Of a stretch of DNA of 64,000 nt, positions 1 to 64,000 are shown piece by piece. The stretch lies in assembly GCF_030811555.1 (NCBI RefSeq), contig NZ_JAUSQZ010000001.1, positions 7,499,241 through 7,563,240 of the forward strand. Direction: 5' to 3'. A program made the translations under genes and the position numbers. This DNA is from Kineosporia succinea. GTDB taxonomy: Bacteria > Actinomycetota > Actinomycetes > Actinomycetales > Kineosporiaceae. The notes below the pieces were generated by a model. That model had not been told where the DNA came from. It saw only the letters and a program-made list of their open reading frames with translations, and made no database searches. Numbering within the stretch: position 1 is the stretch's first letter; every line of letters starts with the position of its first letter.

Positions 1-3000
1 AGCGCCCCCGAGCGGTCGGCCAGCGTCATCGTGAAAGAGCCCTCGCCCGTGGGCATCAGGTGCACCCGCAGCGCGGTGGCTCCGCTCGCGTAGACGCGCA
101 GCCCCTGCCAGCGCACCGGTTCCCTCCCTCCCAGCGCGGCGTCCAGCAGCGCCGGATGCAGCACCCGGCCCCGCACGTCCAGATCGGGCAGGGCCACCTC
201 GCGCAGCTCGTCCTCGCCGAGGCGCCAGGTGCCCTCGCCCCTGGCCTCGGCCCCGGGCGGTGGCCACGGCGCCAGGCCGGATTCCGGCGCCGGGCCGACG
301 GTGGTGTGCAGCGAGCCGTGGGCCACCCGGATCCACGCCTCGTCCGAGCCGTCGGGACGGGCGTGCACCGTGAGAGCGTCTGCGGTGACGATCATCTGGA
401 TCTCCAGGGCACCCCGGTCCGGACGCGGCAGAGGAGTTTCGAGGGTCAGTTCCCGCACCCCCGAGAACCCGGTCTCGTCGGCGGCCGTCAGCGCCAGTTC
501 CGCCAGCACCGCGGGCAGCGGATCGGTGCGAGCCACCCGCCCGGTGAGCACGACCCCGCCCGCATCGGCCAGCGGCACGGCCGGGCCCACCACCGGATGG
601 CCGGTCACCGCCCGCTGCGAGGAGACCCAGAACCGGCGCCGCTGGAACGGGTACGACGGCAGGTCGACCGGCCCGGTCCCGGTCCCGGCGAAGAACGCCT
701 TCCAGTCGACGGAGACCCCGCGGGTGTGCAGATCACCGAGAGCCGCTGCGACGGCGCGGGTCTCGGGCTCATCGGCGTGCAGCAGAGGCACCGCACCGGT
801 CCCGATCAGACCGGAGAGCACCGTTCCCGGCCCGACCTCCACGAACGTGGCCGCCCCCAGCCCGGTCAGGCAGAGGGACGCGTCGGCGAACCTCACGGCC
901 TCCCGCACCTGCCGCACCCAGTAGTCGGGCGAGGTGAGATCGGCCGTGGCGTCACCGGTGAGCGTCGACACGATCGGGATCCGCGGTGCGTGGTACCGCA
1001 GCGTGCGGGCGACCGTGCGGAACTCGTCGAGCATCGGGTCCATCAGCGGCGAGTGGAAGGCATGGCTCACCCGCAGCCGCCGGATCCGGAACCCCCGGGC
1101 CGCGGCGTCCTCCCCCACCGCCAGCACGGCCTCCTCGCCGCCGGACAGCACCACCGACGACGCCGCGTTCACCGCCGCCAGCACCACGCCGTCACACATC
1201 AGCGGCTCCACGACCGTCGCGGGAGCGGCCACCGCCAGCATCGCCCCGCCCGGCGGCAGCGCCTGCATCAGCCGGGCGCGGGCTCCGACCAGCCGGGCCG
1301 CGTCGGGCAGGGACAGCACCCCGGCGACGTGCGCGGCGGCCAGCTCGCCGATCGAATGGCCCGCCAGCAGATCGGGTTTCACACCCCAGTGCTCCAGCAA
1401 CCGGAACAGCGCCACCTCGAGGGCGAACAGCGCGGGCTGGGCCTGCCCGGTGTTCTCGAGACCGTCCGGGACGTCACCGAGCACCAGGTCACGCACGGGC
1501 ACGTCCAGCTCGGCGCAGACCGCGTCGAACGCGTCGGCGAACGCGGGGTACCCGGCGTGCAGTTCACGGCCCATGCCCGGACGCTGACTGCCCTGCCCCG
1601 GGAAGACGAACGCCGTGCGCCCGGCGACCGGTTCGCCCGGAACGGCCCGGCGCAGAAGTCCGGCGAGTTCGGTGTTCCCGCGGCCGGCGACCGCGATCCG
1701 CAACGGCAGGTGCGCACGGCCGGTGGCGAGGGTGCGGGCGACACCGGCCAGATCGGCACCGGTTTCGATCACCTCGGCGATGCGCGCGGCCTGAGCGGTC
1801 AGCGCGGCCGGGGTGCGGGCCGAGACCAGCAGCGCGATCGCGGGCAGCCCGTGATCGTCCGGAGCGACCTCCGGCGGGGCCTGCTCGAGGATCACGTGCG
1901 CGTTGGTACCGCTGACCCCGAACGCCGAGACCGCCGCCCGGCGGGGACGGTCCGTGCGCGGCCAGGGACGCAGATCCCTCACCAGTTCCACCGACCCGCG
2001 CGACCAGTTCACGAACGGGGTCGGCTCGTCGACGTGCAGGGTCGGCGGGACCTCGGCGTGACGCAGCGCCTGGATCATCTTGATCACACCCCCGACGCCC
2101 GCCGCCGCCACGCTGTGCCCGACGTTCGACTTGAACGAGCCCAGCAGCAGCGGGTGCTCACGGTTCTGGCCGTAGGCCGCCAGCAGGGCCTGCGCCTCGA
2201 TCGGGTCACCGAGCCGGGTGCCCGTGCCGTGCGCCTCGACGACGTCCACGTCACCGGGCCGGAGCCGGGCCGAGGCCAGCGCCGCGCGGATCACCCGCTC
2301 CTGCGCCGGGCCGCTCGGCGCGGTCAGGCCGTTGGAGGCCCCGTCCTGATTGACCGCCGACCCGCGCAGCACCGCCAGCACCCGGTGCCCGAGGCGCTGC
2401 GCGTCCGAGAGCCGTTCGAGCAGAACCAGTCCCACCCCCTCCGACCAGCCGGTGCCGTCGGCCGCGGCCGCGAACGACCTGCAGCGGCCGTCGGGACTCA
2501 GGCCGCGCTGCCGGGAGAAGTCCACGAACCCGCCCGGGTGCCCGGAGACCGTGCACCCTCCGGCCAGCGCCAGCGACGACTCCCCCGAGCGCACCGACCG
2601 GGCCGCCAGGTGCATCGACACCAGCGACGACGAGCACGCGGTGTCAACCGTGACGGCCGGGCCGCCGAAGCCGAAGAAGTACGAAAGACGACCCGAGGCG
2701 ACACTTCCCAGCTTGCTCGTCATCAGGTATCCCTCGAGCTCCGCCGGCGCGTCGAGACCCAGGTAGCTCTGCTCGACCACCCCGGCGAACACCCCGACGT
2801 CCGTGCCCCGCAGTCCCGCCGGGTCGATCCCGGCATGCTCGAACGTCTCCCAGGCGGTCTCCAGCAGCAGCCGCTGCTGCGGGTCCATCGCCAGGGCCTC
2901 CCGCGGGGAGATCCCGAAGAACTCGGCGTCGAACCGGGTGGCGTCGCCCACGAAACCGCCGTGCCGGGTGTACGAACGGCCCGGCCGGTCCGGATCCGGG

Positions 3001-3272
3001 TCGTAGAGCGTCTCGACGTCCCAGCCCCGGTCGTCCGGCCAGGCGGTGATGCCGTCGCGGCCCTCGGCGACCAGGTCCCACAGGTCGTCGGCCGAGCCGA
3101 TCCCGCCCGGGTAGCGGCAGGCCATGCCGACGACCGCGACCGGTTCCGTCTCCCCCGCCTCCAGCTCGGCCAGCCGCTGCCGGGTCCTCCTCAGATCGGC
3201 CGTCACCCACCTCAGGTAGTCGGCCAGCTTCTTCTGCTCCGGACCGTCCCCGTGCGTCGTCTCGGCGGACAT
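1..3272 (-). CDS. Modular type I PKS, KS-AT-DH(degenerate)..., truncated by the window edge
   Basis: Third PKS protein of the assembly line; about 1090 residues are visible and the frame is still open at base 1. An N-terminal helical docking segment (about residues 10-40, [10 protein letters not shown]) precedes a KS with DTACSSS, EAHGTGT and NVGHS motifs, then a normal KS-AT linker, then an AT with GQGSQ, GHSIGE and the malonyl-type HAFHS. The DH that follows is damaged. The segment that should hold HxxxGxxxxP is missing (the chain runs from LTGRV straight to AVLAELAL) and no YGP motif follows, although HPALLD remains, so dehydration is unlikely. The ATG at 3270-3272 follows a purine-rich GGAAGG and lies 21 bp after the previous stop, so this is the third gene of one operon. 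Any KR, ACP or release domain (thioester reductase or thioesterase) lies outside the window. I number this module 5. Confidence 0.93.
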
Positions 3273-3293
3273 CCCCCACCCATCCTTCCCGCG

Positions 3294-6200
3294 CTAGCTC
3301 GCCGCGCGACCCAGTTCGTTGTCGATGAAGTCGAACACCTCGGCCAGCGAAGCCGTCTCGATGCCGTCCGTCGATGCGGGCACCGCCCCGGAGAACCGGG
3401 TCAGCAACGCCTGCAGCTGGAGCACCAGCGCTCCCTGCCGCGCCGGGTCCTGTGCGAGCCCGGTGACCAGCTCCTCGAGGCGGTCCAGCTCGGTCACCGC
3501 GGACGGCACCGGCTCCCCCACCACCTCGTCGAGCAGGTACCCGGCCAGCTCCCCGGGCGTCGGACGGTCGAAAACAATGGTTGCGGGCAGACTCTCGCCC
3601 ACCTCGGCCGACAGCCGGTTGCGCAGTTCGAGCGCGGTCAGCGAGTCCAGTCCCAGGTCGCGGAACGGCCGGTCGGCGCTCACTTCGGTGCCCCCCAGAA
3701 TGGTGGACGCCTCGGTCACCACGAGATCGACCAGGAACGAGCGCTTCTGGTCACCGGAGAGGTCGCGGAGCCGCTCGGCCAGGCTCGGCGGCTCGGCCAC
3801 GGCCGTCCGGGACCGGCCCGGCAGCAGGCCGCGCAGCAGCGGCAGCAGCCGGTCGGCGGTCCGGAGCACCGAGGCGCTGAACGGAACCGCGACGACCGCC
3901 GGGACGTCGCACGCCCGGGCCGCGTCGAAAAGCCGCAGCGCCTGAGCCGGTTCGACCGGCCGAACCCCCTCCGGCAGGTGGAGCCGCACGTCGTGCCCGC
4001 TCTCCTCGAGGTTCCACGGCCCCCAGGCGAGAGAGACCGCCCGCCACCCCCGGGCCCGGCGACGTGAGGCCACCGCATCGAGAAGCGCGTTCGCCGCCGC
4101 GTCGCCGGACTGCGCCAGTGCCCCGAAACTGCCGGCGGCCGAGGAGAAGAGCACGAAGAACTCCGCGTCCGGCACCAGGTCGTCGAGATGCCCGGCGGCC
4201 CGGGCCACGTCGAGCACGGCCTCGAACCGGTCTTCGGTCATGGTGGCGAGCAACCCGTGGTCACGCACCCCGGCCGCGTGCACGACCCCGGTCACCGGCT
4301 CCCCGTCGAGCAGGACGGCCAGGGCCTGCCGGTCGCGCACGTCGGCGGCGGCCAGGACGACCTCGGCGCCGAGCTCGTTCAGCTCGGCGCGCAGCTGCGC
4401 CGCCCCCGGCGCCGCCGATCCGCTCCGGCTCACCAGCAGCAGACGCCTGACCCCGTGGGCGCCGGCCAGATGGCGGGCGATCCGCGAGCCGAGAGCGCCG
4501 GTGCCCCCCGTGATCAGCACCGTGCCGTCGATCCGGTGGTGCTGCGCCGGGACCACGGCCGGGGGGATCCGGGTGAGACGCGGCACCAGCGGACGGGTCC
4601 CGCTCACCCGGACCTCGGGCTCCCCCGCCGCCAGGGCCGTGTCGAGAGCCGCCGGGTCGTCGGTGTCCAGGTGCACCAGGACGATCCGGCCCGGCGCCTC
4701 GGCCTGGGCCGCGCGCACCAGACCACACCCGGCCGCCGTCCCCGGCTCCTCGTCCAGAGCCACGACCAGCAGGGGGGTTCCGGAACGCCGCTCGTCGGAC
4801 AGCCACTCCCGAACCGTCCGCAGCGTGAGGGACGCATCCGTGACCACCGTGACCACCGCGTCCGCCACCGCCCCGGAGGTCAGCACCGGCAGCCCCTCGA
4901 ACCGCCCCGCCGGATCGCCCAGGAGAGCCCAGGTCCGCGGCCCCGGCACCGAAACCTCCGGCCCCGGGGACCAGGTCACCGTGAGCAGGCCGGTGGGCCC
5001 GGTCTCGGCGAGCGGCCCGAAGGTGATCGACCCGACCGTGAGCACGGGCCGGCCGGCCCCGTCGTGCAGGTGCAGGGCGAGCGAGCCGTCGTCCGTGTCG
5101 CTCCAGGTGGGGGCGGCCCGGTCGGTGCCCTCCCGGTGCAGGTGGATGTCGTGCCAGGCGATCGGCACGTCCTCGGCGGGCGCGACGTCCAGAGCCGCCT
5201 CCAGGAGGCGCGGATCGAGCCGGAAGCCACCACCACGCGCGGGCGCCGGCCGGTGCCCGGTCGCGGGTGCCAGGGTGCCCTGGGCGTGACGGGTCCACGG
5301 GTCGGACGTCCCCTCCGGCTGGGAGTGCACGGAGACCGTCGTGCCCCCGTCGCCGGCCGGGATCGCGGTGCGCACCTGAAGGCGCAGGGCCCCGGCGGTT
5401 CCGAGGGACAGCGGCGCCTCGACGAGCAGCTCCCGCACCCGCTCGTGCGGGCCGGTCGCGGCCAGCACCAGTTCGACCAGGGTGGCCACCGGCGCGTCCT
5501 CCGTGAGCCGGCCGGTGAGCACGCTGCCGGTGTCCGTGGTCAGTTCGGCCGCGAGCAGCGGGTGCCCGGTCGGGGTGAGGCCCAGTCCGGCGGGGTCGTG
5601 CCCGGGCACGGTCGAGGGCTCCAGCCAGAACCGGCGCAGCTGAAATCCGTTGTTCCTCAGTCCGTCGAGAGCTTCGCCCACCGTCTCCGGCTCCGGTCGC
5701 CGGGCCCGCAGCAGCGGCACGGCCCCCTCGACGAGCGCGCTGAGCACCCCGTCCGGGCCGAGTTCCAGGTAACGGGTGACACCCTGCCCCTCCAGGAACC
5801 TCACCCCGTCGTGGAACCGCACGGCGCCGCGGATCTGCTCGGCCCAGTAGGCCGGGGTTCGCATCCGGTGACCCGCCGGGCGGCCGGTCAGGTTCGAGAT
5901 CACCGGGACGGACGCGGGGGCGAACGTGAGATCCGCTATGGCGGCGGTGAACCCGGCGAGGATCCCGTCCATGTGTGCCGAGTGGAAGGCGTGCGAGACG
6001 GTCAGCCGCTTGACCCGTCGCCCCCGGTCCCGCCAGAGCCTCGCCACCTCCTCCGCAGCGTCCTCGTCCCCCGAGATCACCACGGAGCGAGGCCCGTTGA
6101 CGCCGGCGACCGTCACCCCGAGACCCTCCAGGGTGGGGACGACCTCGTCCTCGGACGCCTCCAGCGCGACCATCGCACCGCCCTCGCGCGCCGACTGCAT

Positions 6201-9200
6201 GAACCGGCCGCGGGCGATCACCAGCGCGCAGGCGTCGGGCAGGTCGAGCACGCCGGCGCAGTGGGCCGCGGTGACCTCGCCGATCGAGTGGCCCAGCAGG
6301 TGGTCCGGTTTCACCCCGGACGCCTCGACGAGCCGGAACAGGGCCGTACCGAGGGCGAACAGGGCGGCCTGGGTGAAGGCCGTCTGGTCGAGCAGGGCCG
6401 AGTCGGCGGAGCCCTCGGCCGCGAACATCACGGCCTTCAGCGGACGCGACAGCTGCGGATCGAGGTGGGCGCAGACCGCGTCCAGGGCCTCGGCGAAAAC
6501 CGGCTCACGCTCGTACAGCTCGCGGCCCATGCCCAGACGCTGGCTGCCCTGCCCGGTGAACAGGAACCCGGTGCGCACACCCCGGGTGGGCTCGGGCACG
6601 TCGGTCGCGTACTGCTCGAGCACGACGTGGGCGTTGGTGCCGCTGATCCCGAACGACGACACCCCGGCCCGCCGCGGACGCCCCGCGGTGATCTCCCACG
6701 GCCGGGCGTCCTTCAGGAGCTCGACCCGGCCGGCCGTCCAGTCGACCTGCGACGAGGGCTCGTCCACGTGCAGGGTGGCCGGGAGCACACCGTGACGCAT
6801 GGCCTCGAGCATCTTGATGATGCCGCCGACCCCCGCAGCGGCCTGGGTGTGCCCCAGGTTGGACTTGAGAGACCCCAGCCACAGCGGCTTCTCACGATCC
6901 TGACCGTAAGTGGCCAGCAGGGCCTGCGCCTCGATCGGGTCACCGAGCCGGGTGCCCGTGCCGTGGGCCTCCACGACGTCGACGTCGGCCGCGTCCAGCC
7001 CGGCGTTCGCGAGCGCCTGCCGGATCACGCGTTCCTGGGAGGGCCCGTTGGGTGCGGTCAGGCCGTTCGAGGCCCCGTCCTGGTTCACCGCCGACCCGCG
7101 CAGGACCCCGAGGATGCGACGGCCGTTGCGCACCGCGTCCGAAAGCCGTTCCACCACGAGCAGACCCACACCCTCCGACCAGCCCGTGCCATTTGCCGAC
7201 TCGGCGAACGAACGGCACCGCCCGTCGGCCGCCAGACCGCGCTGGCGCGAGAACTCCACGAACGCGGCCGGGGTCGACATCACGGCCACCCCGCCGGCCA
7301 GCGCCAGGTCGCACTCCCCCTGCCGCAGCGCGTTCGCGGCCAGGTGCAGCGCGACCAGCGACGAGGAACAGGCCGTGTCCACCGAGACCGCCGGGCCCTC
7401 GAAACCGAAGGTGTACGAGAGGCGTCCCGAGGCAACGCTTCCCGCACTCCCTCCGGCGAGGTAGCCCTCGAGTTCCTCGGGGACGGGTCGGGTGAGAGTG
7501 CCGTAGTCGTGGTACATCACCCCGGTGTAGACACCGCTGCGCGAACCCCGTAGTGACGCGGGCACGATTCCCGCGTGATCCATCGCCTCCCACGCGGTCA
7601 TGAGCAGCAGACGTTGTTGCGGGTCGGTCGCCAGCGCCTCGCGGGCCGACATGCCGAAGAAGTCCGGGTCGAAAAGATCGGCGTCGTGCAGGAACCCGCC
7701 TTCGCGGGTGTACGAGGTGCCGGGCCGTCCGGGGTCCGGGTCGTAGAGGGCGTCCAGGTCCCAGCCGCGGTTGACCGGGAAGCCGGAGATCGCGTCGCGG
7801 CCGTCGGCGACGAGGTGCCACAGCTCTTCGGGCGACGAGACCCCGCCCGGGTAGCGGCAGGCCATGCCGACGATGGCGACGGGTTCGTCGGTGACCGTGC
7901 GGATGGTACTGGCCGTGCTCGTTCTGGTGCCGGTCGTCAGCTCGGTGAGGCGCTGGGCGAGGGCGTCGGGGGCCGGGTAGTCGAAGACCAGGGTGCTGGG
8001 GAGCCGCAGGCCGGTGGCCGAGCCGAGGCGGTTGCGGAGCTCCACGGCGGTCAGCGAGTCGAGGCCCAGTTCCTGCAGCGGACGGTCGGCGGGGATCGAG
8101 GCCGCACCGGTGTGACCGAGCACGGCCGCCGCTGCCGTGCGCACGAGGCCGAGGAGATCGGTCGCCGGCTCGATCTTCCGGCCGCCGCTCCCGCGCGGAC
8201 GCGAGGGGACGAGAGCACGCATGACCTCGGGGGCGTCCGGGCCCGCGGCGCGCAGGTCGAGCCGGGTCACGGCCACCACCGGATCGTCGCCGGTGACCGC
8301 GCGGTCGAACAGGTCCATGGCCTCGTCGGGGTGCAGCGGCACGATGCCGGTGCGGGCGAGGCGGACGCGGTCGGTGCCCGTGAGCTCGGCGCCCATGCTG
8401 TGGGTGGTGTCGTCCGCCCACAGGCCCCAGGCGAGCGAGAGGGCGGGCAGTCCCTGGGCGCGGCGGTGGGTGACCAGGGCGTCGAGGAACGTGTTGCCCG
8501 CGGCGTAGGCGGCCTGCCCGGCGTTGCCGAACAGCCCGGCCAGCGACGAGTAGACGACGAACGCGCTCAGGTCGTGATGCCGGGTGAGCTCGTGCAGGTT
8601 CCAGGCCGCGTCCACCTTCGCCCGCAGCACCGCCCGCAACCGGCCGGGGTCGAGCGCGGCGAACGTGGCGTCGTCGAGTACGCCCGCGGCGTGCACCACG
8701 GCGGTGAGGTCGGTGCCGGCCAGGGCCTCGGCGAGCGCCCTCCGGTCGGCGACGTCGCAGGCGGCGAACCGGACCTGGGCCCCGAGCGCCGTCAGTTCGG
8801 CCGCGTGTTCGGCCGCGCCCGGGGCCTGCGCCCCGCGGCGGCTGATCAGCAGCAGACGGCGGACGCCGTGGTGCACCACCAGGTGCCGCGTCACCACCGG
8901 TGCGAGCGCACCGCCGGCCCCGGTGACGAGGACGGTTCCGGTGCCCCAGCCGGCCTGCGTCACCCCGTCCGGCGTCGGTTCCGGGCGGGTCGTGCCCGTC
9001 GGCGCGGTGATGCGGGCGAGCCGGGGGGCGCTGAGCGCACCGTCCCGCACCGCCACCTGGGGTTCCCCGCACGCGAGGGCCCGGATCAGCGCGGGGCCCG
9101 GGTGGTCGAGGTCGACGAGCCCGAGGCGGCCGGGGTTCTCGGTCTGCGCCGACCGCACCAGGCCCCAGACGCCGCTGGGGGAGAGATCGGCGAGACGGTC

Positions 9201-11765
9201 CGCGCCGGTCACCGCGACCGCGCCCCGGGTGACCACCACGATCCGGGTGTCGTCGAGCAGTGGCCGGGCCAGGCACTCCTGCAGCGTCTTCAGCACCCGG
9301 GCGGTCGTGGCGTGCGTGCGTGGTGCGGTGCCCAGCTCCGTGGACCCGGACGGCACCGGCACGACGAGCACCTCGGGTGCCTCGTCCAGTGCCTCCAGGT
9401 CGGGAACGCACGGCACCGTCACGGGCAGCCCCAGGCGGTCGTCACCCAGCACCGCCCAGTGCCCGATCTCGTCCGTCCCGTCCAGCGGGGTCCAGGTGAG
9501 GCGCAGCAGACCGTCCCGCACCGGTGCCGTCCCGGCCGCGCGCAGCGTCAGTGCCTGGACGCTCGCCACCGGCAGACCGCTGTCGTCGGCCAGGTCCAGG
9601 GCCACGGTGTCGCCGAGGGTGAGCCGCACCCGCAGCGAGGCCGCCCCCGGTGCGTACAGCCGCACCCCGTTCCAGGCGAACGGCAGAAGGGCCGGGCCGT
9701 CGGTGTCGAGCAGGAGCGGGTGCAGCGCGCTGTCGAGCAGTGCCGGGTGCAGCAGGAAGCCTCCCGCCTCGACCGGCCCGATCTCGGCGAACAGCTCGTC
9801 GCCCTGCCGCCAGGCGCGGCGCAGGTTCTGGAAGTGCGGGCCGTAGGCGTACCCGGCCGTGTCCAGCCGGGCGTAGAGACCGTCGAGGTCCACCTCGTCG
9901 GCGCCGGGCGGAGGCCACCGCGTCAGGTCCGGCCCGGCAGGCCCGGTCTCGCCGGACAGCCGGCCGGTGGCGTGCAGCGTCCAGTCCTGGTTCTCTTGGC
10001 CGCGGCCGTAGATCTGGATCTCCCGCTCCGCGTCGCTCTCCGGCCCGACCACGACCTGCAGCCGGTGCGTCCCCTTCAGCCGGACCGGGACCGGCACGGT
10101 CAGCTCGGACACGACCGGGCAGCCGGTCCTCTCCCCCGCCCAGGCCGCCAGCTCGACCAGCGCGGTGCCGGGCACGAGTACCGTGCCGCCGATCGTGTGG
10201 TCGGCCAGCCAGGGCTGCGTGTGGGGTGTGACGCGTCCGGTGAAGCGGTGCTCGTCCCGGTCGGCGGCCGCGATCCCCGAGCTCATCAGCGGATGCCCCA
10301 CCGGCTCGGACGCGGCGGCCGGCTCGAGCCAGAACCGCCGCAGCCGGAAGGCGTGAGGCTCCCGGGCCGGCCCGGGAACGTCCGTCCGGGGCGGCTCTTC
10401 GAGAATGACGTGCGCGTTCGTGCCACTGATCCCGAACGACGAGACCCCCGCCCGCCGCGGACGGCCCGGCACCACGTCCCACGGGCGTGCCCGCGTGAGC
10501 AGCTCGACCGCTCCCGACGACCAGTCGACCCGTGACGACGGCTCGTCGACGTGCAGCGTCGCCGGGAGCGTTCCGTGCCGCATCGCCTCGAGCATCTTGA
10601 TGATCCCGCCCACCCCGGCGGCGGCCTGGGCGTGCCCGATGTTCGACTTCAAAGACCCGAGCCACAGCGGTGCTTCACGTCCCTGACCGTAGGCGGCCAG
10701 CAGCGCCTGCGCCTCGATCGGATCCCCCAGCCGCGTCCCCGTGCCGTGGGCCTCCACCGCGTCGACCTCGGCCGGCGACAGGCCCGCGTTCGCCAGCGCC
10801 TGCCGGATCACCCGCTCCTGCGAAGGCCCGTTCGGTGCCGTGAGGCCGTTGGACGCACCGTCCTGGTTCACCGCCGACCCCCGCAGAACGCCCACGATCC
10901 GGCGGCCGTCGCGCACCGCGTCCGAAAGCCGTTCCACCACGAGCAGACCCACGCCCTCCGACCAGCCCGTGCCGCCCGCCGACTCGGCGAACGAACGGCA
11001 CCGCCCGTCGGCCGCCAGACCGCGCTGGCGGGAGAACTCCACGAAGGCCGTCGGGGTCGACATCACCGCCACCCCACCGGCCAGCGCCCGGTCGCACTCG
11101 CCACGACGCAGCGCGTTCGCGGCCAGGTGCAGCGCGACCAGCGACGAGGAACACGCCGTGTCCACCGAGACCGCGGGCCCCTCGAAACCGAAGGTGTACG
11201 AAAGGCGTCCGGAGGCAATGCTTCCCGCGCTGCCACTGAAGAGATAACCCTCCTGTTCACCGGGCAGGTTCGCGCGCGATCCGTAGTCGTTGTACATCAG
11301 CCCCGCGAAAACCCCGGTGGAGCTGCCCTTCAGGCCCAGCGGATCCAGCCCGGCCCGTTCCAGCGCCTCCCACGCCGTCAGCAGCAGGAGCCGCTGCTGC
11401 GGATCCAGCGCCGCCGCCTCGCGGGGTGACAGACCGAACGGCTCCGGGTCGAACAGATCGGCGTCGTGCAGGAACCCACTCTCCCGGGAGTACGACGTCC
11501 CGGGCACCGTCGGGTCGGCGTCGTACAGCGCGTCCAGGTCCCAGCCGCGGTTGGCCGGAAAGCCCGACACGGCGTCGCGACCTTCGGCGACCAGCTGCCA
11601 CAGCTGCTCCGGAGAGGACACGCCGCCGGGGTAGCGGCAGGCCGTGCCCACGATCGCGATCGGCTCCAGTGCCCGTTCCTCCACCTCGCGCAGACGCCCG
11701 CGCGCCTCCTGGGCGTCGGCGATCGCTCGCTTCAGGTAGTCACGCAGCTTCTGCTCGTCAGCCAT
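3294..11765 (-). CDS. Bimodular type I PKS: module 3 KS-DH-KR-ACP (no AT); module 4 KS-AT-DH0-KR0-ACP
   Basis: 2823 aa. The ATG at 11763-11765 with AGGAAG just upstream is preferred over a TTG eight codons earlier. Module 3: N-terminal docking helix 3-30; KS 34-455 (Cys205); then only about 16 residues to the post-AT motif RRFWLEP (476-482), so the whole AT is absent; DH with His523 and Asp678; KR (Ser1074, Tyr1087, LDD at 1030-1032) whose nucleotide loop ends in Ala955 instead of Gly; ACP Ser1237. Module 4: KS Cys1466; a very short KS-AT linker; AT Ser1827 with malonyl-type HAFHS 1925-1929; a DH remnant (about 2060-2260) without HxxxGxxxxP; KR with intact TGGTGALG (2419-2426) but Asp2555 in place of the catalytic Tyr and no catalytic Lys; ACP Ser2708. 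Residues 2755-2823 form a C-terminal docking region. There is no thioesterase. Expected result: a third double bond, then an unreduced beta-ketone, provided module 3 is loaded in trans. Confidence 0.93.
10705..10835. repeat. 131-bp KS tract repeated at 15941-16071
   Basis: The KS of module 3 (10705-10835) and of module 2 (15941-16071) read identically over 131 bp at a constant offset of 5236 bp. A second tract, 10911-11027, matches 16147-16263 at the same offset. The module 4 KS (about 7140-7250) is nearly identical to the second tract. Identity at third codon positions suggests recent duplication or gene conversion, and also marks places where a short-read assembly could collapse. Confidence 0.8.
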
Positions 11766-11793
11766 GGGATCACTTCCTGGTCGGGACAATTCG

Positions 11794-14700
11794 TCAGTCG
11801 AGGCCGTCGACGAGGGCGAACAGGTCGTCGTCGCTCGCCTCGTCCAGGTCGGGTCCGGCCGGGGTCGCGGCCGTGTACAGGTCCAGCAGATGCCGCAGGC
11901 GCACCGCCACGGCCCCTCGGGTGTCCTGCTCGTTCACGGCCCCCTCGAACGCGGGACGCAGCCGGTCGAGTTCCGCGAGCACGTCGGGCCGGGTGGCCCG
12001 GGTGAGCTGGTGGTCGAGGAACGTGGCCACCGCCGCCGGGCTGGGGTGGTCGAACACCAGCGTCGTGGGCACCTTCAGGCCGGTGGCCCGGCCGATCCGG
12101 TTGCGCAGCTCGACCGCGGTCAGCGAGTCGAAACCCAGCTCCCGGAAGGCCCGTCCGGGTTCCAGGTCGCTGTCGCCGGCGTGCCCGAGCACGGCCGCGA
12201 CCTGTGAGACGACCAGGTCGAGCAGCGCCTGCCCACGCTCCTGGGGAGGCAGGGCCGCGAGCCGGTCGGTGGCGGACGGGGCCACCACCGTTTCCCGCCC
12301 GGTCGAGGCCGGCGGCCGCACCAGTCCGCGGAACATCGCCGGCGGTGTTCCCTGAGCCCTCAGCGCGGCGGTGTCGATGCGGGACACCGCGAGCACCGCG
12401 TCGTCTCCGCCGAGGGCGGCGTCGAACAGGTCCATCGCCTCGTCGGAGCCGAGCGGGATCAGGCCGCTGCGGGCCAGGCGCTGCCGGTCCACGACGTCCA
12501 GGCCCTCGGTGAGCGAGCTGCTCTGCTCCCAGAGTCCCCACGCCAGAGACAATCCCGGCAGACCGCGGGCCCGGCGGTGCTGGGCCAGCGCGTCGAGGTA
12601 GGCGTTGCCGGCCGCGTAGTTGGCCTGCCCGGCGGTGCCCAGCAGACCGGCGATCGAGGAGTACAGCACGAACGCCTCGAGCGGCCGGTCGCGGGTGAAC
12701 TCGTGCAGGTTCCGGGCCGCGGCGATCTTGGGACGCGTCACCCGCTCGAGGCGCTCGGCGTCCAGGTCCGTGAACACGCCGTCGTCGAGCACACCCGCGG
12801 TGTGCACCACCGCACTCAGGTCGGGCACTGCGCCGAGCAGGGCCCTGGCCGCGTCCCGGTCGGCCAGGTCGCAGGCGGCGACGGTGACCTCGGCGCCCAG
12901 GGCGGTCATCTCGGCGCGCAGCCCGGCCGCTCCCGGGGCCTGTTCTCCCCGGCGGCTGACCAGCAGCAGACGTCGCGCCGCGTGCCGGGTCACCAGGTGC
13001 CGCACCAGGATCGTGCCGAGAGTTCCGGTGGCGCCGCTGACCAGCACGGTCCCGGTGTCCCAGCGCGGCGGGCCGGCATCCGCCGGAGCCCGGCGCGCCA
13101 GCCGGGGTGCGAACGCCCGGCCCTCGCGGATCGCGAGCTGCGGCTCGTCCCCCGAGGCCGTGGAGACCCCGGGTCCGCCCGAAACGCCGAAATTCAGCAG
13201 CGCTTCCGAGGCCGGGTCGTCGTCGAGGTCGACGAGCACGACGCGGTCGGGGTTCTCGGTCTGGGCGGAGCGCAGCATCCCCCAGACGGCCGCCCGGGTC
13301 AGGTCGGTGACGTCCTCGCCCGGCCGGGCGGCGACCGCCCCGTGAGTGACCACCACCAGTTTCGCGTCGGACGGCTCGGCCAGGAACGACTGCACCGAGG
13401 TCAGAGCCCGGAGCAGGGCGTCGGGCTCGTCCTGCGTGAGCCGCAGCACGCGGGCCTCGCCCAGTCCGTGGCCGGTCCCGACCTCGGTCCAGGCGACGCG
13501 CAGCAGCCCGTCGGTGGCCCGGGCGGCGGTCAGGGCCTCGCGGGCCAGCGGACGCAGCAGCAGTGAGGCGATCTCGGCCACCGGCGCTCCGGCCGTGTCG
13601 AACAGGGCCACCGCGACCTCGAGCGAGTCGTGACCGTTGGCGAGCACACTCAGCCGCACCCGCAGGGCCGGCACCCCGGTGCGGTGCACCGTCACGCCCG
13701 ACCACGCGAACGGGACCCACGACGGCCCGCCCTCGTCGACGAGCAGCAGCGGATGCAGGGCGGCGTCCAGCACCGCGGGATGGATCGCGAACGGCCCCAC
13801 CGGACCACTCACCTCGGCGTAGATCTGGCCGTCCCCGTGCCACATCCGGTGCAGGCCACGAAAGCGTGGCCCGTAGGCGTACCCGCGTGAGGCCAGCCGG
13901 TCGTAGGCCCCGTCGAGGTCCACCTCGACCGCGGCAGCCGGCGGCCAGAGGAGTTCCGGCGACGGCACCGGGCCACCCGCGTCCCGGCTCAGCGAACCCC
14001 GGGCGTGCGTCGTCCACCCGTCGTCGCCGGTGCGGGCGTGGATCTCCAGCCCGGTTCCCTCGGTCACGGTGACCTGGAGCTCCAGGTCGTCCTGCGCGGG
14101 CACCACCAGCGGGGCCGCGAGGGTCAGCTCCTCCAGCCGGGCACCGAGCCGGTCGGCGGTGTGCAGGGCCAGATCGAGGACGCCGGTGCCCGGCACGAGC
14201 GGCACCCCACCGATCACGTGGTCGGACAACCACGGTGCTCCGGCCCGGGACGCCTGCCCCGACAGCACGTGCTCGTCGCGGCCGGCCAGCGGTACCGCGG
14301 CTCCCAGGAAGGGATGGGTGCCGTCCGGCGCGGGCTCCAGCCAGTGCCGGCGGCCCTGGAAGGCGTAGGTGGGCAGGTCGGTGAAACGGGCCCGGCGCCG
14401 GGCGAAGAAGGGACGCCAGTCCACCTCGGCGCCGTCGGAGAACATCCGGCCCACGGCGGTGAGCAGCGTTTCCGGCTCCGGTCGCCCGGGTCGCAGCACC
14501 GCCGCCGCGTTCGACGTGAGCGCGCTCAGCACGGCGTCGGGCCCGATCTCGAGGTAGCGGACGACGCCCTCCCCCTCGAGGAAGCGCAGGCCGTCGTGGA
14601 ACCGGACCGTGCCGCGGATCTGGTCGGCCCAGTAGCCCGGGGAACCGAGCTGCTCGGCGGTCAGGGGACGCCCGGTGACGTTCGAGATCACCGGCACGGA

Positions 14701-17700
14701 CGGTGCCGCGAAGGTGAGGTCCGCGATCGCGGCGCGGAACCGTTCGAGGATCCCGTCCATGTGGGCGGAGTGGAACGCGTGCGAGACGGCCAGGCGCCGG
14801 ACCCGGTGGCCGCGCGCCTTCCACAGGTCCGCGACCCGCCCCGCGGCGTCCTCGTCACCCGAGACAACCACCGCCCGGGGGCCGTTGACCGCCGCGATCC
14901 CGACCGCCAGGCCCTCGAGCGAGGCGGCCACCTCCTCCTCACCGGCCTCGATCGCGATCATCGCACCCCCGCCCGGGGCCGACTGCATGAGCCGGCCCCG
15001 GGCGGAGACGAGCACACACGCGTCCTCGAGCGAGAGCACCCCGGCGCAGTGAGCCGCGCTGATCTCGCCGATCGAGTGGCCGAGCAGGTGGTCGGGGCGC
15101 AGCCCGAACGACGAGACCAACCGGAAGAGAGCGGTTTCCAGGGCGAACAACGCGGCCTGGGTGTAGACCGTCTGATCCAGCGACGCCGAGCCGGCCGAGC
15201 CCTCGGCCGCGAACAGCACGTCTTTCAGCGGACGGTCGAGAGCCGGATCCAGCCCGGCGCAGACCGCGTCCAGGGCCTCGGCGAACACCGGCTCGGACTC
15301 GTACAGTTCCCGGCCCGTGCCGAGTCGCTGGCTGCCCTGCCCGGAGAACAGGAACGCGGTCCTCCCGGCCCGGACCGGCTCGGCGGAGTCGCGGGCGACC
15401 GCGGCCAGGCGCGCCGTGAGGGTGTCCCGGTCGGCGCCGACGACGACCGCGCGGTACTCGAACGCGGTACGGGCCGTGGCCAGGGTCAGCCCGATGTCGG
15501 CGGGTGACACGTCGGCCGGGACGTTCAGCAGCCGCTCGGCCTGGGCCTTCAGCGCCGCCTCGCTGCGGGCCGAGAGAACCCACGGCACCGGACCTTCCGA
15601 CGGCTCCCGCTCGACCGGCCCCTCCGGGTACTCCTCGAGAATCACGTGGGCGTTGGTGCCGCTGATCCCGAACGACGACACGCCGGCCCGCCGCGGACGG
15701 CCCTCGGTGCCCTCCCACGGCTGTGAACGGGTCAGCAGCTCGACCGCTCCCGACGACCAGTCGACCTGCGACGAGGGCTCGTCGACGTGCAGCGTCGCCG
15801 GGAGCACCCGGTGCCGCATGGACTCCAGCACCTTGATGACGCCACCGACCCCCGCCGCCGCCTGGGCGTGACCGATGTTCGACTTCAAAGACCCCAGCCA
15901 GAGCGGTGTCCCGCGATCCTGGCCGTAGGTGGCCAGCAGGGCCTGCGCCTCGATCGGATCCCCCAGCCGCGTCCCCGTGCCGTGGGCCTCCACCGCGTCG
16001 ACCTCGGCCGGCGACAGGCCCGCGTTCGCCAGCGCCTGCCGGATCACCCGCTCCTGCGAAGGCCCGTTCGGCGCGGTCAGGCCGTTCGAGGCCCCGTCCT
16101 GGTTCACCGCCGACCCCCGCAGGACCCCGAGGACGCGACGGCCGTTGCGCACCGCGTCCGAAAGCCGTTCCACCACGAGCAGACCCACGCCCTCCGACCA
16201 GCCCGTGCCGCCCGCCGACTCGGCGAACGAACGGCACCGCCCGTCGGCCGCCAGACCGCGCTGCCGCGAGAACTCCACGAAGGTGGTGGGTGAGGACATC
16301 ACGGTCACCCCGCCGGCCAGCGCCAGGTCGCACTCCCCCTGCCGCAGCGCGTTCGCGGCCAGGTGCAGCGCGACCAGCGACGAGGAACAGGCCGTGTCCA
16401 CCGTCACCGCCGGGCCCTGGAGCCCGTAGGTGTACGACAGCCGCCCGGACGCGACGCTGGACAGGTTGCCGGCCAGCAGGAACCCCTCGAACTCGGCGGG
16501 TGCCGTCGCCAGCCGGGCCGCGTAGTCGTCATACATCGCACCGACGAACACCCCGGTCCCGCTGCCCCGCAACGACTCCGGCACGATCCCCGCGTTCTCC
16601 CAGGCCTCCCAGGCGGTCTCGAGCAGGATCCGCTGCTGCGGGTCGGTTGCCGTGGCCTCGCGCGGCGACATCCCGAAGAAGTCCGCGTCGAAGAGGTCGG
16701 CGTCGTGCAGGAACCCGCCCTCGCGCACGTACGAGGTGCCCGGCCGGTCCGGATCCGGGTCGTAGAGCGTCTCCAGGTCCCAGCCCCGGTTGCCCGGGAA
16801 ACCCGACACCCCGTCGATGTTCTCGGAGACCAGCCGCCACAGATCCTGCGGGGAGGACACCCCGCCCGGGAACCGGCACGCCATGCCCACGATCGCGACC
16901 GGCTCGTCGGTGGTGGCCCGGCTCGTCACCCCGGCGTGTTCGGTGCCCTGGATCTCGTCGAGCAGGTGACCGGCCAGCGCTGCCGGCGTCGGGTGGTCGA
17001 ACACCACGGTCGCGGGCAGCCGGAGCCCGGTCGCGGTGGCGAGCCGGTTGCGCAGCTCGACCGAGGCGAGAGAGTCGAAACCGGCCTCCCGGAAGGCCTG
17101 ATCGGGCCGGACACCCACCGCGTCGTCGAGTCCCAGCACCAGGGCCACGGTGGCGCTGACGAGATCCAGCACCGCCGCGCGACGTTCCGGTTCGGGCAGC
17201 GCGGTGATGCGGGCCACGAAGTCGCCCCCGGCCGCCGCCCGCCCGCGGTGTCCGGCACTCTTCGCCCGCCCCCGGAGCAGAGCCGGAAGGTCGGCGTCCG
17301 GAGCGGGACGGGTGCGCGCGAGCGGTACGAGCAGCGCGGCGTCCGGCGTGCGCAGGGCCCGGTCGAACAGCTCCAGCCCCTGCTCCGCGGTGAGCGGCGG
17401 CAACCCCGCGCGACGCCAGCGGGCCTGGTCGGCCTCCCCCAGCGCCGCGCCCATCCCGTTCTCCCAGAGCCCCCAGGCCAGCGAGACACCCGGCAGGCCG
17501 AGCGCTCGCCGGTGCGCGGCCAGGGCGTCCAGGTAGGTGCTGGCCGCGGCGTAGGCCCCCTGACCGGCGGTGCCCGTCAGCCCGGAGACCGACGAGAAGA
17601 GAACGAACGCCGTCAGCTCGCGGTCCCGGGTGAGCTCGTGCAGGAACCGGGCAGCGTCGGCCTTGGGACGCATCGCGGCGCTCAGGTGCCCGGGGGTCAG

Positions 17701-20700
17701 CGACTCGATCGTGGCGTCGGCCAGAACGCCGGCCGCGTGCACCACCGCCGTCAGATTCTCGATCCGGCCGAGCATTCGCGCGAGTGCGGTGCGGTCGCCC
17801 ACGTCGACGGCGACCACGTCCACCTCGGCGCCCAGCACGGTCAGGTCGTCGGCCAGCTGCCGCGCACCGGGGGCCTGCGGACCACGACGCCCGGCGAGCA
17901 CCAGACGCCGGGCCCCTTGGTGGGTCACCAGCCGGCGGGCGACGAGCGCCCCCAGACCTCCGGTGCCGCCGGTGACGAGCACGCTCGCCCCCTCGTCGAG
18001 CCCGGGGCCCGCCGGAAGGCCGAGACGTTCGAGCCGGGGTGCGTACAGGCGGCCGTCGCGCAGGGCGAGCTGGGGCTCCCCGGAGACGGTCGTGATCTCC
18101 GAGGCACTGTCCCGGTCACTGTCGAGCAGGACGAAACGCCCCGGGTGCTCGGTCTGGGCGGCGCGCACCAGACCCCAGACGGGCGCCTGGCCGAGCCCGG
18201 TCAGGGTGTCGCCGGGGGTCACCTGAACGGCGTCGCGGGTCACGAGAACCAGCGGACGGTCGTCGGTCCCGGCCAGTCGCTCGCGGATGACACCGAGGGC
18301 TTCGGTCTCCCCCGCGCAGAAGGCGATCTCGGGAGCCGCCTCGCCCGGCGCCGACGGCACGGGCTTCCACACGACGCCGTAAAGGTCGGTGGCCGAGGTG
18401 TTGCCGGCCCGGAACGTGACCTTCTCGATCGTGGCGACCGGGGAACCGGACGCGTCGGCCAGGGTGAGCTCGGCCGTTCCCTCCGGGCCGAGCACGATGC
18501 GGGCCCGCAGGGCGGTGGCCCCGGCGGCGTGCAGGCTCACGCCCGACCAGCTGAACGGCAGCCAGATCCGTTCCGCATCGGCCAGTTCGAGCACGATCGG
18601 ATGCAGCACGGCATCGAGCAGCGCCGGGTGCAGCCGGTACCCGTGCGCGATCGGTTCGGGCAGAGAGACCTCCGCGTAGAGTTCGCGGCCCCGTCGCCAG
18701 AGCTTCCGCAGCCCCTGGAACGCCGGACCGTAGGAGTATCCGAGGATCTCGAGCCGGTCGTAGACATCGTCCACCGGTTCGGCCACGGCCCCGGGCGGGG
18801 GCCAGGCCCGCAGATCAGCCCTCGCCCCCTCGACGGTTCCGCTGAAGGTGCCGCCGGCGTGTCGGGTCCAGGGCAGCTGCGCCGAGGCCCGGGCGTGAAG
18901 GCTGAACGCGTCGCCGTGCCGGACGATCTGGATCTGCACGTCGCCGGGCACGGGCAGCGGGGCCTCGACCACGAGCTCGGCCACGTCCGCCCCGCCGGCC
19001 GCGAGCGCCAGTTCGAGCAGGGCCGCGCCCGGCAGGATCGTGGCGCCGTCCACCCGGTGGTCGCGAGCCCATCCGTCGGCGGGCACGTGCCCGGTGAGCA
19101 CGGCTCCCTCGCCGTCGGCGTGCTCGAGACGGGTTCCCAGCAGCGGGTGGTCGTTGTCCTCGAGCCCCAGGGTGGACGCGTCGGCCGGGGAAGTGCCCGC
19201 GAGCCAGTAGCGTTCGTGCTGGAACGGGTAGGTCGGCAGGTCGGTGAGTCGCCCGCCGGGGTGGAACGTGGCGGGCTCGAGCGGGGCTCCGTCCACGAGC
19301 AGGGCCGCCACCGCGCCGGCGAAGCTGTCCGGTTCGGGGGTGCCCGAGCGCATCAGGGGCACGGCGCCGGGCGTCAGGGCGCTGAGCACCGCGTCCGGCC
19401 CGATCTCGACGAAACGTACTGCCCCCGCTCGGGTCAGGGCCTCGACGGCGTCGGCGTAGCGCACGGTCCCGCGGATCTGGGCGGTCCAGTAGGCGGGGTC
19501 GGCGAGTTCCTCCGGGTCGGCCTGGGCACCGGTGAGGGTGGAGACGATCGGGATCGAGGGTTCGCCGAACCGGGTGGTCTGCGCGATCTCACGGAAGGCG
19601 GACAGGATCGGGTCCATGTGCGGTGAGTGGAACGCGTGGCTGACCCGCAGTTCCCGGGTGCGGCGTCCGCGGCCGCGCCAGTGCGCGACGACCTGGGTGA
19701 CCGCGTCCTCGTCCCCCGACACCACCACGGACTCGGGCCCGTTGACCGCGGCGAGCACCGCCGTGCTCCCGGTGAGGTCGAGTTCGGCGGGTGTGGCCTG
19801 GATCGCGGCCATCGCACCGCCCGCCGGGGCCTGCTGCATGAGCCGGCCGCGGGCCGCGACCAGCCGCACCGCCTCCGGCAGGGGCAGGAGTCCCGCGACG
19901 TGGGCGGCGGCCAGCTCCCCGACGGAGTGCCCGGCCACCAGGTCGGGGGTCAGCCCGTGGTGGGCGAGCGTGGCAGCGAGAGCCACCTCGACGGCGAACA
20001 GGGCGGGCTGGGTGTAGGTGGTGAGGTCGAGCAGTCCGGGTGCGGCCCCGGTGAGGACGTCTTCGAGCGGGTGGTCGAGGTGCCCGGCGAAGGCCGCGGT
20101 GACGGTGTCGAGTTCCCTGGCGAAGAGCGGGTTCACGGCGCGCAGCTCTTGCCCCATGCCGATGCGCTGGGCGCCCTGGCCGGTGAAGACGAATGCCGTG
20201 GCGCCGGGGCGGGTGATGCCGTGCCTGACGTGTCCCGGGGTGCGTCCGGCGGCGATCGCGTCGAGGCCGCTGAGCAGCTCGTCGCGCGTGGTGCCGACGA
20301 TCGCCGCACTGTGGGTGAACCGCGGCCGGGCGGTGGCCAGGGTGAAGCCGATGTCGATGAGGGACGCGTGCCCGGCCGGCTCTCGCAGCCGGGCGGCGGT
20401 CTCGGCGAGGGCGCCGGGGTCACGGGCGGAGAGCACCCACGGCACGGGCGCCGGGTAGCTGCTGGCCTCGTCGCCCGGGGGTTCCTCGCGCCGGCCGGCC
20501 CCCGGGCCCCGTCCCGTCTGCTCGTCCCGCGCACCCCGGCCGGTTCCTTCGGCGGTTCGGGTCCCCGGCGCGGCCTCCTCGAGGATCACGTGCGCGTTGG
20601 TGCCGCTGATCCCGAACGAGGAGACCGCCGCCCGGCGCGGGCCCCGGTCGTCCTCCCACGGCTGTTCCTCGCTCAGAAGGCGCACCGCGTCGGCCGACCA

Positions 20701-23700
20701 GTCCACGTGACGGGTCGGGGTGCCGAGGTGCAGGGTCCGGGGCAGGGTCCGGTGCCGCAGGGCCAGCACCATCTTGATCACGCCGCCGACCCCGGCGGCG
20801 GCCTGGGCGTGCCCGATGTTCGACTTGAGCGAGCCCAGGAACACCGGGACGCCCGGTTCGCGGTCGGTCCCGTAGGTGGCCAGTACCGCCTCGGCCTCGA
20901 TCGGGTCGCCCAGGCGGGTGCCGGTGCCGTGGGCCTCCAGGGCGGTGACGTCGCGGGGCTCGAGGTGGGCGTCGGCCAGGGCCGCGCGGATCACTCGCTG
21001 CTGCGACGGGCCGTTGGGAGCGGTCAGCCCGTTGGACGCCCCGTCCTGGTTCACGGCCGATCCCCGGACCAGCGCGAGCACCGGGTGTGCGTTGCGGCGG
21101 GCGTCGGACAGGCGTTCCAGCACGAGCAGGCCCGCGCCCTCGGCCCAGGCGGTGCCGTCGGCGGCGTCGGAGAAGGGGCGGCAACGGCCGTCGGGGGCGA
21201 GCCCGCCCTGCCGGGAGAACTCCACGAACATCCCGGGCCCCGACATCACGGTGACTCCACCGGCCAGGGCCAGCGACGTCTCCCCCGAGCGCAGGGACCG
21301 CACGGCCAGGTGCAGCGCGACCAGCGACGAGGAGCAGGCGGTGTCGATCGTGACGGCCGGTCCGGTCAGGCCGAGCTGGTAGGCGATGCGCCCGGAGATG
21401 ACGCTCGAGGTGGTTCCGGTCAGCAGCTGGCCGTCCACCCCGGACGGGGCCTGGTGCAGCCGGGGTCCGTAGTCCAGCGAGGTGGCCCCCACGAACACGC
21501 CGGTGCGGGATCCGTGCAGACGGGTGGGATCCAGGCCAGCGCGTTCGGCGGCCTCCCAGGCGACCTCGAGCATGAGCCGTTGCTGCGGGTCCATGGCCAG
21601 GGCCTCGCGCGCCGGGATGCCGAAGAACCCGGCGTCGAACCCGGCGGCGTCGTGCAGGAAACCGCCACGTCCGACGGCCGTGCCGGTCAGGGCCGGGTCC
21701 CAGCCGCGGTCGGTGGGGAAGGCGGAGGTGGCGTCGCGGCCCTCGGCCACCAGTGCCCACAGGTCCTCGGGGGTGTTCACGTCACCGGGGAAACGACAGG
21801 CCATCCCCACGACGGCGATCGGCTCGGCCGGCGACCCGGCCACCGGTCCGCCCGGCCACGAGGGCGGCGCCGGGGTCGGCTGCGAGCTCAGCCGCGAGGC
21901 CAGGTGCGCGCTCAGCGCGGCCACGGTCGGGTAGTCGAACACCACCCCGCCGGCCAGCGTCACCCCGGTCGCCGCGGTCAGCCGGTCACTCAGCTCGACG
22001 GCCATCAGCGAGTCCAGCCCGAGCTCCCGGAACGGCACCGTCTCCGGCACCACCCGCCCCGGCGCGTGGTCCAGCACCGCCGCGACCAGTTCCCGCACCA
22101 CCCGCTCGGCTGCCACCGTCCCGCCGGCGGCTCTCGCCGAACCGGCCGCTCGCGCCACACCGCTGGTCCCGGTCACCTCGCGGGTCCCCGTCGCCCCGCC
22201 CGCACTCTTCGATCCCTCCGCCCCCGACCCCGACCCCGGCCCCGCGGAGGAACCGCCCACCTGACCCGGCGCGACCGCCCCGTCCACCGAAACCGGCACC
22301 GGCACCGGCACCGGCGCACCCGAGGGCGAGGCCCCGTCGATCCAGTACCGTTCCCGCTGGAACCGGTACGTGGGCAACGGGACCCGGTGCCGACGCGTCC
22401 CCTCGTAGAAGACCGGCCAGTCGACCTCGCCCCCCCGCGAGAACAACGTGCCCACCGCCGCGACCGCGGTCTCCGGCTCGAAACTCCCTGACCGCAGCAG
22501 CGGTACAGCCGTCGCGCCGGGAATCGCCGCGGCCGCCAGCGCCGAGCACACCCCGTCCGGCCCGGCTTCGAGAAACACCCGGTGACCGGCCTCCTCGAGG
22601 GTGCGCAGGGCGTCCAGAAACCGCACGGGCTCACGGATCTGGTCGGCCCAGTAGCCCGGCGAGCACCACAACCGGGTTTCCTCCTGCCCTGTCATCGTGG
22701 AGACCATCGGCACCGAGGGCTCGTGGTACGACAACTCGGCCGCCCGCTCCCGGAACTCCTCGAGCATCGGCTCCATGAGCGGTGAATGGAAGGCGTGACT
22801 GACCGCCGGCCGCCGCGACCGCAGGCCCCGCGCGTCCAGACGCTGCTCGAGCCCGTCGATCAGATCCCCGCGCCCCGAAATCACCACCGAACGAGGGCCG
22901 TTCACCGCTCCCAGGGCAAGACCCGGCGGGAGCAGCGGCAGCACGTCGGCCTCCGCCGCCTGCACCGCGAGCATCGCTCCCCCGTCCGGCAGCGCGTCCA
23001 TGAGACCGGCCCGCAGAGACACGAGCGAGCAGGCGTCCTCGAGCGAGAGCACCCCCGCACAATGAGCGGCCGCCAGCTCCCCCACCGAGTGCCCGGCCAT
23101 CCGCGCCGGCCGCACGCCCCACGACTCGATCAACCGGAAAAGGGCCACCTCGAGCGCGAACAGCGCGGGCTGGGCCCATCCGGTGCGGTGCGGACGCGGG
23201 TCGTCGAGGAGGTGGCCGAGATGCCGGGAGATCTCGTCGAGAGCCGTGGCGAAGACCGGGAAGTGCTCATACAGCTCCCGTCCCATGCCGATGCGCTGAG
23301 CACCCTGACCGGTGAACAGGAGCACCGGGGAAACCGGCTCGGCATCGACACTTTCGCGGGTGGCCACGGCATCGAGCGAGGCCAGCAACCCGTCCTGGTC
23401 CCGCCCGGCCACCACGGCCCGGTGCCCGAAGAGGGTGCGGCCGCTGAGCAGCGACCAGCCGATGTCCACCGGCCGCTGGGTGCCCACCACCTCACGCAGG
23501 GCCCGCGCCTGAGCGCGGAGGGCATCGGGAGTGCGCCCCGACAGCACCCAGGGCACCACGACCGGCTCCGGCCCCACCCGGACCGGGGCGGAGAACCCCT
23601 CTGCGACCACCAGGTGACAGTTCGTCCCGCCGATACCGAACGAGCTGACCCCGGCGATCAGCGGACGCCCCGGATCGGGCCATTCCCCGCCCTGGTCCTG

Positions 23701-24852
23701 GACTTTCAGGTGAAGCCGCTCGAGCGGTATGCCCGGATGCGGTTCGACGTGGTTCAGGCTCGCCGGCAACCGCCGGTGACGCAGACTCAGCAGCACCTTC
23801 AGCAGTCCGGCGATACCGGCCGCGCTCTCCAGGTGCCCGATGTTCGTCTTCACCGATCCCACGGCGAGAGGAGGCCCGGACCGGGCCCCGAGGGCAGCGG
23901 CCAGGGCCGCCGCCTCGATCGGGTCTCCGAGCGGCGTTCCGGTTCCGTGCAGCTCGACGTACTGGATCCCGGCCGCGTCGACCCCGGCCTGCTCCCAGGC
24001 GTCCCGGATCACCTGTTCCTGCGCCGACGCACTGGGCACGGTGAGCCCGGCCGAGGGGCCGTCGTTGTTGACGGCTCCTGAGAGGATCACACCGTGCACG
24101 TGGTCACCGTCGGCGCGGGCCGCGTCCAGGGGCTTGAGGACGACCACCGCACCGCCCTCTCCGCGCACGAAACCATTGGCACGGGAGTCGAAAACGTACG
24201 CCCGCCCGTCGGGCGAGAGACCACCGAACCGCTCGGCACCGGTCGCGGAGGCGGCCAGCAGGTTCAGGTTGACCCCGGCGGCGACCGCCAGCCCCGAGCG
24301 TCCGCTGCGCAGTTCCTGGCAGGCGAGCTGAACCGCCACGAGCGAGGACGACTGGGCCGAGTCGACGGTCAGGCTCGGCCCCCGCAGGCCGAGGCGGTGA
24401 GAGACCCGGCCCGCGATCACGCCCCGGTTCAGGCCGGTGAAGCTGTGCTGGGTGATCGCCGCGGTTCCCTGCTGGTAGGTCAGGGCGGCGTAGTCGTCAC
24501 GATGGGCGCCCACGAAAACGGCGGTTCGGCTGCCGTTCAGAGTGGCGGGAACGATGCCGGCCTCCTCGAGCGCCTCCCAGACCAGCTCCAGCACCAGGCG
24601 CTGCTGAGGGTCGGTCGCGGCGGCCTCACGCGGTGAGATCCCGAAGAAGGCGGCGTCGAAGTCCCCGACACCGGGCAGTGACGCTCCCCAGCGGGCAGCG
24701 CCGTGACCGGCGCGCTCCGGGGGCATCTCGCCGATGGCGCTGCGCCCGGAGTCCAGGAGCTCCCAGAAGCGCTCCGGACTGTCAGCCCCGGGAAGGCGGC
24801 AGGCGATCCCGACGACCGCAATGGCCTGTGGCGGTTCACTGTTCGTCGACAC
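11794..24852 (-). CDS. Type I PKS: KSQ-AT-ACP loading module plus two KS-AT-DH-KR-ACP modules
   Basis: 4352 aa, GTG start. The loading KS (1-430) has Gln167 in place of the active Cys (DSAQSSS), the KSQ signature of a malonyl-ACP decarboxylase; its AT (Ser589, HAFHS 686-690) and ACP (Ser948) make an acetyl starter. A Gly/Ser/Ala-rich linker (about 840-910) includes a PVPVPVPV stretch. Module 1: KS Cys1173, AT Ser1643 (HAFHS), DH His1932/Asp2080, KR Ser2421/Tyr2434 with LAD at the B-type LDD position, ACP Ser2594. Module 2: KS Cys2822, AT Ser3260 (HAFHS 3358-3362), DH His3545/Asp3696, KR Ser4066/Tyr4079 with LDD, ACP Ser4243. The C-terminus (about 4285-4352) is a helical docking region for the next protein. 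Both modules look fully active and B-type KRs usually lead to E-alkenes, so the product here is a hexa-2,4-dienoyl-type chain. It is the first gene of the PKS operon; the next stop-to-start gap is 28 bp. Confidence 0.95.
22292..22315. repeat. Hexanucleotide microrepeat ACCGGC x4
   Basis: Four perfect tandem copies of ACCGGC lie inside the loading-module AT-ACP linker of the first PKS gene. They encode the alternating Pro-Val run of the linker and keep the reading frame. A length polymorphism here would alter only linker length. Confidence 0.8.
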
Positions 24853-24942
24853 AGCAGCGAACGTAACCCCGCAGCGCCGACGGGCCTCACACTTTCATCT
24901 CTCAGCACGGTAACAACACCGGATCGTGCATGAAGGACGCGG

Positions 24943-24960
24943 CGGTGAGAGCCCGGTGAG
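24943..24960 (+). promoter_or_regulatory. Candidate SARP box: two perfect CGGTGAG heptamers, 4-bp spacer
   Basis: CGGTGAG at 24943-24949, spacer AGCC, CGGTGAG at 24954-24960, giving exactly 11-bp periodicity. SARP regulators are known to bind heptameric direct repeats spaced one helical turn apart near the -35 region. The site is about 90 bp upstream of the first PKS gene, but its orientation is that of the plus strand, so which promoter it serves is uncertain. The SARP gene at 36314-38332 is the natural candidate ligand. Confidence 0.5.
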
Positions 24961-25168
24961 CGCGTCACCGACGCGCGGGCGGACGTCGAAGACGCAGGGA
25001 CGGCCCGAAAGCGCAAGTCCCGGCGTAGGGACCGGCCGGACCTCCCCTTCGGGCACGACGGAGCGGGCAGTGACCGGGCGACCGCGTCCCACCGCTCCGG
25101 GTTAGCCGACAGTGACCGGTGGCTGTATCAGAACCACCGATCCGTCGGCCACCTCGGCCTTTTCGCGG

Positions 25169-25214
25169 CGGTTCACGACCGATGAGCGGGCGGTGAGAGC
25201 CCTGCGGTTATGTT
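25169..25214 (+). promoter_or_regulatory. Candidate SARP-dependent promoter of the tailoring operon
   Basis: Three heptamers at 11-bp spacing: CGGTTCA (25169-25175, weak), CGATGAG (25180-25186) and CGGTGAG (25191-25197). They are followed after 11 bp by TATGTT (25209-25214), a plausible -10. This matches the usual SARP promoter layout, where the last repeat lies close to the -10. The FAD monooxygenase ATG is 71 bp downstream of the -10. Positions and motifs are seen directly; the function is inferred. Confidence 0.5.
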
Positions 25215-25284
25215 CGGACGGCGCCGAGAACCGGCGCGGCGTCACGGAATCCGCGACGGAACCGCCGAGTGCTGGGAGACTCAC

Positions 25285-26601
25285 ATGGGCAAGCGCACGC
25301 CGAGAAGGGCCGTGGTGCTGGGTGGCGGCATCGCGGGACTGTTCGCGACCCGCGTCCTGGCCGACCAGTTCGACCAGGTCACCCTGGTCGACCGCGACCA
25401 CCTGACCGGGCCGAACCTGCTGCGACGGGGCCTGCCGCAGGGGCACCACCTGCACGGCCTGCTGTCACGGGGCCAGGAGATCACCGAGGAGCACTTCCCC
25501 GGCATCACCGAGAAGATGGTCGCCGACGGATCGGCGATCGGCGACGCGTCCAACGACGTGCGCTGGATCATCAACGGCAAGCGGCTCGTGCAGACCGACT
25601 CCGGTCTGGCCTGTCTCACCGCGTCCCGCCCGTTCTTCGAGTCGCACATCCGCGAGCGCGTCCTGGCTCTGCCGAACGTCGTTCTCTCGGAGCTGACCGA
25701 CATCAGCCGGCTCGAGGTCAGCGACGACGGGCGCACGATCCGCGGGGTCTGGGTGTTCCCGGAGGGTGAGCACGAGACGCTGCTGCCCGCCGACCTGGTC
25801 GTCGACGCGTCCGGACGTGGCTCCCGCACGCCGACCTGGCTCGAGGACCTGGGCTACGGGCGGGTTCCGGAGGAGAAGCACAAGATCGGGATGGGCTACG
25901 CGACGCGCTACTACCGGATTCCCGACGCCGCGTTCGAGGGCGACATCTCGGTGAACACGGTGGCCTCGGCCGGGGTGCCCCGCGGGTGCATCTGCCAGAA
26001 GATCGACGGCGGCCGGGCCATCGTGACGGCCTACGGCATCCTCGGTGACCACCCTCCGACCGACCCGGACGGCTACCTGAACTTCATCAAGTCGCTGGCC
26101 GCCCCCGACATCTACGAGATCCTGCAGTCGGCCGAGGCTCTCAACGACCCGGTGGCCTACAAGTTCCCGACGAATCTGCGCCGGCACTACCAGCTGATGT
26201 CCGACTTTCCGGCCGGCTTCCTCGTGATCGGTGACGGGGTGGCCAGTTTCAATCCCAGCTACGCCCAGGGGATGACGGTCTCGGCCCTGGGTTCGGTGGT
26301 GCTGCGCAAGCACGTGGCCGATCGCCGTCCGGTGCACGCCCTGGCCTACTTCCGGGACCTGGCGGCCGATGCGATCGACGGGTGCTGGGACATGGCCGTG
26401 AGCGCGGACCTGGCCTTCCCGGGGGTGGAGGGTGAGCGGACGCCGGAGATCATGGAGACGCACGACTTCATCTCGCGCACCCAGGACGTGGCCAGCCGGG
26501 ACGCGGCGGTCTCGCGGGCCTTCCAGCGGGTGATCGGTCTGGTCGACCACTACACCGTGCTGCACGAGCCCGAGCTCGAAGCCAAGATCCTGCAGGGGTG
26601 A
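25285..26601 (+). CDS. FAD-dependent monooxygenase, polyene/polyether epoxidase type (CpkD/MonCI-like)
   Basis: 438 aa. An N-terminal Rossmann motif (VVLGGGIAGLF, residues 10-20) binds FAD, and a C-terminal GDG motif (316-318, within VIGDGVASFNPSYAQGMT) closes the flavin site. This GDG...P.YGQGM-like pattern is typical of squalene-epoxidase-like enzymes such as the polyether epoxidase MonCI and, as I recall, CpkD of the coelimycin cluster. The likely role is epoxidation of the polyene tail after chain release. The ATG at 25285 is chosen because GGGAG precedes it and an upstream in-frame ATG (25210) overlaps the predicted -10. First gene of the tailoring operon; the next gene starts 7 bp after its stop. 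It could also be a hydroxylase or a halogenase-like oxidase, but no halogenase WxWxIP motif is present. Confidence 0.85.
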   Translation: MGKRTPRRAVVLGGGIAGLFATRVLADQFDQVTLVDRDHLTGPNLLRRGLPQGHHLHGLLSRGQEITEEHFPGITEKMVADGSAIGDASNDVRWIINGKRLVQTDSGLACLTASRPFFESHIRERVLALPNVVLSELTDISRLEVSDDGRTIRGVWVFPEGEHETLLPADLVVDASGRGSRTPTWLEDLGYGRVPEEKHKIGMGYATRYYRIPDAAFEGDISVNTVASAGVPRGCICQKIDGGRAIVTAYGILGDHPPTDPDGYLNFIKSLAAPDIYEILQSAEALNDPVAYKFPTNLRRHYQLMSDFPAGFLVIGDGVASFNPSYAQGMTVSALGSVVLRKHVADRRPVHALAYFRDLAADAIDGCWDMAVSADLAFPGVEGERTPEIMETHDFISRTQDVASRDAAVSRAFQRVIGLVDHYTVLHEPELEAKILQG

Positions 26602-26608
26602 GGCTTTC

Positions 26609-27472
26609 ATGACCCTTCAGCGGATCTCCCTCGGTGGTCTCACCTTCGACGTCGACGTCGAGGGTGAGGCCGGCGGGCCGGCCGTGCTTCTCCTGCACGG
26701 CTTCCCGCACAGCCGTCACTCCTGGGCCGGTGTCGCGCCGATCCTGCACGAGGCCGGGCTGCGCACCGTCGCACCCGACCAGCGCGGGTACTCCGACGGC
26801 GCCCGGCCCGGCCGGGTCGCCGACTACGCCCTGCCGCTCCTGGCCGGTGACGCGCTCGGCCTGCTCGACGCGCTCGGCATCGGGTCCGCGCACGTCGTCG
26901 GGCACGACTGGGGGGCGGCGGTGGCCTGGTACCTGGGAGCGCGCCACCCCCGGCGGGTGCGCTCGCTCGTCGCGCTGGCGATCCCGCACCTGGACGCCTA
27001 CCAGCACGCCTTCCAGGTCGACGAGGAGCAGCGGGCCGGCTCGAAGTACGTCGAGATGCTCATGGCCCCGGACTCGGCCCGGGACTTCCTGGCCGACGAC
27101 GCGGCCGGGCTCCGGGCCTGGTTCGCCCAGGCCGGTGAGGGCGTCCTGACACCCGCCCAGGTCGACGGGTACGTCCGGAAGCACGCGCAGCCGGGCGTTC
27201 TCGACGCGGCGCTCAACTGGTACCGGGCGAACAACCTGGTCGGTGAGCCGTTCGGGTTCGGCCCGGTGACCGTGCCGACGACGTTCGTCTGGAGCCCCTC
27301 CGACACCGCGGTCAGCAAGCTGTCGGTCGAGGAGACGCCCCAGCACGTGACGGGCCCCTACCGGCTCGTCCCCCTGCCGGAGACCTCCCACTGGCAGCCC
27401 CAGCAGGCTCCGGAGGAGGTCGCGCGGGAGATCGTGCGACTTGTCGGTACGCAGAAGGGGGAGGCACGATGA
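26609..27472 (+). CDS. Alpha/beta-hydrolase, epoxide hydrolase / haloalkane dehalogenase family
   Basis: 287 aa. The oxyanion motif HGFP (about 30-33), nucleophile-elbow Asp in GHDWG (about 93-97) and a C-terminal His in TSHW fit an Asp-nucleophile epoxide hydrolase. It sits directly behind the epoxidase gene (7-bp gap) and overlaps the aminotransferase gene by 4 bp (ATGA), so the three are translationally coupled. The likely job is opening an epoxide made by the upstream enzyme or managing its reactivity; the coelimycin cluster has a comparable epoxide-hydrolase-like gene beside its epoxidase. Substrate choice is not visible from the sequence. Confidence 0.85.
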   Translation: MTLQRISLGGLTFDVDVEGEAGGPAVLLLHGFPHSRHSWAGVAPILHEAGLRTVAPDQRGYSDGARPGRVADYALPLLAGDALGLLDALGIGSAHVVGHDWGAAVAWYLGARHPRRVRSLVALAIPHLDAYQHAFQVDEEQRAGSKYVEMLMAPDSARDFLADDAAGLRAWFAQAGEGVLTPAQVDGYVRKHAQPGVLDAALNWYRANNLVGEPFGFGPVTVPTTFVWSPSDTAVSKLSVEETPQHVTGPYRLVPLPETSHWQPQQAPEEVAREIVRLVGTQKGEAR

Positions 27473-29001
27473 CCGCGCAGACGACCCAGGAGCTCGCCGA
27501 GCCCTACCTGCGCCGGGTGCTGGGCACCGCGGGGCTCGACGTGGAGTACGTCCGGGGGCACGGCGACACGCTCTACTACCGCAAGGGCGACGAGGAGGTC
27601 CCGGTGCTGGATCTCGTCGGCGGCTACGGATCGACCCTGCTGGGCCACAGCAACCCCGAGCTCGTCGCCTACGCCCGCGAGCTGCTGGCCGCCCAGACGC
27701 CGATCCACGCCCAGTTCTCGCGGCATCCGTACGCCAACGACGTGGCGGCCGACCTGGTCCGCATCATCCAGCGGGAGACCGGTTCCGAGGAGCCGTTCTT
27801 CGCGATCTTCGCGAACAGCGGGGCGGAGGCGATCGAGGCCGCGATGAAGCACGCGGAGTTCGAGCGCCACGTGCGACTGGAGCAGCTGCGCGCCGCCGTC
27901 GGCGTCAGCATCGAGGCGGTGCGGGCGGCCGTGGCCGAGGGCAGCGTGGCGGCGGCCGAGGCGGAGGCGCTGATCGCCGACGTCACCGCCCACAACGAGG
28001 CCCTGGCCACCAGCCCCCCGCTGTTCCTGACCCCGGTCGGGTCGTTCCACGGCAAGCTGGCGGCCAGCACCCAGCTCACCTACAACCCGATCTACCGGGC
28101 CGTGTTCTCGGCGCTGGCGGCGCAGGCCCGCTTCGTGCCGCTCGACGAGCCGGGGGCGATCGACGAGATCGTGCGTTCCGAGAGCCGGTGGCTGCACGAC
28201 CTGGCCCTCGAGGGCGGCCGGCCCACCGTGGTGCAGCGGCCGTTCCCCGGGTTCTGCGCGGTGGTGCTCGAGCCGATCCTCGGTGAGGGCGGCATCCACG
28301 AGCTGCCCGCCGCGTTCGTGCACGACGTCCAGCGGGTGGCGGGCGAGCTGGACATCCCGGTGGTGGTCGACGAGGTGCAGAGCGGGATGGGGCGCACCGG
28401 CGCGTTCCTGGCCAGCAGTCACCTCGGGCTGCGGGGCGACTACTACACCCTGGCCAAGAGCCTGGGCGGCGGTATCGCGAAGGCTGCGGTGCTGCTGGTG
28501 CGGGCCTCGCGCTACCTGAACGACTTCGAGATGATGCACAGCTCGACGTTCGCCAAAGACAGCTACTCGTGCCTGATCGCGGGCCGGGTGCTGCAGATGC
28601 TCGAGGCCGGCGACGGCGAGATCTACCGGTCCGCGGGCGCGCGCGGCGCCGAACTGCGCCAGGCCCTGCAGGAGCTGCAGCGCGAGTTCCCCGGGGTGCT
28701 CAAGGAGGTGCGGGGACGGGGCCTGATGCTGGGCCTGGAGTTCTGCGAGCAGGCCCACTCGCCCTCTCCCGTCCTGCGGCAGCTGCACGCGTCGGGCTTC
28801 TTCGGCTACTTCCTGTCCGGCTACCTGTTGCGCGAGCACCACATTCGCACGTTCCCCACCTCCAGTGCCGTCCACACCCTGCGTTTCGAGCCGTCGGCGT
28901 TCATCACCACGGCCGACATCACCCGGCTCGTCGGGGCGCTGCGTGACCTGTGCACCCAGATCGCCGGCACCGACGGCCACCGGCTGGCGCCCGTCGGCTG
29001 A
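27469..29001 (+). CDS. Class III PLP-dependent aminotransferase (CpkG-like omega-transaminase)
   Basis: 510 aa. Fold-type I features: ANSGAEA (115-121), DEVQSG (301-306) and the PLP lysine Lys330 in TLAKSLGGG. Residues about 128-188 form an Ala/Glu-rich helical insertion between the cofactor-phosphate loop and the SFHGK motif, longer than in typical class III enzymes. In actinobacterial polyketide alkaloid pathways such as coelimycin, an enzyme of this class converts the PKS-released aldehyde to an amine that then cyclises; I infer the same role here. The start codon overlaps the previous stop (ATGA), with GGGGAGG just upstream. It could alternatively load an amino starter unit, but the KSQ loading module argues against that. 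Confidence 0.88.
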   Translation: MTAQTTQELAEPYLRRVLGTAGLDVEYVRGHGDTLYYRKGDEEVPVLDLVGGYGSTLLGHSNPELVAYARELLAAQTPIHAQFSRHPYANDVAADLVRIIQRETGSEEPFFAIFANSGAEAIEAAMKHAEFERHVRLEQLRAAVGVSIEAVRAAVAEGSVAAAEAEALIADVTAHNEALATSPPLFLTPVGSFHGKLAASTQLTYNPIYRAVFSALAAQARFVPLDEPGAIDEIVRSESRWLHDLALEGGRPTVVQRPFPGFCAVVLEPILGEGGIHELPAAFVHDVQRVAGELDIPVVVDEVQSGMGRTGAFLASSHLGLRGDYYTLAKSLGGGIAKAAVLLVRASRYLNDFEMMHSSTFAKDSYSCLIAGRVLQMLEAGDGEIYRSAGARGAELRQALQELQREFPGVLKEVRGRGLMLGLEFCEQAHSPSPVLRQLHASGFFGYFLSGYLLREHHIRTFPTSSAVHTLRFEPSAFITTADITRLVGALRDLCTQIAGTDGHRLAPVG

Positions 29002-29045
29002 CCCACCGCCCCACCCGTCACCGACTCAGGACAGGCGAGGACCAC

Positions 29046-30545
29046 ATGCCCACTCCCCCTCTCACGGTCGTCAAGCCCGGCGACGAGCGCTATGCCCGGC
29101 TGACCACCAGTTTCAACGCCCGCTGGAGCGGGACGCCCGACTACGTGCTGCTGCCCGCGAGCGCGGAGGAGGCCGTGGCCGCGGTGCAGCACGTCGTCGA
29201 CAACGGCGACCGCTTCGCGGTGCACAGCAGCGGCGCCTGTTACGAGGACCTGCTCACCCATGCGGGAGTCCGGGCCTGCGTCAGTACCTCGGCGCTGACC
29301 TCGGTCGAGTACGACCCGCACCGTTCCGCGTTCGCCGTCGGGCCGGGGGTGTCCACGGCGGAGCTGTACCGCCGGCTGTACGAGGGCTGGCGGGTCACGG
29401 TGCCGGCCGGGGTGGGGCCGCCGGTGGCGCTGGCCGGGCAGATGACCAACGCCGGTTACGGGCCGTTGTCCCGGCAGCTCGGGCAGCTCGTCGACTATCT
29501 GGAGGCGGTCGAGGTGGTCGTCGTGGACGCCGACGGCCGGGCCCGGCGGGTTGTCGCGGGCCGGGGCGACGACGACCCCAACCGTGACCTGTGGTGGGCC
29601 CACACCGGGGGCGGTGGCGGCACTTTCGGCCTGGTGACGAAGTTCTGGCTGCGTTCGCCCGGGGCCCGGGGAAGCGACCCGGCCGATCAGCTGCCGCGGG
29701 CTCCTGAGCACTTGATCGTCTCGGAGGTGGCCTGGTCGTGGCACGGTCTGAGCGAGCGGTCGTTCAGCCGCCTGCTGCACAACTTCAGCGCCTGGCACGT
29801 CGCCAACAGTGCCGCGGGCTCACCGCAGGTGCGGCTCTTCAGCGCGCTCAAGCCCCGGCACGTCTCGGCCGGTGAGTTCCTGATGTCGACCGAGCTCGAC
29901 GCGGCGACACCCGGCGCGCAGGAGCTGCTCGACTCGTTCCTGGCCGCGGTGGCCGAGGGCACCGGTCTGGTGCCCCGGGTCGAGCGGCACGAGACGGTGG
30001 GCTGGCTCGAGCACGTGACGGCCTGGGCCGGTCTCGGCGGTGACGGCTGGGAGGGCAAGGGGCGTTTCAAGGGCAAGGGGGCGTACCTGCGCACCGCCTT
30101 TCCCGACGAGCAGCTGCGGGCGATGTACCACCACCTGAGCGACCCGGCGTTCGGCAACCCGGCGACCATGGTCGAGATCGGCGGTTACGGCGGGGCCGTC
30201 AACACCGTCGGGGCGTCGGAGACGGCCGCGCCGCAGCGTGATTCGGTGATGAAGCTGCTCTACCTGACGATGTGGGCCGACGAGGCCGACGACGAGGCGC
30301 ACCTGGCCTGGCTGCGCCGCTGGTACGCGGACGTCTACGCCCCGACCGGCGGGGTGCCGGGTGCCGGCGGGGCCATCATCAACTACATCGACACCGACGT
30401 GCTGAACCCGGATCTCAACACCTCCGGCATCCCCTGGCACGACGTGTATTTCGGCAGTGCCTATCCGAGGCTGCAGGCGGTCAAGGCGACCTGGGACCCC
30501 CGCAACGTCTTCACCCACGAACTCGCCGTCCGCCCGCCCGCCTGA
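29046..30545 (+). CDS. BBE-like FAD-linked oxidase lacking both covalent flavin anchors
   Basis: 499 aa. A PCMH-type FAD-binding domain (about 30-210) is followed by a substrate domain and a C-terminal berberine-bridge-like tail (SAYPRLQAVKATWDPRN...). Bicovalent relatives attach FAD through a His in RSGGH and a Cys 60 residues later. Here those positions are Ala64 (HSSGA) and Gly124 (PAGVG), so covalent attachment should be impossible. The paralogue at 32932-34458 keeps both. Like other cluster BBE enzymes (for example ScF/CpkH in the cpk cluster) it may dehydrogenate or oxidise the late intermediate, with non-covalent FAD, or it may have a different role. Start is the ATG at 29046, 44 bp after the aminotransferase stop. 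No Sec or Tat signal is evident. Confidence 0.85.
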   Translation: MPTPPLTVVKPGDERYARLTTSFNARWSGTPDYVLLPASAEEAVAAVQHVVDNGDRFAVHSSGACYEDLLTHAGVRACVSTSALTSVEYDPHRSAFAVGPGVSTAELYRRLYEGWRVTVPAGVGPPVALAGQMTNAGYGPLSRQLGQLVDYLEAVEVVVVDADGRARRVVAGRGDDDPNRDLWWAHTGGGGGTFGLVTKFWLRSPGARGSDPADQLPRAPEHLIVSEVAWSWHGLSERSFSRLLHNFSAWHVANSAAGSPQVRLFSALKPRHVSAGEFLMSTELDAATPGAQELLDSFLAAVAEGTGLVPRVERHETVGWLEHVTAWAGLGGDGWEGKGRFKGKGAYLRTAFPDEQLRAMYHHLSDPAFGNPATMVEIGGYGGAVNTVGASETAAPQRDSVMKLLYLTMWADEADDEAHLAWLRRWYADVYAPTGGVPGAGGAIINYIDTDVLNPDLNTSGIPWHDVYFGSAYPRLQAVKATWDPRNVFTHELAVRPPA

Positions 30546-30579
30546 CCACCCGTCCGTCCTCACCACCCGGAGGAGTCCC

Positions 30580-31107
30580 ATGTCCACCGCGCAGCAGATC
30601 GACTACCTCGGCGAGACCTACGGCCGGGCCCGGGCCCAGCTCGGCGGCACCCTGCCGGCCGGGCTCGACGGCTTCATGGAGCGCTGGTTCGCCGCCGTCA
30701 ACGCGCACGACATCGACGCCCAGCTGGCCCTGTGCACCGACGACGTGTATGTCGAAGACCCGGCCATGCAGGGTCGTTTCACCCGGGGCCAGGCCGAGTT
30801 CCGGCGTTTCGCCGAGATCACCTACACCGCGTTCCCGGACATGCGCTTCACCGAGATCGGGGCGCCCTACCTCGCGCTGGACGGCGACAGCCTGGGGGTG
30901 CGCTGGCGCGGAACGGCCACGATGCTCGGCGACATCTCGGGCTGGCCGCCGGAGAGCCCGGGCCCGACGGTCGCGGCCACCGGCCGGGGCTTCGACCTCG
31001 AGGGGTACGACATCTACCGGTTCACGGGCGGGCGGATCTCCACCTGGCTGATCCGCTACGACAACCTGGAGATGACCGGCCAGCTGGGGCTCCGCCCACC
31101 GCAGTGA
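30580..31107 (+). CDS. SnoaL-like / NTF2-fold protein
   Basis: 175 aa. The region from about residue 28 (FMERWFAAVNAHDIDAQLALCTDD) to the C-terminus matches the NTF2-like SnoaL pattern: a helix pair followed by a curved sheet with EDP, TAFPDMRF and DIYRFTGGRI elements. Family members act as polyketide cyclases, isomerases or hydrolases and need no cofactor. The start at 30580 has a perfect GGAGGAG at 30569-30575. It is the last gene of the first tailoring operon, followed by a terminator. A role in cyclisation or isomerisation of the alkaloid ring is plausible but not shown. Confidence 0.8.
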   Translation: MSTAQQIDYLGETYGRARAQLGGTLPAGLDGFMERWFAAVNAHDIDAQLALCTDDVYVEDPAMQGRFTRGQAEFRRFAEITYTAFPDMRFTEIGAPYLALDGDSLGVRWRGTATMLGDISGWPPESPGPTVAATGRGFDLEGYDIYRFTGGRISTWLIRYDNLEMTGQLGLRPPQ

Positions 31108-31121
31108 CCGCGTGACACACG

Positions 31122-31152
31122 ACGGCCGGGCCCCGATCAGGAGCCCGGCCGT
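31122..31152. terminator. Bidirectional terminator between the SnoaL-like gene and the MarR gene
   Basis: The inverted repeat ACGGCCGGGC / GCCCGGCCGT (31122-31131 with 31143-31152) forms a perfect 10-bp GC stem with an 11-nt loop between two convergent genes. Confidence 0.8.
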
Positions 31153-31162
31153 TGCGCGTTCG

Positions 31163-31588
31163 TCAGCCCCGCATCGCCTTGTGCAGCAACGCGACCAGGG
31201 TCTCGCGCTCGTCGTCGGTGAGGTTCGCGGCGGCCGACCGGGGGAACCCGAAGGAGTCCTCGAAGGCCCCGTAGAGGTCGTCGCCGCCCGGCGTGCGCAC
31301 GATCTGCCGCGAGCGCCGGTCTTCGGGGTGGGGCTCGCGGCGCACCAGGTCGCGGGCCTCGAGGCGCACCACGATCTGGGTGATGTTGGAGGCGTCGCAC
31401 CGCAGTTCCTCGGCGAGTTCGCCCATGCTGCGGCGGGTCTCGACCCGCCCGAGCACGCAGGCGTGGGCGGTGCTGAGGTCGTGCTCGCCGGCCGCGGCCT
31501 CCCACGCCTGGTTGTACGCGTCGACGAACTCGAACATCGCCTGCTCGAGGTCGGTCGCGGCGTTCGCGGGTACGGAGGGCACTGCCAT
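31163..31588 (-). CDS. MarR-family transcriptional regulator
   Basis: 141 aa from the ATG at 31586-31588. The winged-helix core reads SMGELAEELRCDASNITQIVVRLEARDLVRREPHPEDRRSR (about 52-92), with the MarR wing motif DRRSR. The longer upstream frame is rejected because it would run through the operator palindromes. It is divergent from the old yellow enzyme gene with two copies of CTTGAGCCGCTCAAG between them, so it very likely represses that gene and itself. MarR proteins usually release DNA on binding a phenolic or other small ligand; the ligand here is unknown. Confidence 0.88.
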   Translation of the reverse strand: MAVPSVPANAATDLEQAMFEFVDAYNQAWEAAAGEHDLSTAHACVLGRVETRRSMGELAEELRCDASNITQIVVRLEARDLVRREPHPEDRRSRQIVRTPGGDDLYGAFEDSFGFPRSAAANLTDDERETLVALLHKAMRG

Positions 31589-31610
31589 GAGGGCGATTCT
31601 AGGCCAGATA

Positions 31611-31652
31611 TTTGAGCCGCTCAAGATTTCCGAAGTGCTTGAGCCGCTCAAG
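31611..31652. promoter_or_regulatory. Paired MarR operator, two copies 27 bp apart
   Basis: The palindrome CTTGAGCCGCTCAAG occurs at 31638-31652. A near copy with a T at the first base, TTTGAGCCGCTCAAG, is at 31611-31625. Each has 5-6 bp arms around CCG. Both lie in the 139-bp divergent space between marR and the old yellow enzyme gene. The first copy is just upstream of the MarR start and could block that promoter. Assignment to the neighbouring MarR is inferred. Confidence 0.75.
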
Positions 31653-31727
31653 GAAGCGTGCCACCATATCCATGAGTCAATCAAGTAGTTACCGTTCAGT
31701 TACATATCTCTCAGCGAGGAGACCGTC

Positions 31728-32810
31728 GTGAGCGAGCTGTTCGAACCGGTGATCGCAGGCCGCCTTGCCCTGCCGTCCCGCCTGGTGATGGCCCCGATGA
31801 CGCGCAACCGGGCCACTCCCGACGGCGTGGTCACCCCGATGACCGCCGAGTACTACGCCCAGCGGGCGAGCGCCGGCCTGATCGTGAGCGAGAGCATCCA
31901 GCCCAGCGTCATGGGCCAGGGCTACATCCTGACCCCCGGGCTGCACAGCCCGGTCCAGGTCGCGGCGTGGCGCACGGTCACCGACGCCGTTCACGACAAG
32001 GGCGGGCGCATCGTCGCCCAGCTCACGCACTGCGGGCGCATCGGGCATCCTTCGCTCTACCCGAACGGCGAGCTGCCCATCGCCCCCTCGGCGGTGGTCT
32101 CCGGCGAGCAGATGATCAGCTTCGAGGGCCCGGTCGACCACCCTCAGCCGCGCGAGATGACCTCCGAAGACATCAACGCCACGATCGAGGAGTACACCAC
32201 CGCCGCCCGTAATGCCCTGGAGGCCGGGTTCGACGGCATCGAGGTGCACGCCGGCAACGGCTTCCTGCTGCACCAGTTCCTGGCCGACAACACCAACCTG
32301 CGCACCGACGAGTACGGCGGCTCCGTCGCCAACCGCATCCGCTTCGTCGTCGAGGTGGTGCGCGCGGTCGCCGCGGTGGCCGGCGCCGACCGCGTCGGTA
32401 TCCGGGTCGCCGCGGGCAGCCCGTACAACAGCATCGTCGAGGCCGACCCCGCGCCGGTCTACACGGCCCTGTTCGAAGAGCTGGCCGCCATCGGCATCGC
32501 CTACGTGCACGTCATCGAGATGGGCACCCGCGAGCTGACCCGTCAGCTGCGCGCCGCCTGGCCGGGCACACTCATCCTCAACCCGCACGAGACCATGGAG
32601 GTCTTCCCGGCCACCCCCGAGGTGGCGCACCAGGCGCTCGACGCCGGTGTCGCCGACGCGGTGTCGCTGGGCGCGGCCTGGCTGGCCAACCCCGACCTCG
32701 ACGAGCGCATCAAGAACGGCGGCCCGTACAACACGCCCGACCCGGCCACCTTCTACGGCGGCACGCACGTGGGCTACACCGACTACCCCACCCTGCAGTA
32801 CGCCCGCTGA
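31728..32810 (+). CDS. Old yellow enzyme (FMN-dependent ene-reductase family)
   Basis: 360 aa, GTG start at 31728 with GAGGAG at 31715-31720. TIM-barrel OYE features: APMTRNRA (22-29), QLTHCGR (98-104), the substrate-anchor pair His174/Asn177 in HAGNGF, and the RTDEYGGS stretch (about 192-199). The proton-donor Tyr that follows the His/Asn pair in classical OYEs (HxxNGY) is Phe179 here, so enone reduction may be slow or use another donor. Family role: NADPH-driven reduction of activated C=C bonds. In this cluster it could saturate part of the polyene or the cyclic imine/enone. Controlled by the divergent MarR. Confidence 0.9.
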   Translation: MSELFEPVIAGRLALPSRLVMAPMTRNRATPDGVVTPMTAEYYAQRASAGLIVSESIQPSVMGQGYILTPGLHSPVQVAAWRTVTDAVHDKGGRIVAQLTHCGRIGHPSLYPNGELPIAPSAVVSGEQMISFEGPVDHPQPREMTSEDINATIEEYTTAARNALEAGFDGIEVHAGNGFLLHQFLADNTNLRTDEYGGSVANRIRFVVEVVRAVAAVAGADRVGIRVAAGSPYNSIVEADPAPVYTALFEELAAIGIAYVHVIEMGTRELTRQLRAAWPGTLILNPHETMEVFPATPEVAHQALDAGVADAVSLGAAWLANPDLDERIKNGGPYNTPDPATFYGGTHVGYTDYPTLQYAR

Positions 32811-32931
32811 CCTCGAACCACCTGCGCACGAGGCTTGTTCGGCCATCGGCCGGGCAGGCCTCGTCCGTGCGGGCGCCCACGTGCCCGTCCGGAGTCCGGA
32901 GATCCCCCGTCCGAAGACAGCAGGAGGCACG

Positions 32932-34458
32932 TTGCCCCGAGACACCGTCCTTGCGAACGACTCCCGCTACCGGGGGCTGATCAGCGGCGCGAACACCCGC
33001 TGGGTCGGGTCCCCGGACTTCGTGCGTCTGGTCGCCTCCGCCGAAGAGGTCGAGGAGGCCGTGCAGGACGCGGTCGACCGGGGCCTGAGATTCACCGTGC
33101 GCAGCGGCGGCCACTGCGACGAGAACTTCACCACCACCGGTGACATCCAGGTCGTCATCAACCTGGCCGCCCTCGACTCGGTGCACTACGACGAAGAGCG
33201 CCGGGCCTTCGCCGTCGAACCCGGGGCCTCGCTCGGCCGGGTCTACGAGACGCTCTACCGCGGCTGGGGAGTCACCCTCCCGGGGGGAACCTGCCCCACG
33301 GTCGGGGCCGGTGGTCACATCGTCGGCGGCGGCTACGGCGCCCTCTCACGGCTGCACGGTCTCACCGTCGACCACCTCGAGGCGGTCGAGGTGGTGGTGG
33401 TCGACGAGAACGGCCGGTGCCGCCGGGTCGTGGCCGGGCGTGATCCCGACGACCCCCACCACGACCTGTGGTGGGCGCACACCGGCGCCGGGGGCGGCAC
33501 CTTCGGGGTCGTCACCAAGTACTGGCTGCGCACTCCCGGCACCGCCTCCGCGCCCCCGCACCAGCAGCTGCCCGCGCCGCCGCAGCAGGTCATCGTTTCC
33601 GACGTCGCCTGGTCGTGGGACGACCTGACCGAGGCCACGTTCACCGCTCTGGTGCGCAATTTCAGCGCCTGGCACGAGGCCAACTCGGCGCCCGGCTCCC
33701 CCGGCGCCGGTCTCTACAGCCAGCTCAAGACCCAGCACCGCAGCGCCGGGTCGTTCCGCATGAGCACCCAGGTCGACGCCGGGCTGCCCGGGGCGAACGA
33801 GAAGCTCGACGCGTTCCTGGCGGCGGTCAACGAGGGCACCGGCCTGACCTACACGGTCAACGACCGCAGCGTCCTGCCGTGGTTCTACACCGTGCGCGAG
33901 TGGTTCGGGTTCGTCGAGCCGTCCCTGCCCCGCTGGAAGGCGAAGTCCTCGTACCTGCGCCGAGCCGTGCCGGACGACCAGCTCGCCGCCATGTACCGCC
34001 AGCTCACCCGCGACGACTACGACAACCCGTTCTCGATGATCGCCCTGGTCTCCTACGGCGGCCGCATCAACGCGGTCGGGGCGAGCGAGACCGCGGTGGC
34101 CCAGCGCGACTCGGTGGTGAAGCTGCTCTTCGTCACCCTCTGGACCGACCCGACGCACGACGAGCGGCACGACCGCTGGATCCGGGAGTGCTACGCCGAC
34201 GTGTACGCCTCCTCCGGAGGGGTCCCGGCGCCCAACGACGTCACCGACGGCTGCTTCATCAACTACGCCGACGCCGACGTGGCCGACCCGGCCCTCAATC
34301 GATCCGGCACCGCCTGGCACGAGCTGTATTTCAAGCACAACTACGCCCGCCTGCAAGAGGTCAAGAAGCGCTGGGACCCCCGCGGTGAGTTCCGCCACGC
34401 GCTGTCCGTGCGCCCAGCACTTGCCCCTGCCCCCACCCCGGAGGACCGCCCGACATGA
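32932..34458 (+). CDS. BBE-like FAD-linked oxidase with bicovalent flavin motifs
   Basis: 508 aa from a TTG at 32932, chosen because AGGAGG (32922-32927) lies at ideal distance and the protein then aligns from its N-terminus with the paralogue at 29046. It retains both flavin attachment residues: His61 in RSGGH and Cys121 in GGTCPTVGAGGH, 60 residues apart, the pattern of bicovalent berberine-bridge-type oxidases. The two paralogues share long blocks such as DLWWAHTG.GGGTFG.VTK.WLR.PG. Likely role: two-electron oxidation (dehydrogenation) of an alcohol or amine in the pathway. Its stop overlaps the next start (ATGA), so it is coupled to the NmrA-like gene. A 121-bp gap with no strong terminator separates it from the OYE gene. 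Confidence 0.87.
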   Translation: MPRDTVLANDSRYRGLISGANTRWVGSPDFVRLVASAEEVEEAVQDAVDRGLRFTVRSGGHCDENFTTTGDIQVVINLAALDSVHYDEERRAFAVEPGASLGRVYETLYRGWGVTLPGGTCPTVGAGGHIVGGGYGALSRLHGLTVDHLEAVEVVVVDENGRCRRVVAGRDPDDPHHDLWWAHTGAGGGTFGVVTKYWLRTPGTASAPPHQQLPAPPQQVIVSDVAWSWDDLTEATFTALVRNFSAWHEANSAPGSPGAGLYSQLKTQHRSAGSFRMSTQVDAGLPGANEKLDAFLAAVNEGTGLTYTVNDRSVLPWFYTVREWFGFVEPSLPRWKAKSSYLRRAVPDDQLAAMYRQLTRDDYDNPFSMIALVSYGGRINAVGASETAVAQRDSVVKLLFVTLWTDPTHDERHDRWIRECYADVYASSGGVPAPNDVTDGCFINYADADVADPALNRSGTAWHELYFKHNYARLQEVKKRWDPRGEFRHALSVRPALAPAPTPEDRPT

Positions 34459-35288
34459 CCAGAACCGTGTTCGTCACCGGAGCCCGGGGCAAGACCGGGC
34501 GCGAGGTGATGGCCCAGCTCGCCGGCCGCCCCGGCGTCACCGTGCGCGGTGGCACGTCCCGCGAGAAGCACCAGAACCACCCCACCACCGTCGCTTTCGA
34601 CTGGCGCGACGAGTCGACCTGGCCGAAGGCCCTCGACGGGGCCGACGCCGTCTACATCGGGCGCCCCGACGTCGAGGACTCCCCCGAGCTGATCACCCGG
34701 CTGCTGGCCACGGCGCCGGGGGTGCACGTCGTGCTCGTCTCCGAGCAGGGCGCCGAGAAGGTCGGTCCCGAGGGCTGGGTCAGCCGGGTCGAGTCCGCGG
34801 TCACCACCGGCGCCGACAGCTGGACCGTGCTGCGCCCGTCCTGGTTCCAGCAGGTCTTCACCGATCCGCGCTACTTCCTCGAGGCGATCCGCCGCGAGTG
34901 CACGATCAGCCTGCCCACCGAGGGCGCGCCCATCGCCTGGGTCGACACCCGCGACATCGCCGCCGTCGCGGTCGAGGCGCTCCTCGACCCGGCGGGTCAC
35001 CACGGCCGCGCCCACACCGTCACCGGCCCGCAGGCCGTCACCACCGCGCAGATCGCGGCCGCCGTCTCCGCCGCCACCGGCACCACGGTCACCGCCGTCA
35101 CCCCGCCGCTGGCCGAGTCGCTGGCCGGGGCCCCGGCCTGGCTGGCCGACGTGGTGGGCGGCATGTTCGGGCGGGTGCACGACGGAACCTTCGCCCAGGT
35201 CAGCGATTGCGTCGAGACCGTCACGGGGCAGCCGCCGCGTTCGGTCGGGGCGTTCGTCGACGAGCACGCCGCCCAGTGGCGGGCCTGA
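34455..35288 (+). CDS. NmrA-like NAD(P)-binding protein (atypical SDR)
   Basis: 277 aa. The N-terminal VFVTGARGKTGREV (5-18) is the GxxGxxG nucleotide loop of NmrA/HSCARG-type atypical short-chain dehydrogenases. There is no YxxxK catalytic pair in the usual place, as in redox-sensing or reductase members such as QorB-like quinone reductases. It overlaps the previous gene by 4 bp and lies 25 bp before an MDR oxidoreductase, so these three genes are probably co-expressed. It may be an NADPH-dependent reductase or a regulatory NAD(P)H sensor; the sequence does not decide. Confidence 0.82.
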   Translation: MTRTVFVTGARGKTGREVMAQLAGRPGVTVRGGTSREKHQNHPTTVAFDWRDESTWPKALDGADAVYIGRPDVEDSPELITRLLATAPGVHVVLVSEQGAEKVGPEGWVSRVESAVTTGADSWTVLRPSWFQQVFTDPRYFLEAIRRECTISLPTEGAPIAWVDTRDIAAVAVEALLDPAGHHGRAHTVTGPQAVTTAQIAAAVSAATGTTVTAVTPPLAESLAGAPAWLADVVGGMFGRVHDGTFAQVSDCVETVTGQPPRSVGAFVDEHAAQWRA

Positions 35289-35313
35289 ACCGCCGCGCCC
35301 CGGAAGGACTTCG

Positions 35314-36270
35314 ATGAGAGCGCTCGTTCACCATCAGACCGGCAAGCACCGGCTGCGCCTGCACACGGCGCCCGACCCGCAGCCCACGGCCTCGCAGGCG
35401 CTCGTGCGGGTCAGCGCGTTCTCGTTCAACTTCGGGGAGATCGCCTTCCGCACACCCGACCTGCCCGACGGCACGATCCCCGGGTGGGACGCGGCGGGCG
35501 TGGTGGTCACGCCCGCCGCCGACGGTTCCGGTCCGGCCGCGGGGACGCGGGTGGTCACGTTCGGATGGTCCGGGGCCTGGGCGCAGAGCCGGGCGGTCGA
35601 CACCTCGGAGCTCGCGGTCGTGCCGGAGTCGGTGGATCTGGGCGCCACGGCGGCGCTTCCGGTCGCGGGTATCACCGCCCTGCAGGCGGTGCGGCGGCTC
35701 GGGTCGATCCTGGGGCGGCGGGTGCTGGTCACCGGGGCCTCCGGCGGGGTCGGCCGGTTCGCGGTGCAGCTGGCGAGCCTGGCCGGGGCCGAGGTCGTGG
35801 CCTCCGTCGGGTCGCCCGCACGCGGGCAGGGCCTGGCCGAGCTCGGCGCGGCCGAGATCGTCATCGGGCCGCAGGCTCTCACGGGCCGGGTGCACGGTGT
35901 GGTCGACAACGTCGGGGGCCGGCAGCTGGCCGACGCCTACCAGCGCCTGGCCTCGGGCGGCATCGTCTCGGCGGTGGGCATGGCCTCGAAGGAGCCGACC
36001 ACGATCGACTTCGAGGAGGCCCGCATCGGGCACGACCGGGGCCGCATCGAGACGTTCAACATCTCGCTGCCGCTCGGCGAAGACCTGCAGTACCTGGTGC
36101 GTCTGGCCGAGCAGGGCCGGCTGCGGATCCCGGTGGGCTGGCGCGGCGGCTGGGATTCCTACGAAGACGCCGTCACCCAGCTGCTCGACCGCAAGGTGCA
36201 GGGCAAGGCCGTGCTCGACATCCCCGAGAACCTCGACACCCCCGAGAACCTCGACATCCCCGGGCACTGA
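35314..36270 (+). CDS. Zinc-independent medium-chain dehydrogenase (quinone oxidoreductase-like MDR)
   Basis: 318 aa. It has a GroES-like N-terminal domain (about 1-110) and a nucleotide-binding domain with VLVTGASGGVGRFAVQLA (about 138-155). No catalytic zinc Cys/His set is visible, which fits the quinone oxidoreductase/enoyl reductase branch. GGAAGG precedes the ATG at 35314. The C-terminus ends in a duplicated PENLDT/PENLDI hexapeptide produced by an 18-bp tandem repeat. Last gene of the plus-strand block, followed by a strong terminator. It could act as a stand-alone enoyl reductase on pathway intermediates. Confidence 0.85.
   Translation: MRALVHHQTGKHRLRLHTAPDPQPTASQALVRVSAFSFNFGEIAFRTPDLPDGTIPGWDAAGVVVTPAADGSGPAAGTRVVTFGWSGAWAQSRAVDTSELAVVPESVDLGATAALPVAGITALQAVRRLGSILGRRVLVTGASGGVGRFAVQLASLAGAEVVASVGSPARGQGLAELGAAEIVIGPQALTGRVHGVVDNVGGRQLADAYQRLASGGIVSAVGMASKEPTTIDFEEARIGHDRGRIETFNISLPLGEDLQYLVRLAEQGRLRIPVGWRGGWDSYEDAVTQLLDRKVQGKAVLDIPENLDTPENLDIPGH
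36222..36256. repeat. 18-bp tandem duplication at the MDR gene 3' end
   Basis: CCCCGAGAACCTCGACA occurs at 36222-36238 and 36240-36256, unit 18 bp. It duplicates six residues at the extreme C-terminus in frame, so it is probably neutral. Confidence 0.85.
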
Positions 36271-36276
36271 GCAGCG

Positions 36277-36309
36277 GCGCTGAGGGCGGGATCGTCCCGC
36301 CCTCAGCGC
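36277..36309. terminator. Strong bidirectional terminator between the MDR gene and the SARP gene
   Basis: GCGCTGAGGGCGGGA (36277-36291) pairs perfectly over 15 bp with TCCCGCCCTCAGCGC (36295-36309), with a TCG loop. It lies between the convergent MDR stop (36270) and the SARP stop (36314). Confidence 0.9.
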
Positions 36310-36313
36310 TGTT

Positions 36314-38332
36314 TCAGGCTGTCAGCTTCAGCAGGCGCCGAAGATCGCTACGGCGGCTGCTGATCTCGGCCTCGTCGGCCTCCTCGGCCGAGGGCAGGAG
36401 CATCGCCACCTCGCTCCAGGAGCGGTAGCGCACGAACTGCAGCAGCTGGTCGAGCGCGGCGTCCGAGAGCGGGTCGACGGTGATCGTGCTGGCGTGCGGA
36501 TTGCCCCCGCTCCACGCGGGCCGCCGTTCGAGCAGTTCCGGCCGGCCCGCCCCGACCAGCACGAGCGGCATGGATCCCGAGACCCCGCACAGCTTCTCGA
36601 CGAAGTCGAGCGCGGCGTCGGGCAGCCGGTGCAGGTCGTCGATCAGTATGACCAGCGGGTGCTCACCGGGCAGGGACGCGAGCAGCGTGCTCCAGTGGGC
36701 CAGCATCTGCGCCGGCGAGCCGGGCTCCTCCAGCACGGCGCTCAGCCGCGACGCCGCCTCCGTGTCCCACGGCGTGCGGTGCCCGTCGATACCCGCGGAG
36801 GGCTGCCAGCTGACCAGATGGGCGGCGGTGTGCGGGCGGTTGGCGATGCGGCGCCCGAACTCGGTCAGCAGCCTCGACTTGCCGCTGCCCGGCTCCCCCA
36901 GAACCGTGACCAGGTGCGGCCGTCGCCGGTGCCCGGCGCGTTCCAGGATGCCGGTCAGCATGCCCAGTTCGCACTCGCGGTCGATCAGGGGCAGGAAGTG
37001 CCCCTGCCTCAGCTCACCGGCCACTCCCTTGACCACGAAACTCGCCGGGTCGCCGGGCTGGTGGGCGTACACGAAGGCCGGACCGGCGGCCCGGCGGGTG
37101 TCCGGGCAGACCACGATCTCCCCGTCGGGTGCGGCGCCCAGCAGATCCTGGCAGTGATCGACCGGCCGGCCGCGCACGGTGAGCAGGCCGTCGCCGTCGC
37201 GACCGCGCCGCAGCAGGGCCTCACCGGTCGCCACCACGATCTGCGTCTGCAGCCCCGGCCCGTCCGGAACCCCCAGCTGCTCGCGGATCTCGACGGCCGC
37301 CCGGATCGCCCGGGCCGCGTGGTCACCGTCGGCCGCCTCGAAGACCGCGGTGCACATCGAGCCGAACGTCAGCACCGAGACCCCCTCGTACGAGGGGACC
37401 GTCTTGCGCACCAGGGTGCAGGCCTGGTCGAGGATCTCGTCGATGTGCTCCAGCGGGGGGCCGGCGACGGCCCGGCAGCGCACGAGCAGGAAACTCACCG
37501 GCTGCTTGCCCTCCCGGGGCGTGGCCGGCTCCGGTGTGAGAACCACCGGGGCGGCAGGGGGCGGGGTCTGACTCAGCGAGGGATCGTGATTCAGGATCGC
37601 CTGCTGCAGCAACTGCACCTCCCGGCCCGGATCGAGCCCCCGCCGGGCCACCAGGGCGTTGCGCATGCGGGTGTAGACGTCGAGGGCCTCGGCGTGCCGG
37701 CCGCTGCGGTACAGCGCGAGCATCAGCTGCGCACAGGCCCGTTCGCGCAGCGGCTCGCTCTCGACCATGTTCTCGAGCTCGCGCAGCACCTCGTACTGAC
37801 GACCGCAGAGCATGGCCGCCTCGAAGTAGTCTTCCTGGGCGTCGAGCCGGGCGTTCTCCACCCGCGTCAGCTCGGGCCAGCTGATGCCGGTCTCCACCAT
37901 GTCGGCCAGCAGCGGACCCCGCCAGATGCCCAGGGCCTCGCGCAACGTGGTGAGCGCCGCGTCGGTGCGGCCCTGGGCCAGCTGGGCCCGGCCCTCGTCG
38001 GCCAGCCGCAGGAACAGGTGCAGATCAACGTCTTCCGGGTCGACCACCAGCATGTACCCCGGTGGACGGGTGATGAGCACGGCCTCGCCCCGGGCCCGGT
38101 CGTCGTGGGCCAGCGCCCCGCGCAGGCCCCAGACCGCGTTCTGCAGGATGTTGCGCGCCGAGGCCGGGGCCTCGTCGTCGGGCCACAGCGCCCCGATCAG
38201 CCGGCTGGTCGCGACCACCTGATTGGCGCACAGCAGCAGCATGCTCAGCGTGGCCCGTTGCTTGGCGCCCCCCAGCGCGACGGGAGACTCGCCGTCCCAG
38301 GCCTCGAGATTTCCCAGCATCCGAAATCGCAT
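36314..38332 (-). CDS. SARP-family cluster activator with nucleotide-cyclase-like and AAA ATPase domains
   Basis: 672 aa. Domains: OmpR-type winged helix (about 1-95), bacterial transcriptional activation domain BTAD (about 100-250), a Pro-rich linker, a nucleotide-cyclase-like domain (about 278-430) and an AAA/STAND ATPase core with Walker A GEPGSGKS (479-486) and Walker B LVILIDD (560-566). It ends soon after the ATPase core without the TPR tail of AfsR-type large SARPs. The ATG at 38332 is preferred over the adjacent GTG at 38335 because GGGGGGAG lies 7 bp upstream of the ATG. SARPs activate biosynthetic clusters by binding heptamer repeats. Such repeats occur between the PKS and tailoring operons, so this is the likely pathway activator. 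A GC stem-loop lies in its leader. Confidence 0.88.
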   Translation of the reverse strand: MRFRMLGNLEAWDGESPVALGGAKQRATLSMLLLCANQVVATSRLIGALWPDDEAPASARNILQNAVWGLRGALAHDDRARGEAVLITRPPGYMLVVDPEDVDLHLFLRLADEGRAQLAQGRTDAALTTLREALGIWRGPLLADMVETGISWPELTRVENARLDAQEDYFEAAMLCGRQYEVLRELENMVESEPLRERACAQLMLALYRSGRHAEALDVYTRMRNALVARRGLDPGREVQLLQQAILNHDPSLSQTPPPAAPVVLTPEPATPREGKQPVSFLLVRCRAVAGPPLEHIDEILDQACTLVRKTVPSYEGVSVLTFGSMCTAVFEAADGDHAARAIRAAVEIREQLGVPDGPGLQTQIVVATGEALLRRGRDGDGLLTVRGRPVDHCQDLLGAAPDGEIVVCPDTRRAAGPAFVYAHQPGDPASFVVKGVAGELRQGHFLPLIDRECELGMLTGILERAGHRRRPHLVTVLGEPGSGKSRLLTEFGRRIANRPHTAAHLVSWQPSAGIDGHRTPWDTEAASRLSAVLEEPGSPAQMLAHWSTLLASLPGEHPLVILIDDLHRLPDAALDFVEKLCGVSGSMPLVLVGAGRPELLERRPAWSGGNPHASTITVDPLSDAALDQLLQFVRYRSWSEVAMLLPSAEEADEAEISSRRSDLRRLLKLTA

Positions 38333-38370
38333 CACGTCTCTCCCCCCAAGAGTGAATCGACGACGCTGTC

Positions 38371-38400
38371 GAGGGCCCGTCCGGGCCCGGCCGGGCCCTC
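38371..38400. promoter_or_regulatory. Stem-loop in the SARP leader
   Basis: GAGGGCCCG (38371-38379) pairs with CGGGCCCTC (38392-38400), a perfect 9-bp GC stem, 38 bp upstream of the SARP start. It may be an attenuator, an mRNA stabiliser or an operator. A second small dyad, CCATG/CATGG (38463-38467 and 38480-38484), lies further upstream. The rest of the 38333-38627 gap shows no gene. Confidence 0.35.
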
Positions 38401-38627
38401 ACCGCTCGCCGGTGACCGGAGGACCCGCAGGAGGGAATGCACCCCAATATCCCAGAGTGTTCCCATGGTCACCATAAGTCATGGACCCGGGCACGTCTTC
38501 ACACCTTCGGGCACCTGCTGCCCGGTCCACTGACCGTCAGGTAGCCCTTAAAGTTCTCCCGGCCGGTTCGCCACCACGTCTCCCGATCGTCCGAACACCT
38601 TGATACACAAGGATTCACAGACTTTCC

Positions 38628-39383
38628 TCAGGTCAGGAACAGCACCACGGCCACGACCGTCGCGAACACCACGATGATCCAGCGCAGCAGCTCCGACGGC
38701 AGCTTGCGGGCGAGCCGGGCACCCACGTAACCACCGATCACGGTGGCCGGGGCCAGCACCGCCACGGCCACCCAGTCGACGGGGCCGAAGATGCTGTAGA
38801 CGAGCACCGTGGTCGTGCCCACGACGGCCGCGAAGACGTTGCGCAGCGCGTTGATCCGGCGCAGCGGCTCGTCGAGCACCAGTGAGAGCCCGGCGATCGC
38901 GAGCACGCCCATGGCCGCGTTGAAGTAGCCGCCGTACAGCCCGCACAGGAAGAACACGACCTGGAGCAGGACGGCCGTCCGGCGCGGCGAGTTGTCCTTC
39001 GGGTGCCCGGCGAGCGACCGCAGCCTCTTCTGGAACGCCATCATCCCGGCGGCGGCCAGCAGCAGGAACGGCACCACGACCTCGAACGCCTCGTGGGGCG
39101 TGAACAGGAGCAGCGAGCTGCCGCACAGGACCCCGACGACGATCGTCGGGATCACCGACAGGATCCGCCGCTTCTGGCCCACCAGATCGGGACGACCCGC
39201 CACGGCGCTGGAGGCGTAACCCGGCGCGACCGACAGGGCGTTGCTGACGTTGGCCGACACCCCGGGCAACCCGATCGCCACCAGGAGCGGGAAGGTGATC
39301 AGCGAGCCACCGCCGGCGATCGCGTTCACCCCGCCCGCCAGCAGACCACCACCGAAGAGGGCGAACGCCTCCCACACCTGCAT
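38628..39383 (-). CDS. TauE/SafE-family membrane permease
   Basis: 251 aa with about eight hydrophobic segments. The N-terminal repeat contains GGGLLAGGVNAIAGGGSLITFPLL (about 11-34) and the second half contains GLYGGYFNAAMGVLAIAGL, the internal repeat signature of the family. Members export sulfite, sulfonates or related anions, or take up small acids. ATG start at 39383. It is divergent from the GNAT gene across 64 bp. No link to the biosynthetic cluster is evident, so I place the cluster border between the SARP and this gene. Confidence 0.88.
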   Translation of the reverse strand: MQVWEAFALFGGGLLAGGVNAIAGGGSLITFPLLVAIGLPGVSANVSNALSVAPGYASSAVAGRPDLVGQKRRILSVIPTIVVGVLCGSSLLLFTPHEAFEVVVPFLLLAAAGMMAFQKRLRSLAGHPKDNSPRRTAVLLQVVFFLCGLYGGYFNAAMGVLAIAGLSLVLDEPLRRINALRNVFAAVVGTTTVLVYSIFGPVDWVAVAVLAPATVIGGYVGARLARKLPSELLRWIIVVFATVVAVVLFLT

Positions 39384-39447
39384 CGAGGCACACGCCTTCC
39401 ACGAACCGTCGGGGGCTCGCCAGAGTACTTGGCCTAGGGTCGGGTCC

Positions 39448-39876
39448 GTGACGACACCGCCCGAGGGCTACGAACTTCGCGAGGGCCCTCCCCCGATCGA
39501 TCAGTACCTGGGCCTGCGCGAGCGCTCCGGCCTGAGCCCGAGGACCCGCGAGCAGGCCGAGGCGGGCATCGACGGCGCCTGGTACGCGGTGCACGTCGTG
39601 CACACCGCCACCGGCGAGGCCACGGCGATGGGACGGGTGCTCGGTGACGGCGGCTGGTACTTCCACATCATCGACATGGCGGTGCTGCCCGAGCACCAGC
39701 GGCGCGGGCTGGGCAACGTGGTCCTCACGGCGCTGCTCGAGCGCATTCAGCGAGTGGCGCCGCCGGGGGCCTACATCAACCTGCTGGCTGACGAACCGGG
39801 GCGGGTGCTGTACCGGCGGCACGGCTTCGTCGACAGCGCACCGGTCTCGGTCGGGATGGTTCAGGTTCAGGCCTGA
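39448..39876 (+). CDS. GNAT-family N-acetyltransferase
   Basis: 142 aa from the GTG at 39448. The acetyl-CoA binding motif A reads VLPEHQRRGLGNVV (about 75-88; Q/RxxGxG). The family transfers acetyl groups from acetyl-CoA to amines. A TAGGGT about 8 bp upstream could be a -10 of a leaderless transcript, which supports this start over an in-frame ATG further upstream that would overlap the TauE/SafE gene. Acceptor substrate unknown. Confidence 0.82.
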   Translation: MTTPPEGYELREGPPPIDQYLGLRERSGLSPRTREQAEAGIDGAWYAVHVVHTATGEATAMGRVLGDGGWYFHIIDMAVLPEHQRRGLGNVVLTALLERIQRVAPPGAYINLLADEPGRVLYRRHGFVDSAPVSVGMVQVQA

Positions 39877-39899
39877 GTGCGCCGTCAGGCCTGAGTGCG
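39868..39899. repeat. 14-bp direct repeat at the GNAT 3' end
   Basis: CAGGCCTGAGTGCG occurs at 39868-39881 and 39886-39899, offset 18 bp, spanning the GNAT stop codon and leading into the truncated AraC gene. It may be a scar of the deletion that removed the AraC 5' half. Confidence 0.8.
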
Positions 39900-39961
39900 A
39901 CGACCCTGATCGCCGGCCGGATCGGGCAGCGGTAGCCGTCCGACCTCGTGCGGCCACTTCG

Positions 39962-40525
39962 GCGCTCTACACCGACGACGGCCGGATCCTGACCTCGGCA
40001 GGCGCCGCGTCGGGAATCGACCTGTGTCTGCACATGATTCGCAAGGACCACGGTGCGGCCGTCGCGAACGACGTGGCCCGCGGCACCGTGGTACCCCCGC
40101 ACCGCGACGGGGGCCAGGCTCAGTACGTCCGGCGCCCCGTGCCCGACCCGCAGATCTCCGGCACCGGCCGAGCACGCACATGGGCCCTCGACAACCTCCA
40201 CCGGCCCATCACCCTGCGCGATCTCGCCTTTCAGGAGTCCACGAGCACCCGAACATTCACCCGGAGGTTCCGCGAGGAACTCGGAACGTCGCCCGCACAG
40301 TGGCTCATCCGGCAGCGGGTCGAGCGCGCCTGCGCCCTGCTCGAGCAGAGCGACCTCTCGGTCGACGACGTCGCGGCGGCGGCGGGCTTCGGATCCACCG
40401 CCTCCCTGCGTCTGCACCTGAACACTGAGCTGGGCGTGTCCCCCAGTTCCTACCGAGCCACCTTCCGGGGGCGGCCCGGGACGCATCAGGAGGTCAGCTC
40501 GGAACGGGCGGCCGCGGGCCGGTGA
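39962..40525 (+). pseudogene. 5'-truncated GlxA-type AraC regulator
   Basis: About 187 codons match the C-terminal half of DJ-1/PfpI-AraC regulators: LYTDDGRILTSAGAASGIDLCLHMIRKDHG, then VVPPHRDGGQAQ, then two intact AraC helix-turn-helix units (ITLRDLAFQES... and LSVDDVAAAAGFGS...). The N-terminal 130-150 residues of the DJ-1-like sensing domain are missing; upstream in-frame sequence shows no similarity and overlaps the GNAT gene in another frame. No good start codon precedes the conserved part. A short DNA-binding protein could in principle start at the ATG at 40034, but I see no ribosome site. Convergent with the gene at 40567. Confidence 0.75.
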
Positions 40526-40566
40526 TCGAGGAGGCCGTCGCTCTCGGCGTCCGGTCACCTGGAGAA

Positions 40567-41139
40567 TCACTCACGCAGAGCGAGTCCCGCCGCGAAGGCC
40601 TTCACCTGCGGCTCGCCCCAGGTCAGAACGGGAGGGACCTGGATGAGGACGCTGATGCGCCCCTTGAGGCGGTAGGTGTAAACGGGAGACGCGGGCTTGA
40701 GCCGGACGAGTCGCGGCACGGGTGAAGCATCGTCGTCGGTCATGATCAGGCTGACGACCAGCGACCCGGAGCCGGCCTCGCCCGACGAGATGACGACCTT
40801 CTTGCCCTCGGCCCTCCGGGACGTCCACCCCTCAGGAACCAGAGCGACGGAGAGAGCGAGATGATCGTCCTGGCTCTGATTCTCGACCAGCGGGACGGGT
40901 CCGGTCGGCGAGGGCGCGATCGGTGGGCGAACGGCGGGATTGACGAGGGACGGCGCCGGGGCGACCACGGCGACGGCCGTTCCCCCGGCCGTCAGCAGGA
41001 GCCCGGCGGCAACGCCGATACGGACCGCCCGGCGCCGCCGGCGCAGTCGTCTGCCGTCGCGCATGATCCTCGCGATGGTGTCGGTGTCGAAGGACCGCGT
41101 CTGGCTCTGGTCGGCCAGGGCGTGGTGCAGGTCGTTCAT
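40567..41139 (-). CDS. Membrane-anchored partner of the ECF sigma factor (putative anti-sigma or secreted-domain protein)
   Basis: 190 aa. A short cytoplasmic part (about 1-38, ending in an RRLRRRRR stretch) precedes one transmembrane segment (about 40-60) and an extracellular domain with no family that I recognise. The ATG at 41139 overlaps the sigma factor stop as ATGA, so the two proteins are made together. In SigE-family ECF pairs of actinobacteria, the downstream membrane protein is often the regulator of the sigma factor. No zinc-binding ZAS motif (HxxxCxxC) is present, so classical anti-sigma activity is unproven. Confidence 0.75.
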   Translation of the reverse strand: MNDLHHALADQSQTRSFDTDTIARIMRDGRRLRRRRRAVRIGVAAGLLLTAGGTAVAVVAPAPSLVNPAVRPPIAPSPTGPVPLVENQSQDDHLALSVALVPEGWTSRRAEGKKVVISSGEAGSGSLVVSLIMTDDDASPVPRLVRLKPASPVYTYRLKGRISVLIQVPPVLTWGEPQVKAFAAGLALRE

Positions 41140-41633
41140 GACCATCCTTCCGTCACTGCCTCGGGGGCGACCCGTAATTTGGCCAGGGCGCGCGAATTCG
41201 TGCTCTTGACGGTGCCGAGGCTGACCCTGAGGTGGGAGGCGGTCTGGGCCTCGCTGAGGTCGAAGTAGTGCCGCAGCATGACCACGGCCCGTTCCTGCGG
41301 TGAGAGCGTGGCCAGCAGCGAGATCACCCACCTCCGGTCGGTGACCTGGTGCGCCGGGTCGGGGGCGGTGACGGCGTCGGGCAGGTCGGCGAAGGCGTCC
41401 TCGCGGATGGGCCGGCGCCAACGGTCGCGCAGCAGATTGAGCAGGACGGTACGCGCGTAGGCGTGAGCACCCTCGCGCCGGACCTTGGGCCAGACCGCGT
41501 ACGTGCGCACCAGGGTCGCCTGGGCCAGCTCCTCCGCGTCGAGCTGATCGCCGGTGATCAGGTATGCGGCCCGGACGAGCCAGGCCGAGCCGGACCGGGC
41601 GAACTCCACGAACTCCTCGTCGCCGCGCGCCAT
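41136..41633 (-). CDS. ECF RNA polymerase sigma factor, SigE family (sigma-70)
   Basis: 165 aa from the ATG at 41633. Region 2 (about 8-70) has FVEFARSGSAWLVRAAYLITGD and the AEELAQATLVRTY core. Region 4 (about 108-155) has LATLSPQERAVVMLRHYFDLSEAQTASHL, the usual SigE-type pattern. GAGGAC precedes the start. Downstream is an overlapping membrane partner; the DUF3152-like lipoprotein gene is divergent, so cell-envelope stress is a reasonable guess for its regulon. No target promoter was assigned. Confidence 0.9.
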   Translation of the reverse strand: MARGDEEFVEFARSGSAWLVRAAYLITGDQLDAEELAQATLVRTYAVWPKVRREGAHAYARTVLLNLLRDRWRRPIREDAFADLPDAVTAPDPAHQVTDRRWVISLLATLSPQERAVVMLRHYFDLSEAQTASHLRVSLGTVKSTNSRALAKLRVAPEAVTEGWS

Positions 41634-41803
41634 ACCGTCCTCTGCCCGTTCCCCGCCGGCCCGGTGCCGGCCCCTTCCTGTACGTGCGGGGCCGCCGAAA
41701 GGTTGAGGCGCACCGGGCCCAACTTCCGCGCGTGGTTCCCCGTCTGCTCCCGTGCCACCGCGCGCCCCTCCCCCGGGGTGCGCCCGAATGACGGGAGACC
41801 AGC

Positions 41804-42565
41804 GTGCGTGCCCCCTTCGCCGTGTTCGTCGCCACCGGAGTGCTGGCCCTGAGCGCCTGTTCACCGGCGCACCAGCGAGCCCCGGTCCCCCCGGCGGCCG
41901 TGGCCGTCGCCGACGCCCCGGCACCGAGGCCCACACCGCGACCGACGAGGGCGATCACCTACGAGCACACCGGGCCCGGGACATGGCTCACCGCCCGCGG
42001 CCGTTCCCGGGTCGCGGGTTCGGGCGGGCCTGTACTGCGCTACCACGTCGCCGTCGAGCGCGGCATCACCGGCGTGAGCGCGAAGGCCTTCGCCGCGGAC
42101 GTGGTGGCCATCCTGTCCGACGACCGCAGCTGGACCGGCGCCGGTGACGTGCGCCTGCAGCGGGTCGGGCCGGACCGGGCCGCCGACTTCACCATCCGCC
42201 TGACCACCCCGGGCACGCGGAACGAGCTGTGCGGAAGCGAGAACGGATACACCTCCTGCCGCATCGGGGACGACGTGGTGATCAACGTCGCCCGGTGGGC
42301 CCACGGCGCCGAGGCCTCCACGGCATCGCTGAAGGACTACCGGACCTACATGATCAACCACGAGACCGGCCACCGCCTCGGTCACGGCCACGACCGCTGC
42401 CCCGGCAGAGGCCGACTCGCACCGGTGATGCAGCAGCAGACCCTCGGCCTGCACGGCTGCCGCCCCAACAGCTGGCCCCGGGCCGGAGGCCACGTCTACG
42501 ACGGTCCGGCCGGGGAATACGACGACGTCATCCCGACCGAGCGCAGTGGGCGCCCGGCGGGGTGA
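41804..42565 (+). CDS. Lipoprotein with zinc-metalloprotease motif (DUF3152-like)
   Basis: 253 aa, GTG start at 41804 with GGGAG upstream. A lipoprotein signal peptide ends in LSAC (Cys about 19). A Pro-rich stalk (about 27-48) leads to a domain with HETGHRLGHGHD (186-197), an HExxHxxGxxH zinc site, and conserved Cys residues (GSENGYTSCRIGDD; HGCRPN). This matches the DUF3152 family of actinobacterial exported proteins, whose physiological substrates are unknown. The gene is divergent from the ECF sigma factor gene and convergent with the STAND regulator; the following 201 bp hold nothing that I recognise. Confidence 0.83.
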   Translation: MRAPFAVFVATGVLALSACSPAHQRAPVPPAAVAVADAPAPRPTPRPTRAITYEHTGPGTWLTARGRSRVAGSGGPVLRYHVAVERGITGVSAKAFAADVVAILSDDRSWTGAGDVRLQRVGPDRAADFTIRLTTPGTRNELCGSENGYTSCRIGDDVVINVARWAHGAEASTASLKDYRTYMINHETGHRLGHGHDRCPGRGRLAPVMQQQTLGLHGCRPNSWPRAGGHVYDGPAGEYDDVIPTERSGRPAG

Positions 42566-42766
42566 CCGCGCCCCCGGGACACGACCGCCCCGCCGCCCGA
42601 GAGCGCCGGGATCGACCGCGCACCGTCGGCCCTCCCGGCCGGCACCCACGTGGTGCACCGCCCCGGCGAACTCGTCGCGGTCGCCGACAGCCATGACACC
42701 GAGATCGGGCGTGCCGCGGTTCACGCCGGGCCGGAGCACGCCGCTACCGCCGAACGATCCCCTCGA

Positions 42767-45238
42767 TCACGGTCCGCTCACATCAGCACCCCGGGCCTGG
42801 TTGAGCCGGGCCCAGAGCCGCCGGGCCTGCTGCTCGTGCCGGGCCGCCTCCGGTTCCCGACCGAGACGATGCAGGGCCCGGCCGAGACCGGCCTGGGCCA
42901 GAGCCTGCTGCTCGATGTCGACGACCGCGCTCTCGCGGGCCCCCTCATCGGCGCGGGAGAACTCCGCGACAGCCGCGTCCGGATCACCGACCGCGAGTGC
43001 CACGTGCCCGAGTCCGATGTGCACGGACAGCTCTCCCGAGCGGTGTCCGGCCCCGGTGAGCAGGGGCAGGGCCCGGCGGTAGGCGGTCTCGGCGCTCGCG
43101 TGGTCACCGCGTTCCAGGTGCAGGTCGCCCAGGTACTGCAGTGCACAGCCCTCGGTGCTGACGAAGCGCTCGCGGCGGGCCAGGTCGAGGGCCTGCTCGA
43201 GACGGGTGGCAGCCGCGTCGAGCCGGCCGAGGCGGAGCTCGGTACCGCCGAGGTTGCACAGGCCCACGGCCTGCAGCCACCGGTCACCGTGATGACGGGC
43301 CAGGGTCAGGGCCTCGCGCAGGTTCTCGGCCGCCTCCTGGTACCGGCCCAGGCCGTACTCGGCGCCCGCCAGGGTGTGCAGCGTGCGGATCGTGGCCGGC
43401 CCGTCGCCGAGGCGGCGCCGGGCGGCGAGCACCGTCACCAGGTCGTACCGGGCCTGCTGCGCGTGGCCGACGCGGATCTGGGCGAGCGCGCGGTGCGAGA
43501 GCACCGTGAGCAGCCCGGCCTCGTCGCCGTCGTGGCGGTAGATGCGCTCGGCGCGGTTCAGATGGGCCAGTGCCTCGGGGAAGCCGGAGCGGCGTAGCTC
43601 GGTCATGGCCAGCTGGAGCAGGGCGGCGGCCTGCCGTGTGCGGTCTGCGTTCTCGGCGGCACGGGTGTGGATGCTCAGCGCCTCCTTCACGAAACCGCGC
43701 ATGCCCAGGTAGCGGTGCAGCACGACGCTGAGGTCGGATGCGTAGTCGGGGCGATCGTGGGTGGACGCGGGGAGTTCGGCAGTGGCCACGAGGCCGGCCA
43801 GTTCGGTGTCGGTCCAGGCACCGGGCCGAGCCTCGGCCCCGGCCGCGTCCCCCGAGCCGGGCTCCAGACGGCTCACATCGACGGACGCGGTGGTCAGACA
43901 GTGGTCGAGGAGCCGGTCGAGCGCCTGGCGACGGTCGGCGCGGCGATCCTCGTCGACCCCCGCGGCGGCGGCATAGGTGCGGATCAGGTGGTGGAACGAG
44001 AACCGGCCGGCGGGGTCACGGCGCAGCAGGTGCTGGTCGGTCAGATCGTTCAGCAGCGCGGTGGTGACGGCGGGTTCCTGCCCGCCCAGCGCCACGGCGG
44101 CAGCGGTGTCGAACGAGGGCCCCGGGTGCAGCGCGAGCGCACGCAGCAGGCGCCGTCCCGCGGGGGGCAGATTGCGGTAGGAGACTTCGAGGGGCAGGGC
44201 GATACCGGGCTCGAAACGACCCGTCCGGCAACGCTCGTCGAGGCGGTCGGCCTGCTCGCTGAGCGTCCACCCGGGCCGGGCGCGCATCCGGCCGGCGGCC
44301 AGGGCCAGGGCCAGCGGGAGATGCCCGCAGCGCCGCGCGATCCGATCCATGACCAGAGGGTCGGCGGCCTCGAGCCCCAGCGCCTCCCGCAGGTACGCCC
44401 GGGACTCGGCCGGCGTGAACGGGTCCACCTCCACGTTCACCGTGCCCGGCAGCGTCAGGGTACGCCGGCTGGTCACCAGCACGACGCCCCCGGAAGCAGC
44501 CGGCAGGAACGGCGCCACCTGCTCCTCGTGCGCCGCGTCGTCGAGCACCAGCAGCAGACGGCGCCCCACGATCCGCCTGCGGTACAACGCATCACGGTCC
44601 GCCCGGCGCACCGGGACCTGTGCTCCCGGTACACCCAGCAACCGCAGCAGGCCGTCCAGCACCGCCGCCGGGTCCGCCGGGGCCTGTGACTCGTGGAAGC
44701 CGCGCAGATCCACGAACATCGCCTCGTCCACGACCCCGTCGTCGAGCAGCAGACGGGCCAGCCGCAGCGCCAGGCGGGTCTTGCCGACCCCGGCCATCCC
44801 CTGCATCGTCAGCGAGAACGGCGCGGCCGAACGCCTCCACCGGTCCAGGACCTCCGTGCGCCCGGTGAAAGTGCCGCTCTCCTCGGGCAGCCCGGGCCGC
44901 ACCCGGGCCTGGTGCGCGGCGTCCGCCGTGCCGGCCAGGATCTTCAGCGCCTGCCGCCACTGGTTCACGTATCCCGGGTCGGGATGCAGCGCGGCGACGA
45001 CCGAGGCCAGCAGTTCGGGGTCGACCCGGCGGCGCCCGGCCCGGAAGCAGTCGACCACCGTCGAGCGCCCGACCCGCTCCGACGCGGGCCGGGCCTCGTT
45101 CACGCGACCGGCGATCACGTCGTACGAGGGAGCACCGGCCCACACCTTGAGATGCCGCAACTGCGCGGCGATCTCGTCGAGCGAACAGGCCCGGCCGGGA
45201 TCGGGGAGCCCGGCCACCGGGGATTCCAACGGGAGCAC
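42767..45238 (-). CDS. STAND-type transcriptional regulator: N-terminal helical domain, NB-ARC ATPase, TPR repeats
   Basis: 823 aa, GTG start. The N-terminus (about 18-100: LDEIAAQLRHLKVWAGAPSYDVIAGRVNE... GRSTVVDCFRAGRRRVD) resembles a helix-turn-helix unit of Streptomyces-type NB-ARC regulators. The ATPase has P-loop GMAGVGKT (147-154) and Walker B LLLVLDDA, followed by a winged-helix segment. The C-terminal half (about 480-810) is made of TPR-like repeats (ALAHLNRAERIYRHDGDEAG, ENLREALTLARHHGD, ASAETAYRRALPLL). Such proteins integrate a ligand or protein signal to control transcription. No SARP wing is present, and no obvious target is adjacent. Confidence 0.85.
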   Translation of the reverse strand: MLPLESPVAGLPDPGRACSLDEIAAQLRHLKVWAGAPSYDVIAGRVNEARPASERVGRSTVVDCFRAGRRRVDPELLASVVAALHPDPGYVNQWRQALKILAGTADAAHQARVRPGLPEESGTFTGRTEVLDRWRRSAAPFSLTMQGMAGVGKTRLALRLARLLLDDGVVDEAMFVDLRGFHESQAPADPAAVLDGLLRLLGVPGAQVPVRRADRDALYRRRIVGRRLLLVLDDAAHEEQVAPFLPAASGGVVLVTSRRTLTLPGTVNVEVDPFTPAESRAYLREALGLEAADPLVMDRIARRCGHLPLALALAAGRMRARPGWTLSEQADRLDERCRTGRFEPGIALPLEVSYRNLPPAGRRLLRALALHPGPSFDTAAAVALGGQEPAVTTALLNDLTDQHLLRRDPAGRFSFHHLIRTYAAAAGVDEDRRADRRQALDRLLDHCLTTASVDVSRLEPGSGDAAGAEARPGAWTDTELAGLVATAELPASTHDRPDYASDLSVVLHRYLGMRGFVKEALSIHTRAAENADRTRQAAALLQLAMTELRRSGFPEALAHLNRAERIYRHDGDEAGLLTVLSHRALAQIRVGHAQQARYDLVTVLAARRRLGDGPATIRTLHTLAGAEYGLGRYQEAAENLREALTLARHHGDRWLQAVGLCNLGGTELRLGRLDAAATRLEQALDLARRERFVSTEGCALQYLGDLHLERGDHASAETAYRRALPLLTGAGHRSGELSVHIGLGHVALAVGDPDAAVAEFSRADEGARESAVVDIEQQALAQAGLGRALHRLGREPEAARHEQQARRLWARLNQARGADVSGP

Positions 45239-45370
45239 TCACAGTCGGTAGGACGGCCTGGTTGACCCCGGCAACCTAGCAACTCCGCCATCGTTGCAAA
45301 GCCGTCCCGACGCGTCCCTCATCAGGTGTTCGAAGCCCCTGAGACGAAGGACGCGCGTGGTGCACGCGGT

Positions 45371-45405
45371 GCCCGGCACCGGTGAGGTGCTCACCGGCAC
45401 CGGGC
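45371..45405. terminator. Terminator after the secreted metalloprotease gene
   Basis: Arms 45371-45386 and 45390-45405 form an 8-bp perfect stem (CCGGTGAG/CTCACCGG), a two-base mismatch and a further 6-bp stem, with loop GTG. It lies 50 bp downstream of the stop at 45455 in the direction of transcription. Confidence 0.75.
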
Positions 45406-45454
45406 CTGGAACTGCCCGTTCACACTCTCCCGCGAGGGCCGGACCCGCAGAACG

Positions 45455-47365
45455 TCAGCGGGTGAGCGCGAAGACGATCCGCCCCAGCGTGTTCTGGGTG
45501 CCGGTGAAACCCTCACTCGGGGCGTAGGCGTCCGGACCGAAGTCCAGGTCGGTGTCGTCGGCCGTGCCGCCGACCCCGTCCGGGCCGACACCGAACTTGG
45601 TGTCGTAGTGCGCGCCGCCGGAGTCCTCGATGTTCGGCCGGTCGTCGGAGTTGTCGGTGTGCCGGTTACCGAAGAAGTGCCCCGCCTCGTGCGCCACCAC
45701 GTTCCCGATGGCCTGCCCGAGGAACGCGATCTTGTCGCTGTCGGCCGTCAGGTACGTGTTCAGCGAGGCGGCCGGGCCGGCCGGGGCGCTGTACCGGTCC
45801 TGCATGACCAGGGCCGTCTCCTGCGTGGCGAAGTTCCCCGGATCGATGCTCTGTGCGATCCCGATCGTGGCCAGACCCGCCTCGGCCTGGGTACCGCCCA
45901 CGATCACCCGCGAGACGTTCTTGCCACCCCACAGGTCCGGGCTGTCCTTGCTGTTCACGATCTTCAGCCGGAAGTTCCGGTTCAGGCCGCTGGCGGCCAG
46001 GTCGTGCTCCAGGTTCTCGGTGGCGCTCGCGGTGATCGCGTCGATGAGCGCGGGCTCGTCGTCGGCCGTCAGGCCCCACCCACCCAGGAACGAGGAGAAC
46101 GGTGACAGCTGGGCCTTCTCGAACCCGTCGCCCGCACCCAGGTCACCCCACACCGCCGCGGTGTTCACCTCGGCGCCGTCGAAATCGAGGAACAGCGTCT
46201 GCGTCGGCGGGGAGTTCTCCAGCTCGGGGCGGTAGGCTTCCACCTGGAGGTCGTAATCCCCGCTGCCCCGGGTGACGGCCACGTAGTGCCATCCGGTCGT
46301 GGTCGCGACGTGCTCGGCCGAGGCATTGCCACCGGAGGGCAGGGGCGAGTCGTCCGGATGCAGCTCGCCCGTGTCCTGGCCCGAGCCCTGCACGAGCTGG
46401 GGAAGCGTGTCGTAGACCGAGATCCAGCCCGCCGAGCCGCTCACCGAGGCGCCCAGCACGTCACCCGCCCGCAACGGCACGGCGTACACGTCGGTGTCGG
46501 TGACGGCCGCCGTGATGGTCACGTCGTAGTCACCCGTGGTCACGGCGCCGTCGCCGCTGGCCGGGTCCAGCGGATCGGCCGGCAGGTTCCCGGACGAGGC
46601 GATGAGCACGGAGTAGGTGACGTCGTTCTCGGCCGGCACCGAGAGCTGGCTGTCGAGGCCCTGGGCGTCGTCGTCGTTCGATGCCACGACCGCACCGGCC
46701 TGGGTGTAGACGACCGCGACCGAGTCGAGGCCACTGCCCTCGGGGGTGTCGACGTCGACGGTGAGGGTCTGCCCGGCCTTGACGTCGACGCGGTAGAAGT
46801 CGAAGTCGCCGGTGGACGCGTGCGGGCCGTCACCGATGGTGGCCGAGACCTTCACGCTCCTGGTGCCACCACCGATGCCGGTGTCCCCGGCCAGGGTGAT
46901 GGAGCCGTCGTCCTCGGCCGTGGCCGGGCGCCCGGCGGGTTCCGCCGGTTCATTGCTGAGCGAGCCGGCGATCCGGACCGCCGAGTCGAAACCCGTGATG
47001 CGCTGCGCCGAGGCCGGGGTCTCGTTCGCGCCGTGGCGGTCTGCGGCCTCGCCCTCGGTGACCGTGCGGGTGCCGCTGAGACGGCGTTGCCGCTGGTCGC
47101 TCTGGGCCCGCAGGTAGTTCGCCCAGCCCGCGTAGTCGACCTCGCTCTCGTCCTCCACGGTGGCCAGATAGGGATTGACGCCCTTGGGCCGGGTGCCGAA
47201 CGCGGCCTTGGGCGCCACCGAGAGCCCAGCGTCCAGGGCCACCTGCTCGGCCCGGGTGACCTCCGGCTCGTCGATGGCTCCGTGGGCGGGGCTGCTCAGC
47301 GGAGCGGCCAGAAGAGCGGCGACCACGGCTGTCACACCGAGGGCCGCCTGGGGCGTGACCTTCAC
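45455..47365 (-). CDS. Secreted reprolysin/M12-like zinc metalloprotease with PPC-type domains
   Basis: 636 aa from the GTG at 47365, chosen because GGAAGG precedes it and it places a Sec signal peptide (VKVTPQAALGV...AAPLSSPAHGA) at the N-terminus. A propeptide-like stretch is followed by bacterial pre-peptidase C-terminal (PPC)-like beta domains (DFDFYRVDVKAGQTLTVDVD; TDVYAVPLRAGDVLGASVSG). The catalytic domain carries HEAGHFFGNRHTD (559-571), an HExxHxxGxxH zinc site. Terminator downstream. Likely an extracellular protease; substrate unknown. Single transcription unit. Confidence 0.88.
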   Translation of the reverse strand: MKVTPQAALGVTAVVAALLAAPLSSPAHGAIDEPEVTRAEQVALDAGLSVAPKAAFGTRPKGVNPYLATVEDESEVDYAGWANYLRAQSDQRQRRLSGTRTVTEGEAADRHGANETPASAQRITGFDSAVRIAGSLSNEPAEPAGRPATAEDDGSITLAGDTGIGGGTRSVKVSATIGDGPHASTGDFDFYRVDVKAGQTLTVDVDTPEGSGLDSVAVVYTQAGAVVASNDDDAQGLDSQLSVPAENDVTYSVLIASSGNLPADPLDPASGDGAVTTGDYDVTITAAVTDTDVYAVPLRAGDVLGASVSGSAGWISVYDTLPQLVQGSGQDTGELHPDDSPLPSGGNASAEHVATTTGWHYVAVTRGSGDYDLQVEAYRPELENSPPTQTLFLDFDGAEVNTAAVWGDLGAGDGFEKAQLSPFSSFLGGWGLTADDEPALIDAITASATENLEHDLAASGLNRNFRLKIVNSKDSPDLWGGKNVSRVIVGGTQAEAGLATIGIAQSIDPGNFATQETALVMQDRYSAPAGPAASLNTYLTADSDKIAFLGQAIGNVVAHEAGHFFGNRHTDNSDDRPNIEDSGGAHYDTKFGVGPDGVGGTADDTDLDFGPDAYAPSEGFTGTQNTLGRIVFALTR

Positions 47366-47517
47366 GAAAGTCCTTCCGTCGGAGCCCGGCGCACCCGCGC
47401 CGGGCTCCGACGATGCTGTCCGGCCCCCGGCTCGCGATCCAGGAATCCGCACGAATCCGAACGCCGGATCCCGAACGGCCACCGTGCACCACCTCAGGCG
47501 CAGACCGATGAGGTGGG

Positions 47518-47538
47518 CCCGGGCGTCCGTGCCCCGGG
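47518..47538. terminator. Possible terminator of the hydantoinase operon
   Basis: CCCGGG (47518-47523) and CCCGGG (47533-47538) form a 6-bp stem with a 9-nt loop just downstream of the DUF1989 gene stop. The stem is short and has no U tract, so this is a weak call. Confidence 0.35.
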
Positions 47539-47546
47539 GGCGGGCC

Positions 47547-48170
47547 TCACTCCACGACGACTGCCATCGGCGTCACGTGGAAGGCGTTGCAGGGATTGTG
47601 TTCCTCGGGGCAGTTCGAGAACCCGACGTACATGTCGGCCAGTGCCTCGAGCACGATCGTGTCCCCGGGCCTCGAGGTCGGCTCGGTGATCTCCATCCGG
47701 CCGTCGTCGTGGTGCAGGATCCGCATGAACAGCGAGATGCACTGGTCCGGGTTGATCGCGGTGGGATCCAGGCCGAACTCCTGCCAGTCACCGATGAGGT
47801 TGTCCAGGCACCCCCAGGTCTCCTCCACGCCGTAGCGGATCGAGTTGGAGTACTTCGAGCAGTAGCCACCGGTCATGTTGTGGATGCCGACATCGTCCTT
47901 GACCACCTTGAACATCGGGCGGCAGCGGTCGGAGTAGATCGTGTACCCCTCCTGGAGGTCCCACTTGCCCATGCTGACCCGGGTGAACATCGCCGACAGG
48001 CGTTCGTTCGGGTCCTCGACCATCGAGGCGATGAAGTCCATCACCTGCTGGCCTTCCAGGTCCACCACGCTGACCCGCTGCCCGGCGCGCAGTTTCAGGG
48101 CCAGACGGCCCTTGGGCGGCAGCACCGTGCGGCCGGGGGCAGACCACTCGGTGGTCGCGGTCGTGCTCAT
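47547..48170 (-). CDS. DUF1989 (urea carboxylase-associated) family protein
   Basis: 207 aa from the ATG at 48170, which has GGAAGGAA upstream. An alternative ATG at 48209 overlaps the hydantoinase B stop as ATGA and would add 13 residues. Family features: GQRVSVVDLEGQQVMDFIA (about 30-48), a DRCRPMFKVVKDDVG stretch, SMGKW and GVEETWGCLDNL. Relatives lie next to urea carboxylase or other amide-cleaving enzymes and probably act on small carboxamide or guanidine-type compounds; no reaction is firmly assigned to this branch. It is the last gene of the hydantoinase operon. Confidence 0.82.
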   Translation of the reverse strand: MSTTATTEWSAPGRTVLPPKGRLALKLRAGQRVSVVDLEGQQVMDFIASMVEDPNERLSAMFTRVSMGKWDLQEGYTIYSDRCRPMFKVVKDDVGIHNMTGGYCSKYSNSIRYGVEETWGCLDNLIGDWQEFGLDPTAINPDQCISLFMRILHHDDGRMEITEPTSRPGDTIVLEALADMYVGFSNCPEEHNPCNAFHVTPMAVVVE

Positions 48171-48205
48171 GTCGGGGGTTCCTTCCGTTTCTGGAACAGG
48201 GGGGT

Positions 48206-49747
48206 TCATCGGACGGGGCCGTAGCCGCCGCCACCGGGGGTGCGCAGCAGGATGCGAGAGCCGGGTGCCAGCGCGACGCGGCCCTTGGGTTCGTCCACAT
48301 CGACGTCGTCGACCCGCAGGGTGCCGGGGGCGCCCGCATCACCGCCGGCCAGGCCGGGCGCCGGATGCTGGATGCGCTCGGTCAGGAAGATGACGTCGAG
48401 CGGATCTGAGTGCCGGGAGACCAGGACGACCTCCTGCCCCTCCCCTCCGCGCCACTGCCCGGTCCCGCCCGAGCCCCGCACGATCCGCTTGCTCTCGACG
48501 AGGACCGGGGCGGTCGCCTCGACCACCTCGACCGGGGTGTTCGAGACGTTCGACGGTGTGGAGAGCGTGGCGTAGCCGTCACGGCCCTTCGAGGCGCCCT
48601 GGCCCCCGTTGAAGCACAGCAGGGACGCGAACGGGCCGCTGTCCTTCTCACCCCGGATACCGACCACCCAGAACGGCGTTCCGGCTGCGGCCGAGACCTG
48701 TTCGGGCAGTGGGCCGAGCAGGGCCCGGGAGAGCACGGACGGGATCGCGTGGGCCGGGAAGTTCGCCGACACGGCCGCGGTGTGGGTCGGGTTGAGCAGG
48801 GACCCCTTGGGCACCCGGATCGTCACCGGGCGCAGGGCCCCGGCGTTGTTGGGGACGTCTGGAGCGAGCAGGCAGGCCAGGCCGTAGCGGGTGTAACCAT
48901 GGGTGGGCGAGGCCGAGTTGATGCCGTACCGGCTCTGCGACGACGTCCCCTCGTAGTCGACGACCAACTCGCTGCCGGTGACCTCGACGGCCACCCGGAT
49001 CGTCTTCGGCTCCTCGAAACCGTCCAGGTCGATCTCGGCCGTGTAGGTGCCGTCCGGGATCGCCCCGATCGAGCGGCGCACGGCCGTCTCGGTGGCCGCG
49101 CAGATGTGCCGGGCCGCCTCGTCCAGGTCGAGCGAGGCGTCCCCGTCGAGCATGGCCTGGATCCGGCGCTCGCCCAGGGAGTTCGCCGCGATCAGGGCGT
49201 CGACGTCACCGAGCACCTGCCCGGGCACCCGGACGTTGCGGGCCAGGATCGAGCGGACGAGCTGGTTCGGCCGGCCCTGCTCGACGAGCTTGACCGGCGG
49301 CAGGCAGAAGCCCTCCTCGTAGATGTCCTGGGCGAAGGCACCCTCGGACGTCCCGCCGATGTCGGACAGGTGGCAGATGCTGGCGACGTAGGCCACGATC
49401 CGCCCCTCCCGGAACACCGGCGTGGCCGCGGTCAGGTCGGGCAGGTGGGTGTTGCCGAACCAGGGGTCGTTCGTGGCGATCACGTCGCCGGGGCGCAGGT
49501 TCTCGACGCCGAACTGCTCGACCATGGCACTGACGGTCCCGGCCACGGTCCCGGTGAAAACCGGTACGGATCGGCCGTACTCGACCAGTAGCTCACCGTC
49601 GGCGGTGAGCACGGCGCAGGCCAGGTCGTTGGACTCGCGCACGACCGAGCTGAAGGCCGTGCGCAGCAGCACGGCGGCCATCTCGTCGGCCACGGAGATC
49701 AGTCGCTGCCAGACGATCTGCAGGGTGGCGGCATCCCAGGTGGTCAT
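48206..49747 (-). CDS. hyuB: Hydantoinase B / oxoprolinase family, beta-type subunit
   Basis: 513 aa, ATG at 49747 with AGGAG upstream. It has the family N-terminus (LQIVWQRLISVADEMAAVLLRTAFSSVVRESNDLACAVL) and the NDPWFGNTHLPDLTAATPVF block. With the HyuA subunit it should form an ATP-dependent ring-opening amidohydrolase of the N-methylhydantoinase/5-oxoprolinase type, or a related carboxylase such as acetone or acetophenone carboxylase. No biotin partner or third small subunit is nearby, which favours the hydrolase reading. It is coupled to the U32-like gene (9-bp gap) and to the DUF1989 gene. Confidence 0.88.
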   Translation of the reverse strand: MTTWDAATLQIVWQRLISVADEMAAVLLRTAFSSVVRESNDLACAVLTADGELLVEYGRSVPVFTGTVAGTVSAMVEQFGVENLRPGDVIATNDPWFGNTHLPDLTAATPVFREGRIVAYVASICHLSDIGGTSEGAFAQDIYEEGFCLPPVKLVEQGRPNQLVRSILARNVRVPGQVLGDVDALIAANSLGERRIQAMLDGDASLDLDEAARHICAATETAVRRSIGAIPDGTYTAEIDLDGFEEPKTIRVAVEVTGSELVVDYEGTSSQSRYGINSASPTHGYTRYGLACLLAPDVPNNAGALRPVTIRVPKGSLLNPTHTAAVSANFPAHAIPSVLSRALLGPLPEQVSAAAGTPFWVVGIRGEKDSGPFASLLCFNGGQGASKGRDGYATLSTPSNVSNTPVEVVEATAPVLVESKRIVRGSGGTGQWRGGEGQEVVLVSRHSDPLDVIFLTERIQHPAPGLAGGDAGAPGTLRVDDVDVDEPKGRVALAPGSRILLRTPGGGGYGPVR

Positions 49748-49756
49748 CGCGGTCTC

Positions 49757-50659
49757 CTAGAACTCTGGGGTGTTGGACGGGGTGGCGGCCGGGAACAGCC
49801 GGGTCAGGATCTGGTGGTCCAGGCGCAGCTGGTGCGCGATCGCATCGAGTTCTCGCTCCGAGGGGGCAGTCTCGGAGAAGTCCTGGGCCGCATTACCCGT
49901 CTTGAGGTAGATCGGCGCCGCCACCCGCACCATCTCGGGCACGTCGTAGCCGCGCACGATCCCCCCGGTGCTGCGTGGGTTGTCCGTGTGCACGTCCAGC
50001 GCCACGTCGGTCGCCCCCCGCACGGCCGCGAGCATGCGGACGTCGAGATCCCGCTGCAGGTTCACCGAGTCCGCACCGATCGAGGCCAGCAGCCGGGCGT
50101 GCGCCGGGTTGGAGGCGCCCATGTTGGAGGACGCCTTCAGCCGGATCCCCCCGGGGAGCAGCCCGTCCGTCTTGGCCCGGGCCAGAACGCTGAGCAGGCC
50201 CTCGTCGAAGACCAGGAATCCGCCCACGCCGAGCCCGATCGCGTGCAGCACGTCGTCGACCGCGTAGAGCAGCTGGTCGGCACCACGCAGGCGGTAGGCC
50301 GAGGCGGCGGCGACCGTGCCGGAGGCGAGTTTCTGCGGCCCGAGGTCGAACTGGCCGCGCGGCCCGACGGACATCCGCAGCTGCACACCGTGCCGGCGGC
50401 AGGCCGCGACCAGTTCGGTGATCTGCTCGTCGAGGTAGCGGAACGTCCCGACCGTGTTCGTGACCTGGTGCAGCTGAATACCGTGCGGCCTCAGGCGATT
50501 CACCAGGCCCTCGACGGAGGACGCGTCGAACGCCCCGGCCACCTCCCACTTGTACCAGCCTCCGTCGGCGAACCGGCCGGTGCTGGTGGCGGCCTCGACC
50601 GGCTCACCGATGGACAGGGCCGCGGATTCCAGGATCTGCCGGGCCTTCTCGAGCGTCAC
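49757..50659 (-). CDS. TIM-barrel protein resembling peptidase family U32, function unknown
   Basis: 300 aa, GTG start overlapping the HyuA stop (GTGA). The pattern of alternating strands and helices (GIQLHQVTNTVGTFRYLDEQ, GVQLRMSVGPR, GGFLVFDEGLL, GGIRLKASSNMGASNPAHARLL, GADSVNLQRDL, DVALDVHTDN) suggests a TIM barrel like the U32 collagenase-like/TrhP group. The conserved U32 cysteine cluster is absent. Its position between hyuA and hyuB implies a shared pathway, perhaps an accessory lyase, isomerase or racemase. I do not recognise a specific function. Confidence 0.6.
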   Translation of the reverse strand: MTLEKARQILESAALSIGEPVEAATSTGRFADGGWYKWEVAGAFDASSVEGLVNRLRPHGIQLHQVTNTVGTFRYLDEQITELVAACRRHGVQLRMSVGPRGQFDLGPQKLASGTVAAASAYRLRGADQLLYAVDDVLHAIGLGVGGFLVFDEGLLSVLARAKTDGLLPGGIRLKASSNMGASNPAHARLLASIGADSVNLQRDLDVRMLAAVRGATDVALDVHTDNPRSTGGIVRGYDVPEMVRVAAPIYLKTGNAAQDFSETAPSERELDAIAHQLRLDHQILTRLFPAATPSNTPEF

Positions 50660-52746
50660 GCCGTGACCTCCGTCTTCGCCGACGCCTCGCCCACGACGGG
50701 CAGGTCGATGCTGATGTGCAGGTTGCCGTGCTCGTCGAGCTCGGCCAGGTCACCCGGGCCGATCACCGCGGTGGACTCGGGCAGCTGCAGCACGGCCGGG
50801 CCGACCAGGCGGAACCCGGCCGGCAGCTCCAGCAGGCGCAGCACCGGTGCCTGGGTGAGACCGGTCTCGGGGAACCACACCTCGCGCGTGCGCTGCGCGG
50901 CCGTCGTCGATGTGGACGTCGGTACGGTCCGGGCCAATTGAGGACGCGTGAACGCGGCGAACGCGCGCACACGCCAGTTGACGACCTCGGCCCGGGTGTA
51001 CTCGGGCCGCACGCCGTAGATGCGCAGGTACTCCTCGCCGAAGGCGGCCAGGTACTCGTCCGGCCCGTCGTTCTCCCCGACGTGCACCTCGATCTCGAAC
51101 CCCTGCCCGACGAAACGCATGTCGACGTACCGCTCGACCCGCTCGGGTGCCTCCCCGAGTTCGGCGGCGGCCTCGTCGACGAGCGCACCGAAGATGCCGG
51201 CGGGCGTACCGTCGGTGAAGTCGGCCAGCTCGGTCAGGCGGGTCCGGGACATCTCGGCCATCGGCGGCGCGATCAGCAAGCCGGTGGCTGACAGCACCCC
51301 GGCCGCGCTGGGCACCACGACCCGGCGCAGGCCGAGGATGCGGGCGACCCGCGCGGCGTGCACGGGCGCGGCGCCACCGAAGGCCAGCATGGTGAAACCC
51401 CTTGGATCGTAGCCACGCTCGGTCGCGTGCACCTGGATCGCCAGGGCCATGTGCTCGTCAACCACCCGGGCCACGCCGGCCGCGGCGGCGACCGGGTCCC
51501 CACCGAACGCGCTGCCCAGCTTCTCGGTCATCGCCCGGGCCGAGGCCTCGACGTCGAGGCTCATCCGGCCGCCGAGGAAGTAGTCGGGGTCGAGGTAGCC
51601 GAGCACGATGTCGGCGTCGGTCACCGTGGGGCGGTCGCCACCGAGGCCGTAACCGGCCGGTCCGGGCCGGGATCCGGCCGAGTGCGGGCCGACCTTCAGC
51701 AGACCGAGGTCGTCGAGCGCGGCGATCGAGCCTCCGCCCGCGCCGATCTCGAGCATGTCCACGACCGGCATCGAGACCGGCAGGCCGCTGCCCGCCTTGA
51801 GCCGGTGCACGCGCCCGACCTCGAACCCGTGATGCACCGTCGGCTCGTGGTTCTCGATGATACAGACCTTCGCCGTGGTGCCGCCCATGTCGAACGCCAG
51901 GAGCTGGTCCAGACCGAGCTGACGGCCGATCGCGGCCGCACCCAGGGCCCCCGCCGCCGGGCCGGACTCGAGAAGACGCAGCGGGTGCTCGCGGGCGGTG
52001 GGCACGGACGCCACGCCGCCGTTGGACTGCATCAGCTTCAGCGGCCGGTCGGTGCCGCTGGTGACCAGGGCCCGCTCGATGTCGGCGAAGTGCTCACCGG
52101 CCACCGGCCGCACGTAGGCGTTGGCCAGGGCCGTGACGGTGCGCTCGTACTCGCGGATCACCGGCGCCAGCCGCGACGACAGCGTCACCGGCACCCCGGG
52201 CAGCGCCTCGGCCAGGATCTCGCCGATCCGCTCCTCGTGCCGGGCGTCGGCGTACGAGTTGATCAGGCAGACGGCCACCGACTCGACGCCGGAACCGCGC
52301 ATCCGGCCTGCGATCTCGTGAACCTCGTCCTCGGCCAGGGCCGTCAGCACGGTGCCGTCGGCCAGCAGCCGCTCGGTCACCTCGAAGCGCAGCTCGACCG
52401 GCACCAGCGGCTCGGGCAGCACCAGACCCGGGTCGTACAGGTCGTAGCGCCACTCCCGGCCGATCTCCAGGGTGTCGCCGAACCCGGCCGTGGTGATCAG
52501 GGCGGTGCGGGCGCCACGCCGCTCGATCAGCGCGTTCGTCACCAGGGTGGTCGCGCCGACGACGGAGCCGTCGACGTCGGCCGGGCCCACGCCGGCGGCG
52601 GCCAGCACGCTGGCCACACCCTCGGTGATGGCCCGGCTGAAGTCGTCGTACGTGGTCAGGCACTTGCCCAGCCAGGCGCGGCCGGTCACCTCGTCCAGCA
52701 GCACCAGGTCGGTGAAGGTGCCGCCAATATCGAAGCTCACTCGCAT
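50656..52746 (-). CDS. hyuA: Hydantoinase A / oxoprolinase family, ATP-binding alpha-type subunit
   Basis: 696 aa, ATG at 52746 with GAGGAG upstream. ASKHA-type ATP sites: DIGGTFTD (6-13) and LAFDMGGTTAK (about 284-294). A further GAGGGSIAAL block and a C-terminal domain match HyuA. This subunit phosphorylates or activates the lactam/hydantoin carbonyl for ring opening with HyuB. Typical length for the family. The downstream gene overlaps by 4 bp. Confidence 0.9.
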   Translation of the reverse strand: MRVSFDIGGTFTDLVLLDEVTGRAWLGKCLTTYDDFSRAITEGVASVLAAAGVGPADVDGSVVGATTLVTNALIERRGARTALITTAGFGDTLEIGREWRYDLYDPGLVLPEPLVPVELRFEVTERLLADGTVLTALAEDEVHEIAGRMRGSGVESVAVCLINSYADARHEERIGEILAEALPGVPVTLSSRLAPVIREYERTVTALANAYVRPVAGEHFADIERALVTSGTDRPLKLMQSNGGVASVPTAREHPLRLLESGPAAGALGAAAIGRQLGLDQLLAFDMGGTTAKVCIIENHEPTVHHGFEVGRVHRLKAGSGLPVSMPVVDMLEIGAGGGSIAALDDLGLLKVGPHSAGSRPGPAGYGLGGDRPTVTDADIVLGYLDPDYFLGGRMSLDVEASARAMTEKLGSAFGGDPVAAAAGVARVVDEHMALAIQVHATERGYDPRGFTMLAFGGAAPVHAARVARILGLRRVVVPSAAGVLSATGLLIAPPMAEMSRTRLTELADFTDGTPAGIFGALVDEAAAELGEAPERVERYVDMRFVGQGFEIEVHVGENDGPDEYLAAFGEEYLRIYGVRPEYTRAEVVNWRVRAFAAFTRPQLARTVPTSTSTTAAQRTREVWFPETGLTQAPVLRLLELPAGFRLVGPAVLQLPESTAVIGPGDLAELDEHGNLHISIDLPVVGEASAKTEVTA

Positions 52747-52857
52747 GTGGAACTCCTCGGTCGTTTCAGGGAAGGTCAGGAACAGGGATGCCGGCCGAGG
52801 CGGTCGGGGGACGGGGCGGAATGAGAAGGGTCGACTGCTCCTCCACCAGTGGCGGTT

Positions 52858-53844
52858 TCATCGCACCACCAGTGGGTAGACGAGGACGGGCAGGACCAGC
52901 CCGAGCTGGCCGCCGCGTTGCACGGCGTGCAGACCGATCACACCTGAGGACAGGTTGAGCGCCGCGTCGTACCCGATCCCGGCCGCGGCACCGAGCAGGA
53001 GGCCACCTGCCAGCAGGAGCGGCACGCCGCCGTGGGCCAGGCCCGCACCGAACAGGAATACCCCGATCACGGCCACGCCCAGCCCGGCCGTCGCCGGGAG
53101 CCGGGTCAGGCCCAGCCGGGCGCCGCCCGCCGCGAGCATGACGATCCCGGCCGTCGAGCCGGCCAGCAGGGCCGAACCGGAGCCGTGATCGGCCACCACA
53201 CCCGGCAGGGTCGAGGTGAACAGCGCAAGAACGCCGTTGGAGACGAACGCCAGGGCCACGGCCCGGTTCGACGTCTCCCCACCCGAAACCGGGGCCTCGC
53301 GCTCGAGGTGCTCCGGGCGTCCGGGATCGAGCAGGACCACCGTCGCCGCACAGATCAGCCCGGCCACCCCGAGTCCCAGCACGGCCGCTCGCGACCACCC
53401 GGCGCCGGACAGCAGGCCCGCACCCAGCGAGCCCACGCCGACCCCGCCGAAGATCATCGCGACGGCCACCCGGCTGCCGCCCGGCGCGGCCAGGAGCAGG
53501 CCCGTCGCCAGCGTCGTGATCAGCCCGAGAAGAGCTCCGGTGAGAAGTCTTCCGGCCAGCAGGAGCCCGAATCCGCCGGGCGCCGGGGCGAGCACGAGCA
53601 GCAGTCCGGCCGCGGCGTCGGCGACCAGAAGGACCGGCAGCGCCCGGGGGGCCAGCGGCCGGCCGGATCGGGCGAGAAGCACGGTGAGGGCCAAGGTCCC
53701 GGCCAGTCCGTGACCGGTGAAGAGCCAGACCGTGCTCCAGGTCGAGCCGGTGGTCTCGGCCACCCGGTGGTAGAAGGCCCCGGGCAGGGCGGAGAACGCG
53801 CTGGCGCAGCCCAGGGCCAGGGCCGGGCGGACGGGGACGGGCAC
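52858..53844 (-). CDS. MFS-like transporter, short form
   Basis: 328 aa, GTG start at 53844 with GGGGAGG upstream. About ten hydrophobic segments, including TVWLFTGHGLAGTLALTVLLA, LLLAGRLLTGALLGLITTLATGLLL and ATAGLGVAVIGVFLFGAGLA. The length is below the usual 380-420 residues for 12 helices. It probably moves a substrate or product of the hydantoinase pathway. 1-bp gap after the cyclodeaminase-family gene. The direction of transport cannot be read from the sequence. Confidence 0.75.
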   Translation of the reverse strand: MPVPVRPALALGCASAFSALPGAFYHRVAETTGSTWSTVWLFTGHGLAGTLALTVLLARSGRPLAPRALPVLLVADAAAGLLLVLAPAPGGFGLLLAGRLLTGALLGLITTLATGLLLAAPGGSRVAVAMIFGGVGVGSLGAGLLSGAGWSRAAVLGLGVAGLICAATVVLLDPGRPEHLEREAPVSGGETSNRAVALAFVSNGVLALFTSTLPGVVADHGSGSALLAGSTAGIVMLAAGGARLGLTRLPATAGLGVAVIGVFLFGAGLAHGGVPLLLAGGLLLGAAAGIGYDAALNLSSGVIGLHAVQRGGQLGLVLPVLVYPLVVR

Positions 53845-53845
53845 G

Positions 53846-54739
53846 TCAGCCCTCCCCGAGCAGCACGGCCGCGGTCGCGACGTCAGCCACGGCCGATCCG
53901 GCGGTGTCGAGCAGCAGGCGATCCATCGGGCCCTCGAACGTCCCGGCGATGAGTTGCGCGACGGGGGGAGGGGCGTCCGGTCGGGACTGGTCGTCGAGCA
54001 CGTGGGCGCCCGGTTCCGTGACCCAGGTACGGCTCCCGTCGAGACTGACGCCGAGCCCGCCCTCGGCCAGCGCGGTCAGCGACACGACGGGGGCGCTGGA
54101 GCCGGTGGCCGTGACGATCAGGTCCGCACCGTCGGCCAAGGTCGGCTCGGTGCCGGCGACCAGCTCGATCCCCCTGCCCAGCGGATGTTTCCGGGCCCGC
54201 TCGGCCCCCTCGGGGGTGGCGACCACGACCACGACGCGGCCGACGCCGGCGGCGAGTCCGGTGCGCTGGAGCAGCTCGAGCACGGTGCGGTTGGTGGCGC
54301 CGAAGCCGAAGAAGGCCACGGTGGTCTTCCTGGACGGGTCGAGAAGGGTGGGGCGGGCCGCCCGGATCGCGGCGACCGTGGACGCTGCGGTGCGCAGCGC
54401 AGTGGCGCGCATCCCGCTGACGACGGCCCGCAGTTCACCGGAGGACGCGTCGCTCACCATGATCGTGGACGTCGAGTTGCCGTGCCGGCCGGGGGTTCCA
54501 GGGACGTAGGAGGCCCACTTCGCGGCGGCCAGGCCGAGTCGGGGCACGCAGCCGCCCAGGGACAGGAAGAAGCCACCGTCGGCGGCGGGGATCATCCGCT
54601 TCGGCATCTGCCAGGCCTCTCCCCGGCCGAGGTCGGCCAGGGAGAGCTGAACAGCGTCGATGAGGGCCAGCAGCGACTCCTGGTCGCCGATCAGGCCGTC
54701 CACATCCGGGTCTCGCAACTGCCGCACGACATTATCCAC
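53846..54739 (-). CDS. Ornithine cyclodeaminase / mu-crystallin family NAD(P)-dependent enzyme
   Basis: 297 aa, GTG start at 54739 with GGAGGG upstream, overlapping the regulator stop by 8 bp. Family features: QMPKRM (about 43-48), AAAKWASYVPG (about 70-80), SGMRATALRTAA (about 109-120), and a Rossmann domain with AFFGFGATNRTVLE. Members catalyse ornithine cyclodeamination, reductive amination of keto acids or imine reduction. In this operon it could recycle the amino or imino acid released after amide hydrolysis. The exact substrate is not visible. Confidence 0.83.
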   Translation of the reverse strand: MDNVVRQLRDPDVDGLIGDQESLLALIDAVQLSLADLGRGEAWQMPKRMIPAADGGFFLSLGGCVPRLGLAAAKWASYVPGTPGRHGNSTSTIMVSDASSGELRAVVSGMRATALRTAASTVAAIRAARPTLLDPSRKTTVAFFGFGATNRTVLELLQRTGLAAGVGRVVVVVATPEGAERARKHPLGRGIELVAGTEPTLADGADLIVTATGSSAPVVSLTALAEGGLGVSLDGSRTWVTEPGAHVLDDQSRPDAPPPVAQLIAGTFEGPMDRLLLDTAGSAVADVATAAVLLGEG

Positions 54740-56060
54740 GCGGACCCTCCTTCTCGTGAGCCAGCCGGGCCGACAGGCCGAGGGCGACGACGCCGGCGAC
54801 CGTCCGCAGATAGGCCGTACGGGAGGGGTTGAAGGCCCGGACGGTGCGCCCGACGAACGCCAGGTCTCCCCAGATCCGACCCTGGGCCTGCAGCGGAAGC
54901 AGGACGCAGGAGTGCAGGTCCTCGGCCGCGGACATCCGGGCAGTCACCGGGAATCGCTTGACCAGGCGGCTCATGTCGCTCAGCTGGACCACCTCGCCGC
55001 TGGAGTAGACCTGGGCACCGAGGAATCCCTCGCCGATCGGATGCCCGGTCGCGATGGACTGCCGCCAGCGCGCGGACATTCCGGCCGAGGCGACGAGAAC
55101 CGCTCGCGACTCCCCCGTCTCGCCGACGTGCATCCGGAAGATGGTGGCGGCGTCCGCGAATCCCCGGGCGACCGCCCACTGCACCACGGTCTCGGCGATC
55201 GCCGGGACGTCCGGGGCCGCACCGATCGTGGTGACCAGCGCGTCCAGCGCATCGGCCTGGGCGTTGAGCACGGCGATGGACTGCCGCAGCCGTTCCTCGC
55301 TGCGGTCCTCGCCGAGTTCGGCCACTGCGGGAAGGAATTCGTACCCGATGCCGCGGACCGAGCGGATCCAGCGCGGGCTGGTCGCCGTGTCGCCGAGTTT
55401 GCGCCGGATCCGGCCGATGTGCAGACGCAGCGTGTTCGCCCCGTCACCCTGATGCCAGCGCCAGACCTGCTGGAGGATCTCGGCCAGCGGCACCACCTGC
55501 TGGGCCCGGCTCATCAGGAACGCGAGCAGGTCGAACTCCATCGTGGACAGGTCGATCCGGTCCGGGCCGAGAAGGCAGCGCCGGGCGGTGAGGTCGACCC
55601 GCATCTGCTCGGCCTGCAGCCAGCGCACCTGCCCGTCCTCCTCGCCCGCGCCGCGGCCCAGGGCCCCGAGCCGGGCGACGAGTTCCCGGGCGCCGGCCCG
55701 CGGCTCGATGACGACCGTGGCGCCGCTGTCGAGCAGGCCCACCGCCTCGGCGTCGCTCAGCTCGGTGGCCACGACCGCGATCGGGAACGAGCCGGCCGTC
55801 CGGATCTTGCGCACCGCCTGGGCCACCCAGCCGAACCCGCTGCCACCGACGAGCACCAGGCGGGCGCCGCGCACCGAGGCAGTGTGAGCCGCCCGGGTCG
55901 CATCGTCGGTACGGACGGCCGGCCAGCCACCACGCCCGACGTTGGCGTGGATACCCGCGGCGGCCGAGCCGGCCTCGGCGCACAACACGGCCGGGGTCAT
56001 GGCGGCCAGGTCTCGCGGCGTCAGGGCGCGCAGCAGCGCGGACTCGGAGAGGGCGGGCAC
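54732..56060 (-). CDS. Transcriptional regulator: pseudo-receiver, OmpR-type winged helix, GAF
   Basis: 442 aa, GTG start at 56060. Residues about 60-140 fold like a response-regulator receiver (ARLVLVGGSGFGWV... FPIAVVATELSDAEAV... GATVVIEPRAGARELVARL), but the phosphoacceptor Asp and acidic pocket are missing. An OmpR/PhoB winged helix follows (about 150-250: IDLSTMEFDLLAFLMSRAQQVVPLAEIL... TLRLHIGRIRRKLG... IRSVRGIGYEF). A C-terminal GAF-like domain (about 275-430) probably binds a small molecule. Lying inside the operon, it is likely the pathway regulator, responding to a ligand rather than to phosphorylation. wHTH-then-GAF order is unusual. Confidence 0.8.
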   Translation of the reverse strand: MPALSESALLRALTPRDLAAMTPAVLCAEAGSAAAGIHANVGRGGWPAVRTDDATRAAHTASVRGARLVLVGGSGFGWVAQAVRKIRTAGSFPIAVVATELSDAEAVGLLDSGATVVIEPRAGARELVARLGALGRGAGEEDGQVRWLQAEQMRVDLTARRCLLGPDRIDLSTMEFDLLAFLMSRAQQVVPLAEILQQVWRWHQGDGANTLRLHIGRIRRKLGDTATSPRWIRSVRGIGYEFLPAVAELGEDRSEERLRQSIAVLNAQADALDALVTTIGAAPDVPAIAETVVQWAVARGFADAATIFRMHVGETGESRAVLVASAGMSARWRQSIATGHPIGEGFLGAQVYSSGEVVQLSDMSRLVKRFPVTARMSAAEDLHSCVLLPLQAQGRIWGDLAFVGRTVRAFNPSRTAYLRTVAGVVALGLSARLAHEKEGPRG

Positions 56061-56067
56061 GGGACGC

Positions 56068-56838
56068 TCAGAGCACCTTGGACAGGAACGAACGAGTGCG
56101 CTCGTGACCGGGGCTCCCCAGAACCTCGGCCGGCGGCCCCTGCTCGACGATCTTGCCGTCGGCCATGAACGCGACCGTGCGCGCGACCTCCCGGGCGAAG
56201 CCCATTTCGTGGGTGACCACGATCATGGTCATGCCCTCGGCCGCCAGCGACCGCATCACGTCGAGCACCTCGCCCACCAGTTCGGGGTCGAGCGCGGAGG
56301 TCGGCTCGTCGAACAGCATCAGCTGCGGGCGCATGGCCAGGCCGCGGGCGATCGCGACGCGCTGCTGCTGACCGCCCGAGAGCGTGCGCGGGTAGGCGTC
56401 CGCCTTGTGCTCCAGGCCGACCCGGCTGAGCAGGTCGTGGGCAGTGGCCACGGCCGCGTCGCGCGTGTAGCCGCGCACCCGCATCGGAGCCGCGATCACG
56501 TTCTCGAGCACCGTGAGGTGCGGAAAGAGATTGAAGTGCTGGAAGACCATACCGATGTTGGCGCGCTGTGCCTGGAGCCGTTTCGGCGGCAGTTCGTGCA
56601 GGCGCCCGCCGCGCTCGGTCAGGCCGATCAGCTCACCGCCCACGGTGACCCGGCCCGCGTCCGGGCGCTCGAGATGGTTCACACACCGCAACAGCGTGGA
56701 CTTCCCGCTGCCGGACGCGCCGATCAGACACAGCACCTCGCCGGCCGTCACATCCAGATCGATGCCGTGCAGCACCTCGTGGTGGCCGAAACGCTTGCGG
56801 AGACCGCGAATCTGGACTAGGGGTTGCGACGGATCCAC
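56068..56838 (-). CDS. Polar amino-acid ABC transporter, ATP-binding protein (GlnQ-like)
   Basis: 256 aa from the GTG at 56838, chosen for the GGAAGG 9 bp upstream. Walker [10 protein letters not shown] (40-48), signature LSGGQQQR, Walker B LMLFDEP and the switch His in VTHEM are all present, so the ATPase should be active. It belongs to the PAAT (GlnQ/HisP) group by its [13 protein letters not shown]-loop region. Its start lies 22 bp inside the permease gene end, so the two are coupled. Stop is 7 bp before the regulator start. Confidence 0.93.
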
Positions 56839-57731
56839 CGTGACCACCTTCCGGAGTTCGTCGGGGCGGCGCCGCCCCCGGGATGAAATCCCGCACCCAG
56901 GCGGCGTTCCAGCCGGTTGCAGAGCGCGGTCAGGACGGTGACGACGACCAGGTACCAGATACACACGACCAGCAGCACCGGGATCGTCTCGTAGGTGCGG
57001 CCGTAGATCAGCTGACCCGAGTAGAGCAGTTCCGGCAGTGCGATGACACTGACCACCGATGAGTACTTCAGCAGGCCGATCAGCTCGTTGAACGCGGGCG
57101 GCACGATCACCCGCAAGGCCTGCGGCAGCACGATCTTCCGGAACGTGTCGCCACCGCTCAGGCCCAGCGCGTGCGCGGCCTCGGTCTGCCCACGCTCCAC
57201 GGCCAGAATGCCGGAGCGGACGATCTCGCCGAGGTAGGCGGCCTCGTTCAGCGCCAGACCGAGGATCGCGGCCGTCCACGGTGTGATCAGGGTGTTCATC
57301 TCGGCGGACCACAGGGTGGGCCCGAACGGCACACCGATCTTCACCTCGGGCAGCAGGATCGCCAGGTTGTACCAGAGGATCAACTGCACCAGCACCGGTG
57401 TGCCGCGGAACAGCCAGATGTACGCGCCCGCGCAGGAGCGCACGAGAGCGCTGTCGGACAGACGCATCACGGCCAGGAGCAGGCCGAGGACGCCGGCGAT
57501 GACCATGCCGACGGCGGTCAGGACCAGGGTGGTGCGCAGGCCGTCGAGGATCCGGGAGTCGAACAGGTAGCTCCGTACGACGTCCCACTGGTAGTTGGCG
57601 TTCGTCGTGAACGAGTACAGCACTGACGCGACGATCACGACCGCGAGGACCCGGCCCACCCAGCGCCACGGCCGGGGCCGCGGGACGACGACGTCGTCCT
57701 TCAGCCCCGGGCCGGTGGTTTCGGTCAGCAT
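56817..57731 (-). CDS. Polar amino-acid ABC transporter, permease
   Basis: 304 aa from the ATG at 57731, which shares one base with the binding-protein stop (TGATG). One transmembrane segment near residues 27-45 is followed by the PAAT core ([28 protein letters not shown]...), the [15 protein letters not shown] loop and the EAA motif [24 protein letters not shown]. The C-terminus is positively charged and cytoplasmic. It probably works as a homodimer, since only one permease gene is present. Confidence 0.92.
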
Positions 57732-58570
57732 CAGAAGGTGGCCCCGTTCACCGACGTCTTGTCCATCGCGCGGGACGAGATGCCCCACTTGTCGAGGATC
57801 TCGGCGTAGGTGCCGTCCGTGATCAGTTCGTCGAATGCGGTCTGGAACCGCGTCGTGAGCTCGCTGTCCTTCGGGAAGGCGGCAGCGAAGTAGCCCTCGT
57901 TCAGGTACCCACCGGACGTCTTCATCGCACCCTCGTTCTGGGACAGGATGTAGGCGTTCGCGGCCGAATCGTTCGGGCTGACGTCGATGCGCTTCGACTT
58001 CAGAGCCAGGACGACGGCATCCAGGTCGGCGAACTCGCTCACCTGGATCGCGCTCTTACCCGCGTCCGTACAGGCTTTCGACGCATCGGTGAGCAGGTCG
58101 GCCTCGAGCGCACCACCCGGGATACCGACTTTCTCGCCGCACAGGTCGTCCATCGAGGCCACGTCGCGGAAGTCACTACGGGTCACGAAATTGTTCTCGG
58201 CCTTGAGATAATCGACGAAGTCGACCGTCTTCTGCCGTTCCAGGGTGTCGAACATGCCGGTCAGGGCGATGTCGTACCGTCCCGACTGGAGACCCGGGAT
58301 GATCGTGTCGAATCCGGCGCTGGTGAACTCGACGGTTCGGCCGAGCTTCTCGGACAGCGCCGCACCGAGGTCGACGTTGATGCCTTCCCACGTGGAGTTG
58401 TCGTCGCCGAGGAAGTTGTAGGGCAGCAGCGAGGGATCGGCCGCGGCGGTGATCGGGGAGGTCTCGGCGGAGTCGCCGCCGGCATCGCTGCCGGTCGAAC
58501 TGCCCGAGGAGCAGGCGGTCAGCGGGACCAGAAGGGCGGCGGCGAGGAACGCCGAGCGATGAATGCGCAT
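57731..58570 (-). CDS. Polar amino-acid ABC transporter, substrate-binding lipoprotein
   Basis: 279 aa. Lipoprotein signal ([23 protein letters not shown], lipobox LTAC, Cys about 20) with a Ser/Gly-rich tether. The SBP family 3 domain shows [47 protein letters not shown] and [14 protein letters not shown]. The acidic Asp in DVSPND is typical of amino-acid ligands. It heads the transport genes and, with the hydantoinase cluster behind it, should import the catabolic substrate, perhaps an amino-acid-like or ureido compound. Confidence 0.92.
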
Positions 58571-58891
58571 GGTGCTCCGTTCGGAGGGGACTGATCCGGA
58601 ACCCGTTTCACTGGAACGGGACCGGGCGGGACCTGGGAGACGCTGGGCCGGGGTGGGACACCCACATCTGAATCGCCTCTGGTTGCGTCCGTGTAAACGC
58701 CCGGTTCTCCAACCGTTTCGGACGCGCCGATCCAGACACTTTCAGGACAGGTTTCCCGGCCTAGGATCGAGATCGAGCACGGCAACCACGGTTTCCCGAC
58801 ATATTGGGGACAGCGACATCGCTGTGCGGCTTCTGTGAATCACGGCCGGCAATCCCCGAGGACCGGTCCGAAAACGAAGGTAAGGTGCGAA
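58571..58891. promoter_or_regulatory. Divergent intergenic region between the ABC operon and the aminotransferase gene
   Basis: 321 bp without a gene. It contains an interrupted 41-bp dyad (58685-58725, listed separately) and a smaller CCCGTT/AACGGG dyad (58602-58607 and 58615-58620). AAGG precedes the aminotransferase ATG at 58892. Promoters were not assigned with confidence. Confidence 0.6.
58685..58725. promoter_or_regulatory. Interrupted 41-bp dyad, candidate operator
   Basis: GCGTCCG (58685-58691) pairs with CGGACGC (58719-58725), and AAACG (58695-58699) pairs with CGTTT (58714-58718), with an unpaired TGT on one side. Its place between divergent genes suits an operator for the GAF-containing regulator at 54732-56060, though this is inference. 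Confidence 0.5.
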
Positions 58892-60037
58892 ATGCCCGAC
58901 GACGCGACGGACGATGCGGTGCGCCGGATGATGGCCCCGGAAGTGGCCGCCGGCGACATCGACCTCAGCGTCGGTGAGCCCGACCAGGCCCTGCCCAGCG
59001 GGCTGGTCGAGGCCGCGGTGCGCAGCCTGCGGGCCGGGCGGACGGGGTACACGCCCAAGCTCGGGCTGACTGAGTTGCGCGAGGAGATCGCCGGGGACAT
59101 CGAGCGCGCGAGCGGGTTCCGGCCCGCGCTCGACGACGTCGTCGTGACCCTGGGCGGAACCGGTGCGGTGGCCGTGGCACTGGCCGCGGTCTGCGTGCCC
59201 GGCGGGGGCGTGGTGATCCCGGACCCGGCGTGGCCGAACTACCGGGTACTGGCCGAGCGGCTCGGCGTGACCGTCCACACCTACCCGCAGGGCCCAGGCG
59301 GTGACGGCATGATCGACCTTGAGGCCGTCGCGGCGGGCCTTCGGGCGGGTGCCCGCCTGGTCGTCGTCAATTCTCCGTCCAACCCGACGGGGGCCGTGGC
59401 CTCCGCCGCGGCCCTGCGTGCCCTGGTCGCACTGGTTCGCGAGCACCGGGCCTACATCCTCTCGGACGAGGCCTACGAGGCCATCGTCTTCTCCGGCGAC
59501 CGGGCTGCCTCGCCCCTGGCCCACGGCGGGCACGACGTCACGTTCAGCGCCCGGACGTTCTCCAAGACCTACTCGATGACCGGGCTGCGTGCCGGGGCCC
59601 TGATCTCCCCGCCGGAGTTCCGGGTCGCGGTGGCGGCTCTGCACGGCACGACAGCGGGCTGCGCGCCGGTCACAGCACAGCTCGTCGGTATCGAAGCGCT
59701 GCGCTCGCTCCCCGACCGGGGCCGCGATCTCGCCGCCGCCTACCGTGCCCGGTTCGAGCGAGCTCTGAGCGCCCTCGGCCCCTGGGCACAGGACGTGTCA
59801 CTGGAACGGCTGGGCGGCTTCTACCTCTGGGTGGACGCCCGCCGGACCGGGCGCACCGGCAACGACCTGAGCGACCGGTTGCGAGAACGCGGGGTCGTCG
59901 TGTCGTCCGGGACGGTCTACACGGCCACCGACGGATTCCTGCGGATCGCCCTGACCGCCGACGACGACGCGCTCGACAAGGCTCTGACGATCGTCCGGGA
60001 GGTCCTGTCGATGGACGGCACGACGGACGAACGTTGA
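58892..60037 (+). CDS. Class I/II PLP-dependent aminotransferase
   Basis: 381 aa from the ATG at 58892. Fold-type I pattern: GYTPKLGLTELREEIA (about 52-67), VNSPSNPTG (159-167), SDEAYEAI (191-198) and the PLP lysine Lys225 in FSKTYSMTGLRAG. The family transfers amino groups between amino and 2-oxo acids (aspartate, aromatic or alanine type). Divergent from the transporter and hydantoinase operon, it may process the amino acid freed by that pathway. Ends at a strong terminator. Confidence 0.88.
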   Translation: MPDDATDDAVRRMMAPEVAAGDIDLSVGEPDQALPSGLVEAAVRSLRAGRTGYTPKLGLTELREEIAGDIERASGFRPALDDVVVTLGGTGAVAVALAAVCVPGGGVVIPDPAWPNYRVLAERLGVTVHTYPQGPGGDGMIDLEAVAAGLRAGARLVVVNSPSNPTGAVASAAALRALVALVREHRAYILSDEAYEAIVFSGDRAASPLAHGGHDVTFSARTFSKTYSMTGLRAGALISPPEFRVAVAALHGTTAGCAPVTAQLVGIEALRSLPDRGRDLAAAYRARFERALSALGPWAQDVSLERLGGFYLWVDARRTGRTGNDLSDRLRERGVVVSSGTVYTATDGFLRIALTADDDALDKALTIVREVLSMDGTTDER

Positions 60038-60061
60038 GGCATGATCTCGCAGGATGCCGGT

Positions 60062-60087
60062 CCTTGGCCGCCTCACGGCGGCCAAGG
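60062..60087. terminator. Bidirectional terminator between the aminotransferase gene and pcaJ
   Basis: CCTTGGCCGCC (60062-60072) pairs perfectly over 11 bp with GGCGGCCAAGG (60077-60087), with loop TCAC, between convergent stops at 60037 and 60093. Confidence 0.9.
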
Positions 60088-60092
60088 AGGGG

Positions 60093-60734
60093 TCAGCGCG
60101 ACAGCAGCTCGACCGGAGCCAGCAACCGGCGCAGCTCGGCCTCGGCCTGGCCGAACGTCTCACGCACCCGCACCCCGTCGTCCCCGATCTCGAAGACCCC
60201 GTGATCGGTGTAGACCCGGCTGACACACCGCAGACCGGTCAGCGGATACGTGCACGCCGGAACGATTTTCGGGCGTCCGTCCCGGGTGAACAGGCTCATC
60301 ATCACGAAGACCTGCTTCGCCCCGATCGCCAGGTCCATCGCCCCGCCCACGGCCGGGATCGCCCCCGGTTCGCCGGTGTGCCAGTTCGCCAGGTCCCCGC
60401 GCGCCGAGACCTGAAAAGCCCCGAGGACACACACGTCCAGATGCCCGCCCCGCATCATCGCGAAACTGTCGGCATGATGGAAGTACGAGGCCCCGGCCGG
60501 CTCGGTCACCGGCACCTTGCCCGCGTTGACCAGGTCCGCGTCCACCTCGTCGCCGCGAGCCGCCCTCCCCATGCCGAGCATGCCGTTCTCGGTGTGCAGC
60601 ACCACCCCGCTGCCGGGGGCCAGGTGATCGGCCACCGTCGTCGGCTGCCCGATGCCGAGATTCACGTAGGCGCCGTGCGGGATGTCCCGCGCGACCAGGG
60701 CGGCGAGCTCGTCACGCCCCAGGACCCCGGTCAC
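60093..60734 (-). CDS. pcaJ: 3-oxoadipate CoA-transferase, subunit B
   Basis: 213 aa, GTG start overlapping the pcaI stop (GTGA). Beta-subunit signatures: VNLGIGQPTTVADHL (about 24-38) and the catalytic Glu in HTENGMLGMG (about 46-55). With PcaI it transfers CoA from succinyl-CoA to 3-oxoadipate, the penultimate step of the beta-ketoadipate pathway. Last gene of the pca operon, followed by a terminator. It could serve acetoacetate instead, but the pca context makes 3-oxoadipate likely. Confidence 0.92.
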   Translation of the reverse strand: MTGVLGRDELAALVARDIPHGAYVNLGIGQPTTVADHLAPGSGVVLHTENGMLGMGRAARGDEVDADLVNAGKVPVTEPAGASYFHHADSFAMMRGGHLDVCVLGAFQVSARGDLANWHTGEPGAIPAVGGAMDLAIGAKQVFVMMSLFTRDGRPKIVPACTYPLTGLRCVSRVYTDHGVFEIGDDGVRVRETFGQAEAELRRLLAPVELLSR

Positions 60735-61387
60735 CGGGCCACCACCCGATCCACGTAGATGCCCGGCGTGACCACCACTTCCGGATCGATCTGCCCGGTC
60801 GCGACCACCGCGTCCACCTGCACGATCGTCGTCGAGGCGGCCGTGGCCATCACCGGCCCGAAATTGCGCGCGGTCTTGCGGTAGACGAGGTTGCCCATCC
60901 CGTCGGACCGAAACGCCTTGATCAGGGCGACATCACCGTGGATCGGGTATTCCAGCACGTAGTCGCGCCCGTCGATCGTGCGTTCCTCCTTGCCCTCCGC
61001 CAGCGGGGTGCCGACGCCGGTCGGGCTGAAGAACGCCCCGATCCCCGCCCCGGCCGCGCGCATCCGCTCGGCCAGGTTGCCCTGCGGCACCACCTCGAGC
61101 TCGATCCTCCCGGCGCGGTACAGATCGTCGAAGACCCACGAGTCGCTCTGCCGCGGGAAGGAGCACACCACCTTGCGCACCCGCCCGGCCGCCAGCAACG
61201 CGGCCAGCCCGAAATCCCCGTTCCCGGCGTTGTTGCTGACCACGGTGAGGTCCCTGGCCCCCTGCCGGCGCAGAGCGTCGATCAGTTCCACCGGCTGGCC
61301 CGCCGACCCGAACCCACCCACCAGAATCGTGGCACCGTCATCGATTCCGGCGACCGCCTCGTCCACCGTTGACGAGAACCGCACCAT
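60731..61387 (-). CDS. pcaI: 3-oxoadipate CoA-transferase, subunit A
   Basis: 218 aa from the ATG at 61387 with GGAGG upstream. The alpha-subunit pattern includes DGATILVGGFGSAGQPVELIDAL (about 17-39) and VVSNNAGNGDFGLAALLAAGRVRKVVCSF. It forms the CoA-transferase with PcaJ. The start codon overlaps the stop of the pcaF remnant (TGATG). Confidence 0.92.
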   Translation of the reverse strand: MVRFSSTVDEAVAGIDDGATILVGGFGSAGQPVELIDALRRQGARDLTVVSNNAGNGDFGLAALLAAGRVRKVVCSFPRQSDSWVFDDLYRAGRIELEVVPQGNLAERMRAAGAGIGAFFSPTGVGTPLAEGKEERTIDGRDYVLEYPIHGDVALIKAFRSDGMGNLVYRKTARNFGPVMATAASTTIVQVDAVVATGQIDPEVVVTPGIYVDRVVAR

Positions 61388-61530
61388 CACACCGCCTCCG
61401 GAACCACTGCGAGGGCCTGACCCACGCCGACGCGGATCGCGGCCGGGCCGTCGGGTCGCTGGTCGGCACGGACACCGCCGAACCGCCCGAAGGGGGTGCG
61501 CACGGCCTGGCAAGGGTGGGCATCAGTCAC
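61387..61530 (-). pseudogene. pcaF: Remnant of beta-ketoadipyl-CoA thiolase pcaF, internally deleted
   Basis: 47 codons from the GTG at 61530 to the TGA at 61387-61389. The first part (AVRTPFGRFGGVRAD, about residues 9-23) matches the N-terminus of acetyl-CoA acetyltransferase-type thiolases. The last part (RVGVGQALAVV, about 33-43) matches their C-terminal glycine-rich GVGQG motif. About 350 residues including the active Cys and the His loop are missing, yet the frame is intact. It keeps an 8-bp overlap with pcaC (GTGACTGA) and a TGATG junction with pcaI. It cannot be a working thiolase. It may survive only to keep translational coupling, or be a reading of an internal deletion in this strain. 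Confidence 0.75.
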
Positions 61531-61927
61531 GGTGAGACTCCTCGGTTTCCAGGTCGCGCAGAACCTTCTGCGCCACCGCGAAGCCGTGGTTGGCGACCGG
61601 GACACCGCAGTAGACCGCCGACTGGAGGATGACCTCGGCGATCTCCTCCTCGCTGAGCCCGTTGGTGCGGGCCGCGCGCACGTGCATGGCGAACTCGTCC
61701 CAGTGCCCGAGCGCCAGCACGGCGGTCAGGACGGCGATGGAGCGGCTGCGGCGATCCAGCCCGGGGCGGGTCCAGACGCTGCCCCAGGCGTAGCGGGTGA
61801 TGAAGCTCTGGAAGTCCTCGGTGAAGGGTGTCGTGGCCGACTCCGCCCGGTCGACGTGGGCGTCGCCGAGCACCTCGCGGCGCACGCTCATCCCGGGCTG
61901 GTAGGGGTCTGCGTAGTTCGGCGGCAC
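61523..61927 (-). CDS. pcaC: 4-carboxymuconolactone decarboxylase
   Basis: 134 aa from the GTG at 61927, with AGGAG at suitable distance. The AhpD-like fold signature includes FQSFITRYAWGSVWTRPGLDRRSRSIAVL and the NGLSEEEIAEVILQSAVYCGVPVAN stretch. It converts 4-carboxymuconolactone to 3-oxoadipate enol-lactone. It is the stand-alone form, not the PcaL fusion with the enol-lactone hydrolase often seen in actinobacteria. 108 bp without a gene separates it from pcaB. Confidence 0.92.
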   Translation of the reverse strand: MPPNYADPYQPGMSVRREVLGDAHVDRAESATTPFTEDFQSFITRYAWGSVWTRPGLDRRSRSIAVLTAVLALGHWDEFAMHVRAARTNGLSEEEIAEVILQSAVYCGVPVANHGFAVAQKVLRDLETEESHRD

Positions 61928-62035
61928 GGGGGCTCCTGAGAGATGAGACGGGCTGTCGCGGTGGGGTCTTCGGCCGGGAGCCGGGACGGCATCGACTGCC
62001 GCTCCCGGGTCGTGGATGGGACAACCAGGTCGCAC

Positions 62036-63235
62036 TCACCGCCGCCGGTCACGAACGGCCTGCCAGGCCGTGACGGCGGCATCCACCAGGAGGGACGCCT
62101 CTCCCAGGTACGAGCCGGGTTCCGCGGAGCCGGGCCCGCGTTCGGACAGCAGGTCCCCTCCGGCCGCGTGCGCGCGTTCGCGCATCCGGTCCACGTCCAC
62201 GACCAGACCCGGGACCAGGTCGGCCGCCTGCGAGGCGGCGACGGCCGTGAGTTCGCACAGCCGGGTGAACACGGGCCATTCGGCGTGCCACGAGCCGTCG
62301 GGGCGCTCGTCGACCGCCCCGGCTGCGGCCGCGTGCAGCTGGTGGGCCAGGGCCGGGGCCTGCAGGGCCGCCGAGCGGATCAGGATGCCCAGCACCGGGT
62401 TCTGCTTGTGCGGCATGGTCGAGGAACCCCCGCGGCCGGGGGCCCGGCCCTCACGGACCTCGCCGATCTCCGGGCGGCCCAGCAGCACGGTCCCGTTGGC
62501 GACGACCCCGAGCGCGTCGGTCACCCGGGTCAGGGCGTCGCCGATGCCGGTCACGGCGGCCCGGCGGGTGTGCCACCCGATCCCGGCCGGGCTCAGCCCG
62601 AGCAGCGCGGCGAACGTCTCGGCGAGCGCGGACTGGTCGGCGCGAGAGGTGATCTCGGTCCCCAGGGCCCGGGTTCCGCCCGCGCCGCCGTACTGCACGG
62701 GGTAGACCAGGGTGTCGAGCCGGGTGACGGCCTCGCCGATCCCGGTCAGCCACTGGGCGCAGCGCAGCCCGAAGGTCGTCGGGACCGCCCACTGGCTGAG
62801 CGTGCGGGCCACCGTGACGTCGTCACGGTGCAGCCGCGCCCGGGCCGCCAGGTCGTCGCCGGCCGTGACCAGGTCGGCCCGCACCCGCGCGACCGAGGCC
62901 CGGCCGATGAGCATCAGTGCGCTGTCCATGACGTCCTGGCTGGTGAGGCCCCGGTGCACGGCCGGGGCCGCGTCCCCGCAGGCTTCCCTGAGAACGGCGA
63001 GCAGGGGGACGACCGGGTTGCCGGCGGCCTCGGTGGCGGCGGCGAGCGCGTTCAGGTCGACCTTCAGCACGGCGGCGGTGCGTTCGACGGCCTCGGCCTG
63101 TTCCGGCGGAACCGCTCCGGCCTGCGCCAGGACCCGGGCCCAGGCGGTCTCGACCCGCAGCAGGGCGGTCAGGACGGCCCGGTCGTCGGCCAGTCGGGCG
63201 GCCCGGTGCGATCCGGGCGTCAGCAGGCCGCTCAC
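62036..63235 (-). CDS. pcaB: 3-carboxy-cis,cis-muconate cycloisomerase
   Basis: 399 aa, GTG start at 63235 overlapping the pcaG stop (GTGA). Fumarase/aspartase superfamily signature GGSSTMPHKQNPV (about 261-273) with the catalytic Ser loop, and LTSQDVMDSALM near residue 107. It cyclises 3-carboxymuconate to 4-carboxymuconolactone. Somewhat shorter than the pseudomonad enzyme; normal for compact actinobacterial versions. Confidence 0.92.
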   Translation of the reverse strand: MSGLLTPGSHRAARLADDRAVLTALLRVETAWARVLAQAGAVPPEQAEAVERTAAVLKVDLNALAAATEAAGNPVVPLLAVLREACGDAAPAVHRGLTSQDVMDSALMLIGRASVARVRADLVTAGDDLAARARLHRDDVTVARTLSQWAVPTTFGLRCAQWLTGIGEAVTRLDTLVYPVQYGGAGGTRALGTEITSRADQSALAETFAALLGLSPAGIGWHTRRAAVTGIGDALTRVTDALGVVANGTVLLGRPEIGEVREGRAPGRGGSSTMPHKQNPVLGILIRSAALQAPALAHQLHAAAAGAVDERPDGSWHAEWPVFTRLCELTAVAASQAADLVPGLVVDVDRMRERAHAAGGDLLSERGPGSAEPGSYLGEASLLVDAAVTAWQAVRDRRR

Positions 63236-63783
63236 GCCGCGTGCCGGGGAAAGGTGAGGAAGACGGTTTCGCCCGGGCCCTGAAGGTGGATGTCGAACCG
63301 CAGGCCGCCCTCGGCGTCGGCCTCGATCTGGAGTGTGGAGCGCTCGGCGTCGGTCAGCGACCGGGTGAAGGCGTCCGACTCCCCCGGCAGGTACGCCCGG
63401 GTGAACAGGCGATCGAGCAGCCCCCGGGCGAAGAGCGTGATCCCGAAGAACGCGGCGCCCCCGTGCACCGGCCCGGGCGTCAGGGTGGTGAACAGGTAGC
63501 GGCCCGAGGCGTTCGTGGCGGCGCGGCCCCACCCGGTGAAGTGCCCGTCGCGGTGCAGTGATCCTTCGCGCCGGGGGACGTGGCCGTGCGGGTCGGCCTG
63601 GCGGATCTCGACCAGGGCGTCCGGGACGGGCTCCCCGGCGCCGTCGAAGACGGTGCCGTGCAGGAACACCGATCCCGGGGCCGCGGGGGGAACCAGCTGC
63701 CCGCCGCCCTCGTAGGGCAGGGCGTAGTGGAAGAACGGCCCGATGGTCTGGCCCGGGCTGGCCGCGAACGAGTTCTCACTCAT
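63232..63783 (-). CDS. pcaG: Protocatechuate 3,4-dioxygenase, alpha subunit
   Basis: 183 aa. The intradiol dioxygenase fold is clear: TIGPFFHYALPYEGG (about 13-27), VFDGAGEPVPDALVEIRQAD and FFGITLFARGLLDRLFTRAYLP. Alpha subunits lack the iron-ligand set, as here. It pairs with PcaH to cleave protocatechuate between the hydroxyls. Start overlaps the pcaH stop by 8 bp (ATGAGTGA). Confidence 0.94.
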   Translation of the reverse strand: MSENSFAASPGQTIGPFFHYALPYEGGGQLVPPAAPGSVFLHGTVFDGAGEPVPDALVEIRQADPHGHVPRREGSLHRDGHFTGWGRAATNASGRYLFTTLTPGPVHGGAAFFGITLFARGLLDRLFTRAYLPGESDAFTRSLTDAERSTLQIEADAEGGLRFDIHLQGPGETVFLTFPRHAA

Positions 63784-64000
63784 GGTCCTCGGGCTCCCGC
63801 GGGGTCGAGTGCGTTCCGGTCAGCACGATGTCCCAGCGGTAGCCGGTCGCCCACTCGTGCGTGGTGAGGCCGTGGTCGTAGACCGCCACGAGCCGGTCCC
63901 GGGCCCCCGGCTCGGTGATGGACTGGTAGATCGGGTCGAGCGCGAAGAGCGGATCGCCCGGGAAGTACATCTGGGTGATCAGGCGCTGGGTGAACTCCGT
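63776..64000 (-). CDS. pcaH: Protocatechuate 3,4-dioxygenase, beta subunit, C-terminal part
   Basis: Only the last 74 codons are inside the window (TEFTQRLITQMYFPGD... to the stop at 63776). MYFPGDPLFALDPIY and YRWDIVLTG match the C-terminal region of PcaH, the iron-binding subunit; the Tyr/His iron ligands lie upstream, outside the window. First visible gene of the pca operon. Confidence 0.9.
   Translation of the reverse strand, partial: TEFTQRLITQMYFPGDPLFALDPIYQSITEPGARDRLVAVYDHGLTTHEWATGYRWDIVLTGTHSTPREPEDHE

Follow-up and report, generated by a model that had tools for sequence, protein, structure and literature searches.

A gene cluster at the left end of the 64,000-nucleotide stretch of Kineosporia succinea DNA analyzed here (the window) probably directs the synthesis of a nitrogen-containing polyketide, and its domain and gene content lead us to lean towards a pathway which, taken as a whole, would combine an argimycin-type backbone program with coelimycin-type tailoring. 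All of the genes listed in the initial annotation, which had described a coelimycin-like polyketide alkaloid cluster, were found where it had placed them. The cluster is larger than was then thought, extending 3.5 kb to the left of base 1 to include the remainder of pksC and a type II thioesterase gene. Its features are as follows, in window numbering except for the first two.

G000 7495782-7496510 (contig numbering, left of the window): discrete type II thioesterase gene, after pksC
G000 7496510-7502512 (contig numbering), minus strand: pksC, whole gene, 2000 aa
1-3272, minus strand: part of pksC in the window; KS-AT-(DH remnant)-KR-ACP-TR, module 5 and reductive release
3294-11789, minus strand: pksB, 2831 aa; module 3 (KS-DH-KR-ACP, without AT) and module 4 (KS-AT-KR-ACP, dead KR)
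10323-10400, minus strand: AT-deletion junction in module 3, from alignment to modules 2-4
11794-24852, minus strand: pksA, 4352 aa; KSQ-AT-ACP loading, modules 1 and 2 (KS-AT-DH-KR-ACP)
25210-26601, plus strand: D, CpkD-type FAD epoxidase (start perhaps 25285)
26609-27472, plus strand: E, CpkE-type alpha/beta epoxide hydrolase
27469-29001, plus strand: G, class III aminotransferase of the CpkG type (PF00202)
29046-30545, plus strand: BBE1, BBE-like, without the two FAD-tether residues or a Tat-like signal
30580-31107, plus strand: SnoaL-like protein, NTF2/ketosteroid-isomerase fold (PF12680)
31163-31588, minus strand: MarR-type regulator (start re-set from the ORF start at 31684; start region conserved in relatives)
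31611-31685, no strand: part of the MarR/OYE gap with three palindromes of the TTGA-N5-TCAA type, which likely serve as MarR operators
31728-32810, plus strand: old yellow enzyme (OYE), NemA class, with Phe179 where Tyr is usual
32932-34458, plus strand: BBE2, BBE-like oxidase of the ScF type, with both FAD-tether residues but without a Tat-like signal
34455-35288, plus strand: NmrA-like protein
35314-36270, plus strand: MDR-type oxidoreductase (PF00107/PF08240)
36314-38335, minus strand: SARP regulator (BTAD + AAA), N-terminal part 59% identical to the CpkO-position protein

The MarR, OYE, MDR and SnoaL-like genes recur with counterparts of CpkD, CpkE and CpkG in five more loci (Myceligenerans, Actinoplanes, a Corynebacteriales MAG and two Nocardia). 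Together with the Kineosporia window these loci make up a single clade, which is apparently a new, horizontally spread variant of the cluster. As had been predicted from the window, a TR domain lies left of base 1, at the C-terminus of pksC (PF07993, 237.7 bits; TIGR01746, 305.6 bits against a cut-off of 213.35), so that the last PKS ends in the manner expected of a polyketide alkaloid cluster. Neither a chain-terminal thioesterase domain nor a further extension module was found beyond pksC. Release by a chain-terminal thioesterase domain was accordingly rejected.

The loading and extender specificities of the line proved to be as first proposed: pksA carries the AQSSS motif of a KSQ loading domain, and all five ATs of the line display the malonyl-type GHS[I/V]G and HAFH motifs. 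Also borne out was the existence of an AT-less module, pksB harboring two KS, two KR and two ACP domains for one AT, such that AT is missing from one of the five extension modules. Alignment of module 3 to modules 2-4 revealed a clean deletion reaching from the end of the KS to the post-AT linker, with no docking remnant; the linkers flanking AT4 are trimmed. No discrete AT is present in the cluster; trans-AT PKSs, in contrast, combine such an enzyme with modules that are all AT-less. It is possible, if unlikely, that module 3 is passed over, being left unloaded with malonyl while the chain moves onward from ACP2 unextended, in which case a C10 diene alkaloid of the abikoviromycin size class would result. 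The complete loss of the AT and of any docking remnant fits such skipping, as does the pksB of MAG41, a member of the same clade with the same tailoring genes, which comprises a single module and is therefore a C10-type line; single-module pksB genes also occur in Streptomyces loci with the same aminotransferase (G404, G360, G289a, G313 and G051). However, skipping should in time cost a module part of its catalytic motifs, and those of module 3 are intact (KS3 Cys/His/His, DH3 His motif, KR3 Tyr and ACP3 Ser); its domains, moreover, change no faster than like domains of other modules in terms of dN/dS, which is below 1 in all 20 PKS domains compared. These ratios do not prove that module 3 functions, because the dead KR4 scores the same as KR3 (0.454 and 0.455), and a recent loss of the AT would give the same picture.

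Rather than module 3 being skipped, malonyl most likely reaches it in trans, whether from AT4, from one of the other ATs of the line or from FabD. In one published account, an engineered AT-null module of DEBS (module 6) was rescued by the S. coelicolor MAT (PMC6164871). That system is likewise a cis-AT line in which one module without AT function is supplied in trans, as proposed here, but it was engineered, whereas module 3 of Kineosporia is a natural and complete AT deletion. No natural AT-less module inside a cis-AT line was seen in the accessible parts of the open-licence literature, nor was any report of a coelimycin CpkB lacking its AT domain found there. Transfer of module 3 from pksA was also considered; plain orthology combined with AT deletion fits the domain identities equally well, provided that the fragmented Myceligenerans contigs follow the order seen in coelimycin.

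Further downstream in the line, the catalytic residues of KR4 are gone (Asp2563 replaces Tyr and the Lys is lost), and both DH4 and DH5 are degraded, the catalytic His being absent at the aligned site and, in DH5, its whole region missing; the KR5 Tyr motif is intact. A match to the DH His pattern at pksB 2064 falls within linker sequence rather than at the aligned site. In the published argimycin program, modules 1-3 yield double bonds, KR4 malfunctions and DH4 and DH5 are inactive (PMC5300972). With KR4 dead, DH4 and DH5 degraded and modules 1-3 of the reducing and dehydrating type, albeit without an AT in module 3, the PKS program is therefore argimycin-like while the tailoring is coelimycin-like. 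Thus, the altered assembly line of the initial annotation held, but not its coelimycin-like redox program, which calls for an active KR4 and DH5. KR4 also lacks Tyr and Lys in Myceligenerans and MAG41, and module 4 of both Nocardia is devoid of a KR, such that the KR is dead or absent in the five of six clade loci in which module 4 is readable, that of Actinoplanes not being tied to the cluster. One Saccharothrix module has a Tyr-to-Phe KR, on a contig that ends before the last module.

The resemblance to argimycin P (arp), for which the published accounts served as comparator (PMC5300972, PMC5820336), covers the PKS program, TR, transaminase, SARP, type II thioesterase and SnoaL-like proteins. 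In place of the ArpDHI, imine reductase ArpDHII and ArpO of arp, which has two SnoaL proteins, the Kineosporia cluster has CpkD/CpkE-type genes, BBEs, an OYE and an MDR enzyme, and it is missing AT3; a Pfam scan of the cluster proteins revealed neither an ArpDHI-like acyl-CoA dehydrogenase nor an ArpDHII-like imine reductase. Nigrifactin seems to be a side product of the argimycin pathway, according to one of these accounts (PMC5820336).

The FAD epoxidase, epoxide-hydrolase-type hydrolase, class III aminotransferase, two BBE-like proteins and SARP described initially are all present. D, E and G are 67%, 69% and 60% identical to the proteins in the CpkD, CpkE and CpkG places of Streptomyces sp. 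NBC_00249 (G155, L056), a comparator recognized as cpk-type by gene content and order rather than against the S. coelicolor reference. These identities and a tree of D, E and G identify D and E as CpkD and CpkE counterparts, and G is a CpkG/ArpN-type class III transaminase. The nearest solved proteins are Lsd18/LasC and MonCI for D, and epoxide hydrolases for E. Shared with coelimycin are a KSQ-type hexaketide line spread over three PKS genes, release by TR, CpkD, CpkE, CpkG, two BBE-like proteins, an NmrA-like protein, the SARP and the type II thioesterase. Unlike coelimycin, the Kineosporia cluster is without AT3, Tat-like signals and a CpkF-type exporter between E and G, which adjoin, and so lacks the pair of exported, FAD-tethered BBEs with CpkF; its KR4 is dead, its DH5 degraded and its BBE1 untethered. 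Given the dead KR4, the degraded DH5, the untethered BBE1 and the missing CpkF, we consider it very improbable that the cluster makes coelimycin or a bis-epoxide built on its skeleton, despite the CpkD, CpkE, CpkG and ScF counterparts.

Of the genes regarded initially as additions to the coelimycin set, those for MarR, OYE, MDR and the SnoaL-like protein are truly so. BBE2 and the NmrA-like protein, in contrast, belong to the coelimycin set: BBE2 shares 65.5% identity with the protein in the ScF position of NBC_00249, the two grouping at 100/100 in the tree, and the NBC_00249 cluster has an NmrA-like gene too, with 35% identity between the proteins. The modeled SnoaL-like protein (mean pLDDT 80) matches NTF2/ketosteroid-isomerase folds, a search that does not separate cyclase, isomerase and epoxide opener; its matches to solved proteins by sequence are weak (best E 0.00085).

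Both FAD-binding residues (His and Cys) are replaced in BBE1 and kept in BBE2, which starts at a TTG (32932) preceded by AGGAGG, and BBE1 is untethered and without a Tat-like signal in all six clade loci. CpkH is taken as the counterpart of BBE1 because of its identity (54% vs 50% for ScF) and gene place, the unrooted BBE tree, in which three groups meet (BBE1 with Saccharothrix, Streptomyces CpkH, and ScF with BBE2), being indecisive. The idea that a dead KR4 rendered a CpkH alcohol oxidase superfluous, leading to tether loss, was weakened by Saccharothrix, which has the Tyr-to-Phe KR and yet a tethered, Tat-bearing BBE. Several losses within one locus (AT, KR4 activity and BBE1 tethers) might also be read as steps in the decay of a cluster yielding little or no product. 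We find this improbable: the reading frames of the PKS and tailoring genes are uninterrupted from end to end, the KR4 and BBE1 losses are common to relatives, and the tailoring proteins are 67-88% identical to those of three relatives, with the dN/dS values pointing the same way.

OYEs employ a His/Asn pair and a proton-donor Tyr, and MarR-controlled OYEs serve in electrophile defense. The Kineosporia OYE is a strong overall family match that keeps His174 and Asn177, and the Phe-for-Tyr replacement is found in all four core-clade loci. The MDR enzyme is 69-83% identical to its five clade relatives. TTGA-N5-TCAA palindromes occur only in the MarR/OYE gaps, in all six loci, and are likely MarR operators; the gap in Kineosporia measures 139 bp. 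No open-licence paper linking coelimycin to an old yellow enzyme was found. The MarR-OYE-BBE2-NmrA-MDR group might conceivably provide self-protection, a reading to which we give some credence without favoring it: with the BBEs unexported and CpkF gone, an epoxide or enone would form inside the cell, to be sensed by MarR and destroyed by OYE and MDR. The confinement of the palindromes speaks for it, as does the distribution of genes, the clade having OYE, MDR and MarR but neither Tat-like signals nor CpkF, the Streptomyces loci showing the reverse, and Saccharothrix, with no OYE match in the stretch examined, retaining its Tat-like signal. Yet the Phe is odd for a general enone reductase, and BBE2, an ScF counterpart, sits in the same gene row.

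Returning to the combined argimycin- and coelimycin-type pathway, the domain content, the lost residues, the conserved gene set and the conserved palindrome can be read from the sequences, whereas we infer the chemical steps, the C12 chain length, the loading in trans and the roles of the accessory proteins (OYE, MDR, NmrA, SnoaL, BBE1 and BBE2). Modules 1-3 of the KSQ-started, all-malonyl PKS would install double bonds, module 4 would leave a ketone and module 5 a hydroxyl. TR would release the chain as an aldehyde, which the aminotransferase would convert to an amine that may close on the module-4 ketone to give a 2-polyenyl piperideine. The CpkD-type enzyme could epoxidize the side chain, and the CpkE-type hydrolase, perhaps assisted by the NTF2-fold protein, could open the resulting ring using either water or an internal nucleophile; BBE2 might oxidize the side chain or ring, and OYE and MDR, under MarR control, might serve as reductases of an unsaturated carbonyl or imine, or else protect the cell from such electrophiles. 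A triene-bearing cyclic imine core, as first envisaged, is likely, or a C10 diene should module 3 be bypassed. The most probable product is accordingly a piperideine or pyridine alkaloid that is oxygenated and of C12 size (C10 upon skipping). It may well be new, given the missing AT and the altered flavin enzymes. Counting against this pathway are the C10-type line of MAG41, the lack of a discrete AT and of an ArpDHI counterpart, the equal dN/dS of KR3 and the dead KR4, the apparent side-product status of nigrifactin, and the tethered Saccharothrix BBE despite a dead KR.

When the argimycin chain was exposed to CpkD/CpkE in the laboratory, pyridine, quinolizidine and pyranopyridine products arose by way of an epoxide, the quinolizidines needing ArpDHI (PMC9733639). 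In these hybrid argimycin pathways carrying cpkD or cpkDE, as here, an argimycin-type chain meets CpkD/CpkE; they were, however, hand-built, and their bicycles need ArpDHI, whereas the Kineosporia cluster is natural and without its counterpart. No open-licence paper on Kineosporia and a polyketide alkaloid was found. A bolder proposal, which we advance only tentatively and consider doubtful, is that of a horizontally spread, largely non-Streptomyces branch in which the argimycin chain and the coelimycin epoxide machinery would meet inside the cell to form an epoxide-opened bicyclic alkaloid; module 3 would work because AT4, with its trimmed linkers, serves two ACPs, and the untethered BBE-fold enzyme and the OYE without its proton donor would perform unfamiliar steps.

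The cluster is of interest as a source of conserved BBE-fold proteins that lack FAD tethers, and for the simple prediction of MarR operators that it allows. It also puts to a natural test the ability of an extension module to operate after losing its entire AT, a matter of relevance to the engineering of cis-AT lines. Under the combined pathway, a single natural cluster would unite the backbone program and the tailoring of two characterized pathways, as was done by hand in the laboratory (PMC9733639).

The source genome is a single contig of 8,065,021 bases, with the window at C1:7499241-7563240. The initial annotation had read its left part as a coelimycin-like polyketide alkaloid cluster with an altered assembly line and added redox genes, and had proposed that a thioester reductase (TR) domain be sought left of base 1. 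Such a domain was present at the C-terminal end of pksC, and the assignment to a polyketide alkaloid cluster stands.

Cluster borders, flanks and PKS domain order (L001 and L002 are stretches left of the window).
Left flank, leftwards beyond the thioesterase: 270-aa ORF, AsnC regulator, MFS protein and peptide deformylase, outside the cluster as assigned
L001:15782-16510: type II thioesterase, 242 aa, after pksC
L002:1270-7272, minus strand: pksC, whole gene, 2000 aa, completed left of the window; KS-AT-KR-ACP-TR
pksB: KS-DH-KR-ACP, KS-AT-KR-ACP
pksA: KSQ-AT-ACP, KS-AT-DH-KR-ACP, KS-AT-DH-KR-ACP
38335: end of the SARP gene, right border of the cluster
Right of SARP: TauE, DUF3152, TPR regulator-like protein, hydantoinase, transport genes

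The 270-aa ORF had no Pfam match. Beside the cluster, 45455-52746 encodes hydantoinases A and B, a DUF1989 protein and a large metallopeptidase-like protein that looks secreted; these genes are catabolic and were not assigned to the cluster. To its left, L001:5087-11423 holds a DUF1800/DUF1501 pair together with genes for a chemoreceptor and a periplasmic binding protein of the sugar type.

Domain order was determined by phmmer using seeds taken from the window, the DHs of pksB and pksC being placed by alignment. Malonyl motifs were found in all five ATs of the PKS. The assembly line is indeed altered, in that module 3 is devoid of AT and KR4 is dead. In the alignment, the KS end of module 3 joins straight onto the post-AT linker motif (10323-10400), with neither AT, KS-AT linker domain nor docking remnant. 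In module 4 the AT is kept, but the KS-AT linker is mostly gone and the post-AT linker partly lost. Present in module 3 are the Cys, His and His of KS3, the His motif of DH3, the Tyr of KR3 and the Ser of ACP3. The dN/dS values of this module between the window and Myceligenerans (KS3, 0.16; DH3, 0.47; KR3, 0.46; ACP3, 0.29) fall within the ranges of like domains (KS, 0.14-0.24; DH, 0.44-0.61; KR, 0.26-0.49; ACP, 0.13-0.34; 20 domains, leaving out KS2, KS4, AT0, AT1, ACP0 and ACP1) and thus suggest no relaxed constraint, though the measure is weak since dead KR4 scores 0.45 as well; a recent AT deletion would give the same picture. The genome holds eight AT-family matches: five in the cluster PKS, two in long ORFs elsewhere and one at 4480543-4481361, near a ketosynthase match, which is perhaps FabD. 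Trans loading of malonyl on module 3 would be possible in principle, since a passage of PMC6164871 describes rescue of an engineered AT-null DEBS module by the S. coelicolor malonyl-CoA:ACP transacylase.

The Tyr motif is kept in KR1, KR2, KR3 and KR5. In KR4, Asp replaces Tyr and Lys is lost; the two residues are Phe and Ser in Myceligenerans and His and Ala in MAG41 (a Corynebacteriales MAG), module 4 of Nocardia niigatensis and N. puris yielded no KR match, and KR4 is intact in two Streptomyces coelimycin-type loci (G155, from strain NBC_00249, and H27-H5). The catalytic His is missing from the aligned site in DH4 and DH5. The same KR4/DH4/DH5 programme is published for argimycin, where, in the relevant passage of PMC5300972, modules 1-3 give double bonds, KR4 malfunctions and DH4 and DH5 are inactive. 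Because of this match, and because a passage of PMC9733639 gives KR4 and DH5 as the sole differences between the coelimycin and argimycin PKSs, the chain predicted for the window is argimycin-like. The coelimycin-like reading therefore holds for the tailoring genes and fails for the PKS programme.

Among loci with a readable module 3, loss of AT alone was found in the window only. N. niigatensis pksB has an AT in both modules, and Myceligenerans, whose contigs are broken, has five extension-type units with an AT in each. Three Myceligenerans contigs (C67, C68 and C66; L069, L070 and L071) start inside near-identical AT domains, as if these had recently been made alike, thereby breaking the assembly. 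MAG41 pksB consists of one module only (KS-AT-KR-ACP with a dead KR; contig C111, L067 and L068), and the line would therefore be of the C10 type, with tailoring genes as in the window, an assembly error being possible. In a stitched Streptomyces locus (G360:C1 6691227-6694571), pksB is a bare KS-AT-ACP module having no KR at all, and the line would thus carry a ketone at the corresponding place.

A scan of genome contigs, seeded by three aligned CpkD-type proteins, yielded 16 loci, which were then compared to the window genes. The order D-E-G-BBE1-SnoaL, MarR, OYE-BBE2-NmrA-MDR (D, E and G being the CpkD-type epoxidase, CpkE-type hydrolase and CpkG-type aminotransferase) was kept in Myceligenerans pegani (L051), MAG41 (L052) and Actinoplanes regularis (L065), with tailoring proteins 67-88% identical to those of the window. 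In N. puris (L053) and N. niigatensis (L054), the genes present are D-E-G-BBE1-SnoaL and MarR-OYE-MDR, with no matches to BBE2 and NmrA; OYE, MarR and SnoaL had no match in the 14-21 kb examined of each of the other 11 loci. In a tree built on D+E+G from the window plus 10 of these 16 loci, the window grouped with these five at 100/100, Saccharothrix and then Streptomyces falling outside. As the hosts of this clade are members of different families, the cluster likely spread horizontally. The second BBE and the NmrA-like gene, initially listed as extras, are ordinary rather than additions. Of 394 genomes sampled from the class, with the best three candidates scored in each, 10 had the aminotransferase at E < 1e-80, counting the genome of the window itself; it was absent at 1e-60 from the five other genomes of the genus examined, and one other of 13 genomes of the family had it, at 38% identity. 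Four Streptomyces loci (L060, L061, L062, L066) have counterparts of CpkD and CpkE besides an NmrA-like gene, with no aminotransferase or PKS match in the stretch examined; their epoxidase/hydrolase pair may serve another pathway. In Streptomyces CB00316 (L063) and S. cyaneofuscatus (L064), a CpkD-type gene lies right after the TR region that closes a polyketide alkaloid PKS, together with an NmrA-like gene and a single-module pksB (G051); these would be another mix, of a C10-type line and an epoxidase.

Three palindromes of the type TTGA-N5-TCAA lie in the MarR/OYE gap, and the window has no other match to the 15-base pattern with up to one mismatch (0.34 expected; three reached in 1 of 100 shuffles). 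Of 94 loci, 9 contain exact TTGANNNNNTCAA, each of them a copy of one of the six clade gaps, and the remaining 85 lack it, a restriction that supports control of OYE by MarR in all six clade loci. The palindrome search gave no sign of MarR control at PKS promoters.

BBE1 lacks both the FAD-tethering His (GGH to GAC or GAG) and the tethering Cys (GGTCP to GxGPP) in all six clade loci; both are kept in 4/4 clade BBE2, 3/3 Streptomyces CpkH-type proteins and the Saccharothrix protein. Tyr of BBE1 still aligns with TamL and AknOx in two regions where these carry Tyr and which have a catalytic role. An untethered BBE-fold protein is rare, though not unheard of, since a review mentions, in one passage, isolated BBE-like oxidases whose flavin is not covalently bound (PMC11375781). 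Tat-like motifs were found in the three Streptomyces and the Saccharothrix BBE proteins and in ScF of G155, and in none of the six BBE1 and four BBE2 of the clade (search span, at most 60 residues before the match). Whereas a passage of PMC11632069 places coelimycin tailoring outside the cell, with CpkF as exporter, E adjoins G in the window, without CpkF. OYE retains His174 and Asn177 and has Phe179 in place of the Tyr of solved relatives, this residue being Phe in 4/4 core-clade loci and Tyr in both Nocardia.

D matched nine solved sequences, every one of them a polyether epoxidase (Lsd18/LasC or MonCI), and the best solved matches of E are epoxide hydrolases. The SnoaL model (six sequences; mean pLDDT 80) has an NTF2/ketosteroid-isomerase fold, and its top hits in the fold search include IdmH, ketosteroid isomerase and SalBIII; such modeled likeness leaves the reaction unfixed. 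In the argimycin producer, passages of PMC9733639 propose that CpkD epoxidizes C9-C10 and CpkE hydrolyzes the epoxide, leading to products that include quinolizidines, a pyranopyridine and a pyridine diol, ArpDHI being needed for the bicycles and not for the pyridine diol. By analogy, a product of the diol or pyridine type would thus be the safer prediction, and a bicycle the bolder one.

The initial observation stands, and its interpretation was half right. As judged from its predicted domains and genes, the cluster combines coelimycin-like tailoring with an argimycin-like PKS programme within a known type of polyketide alkaloid cluster.
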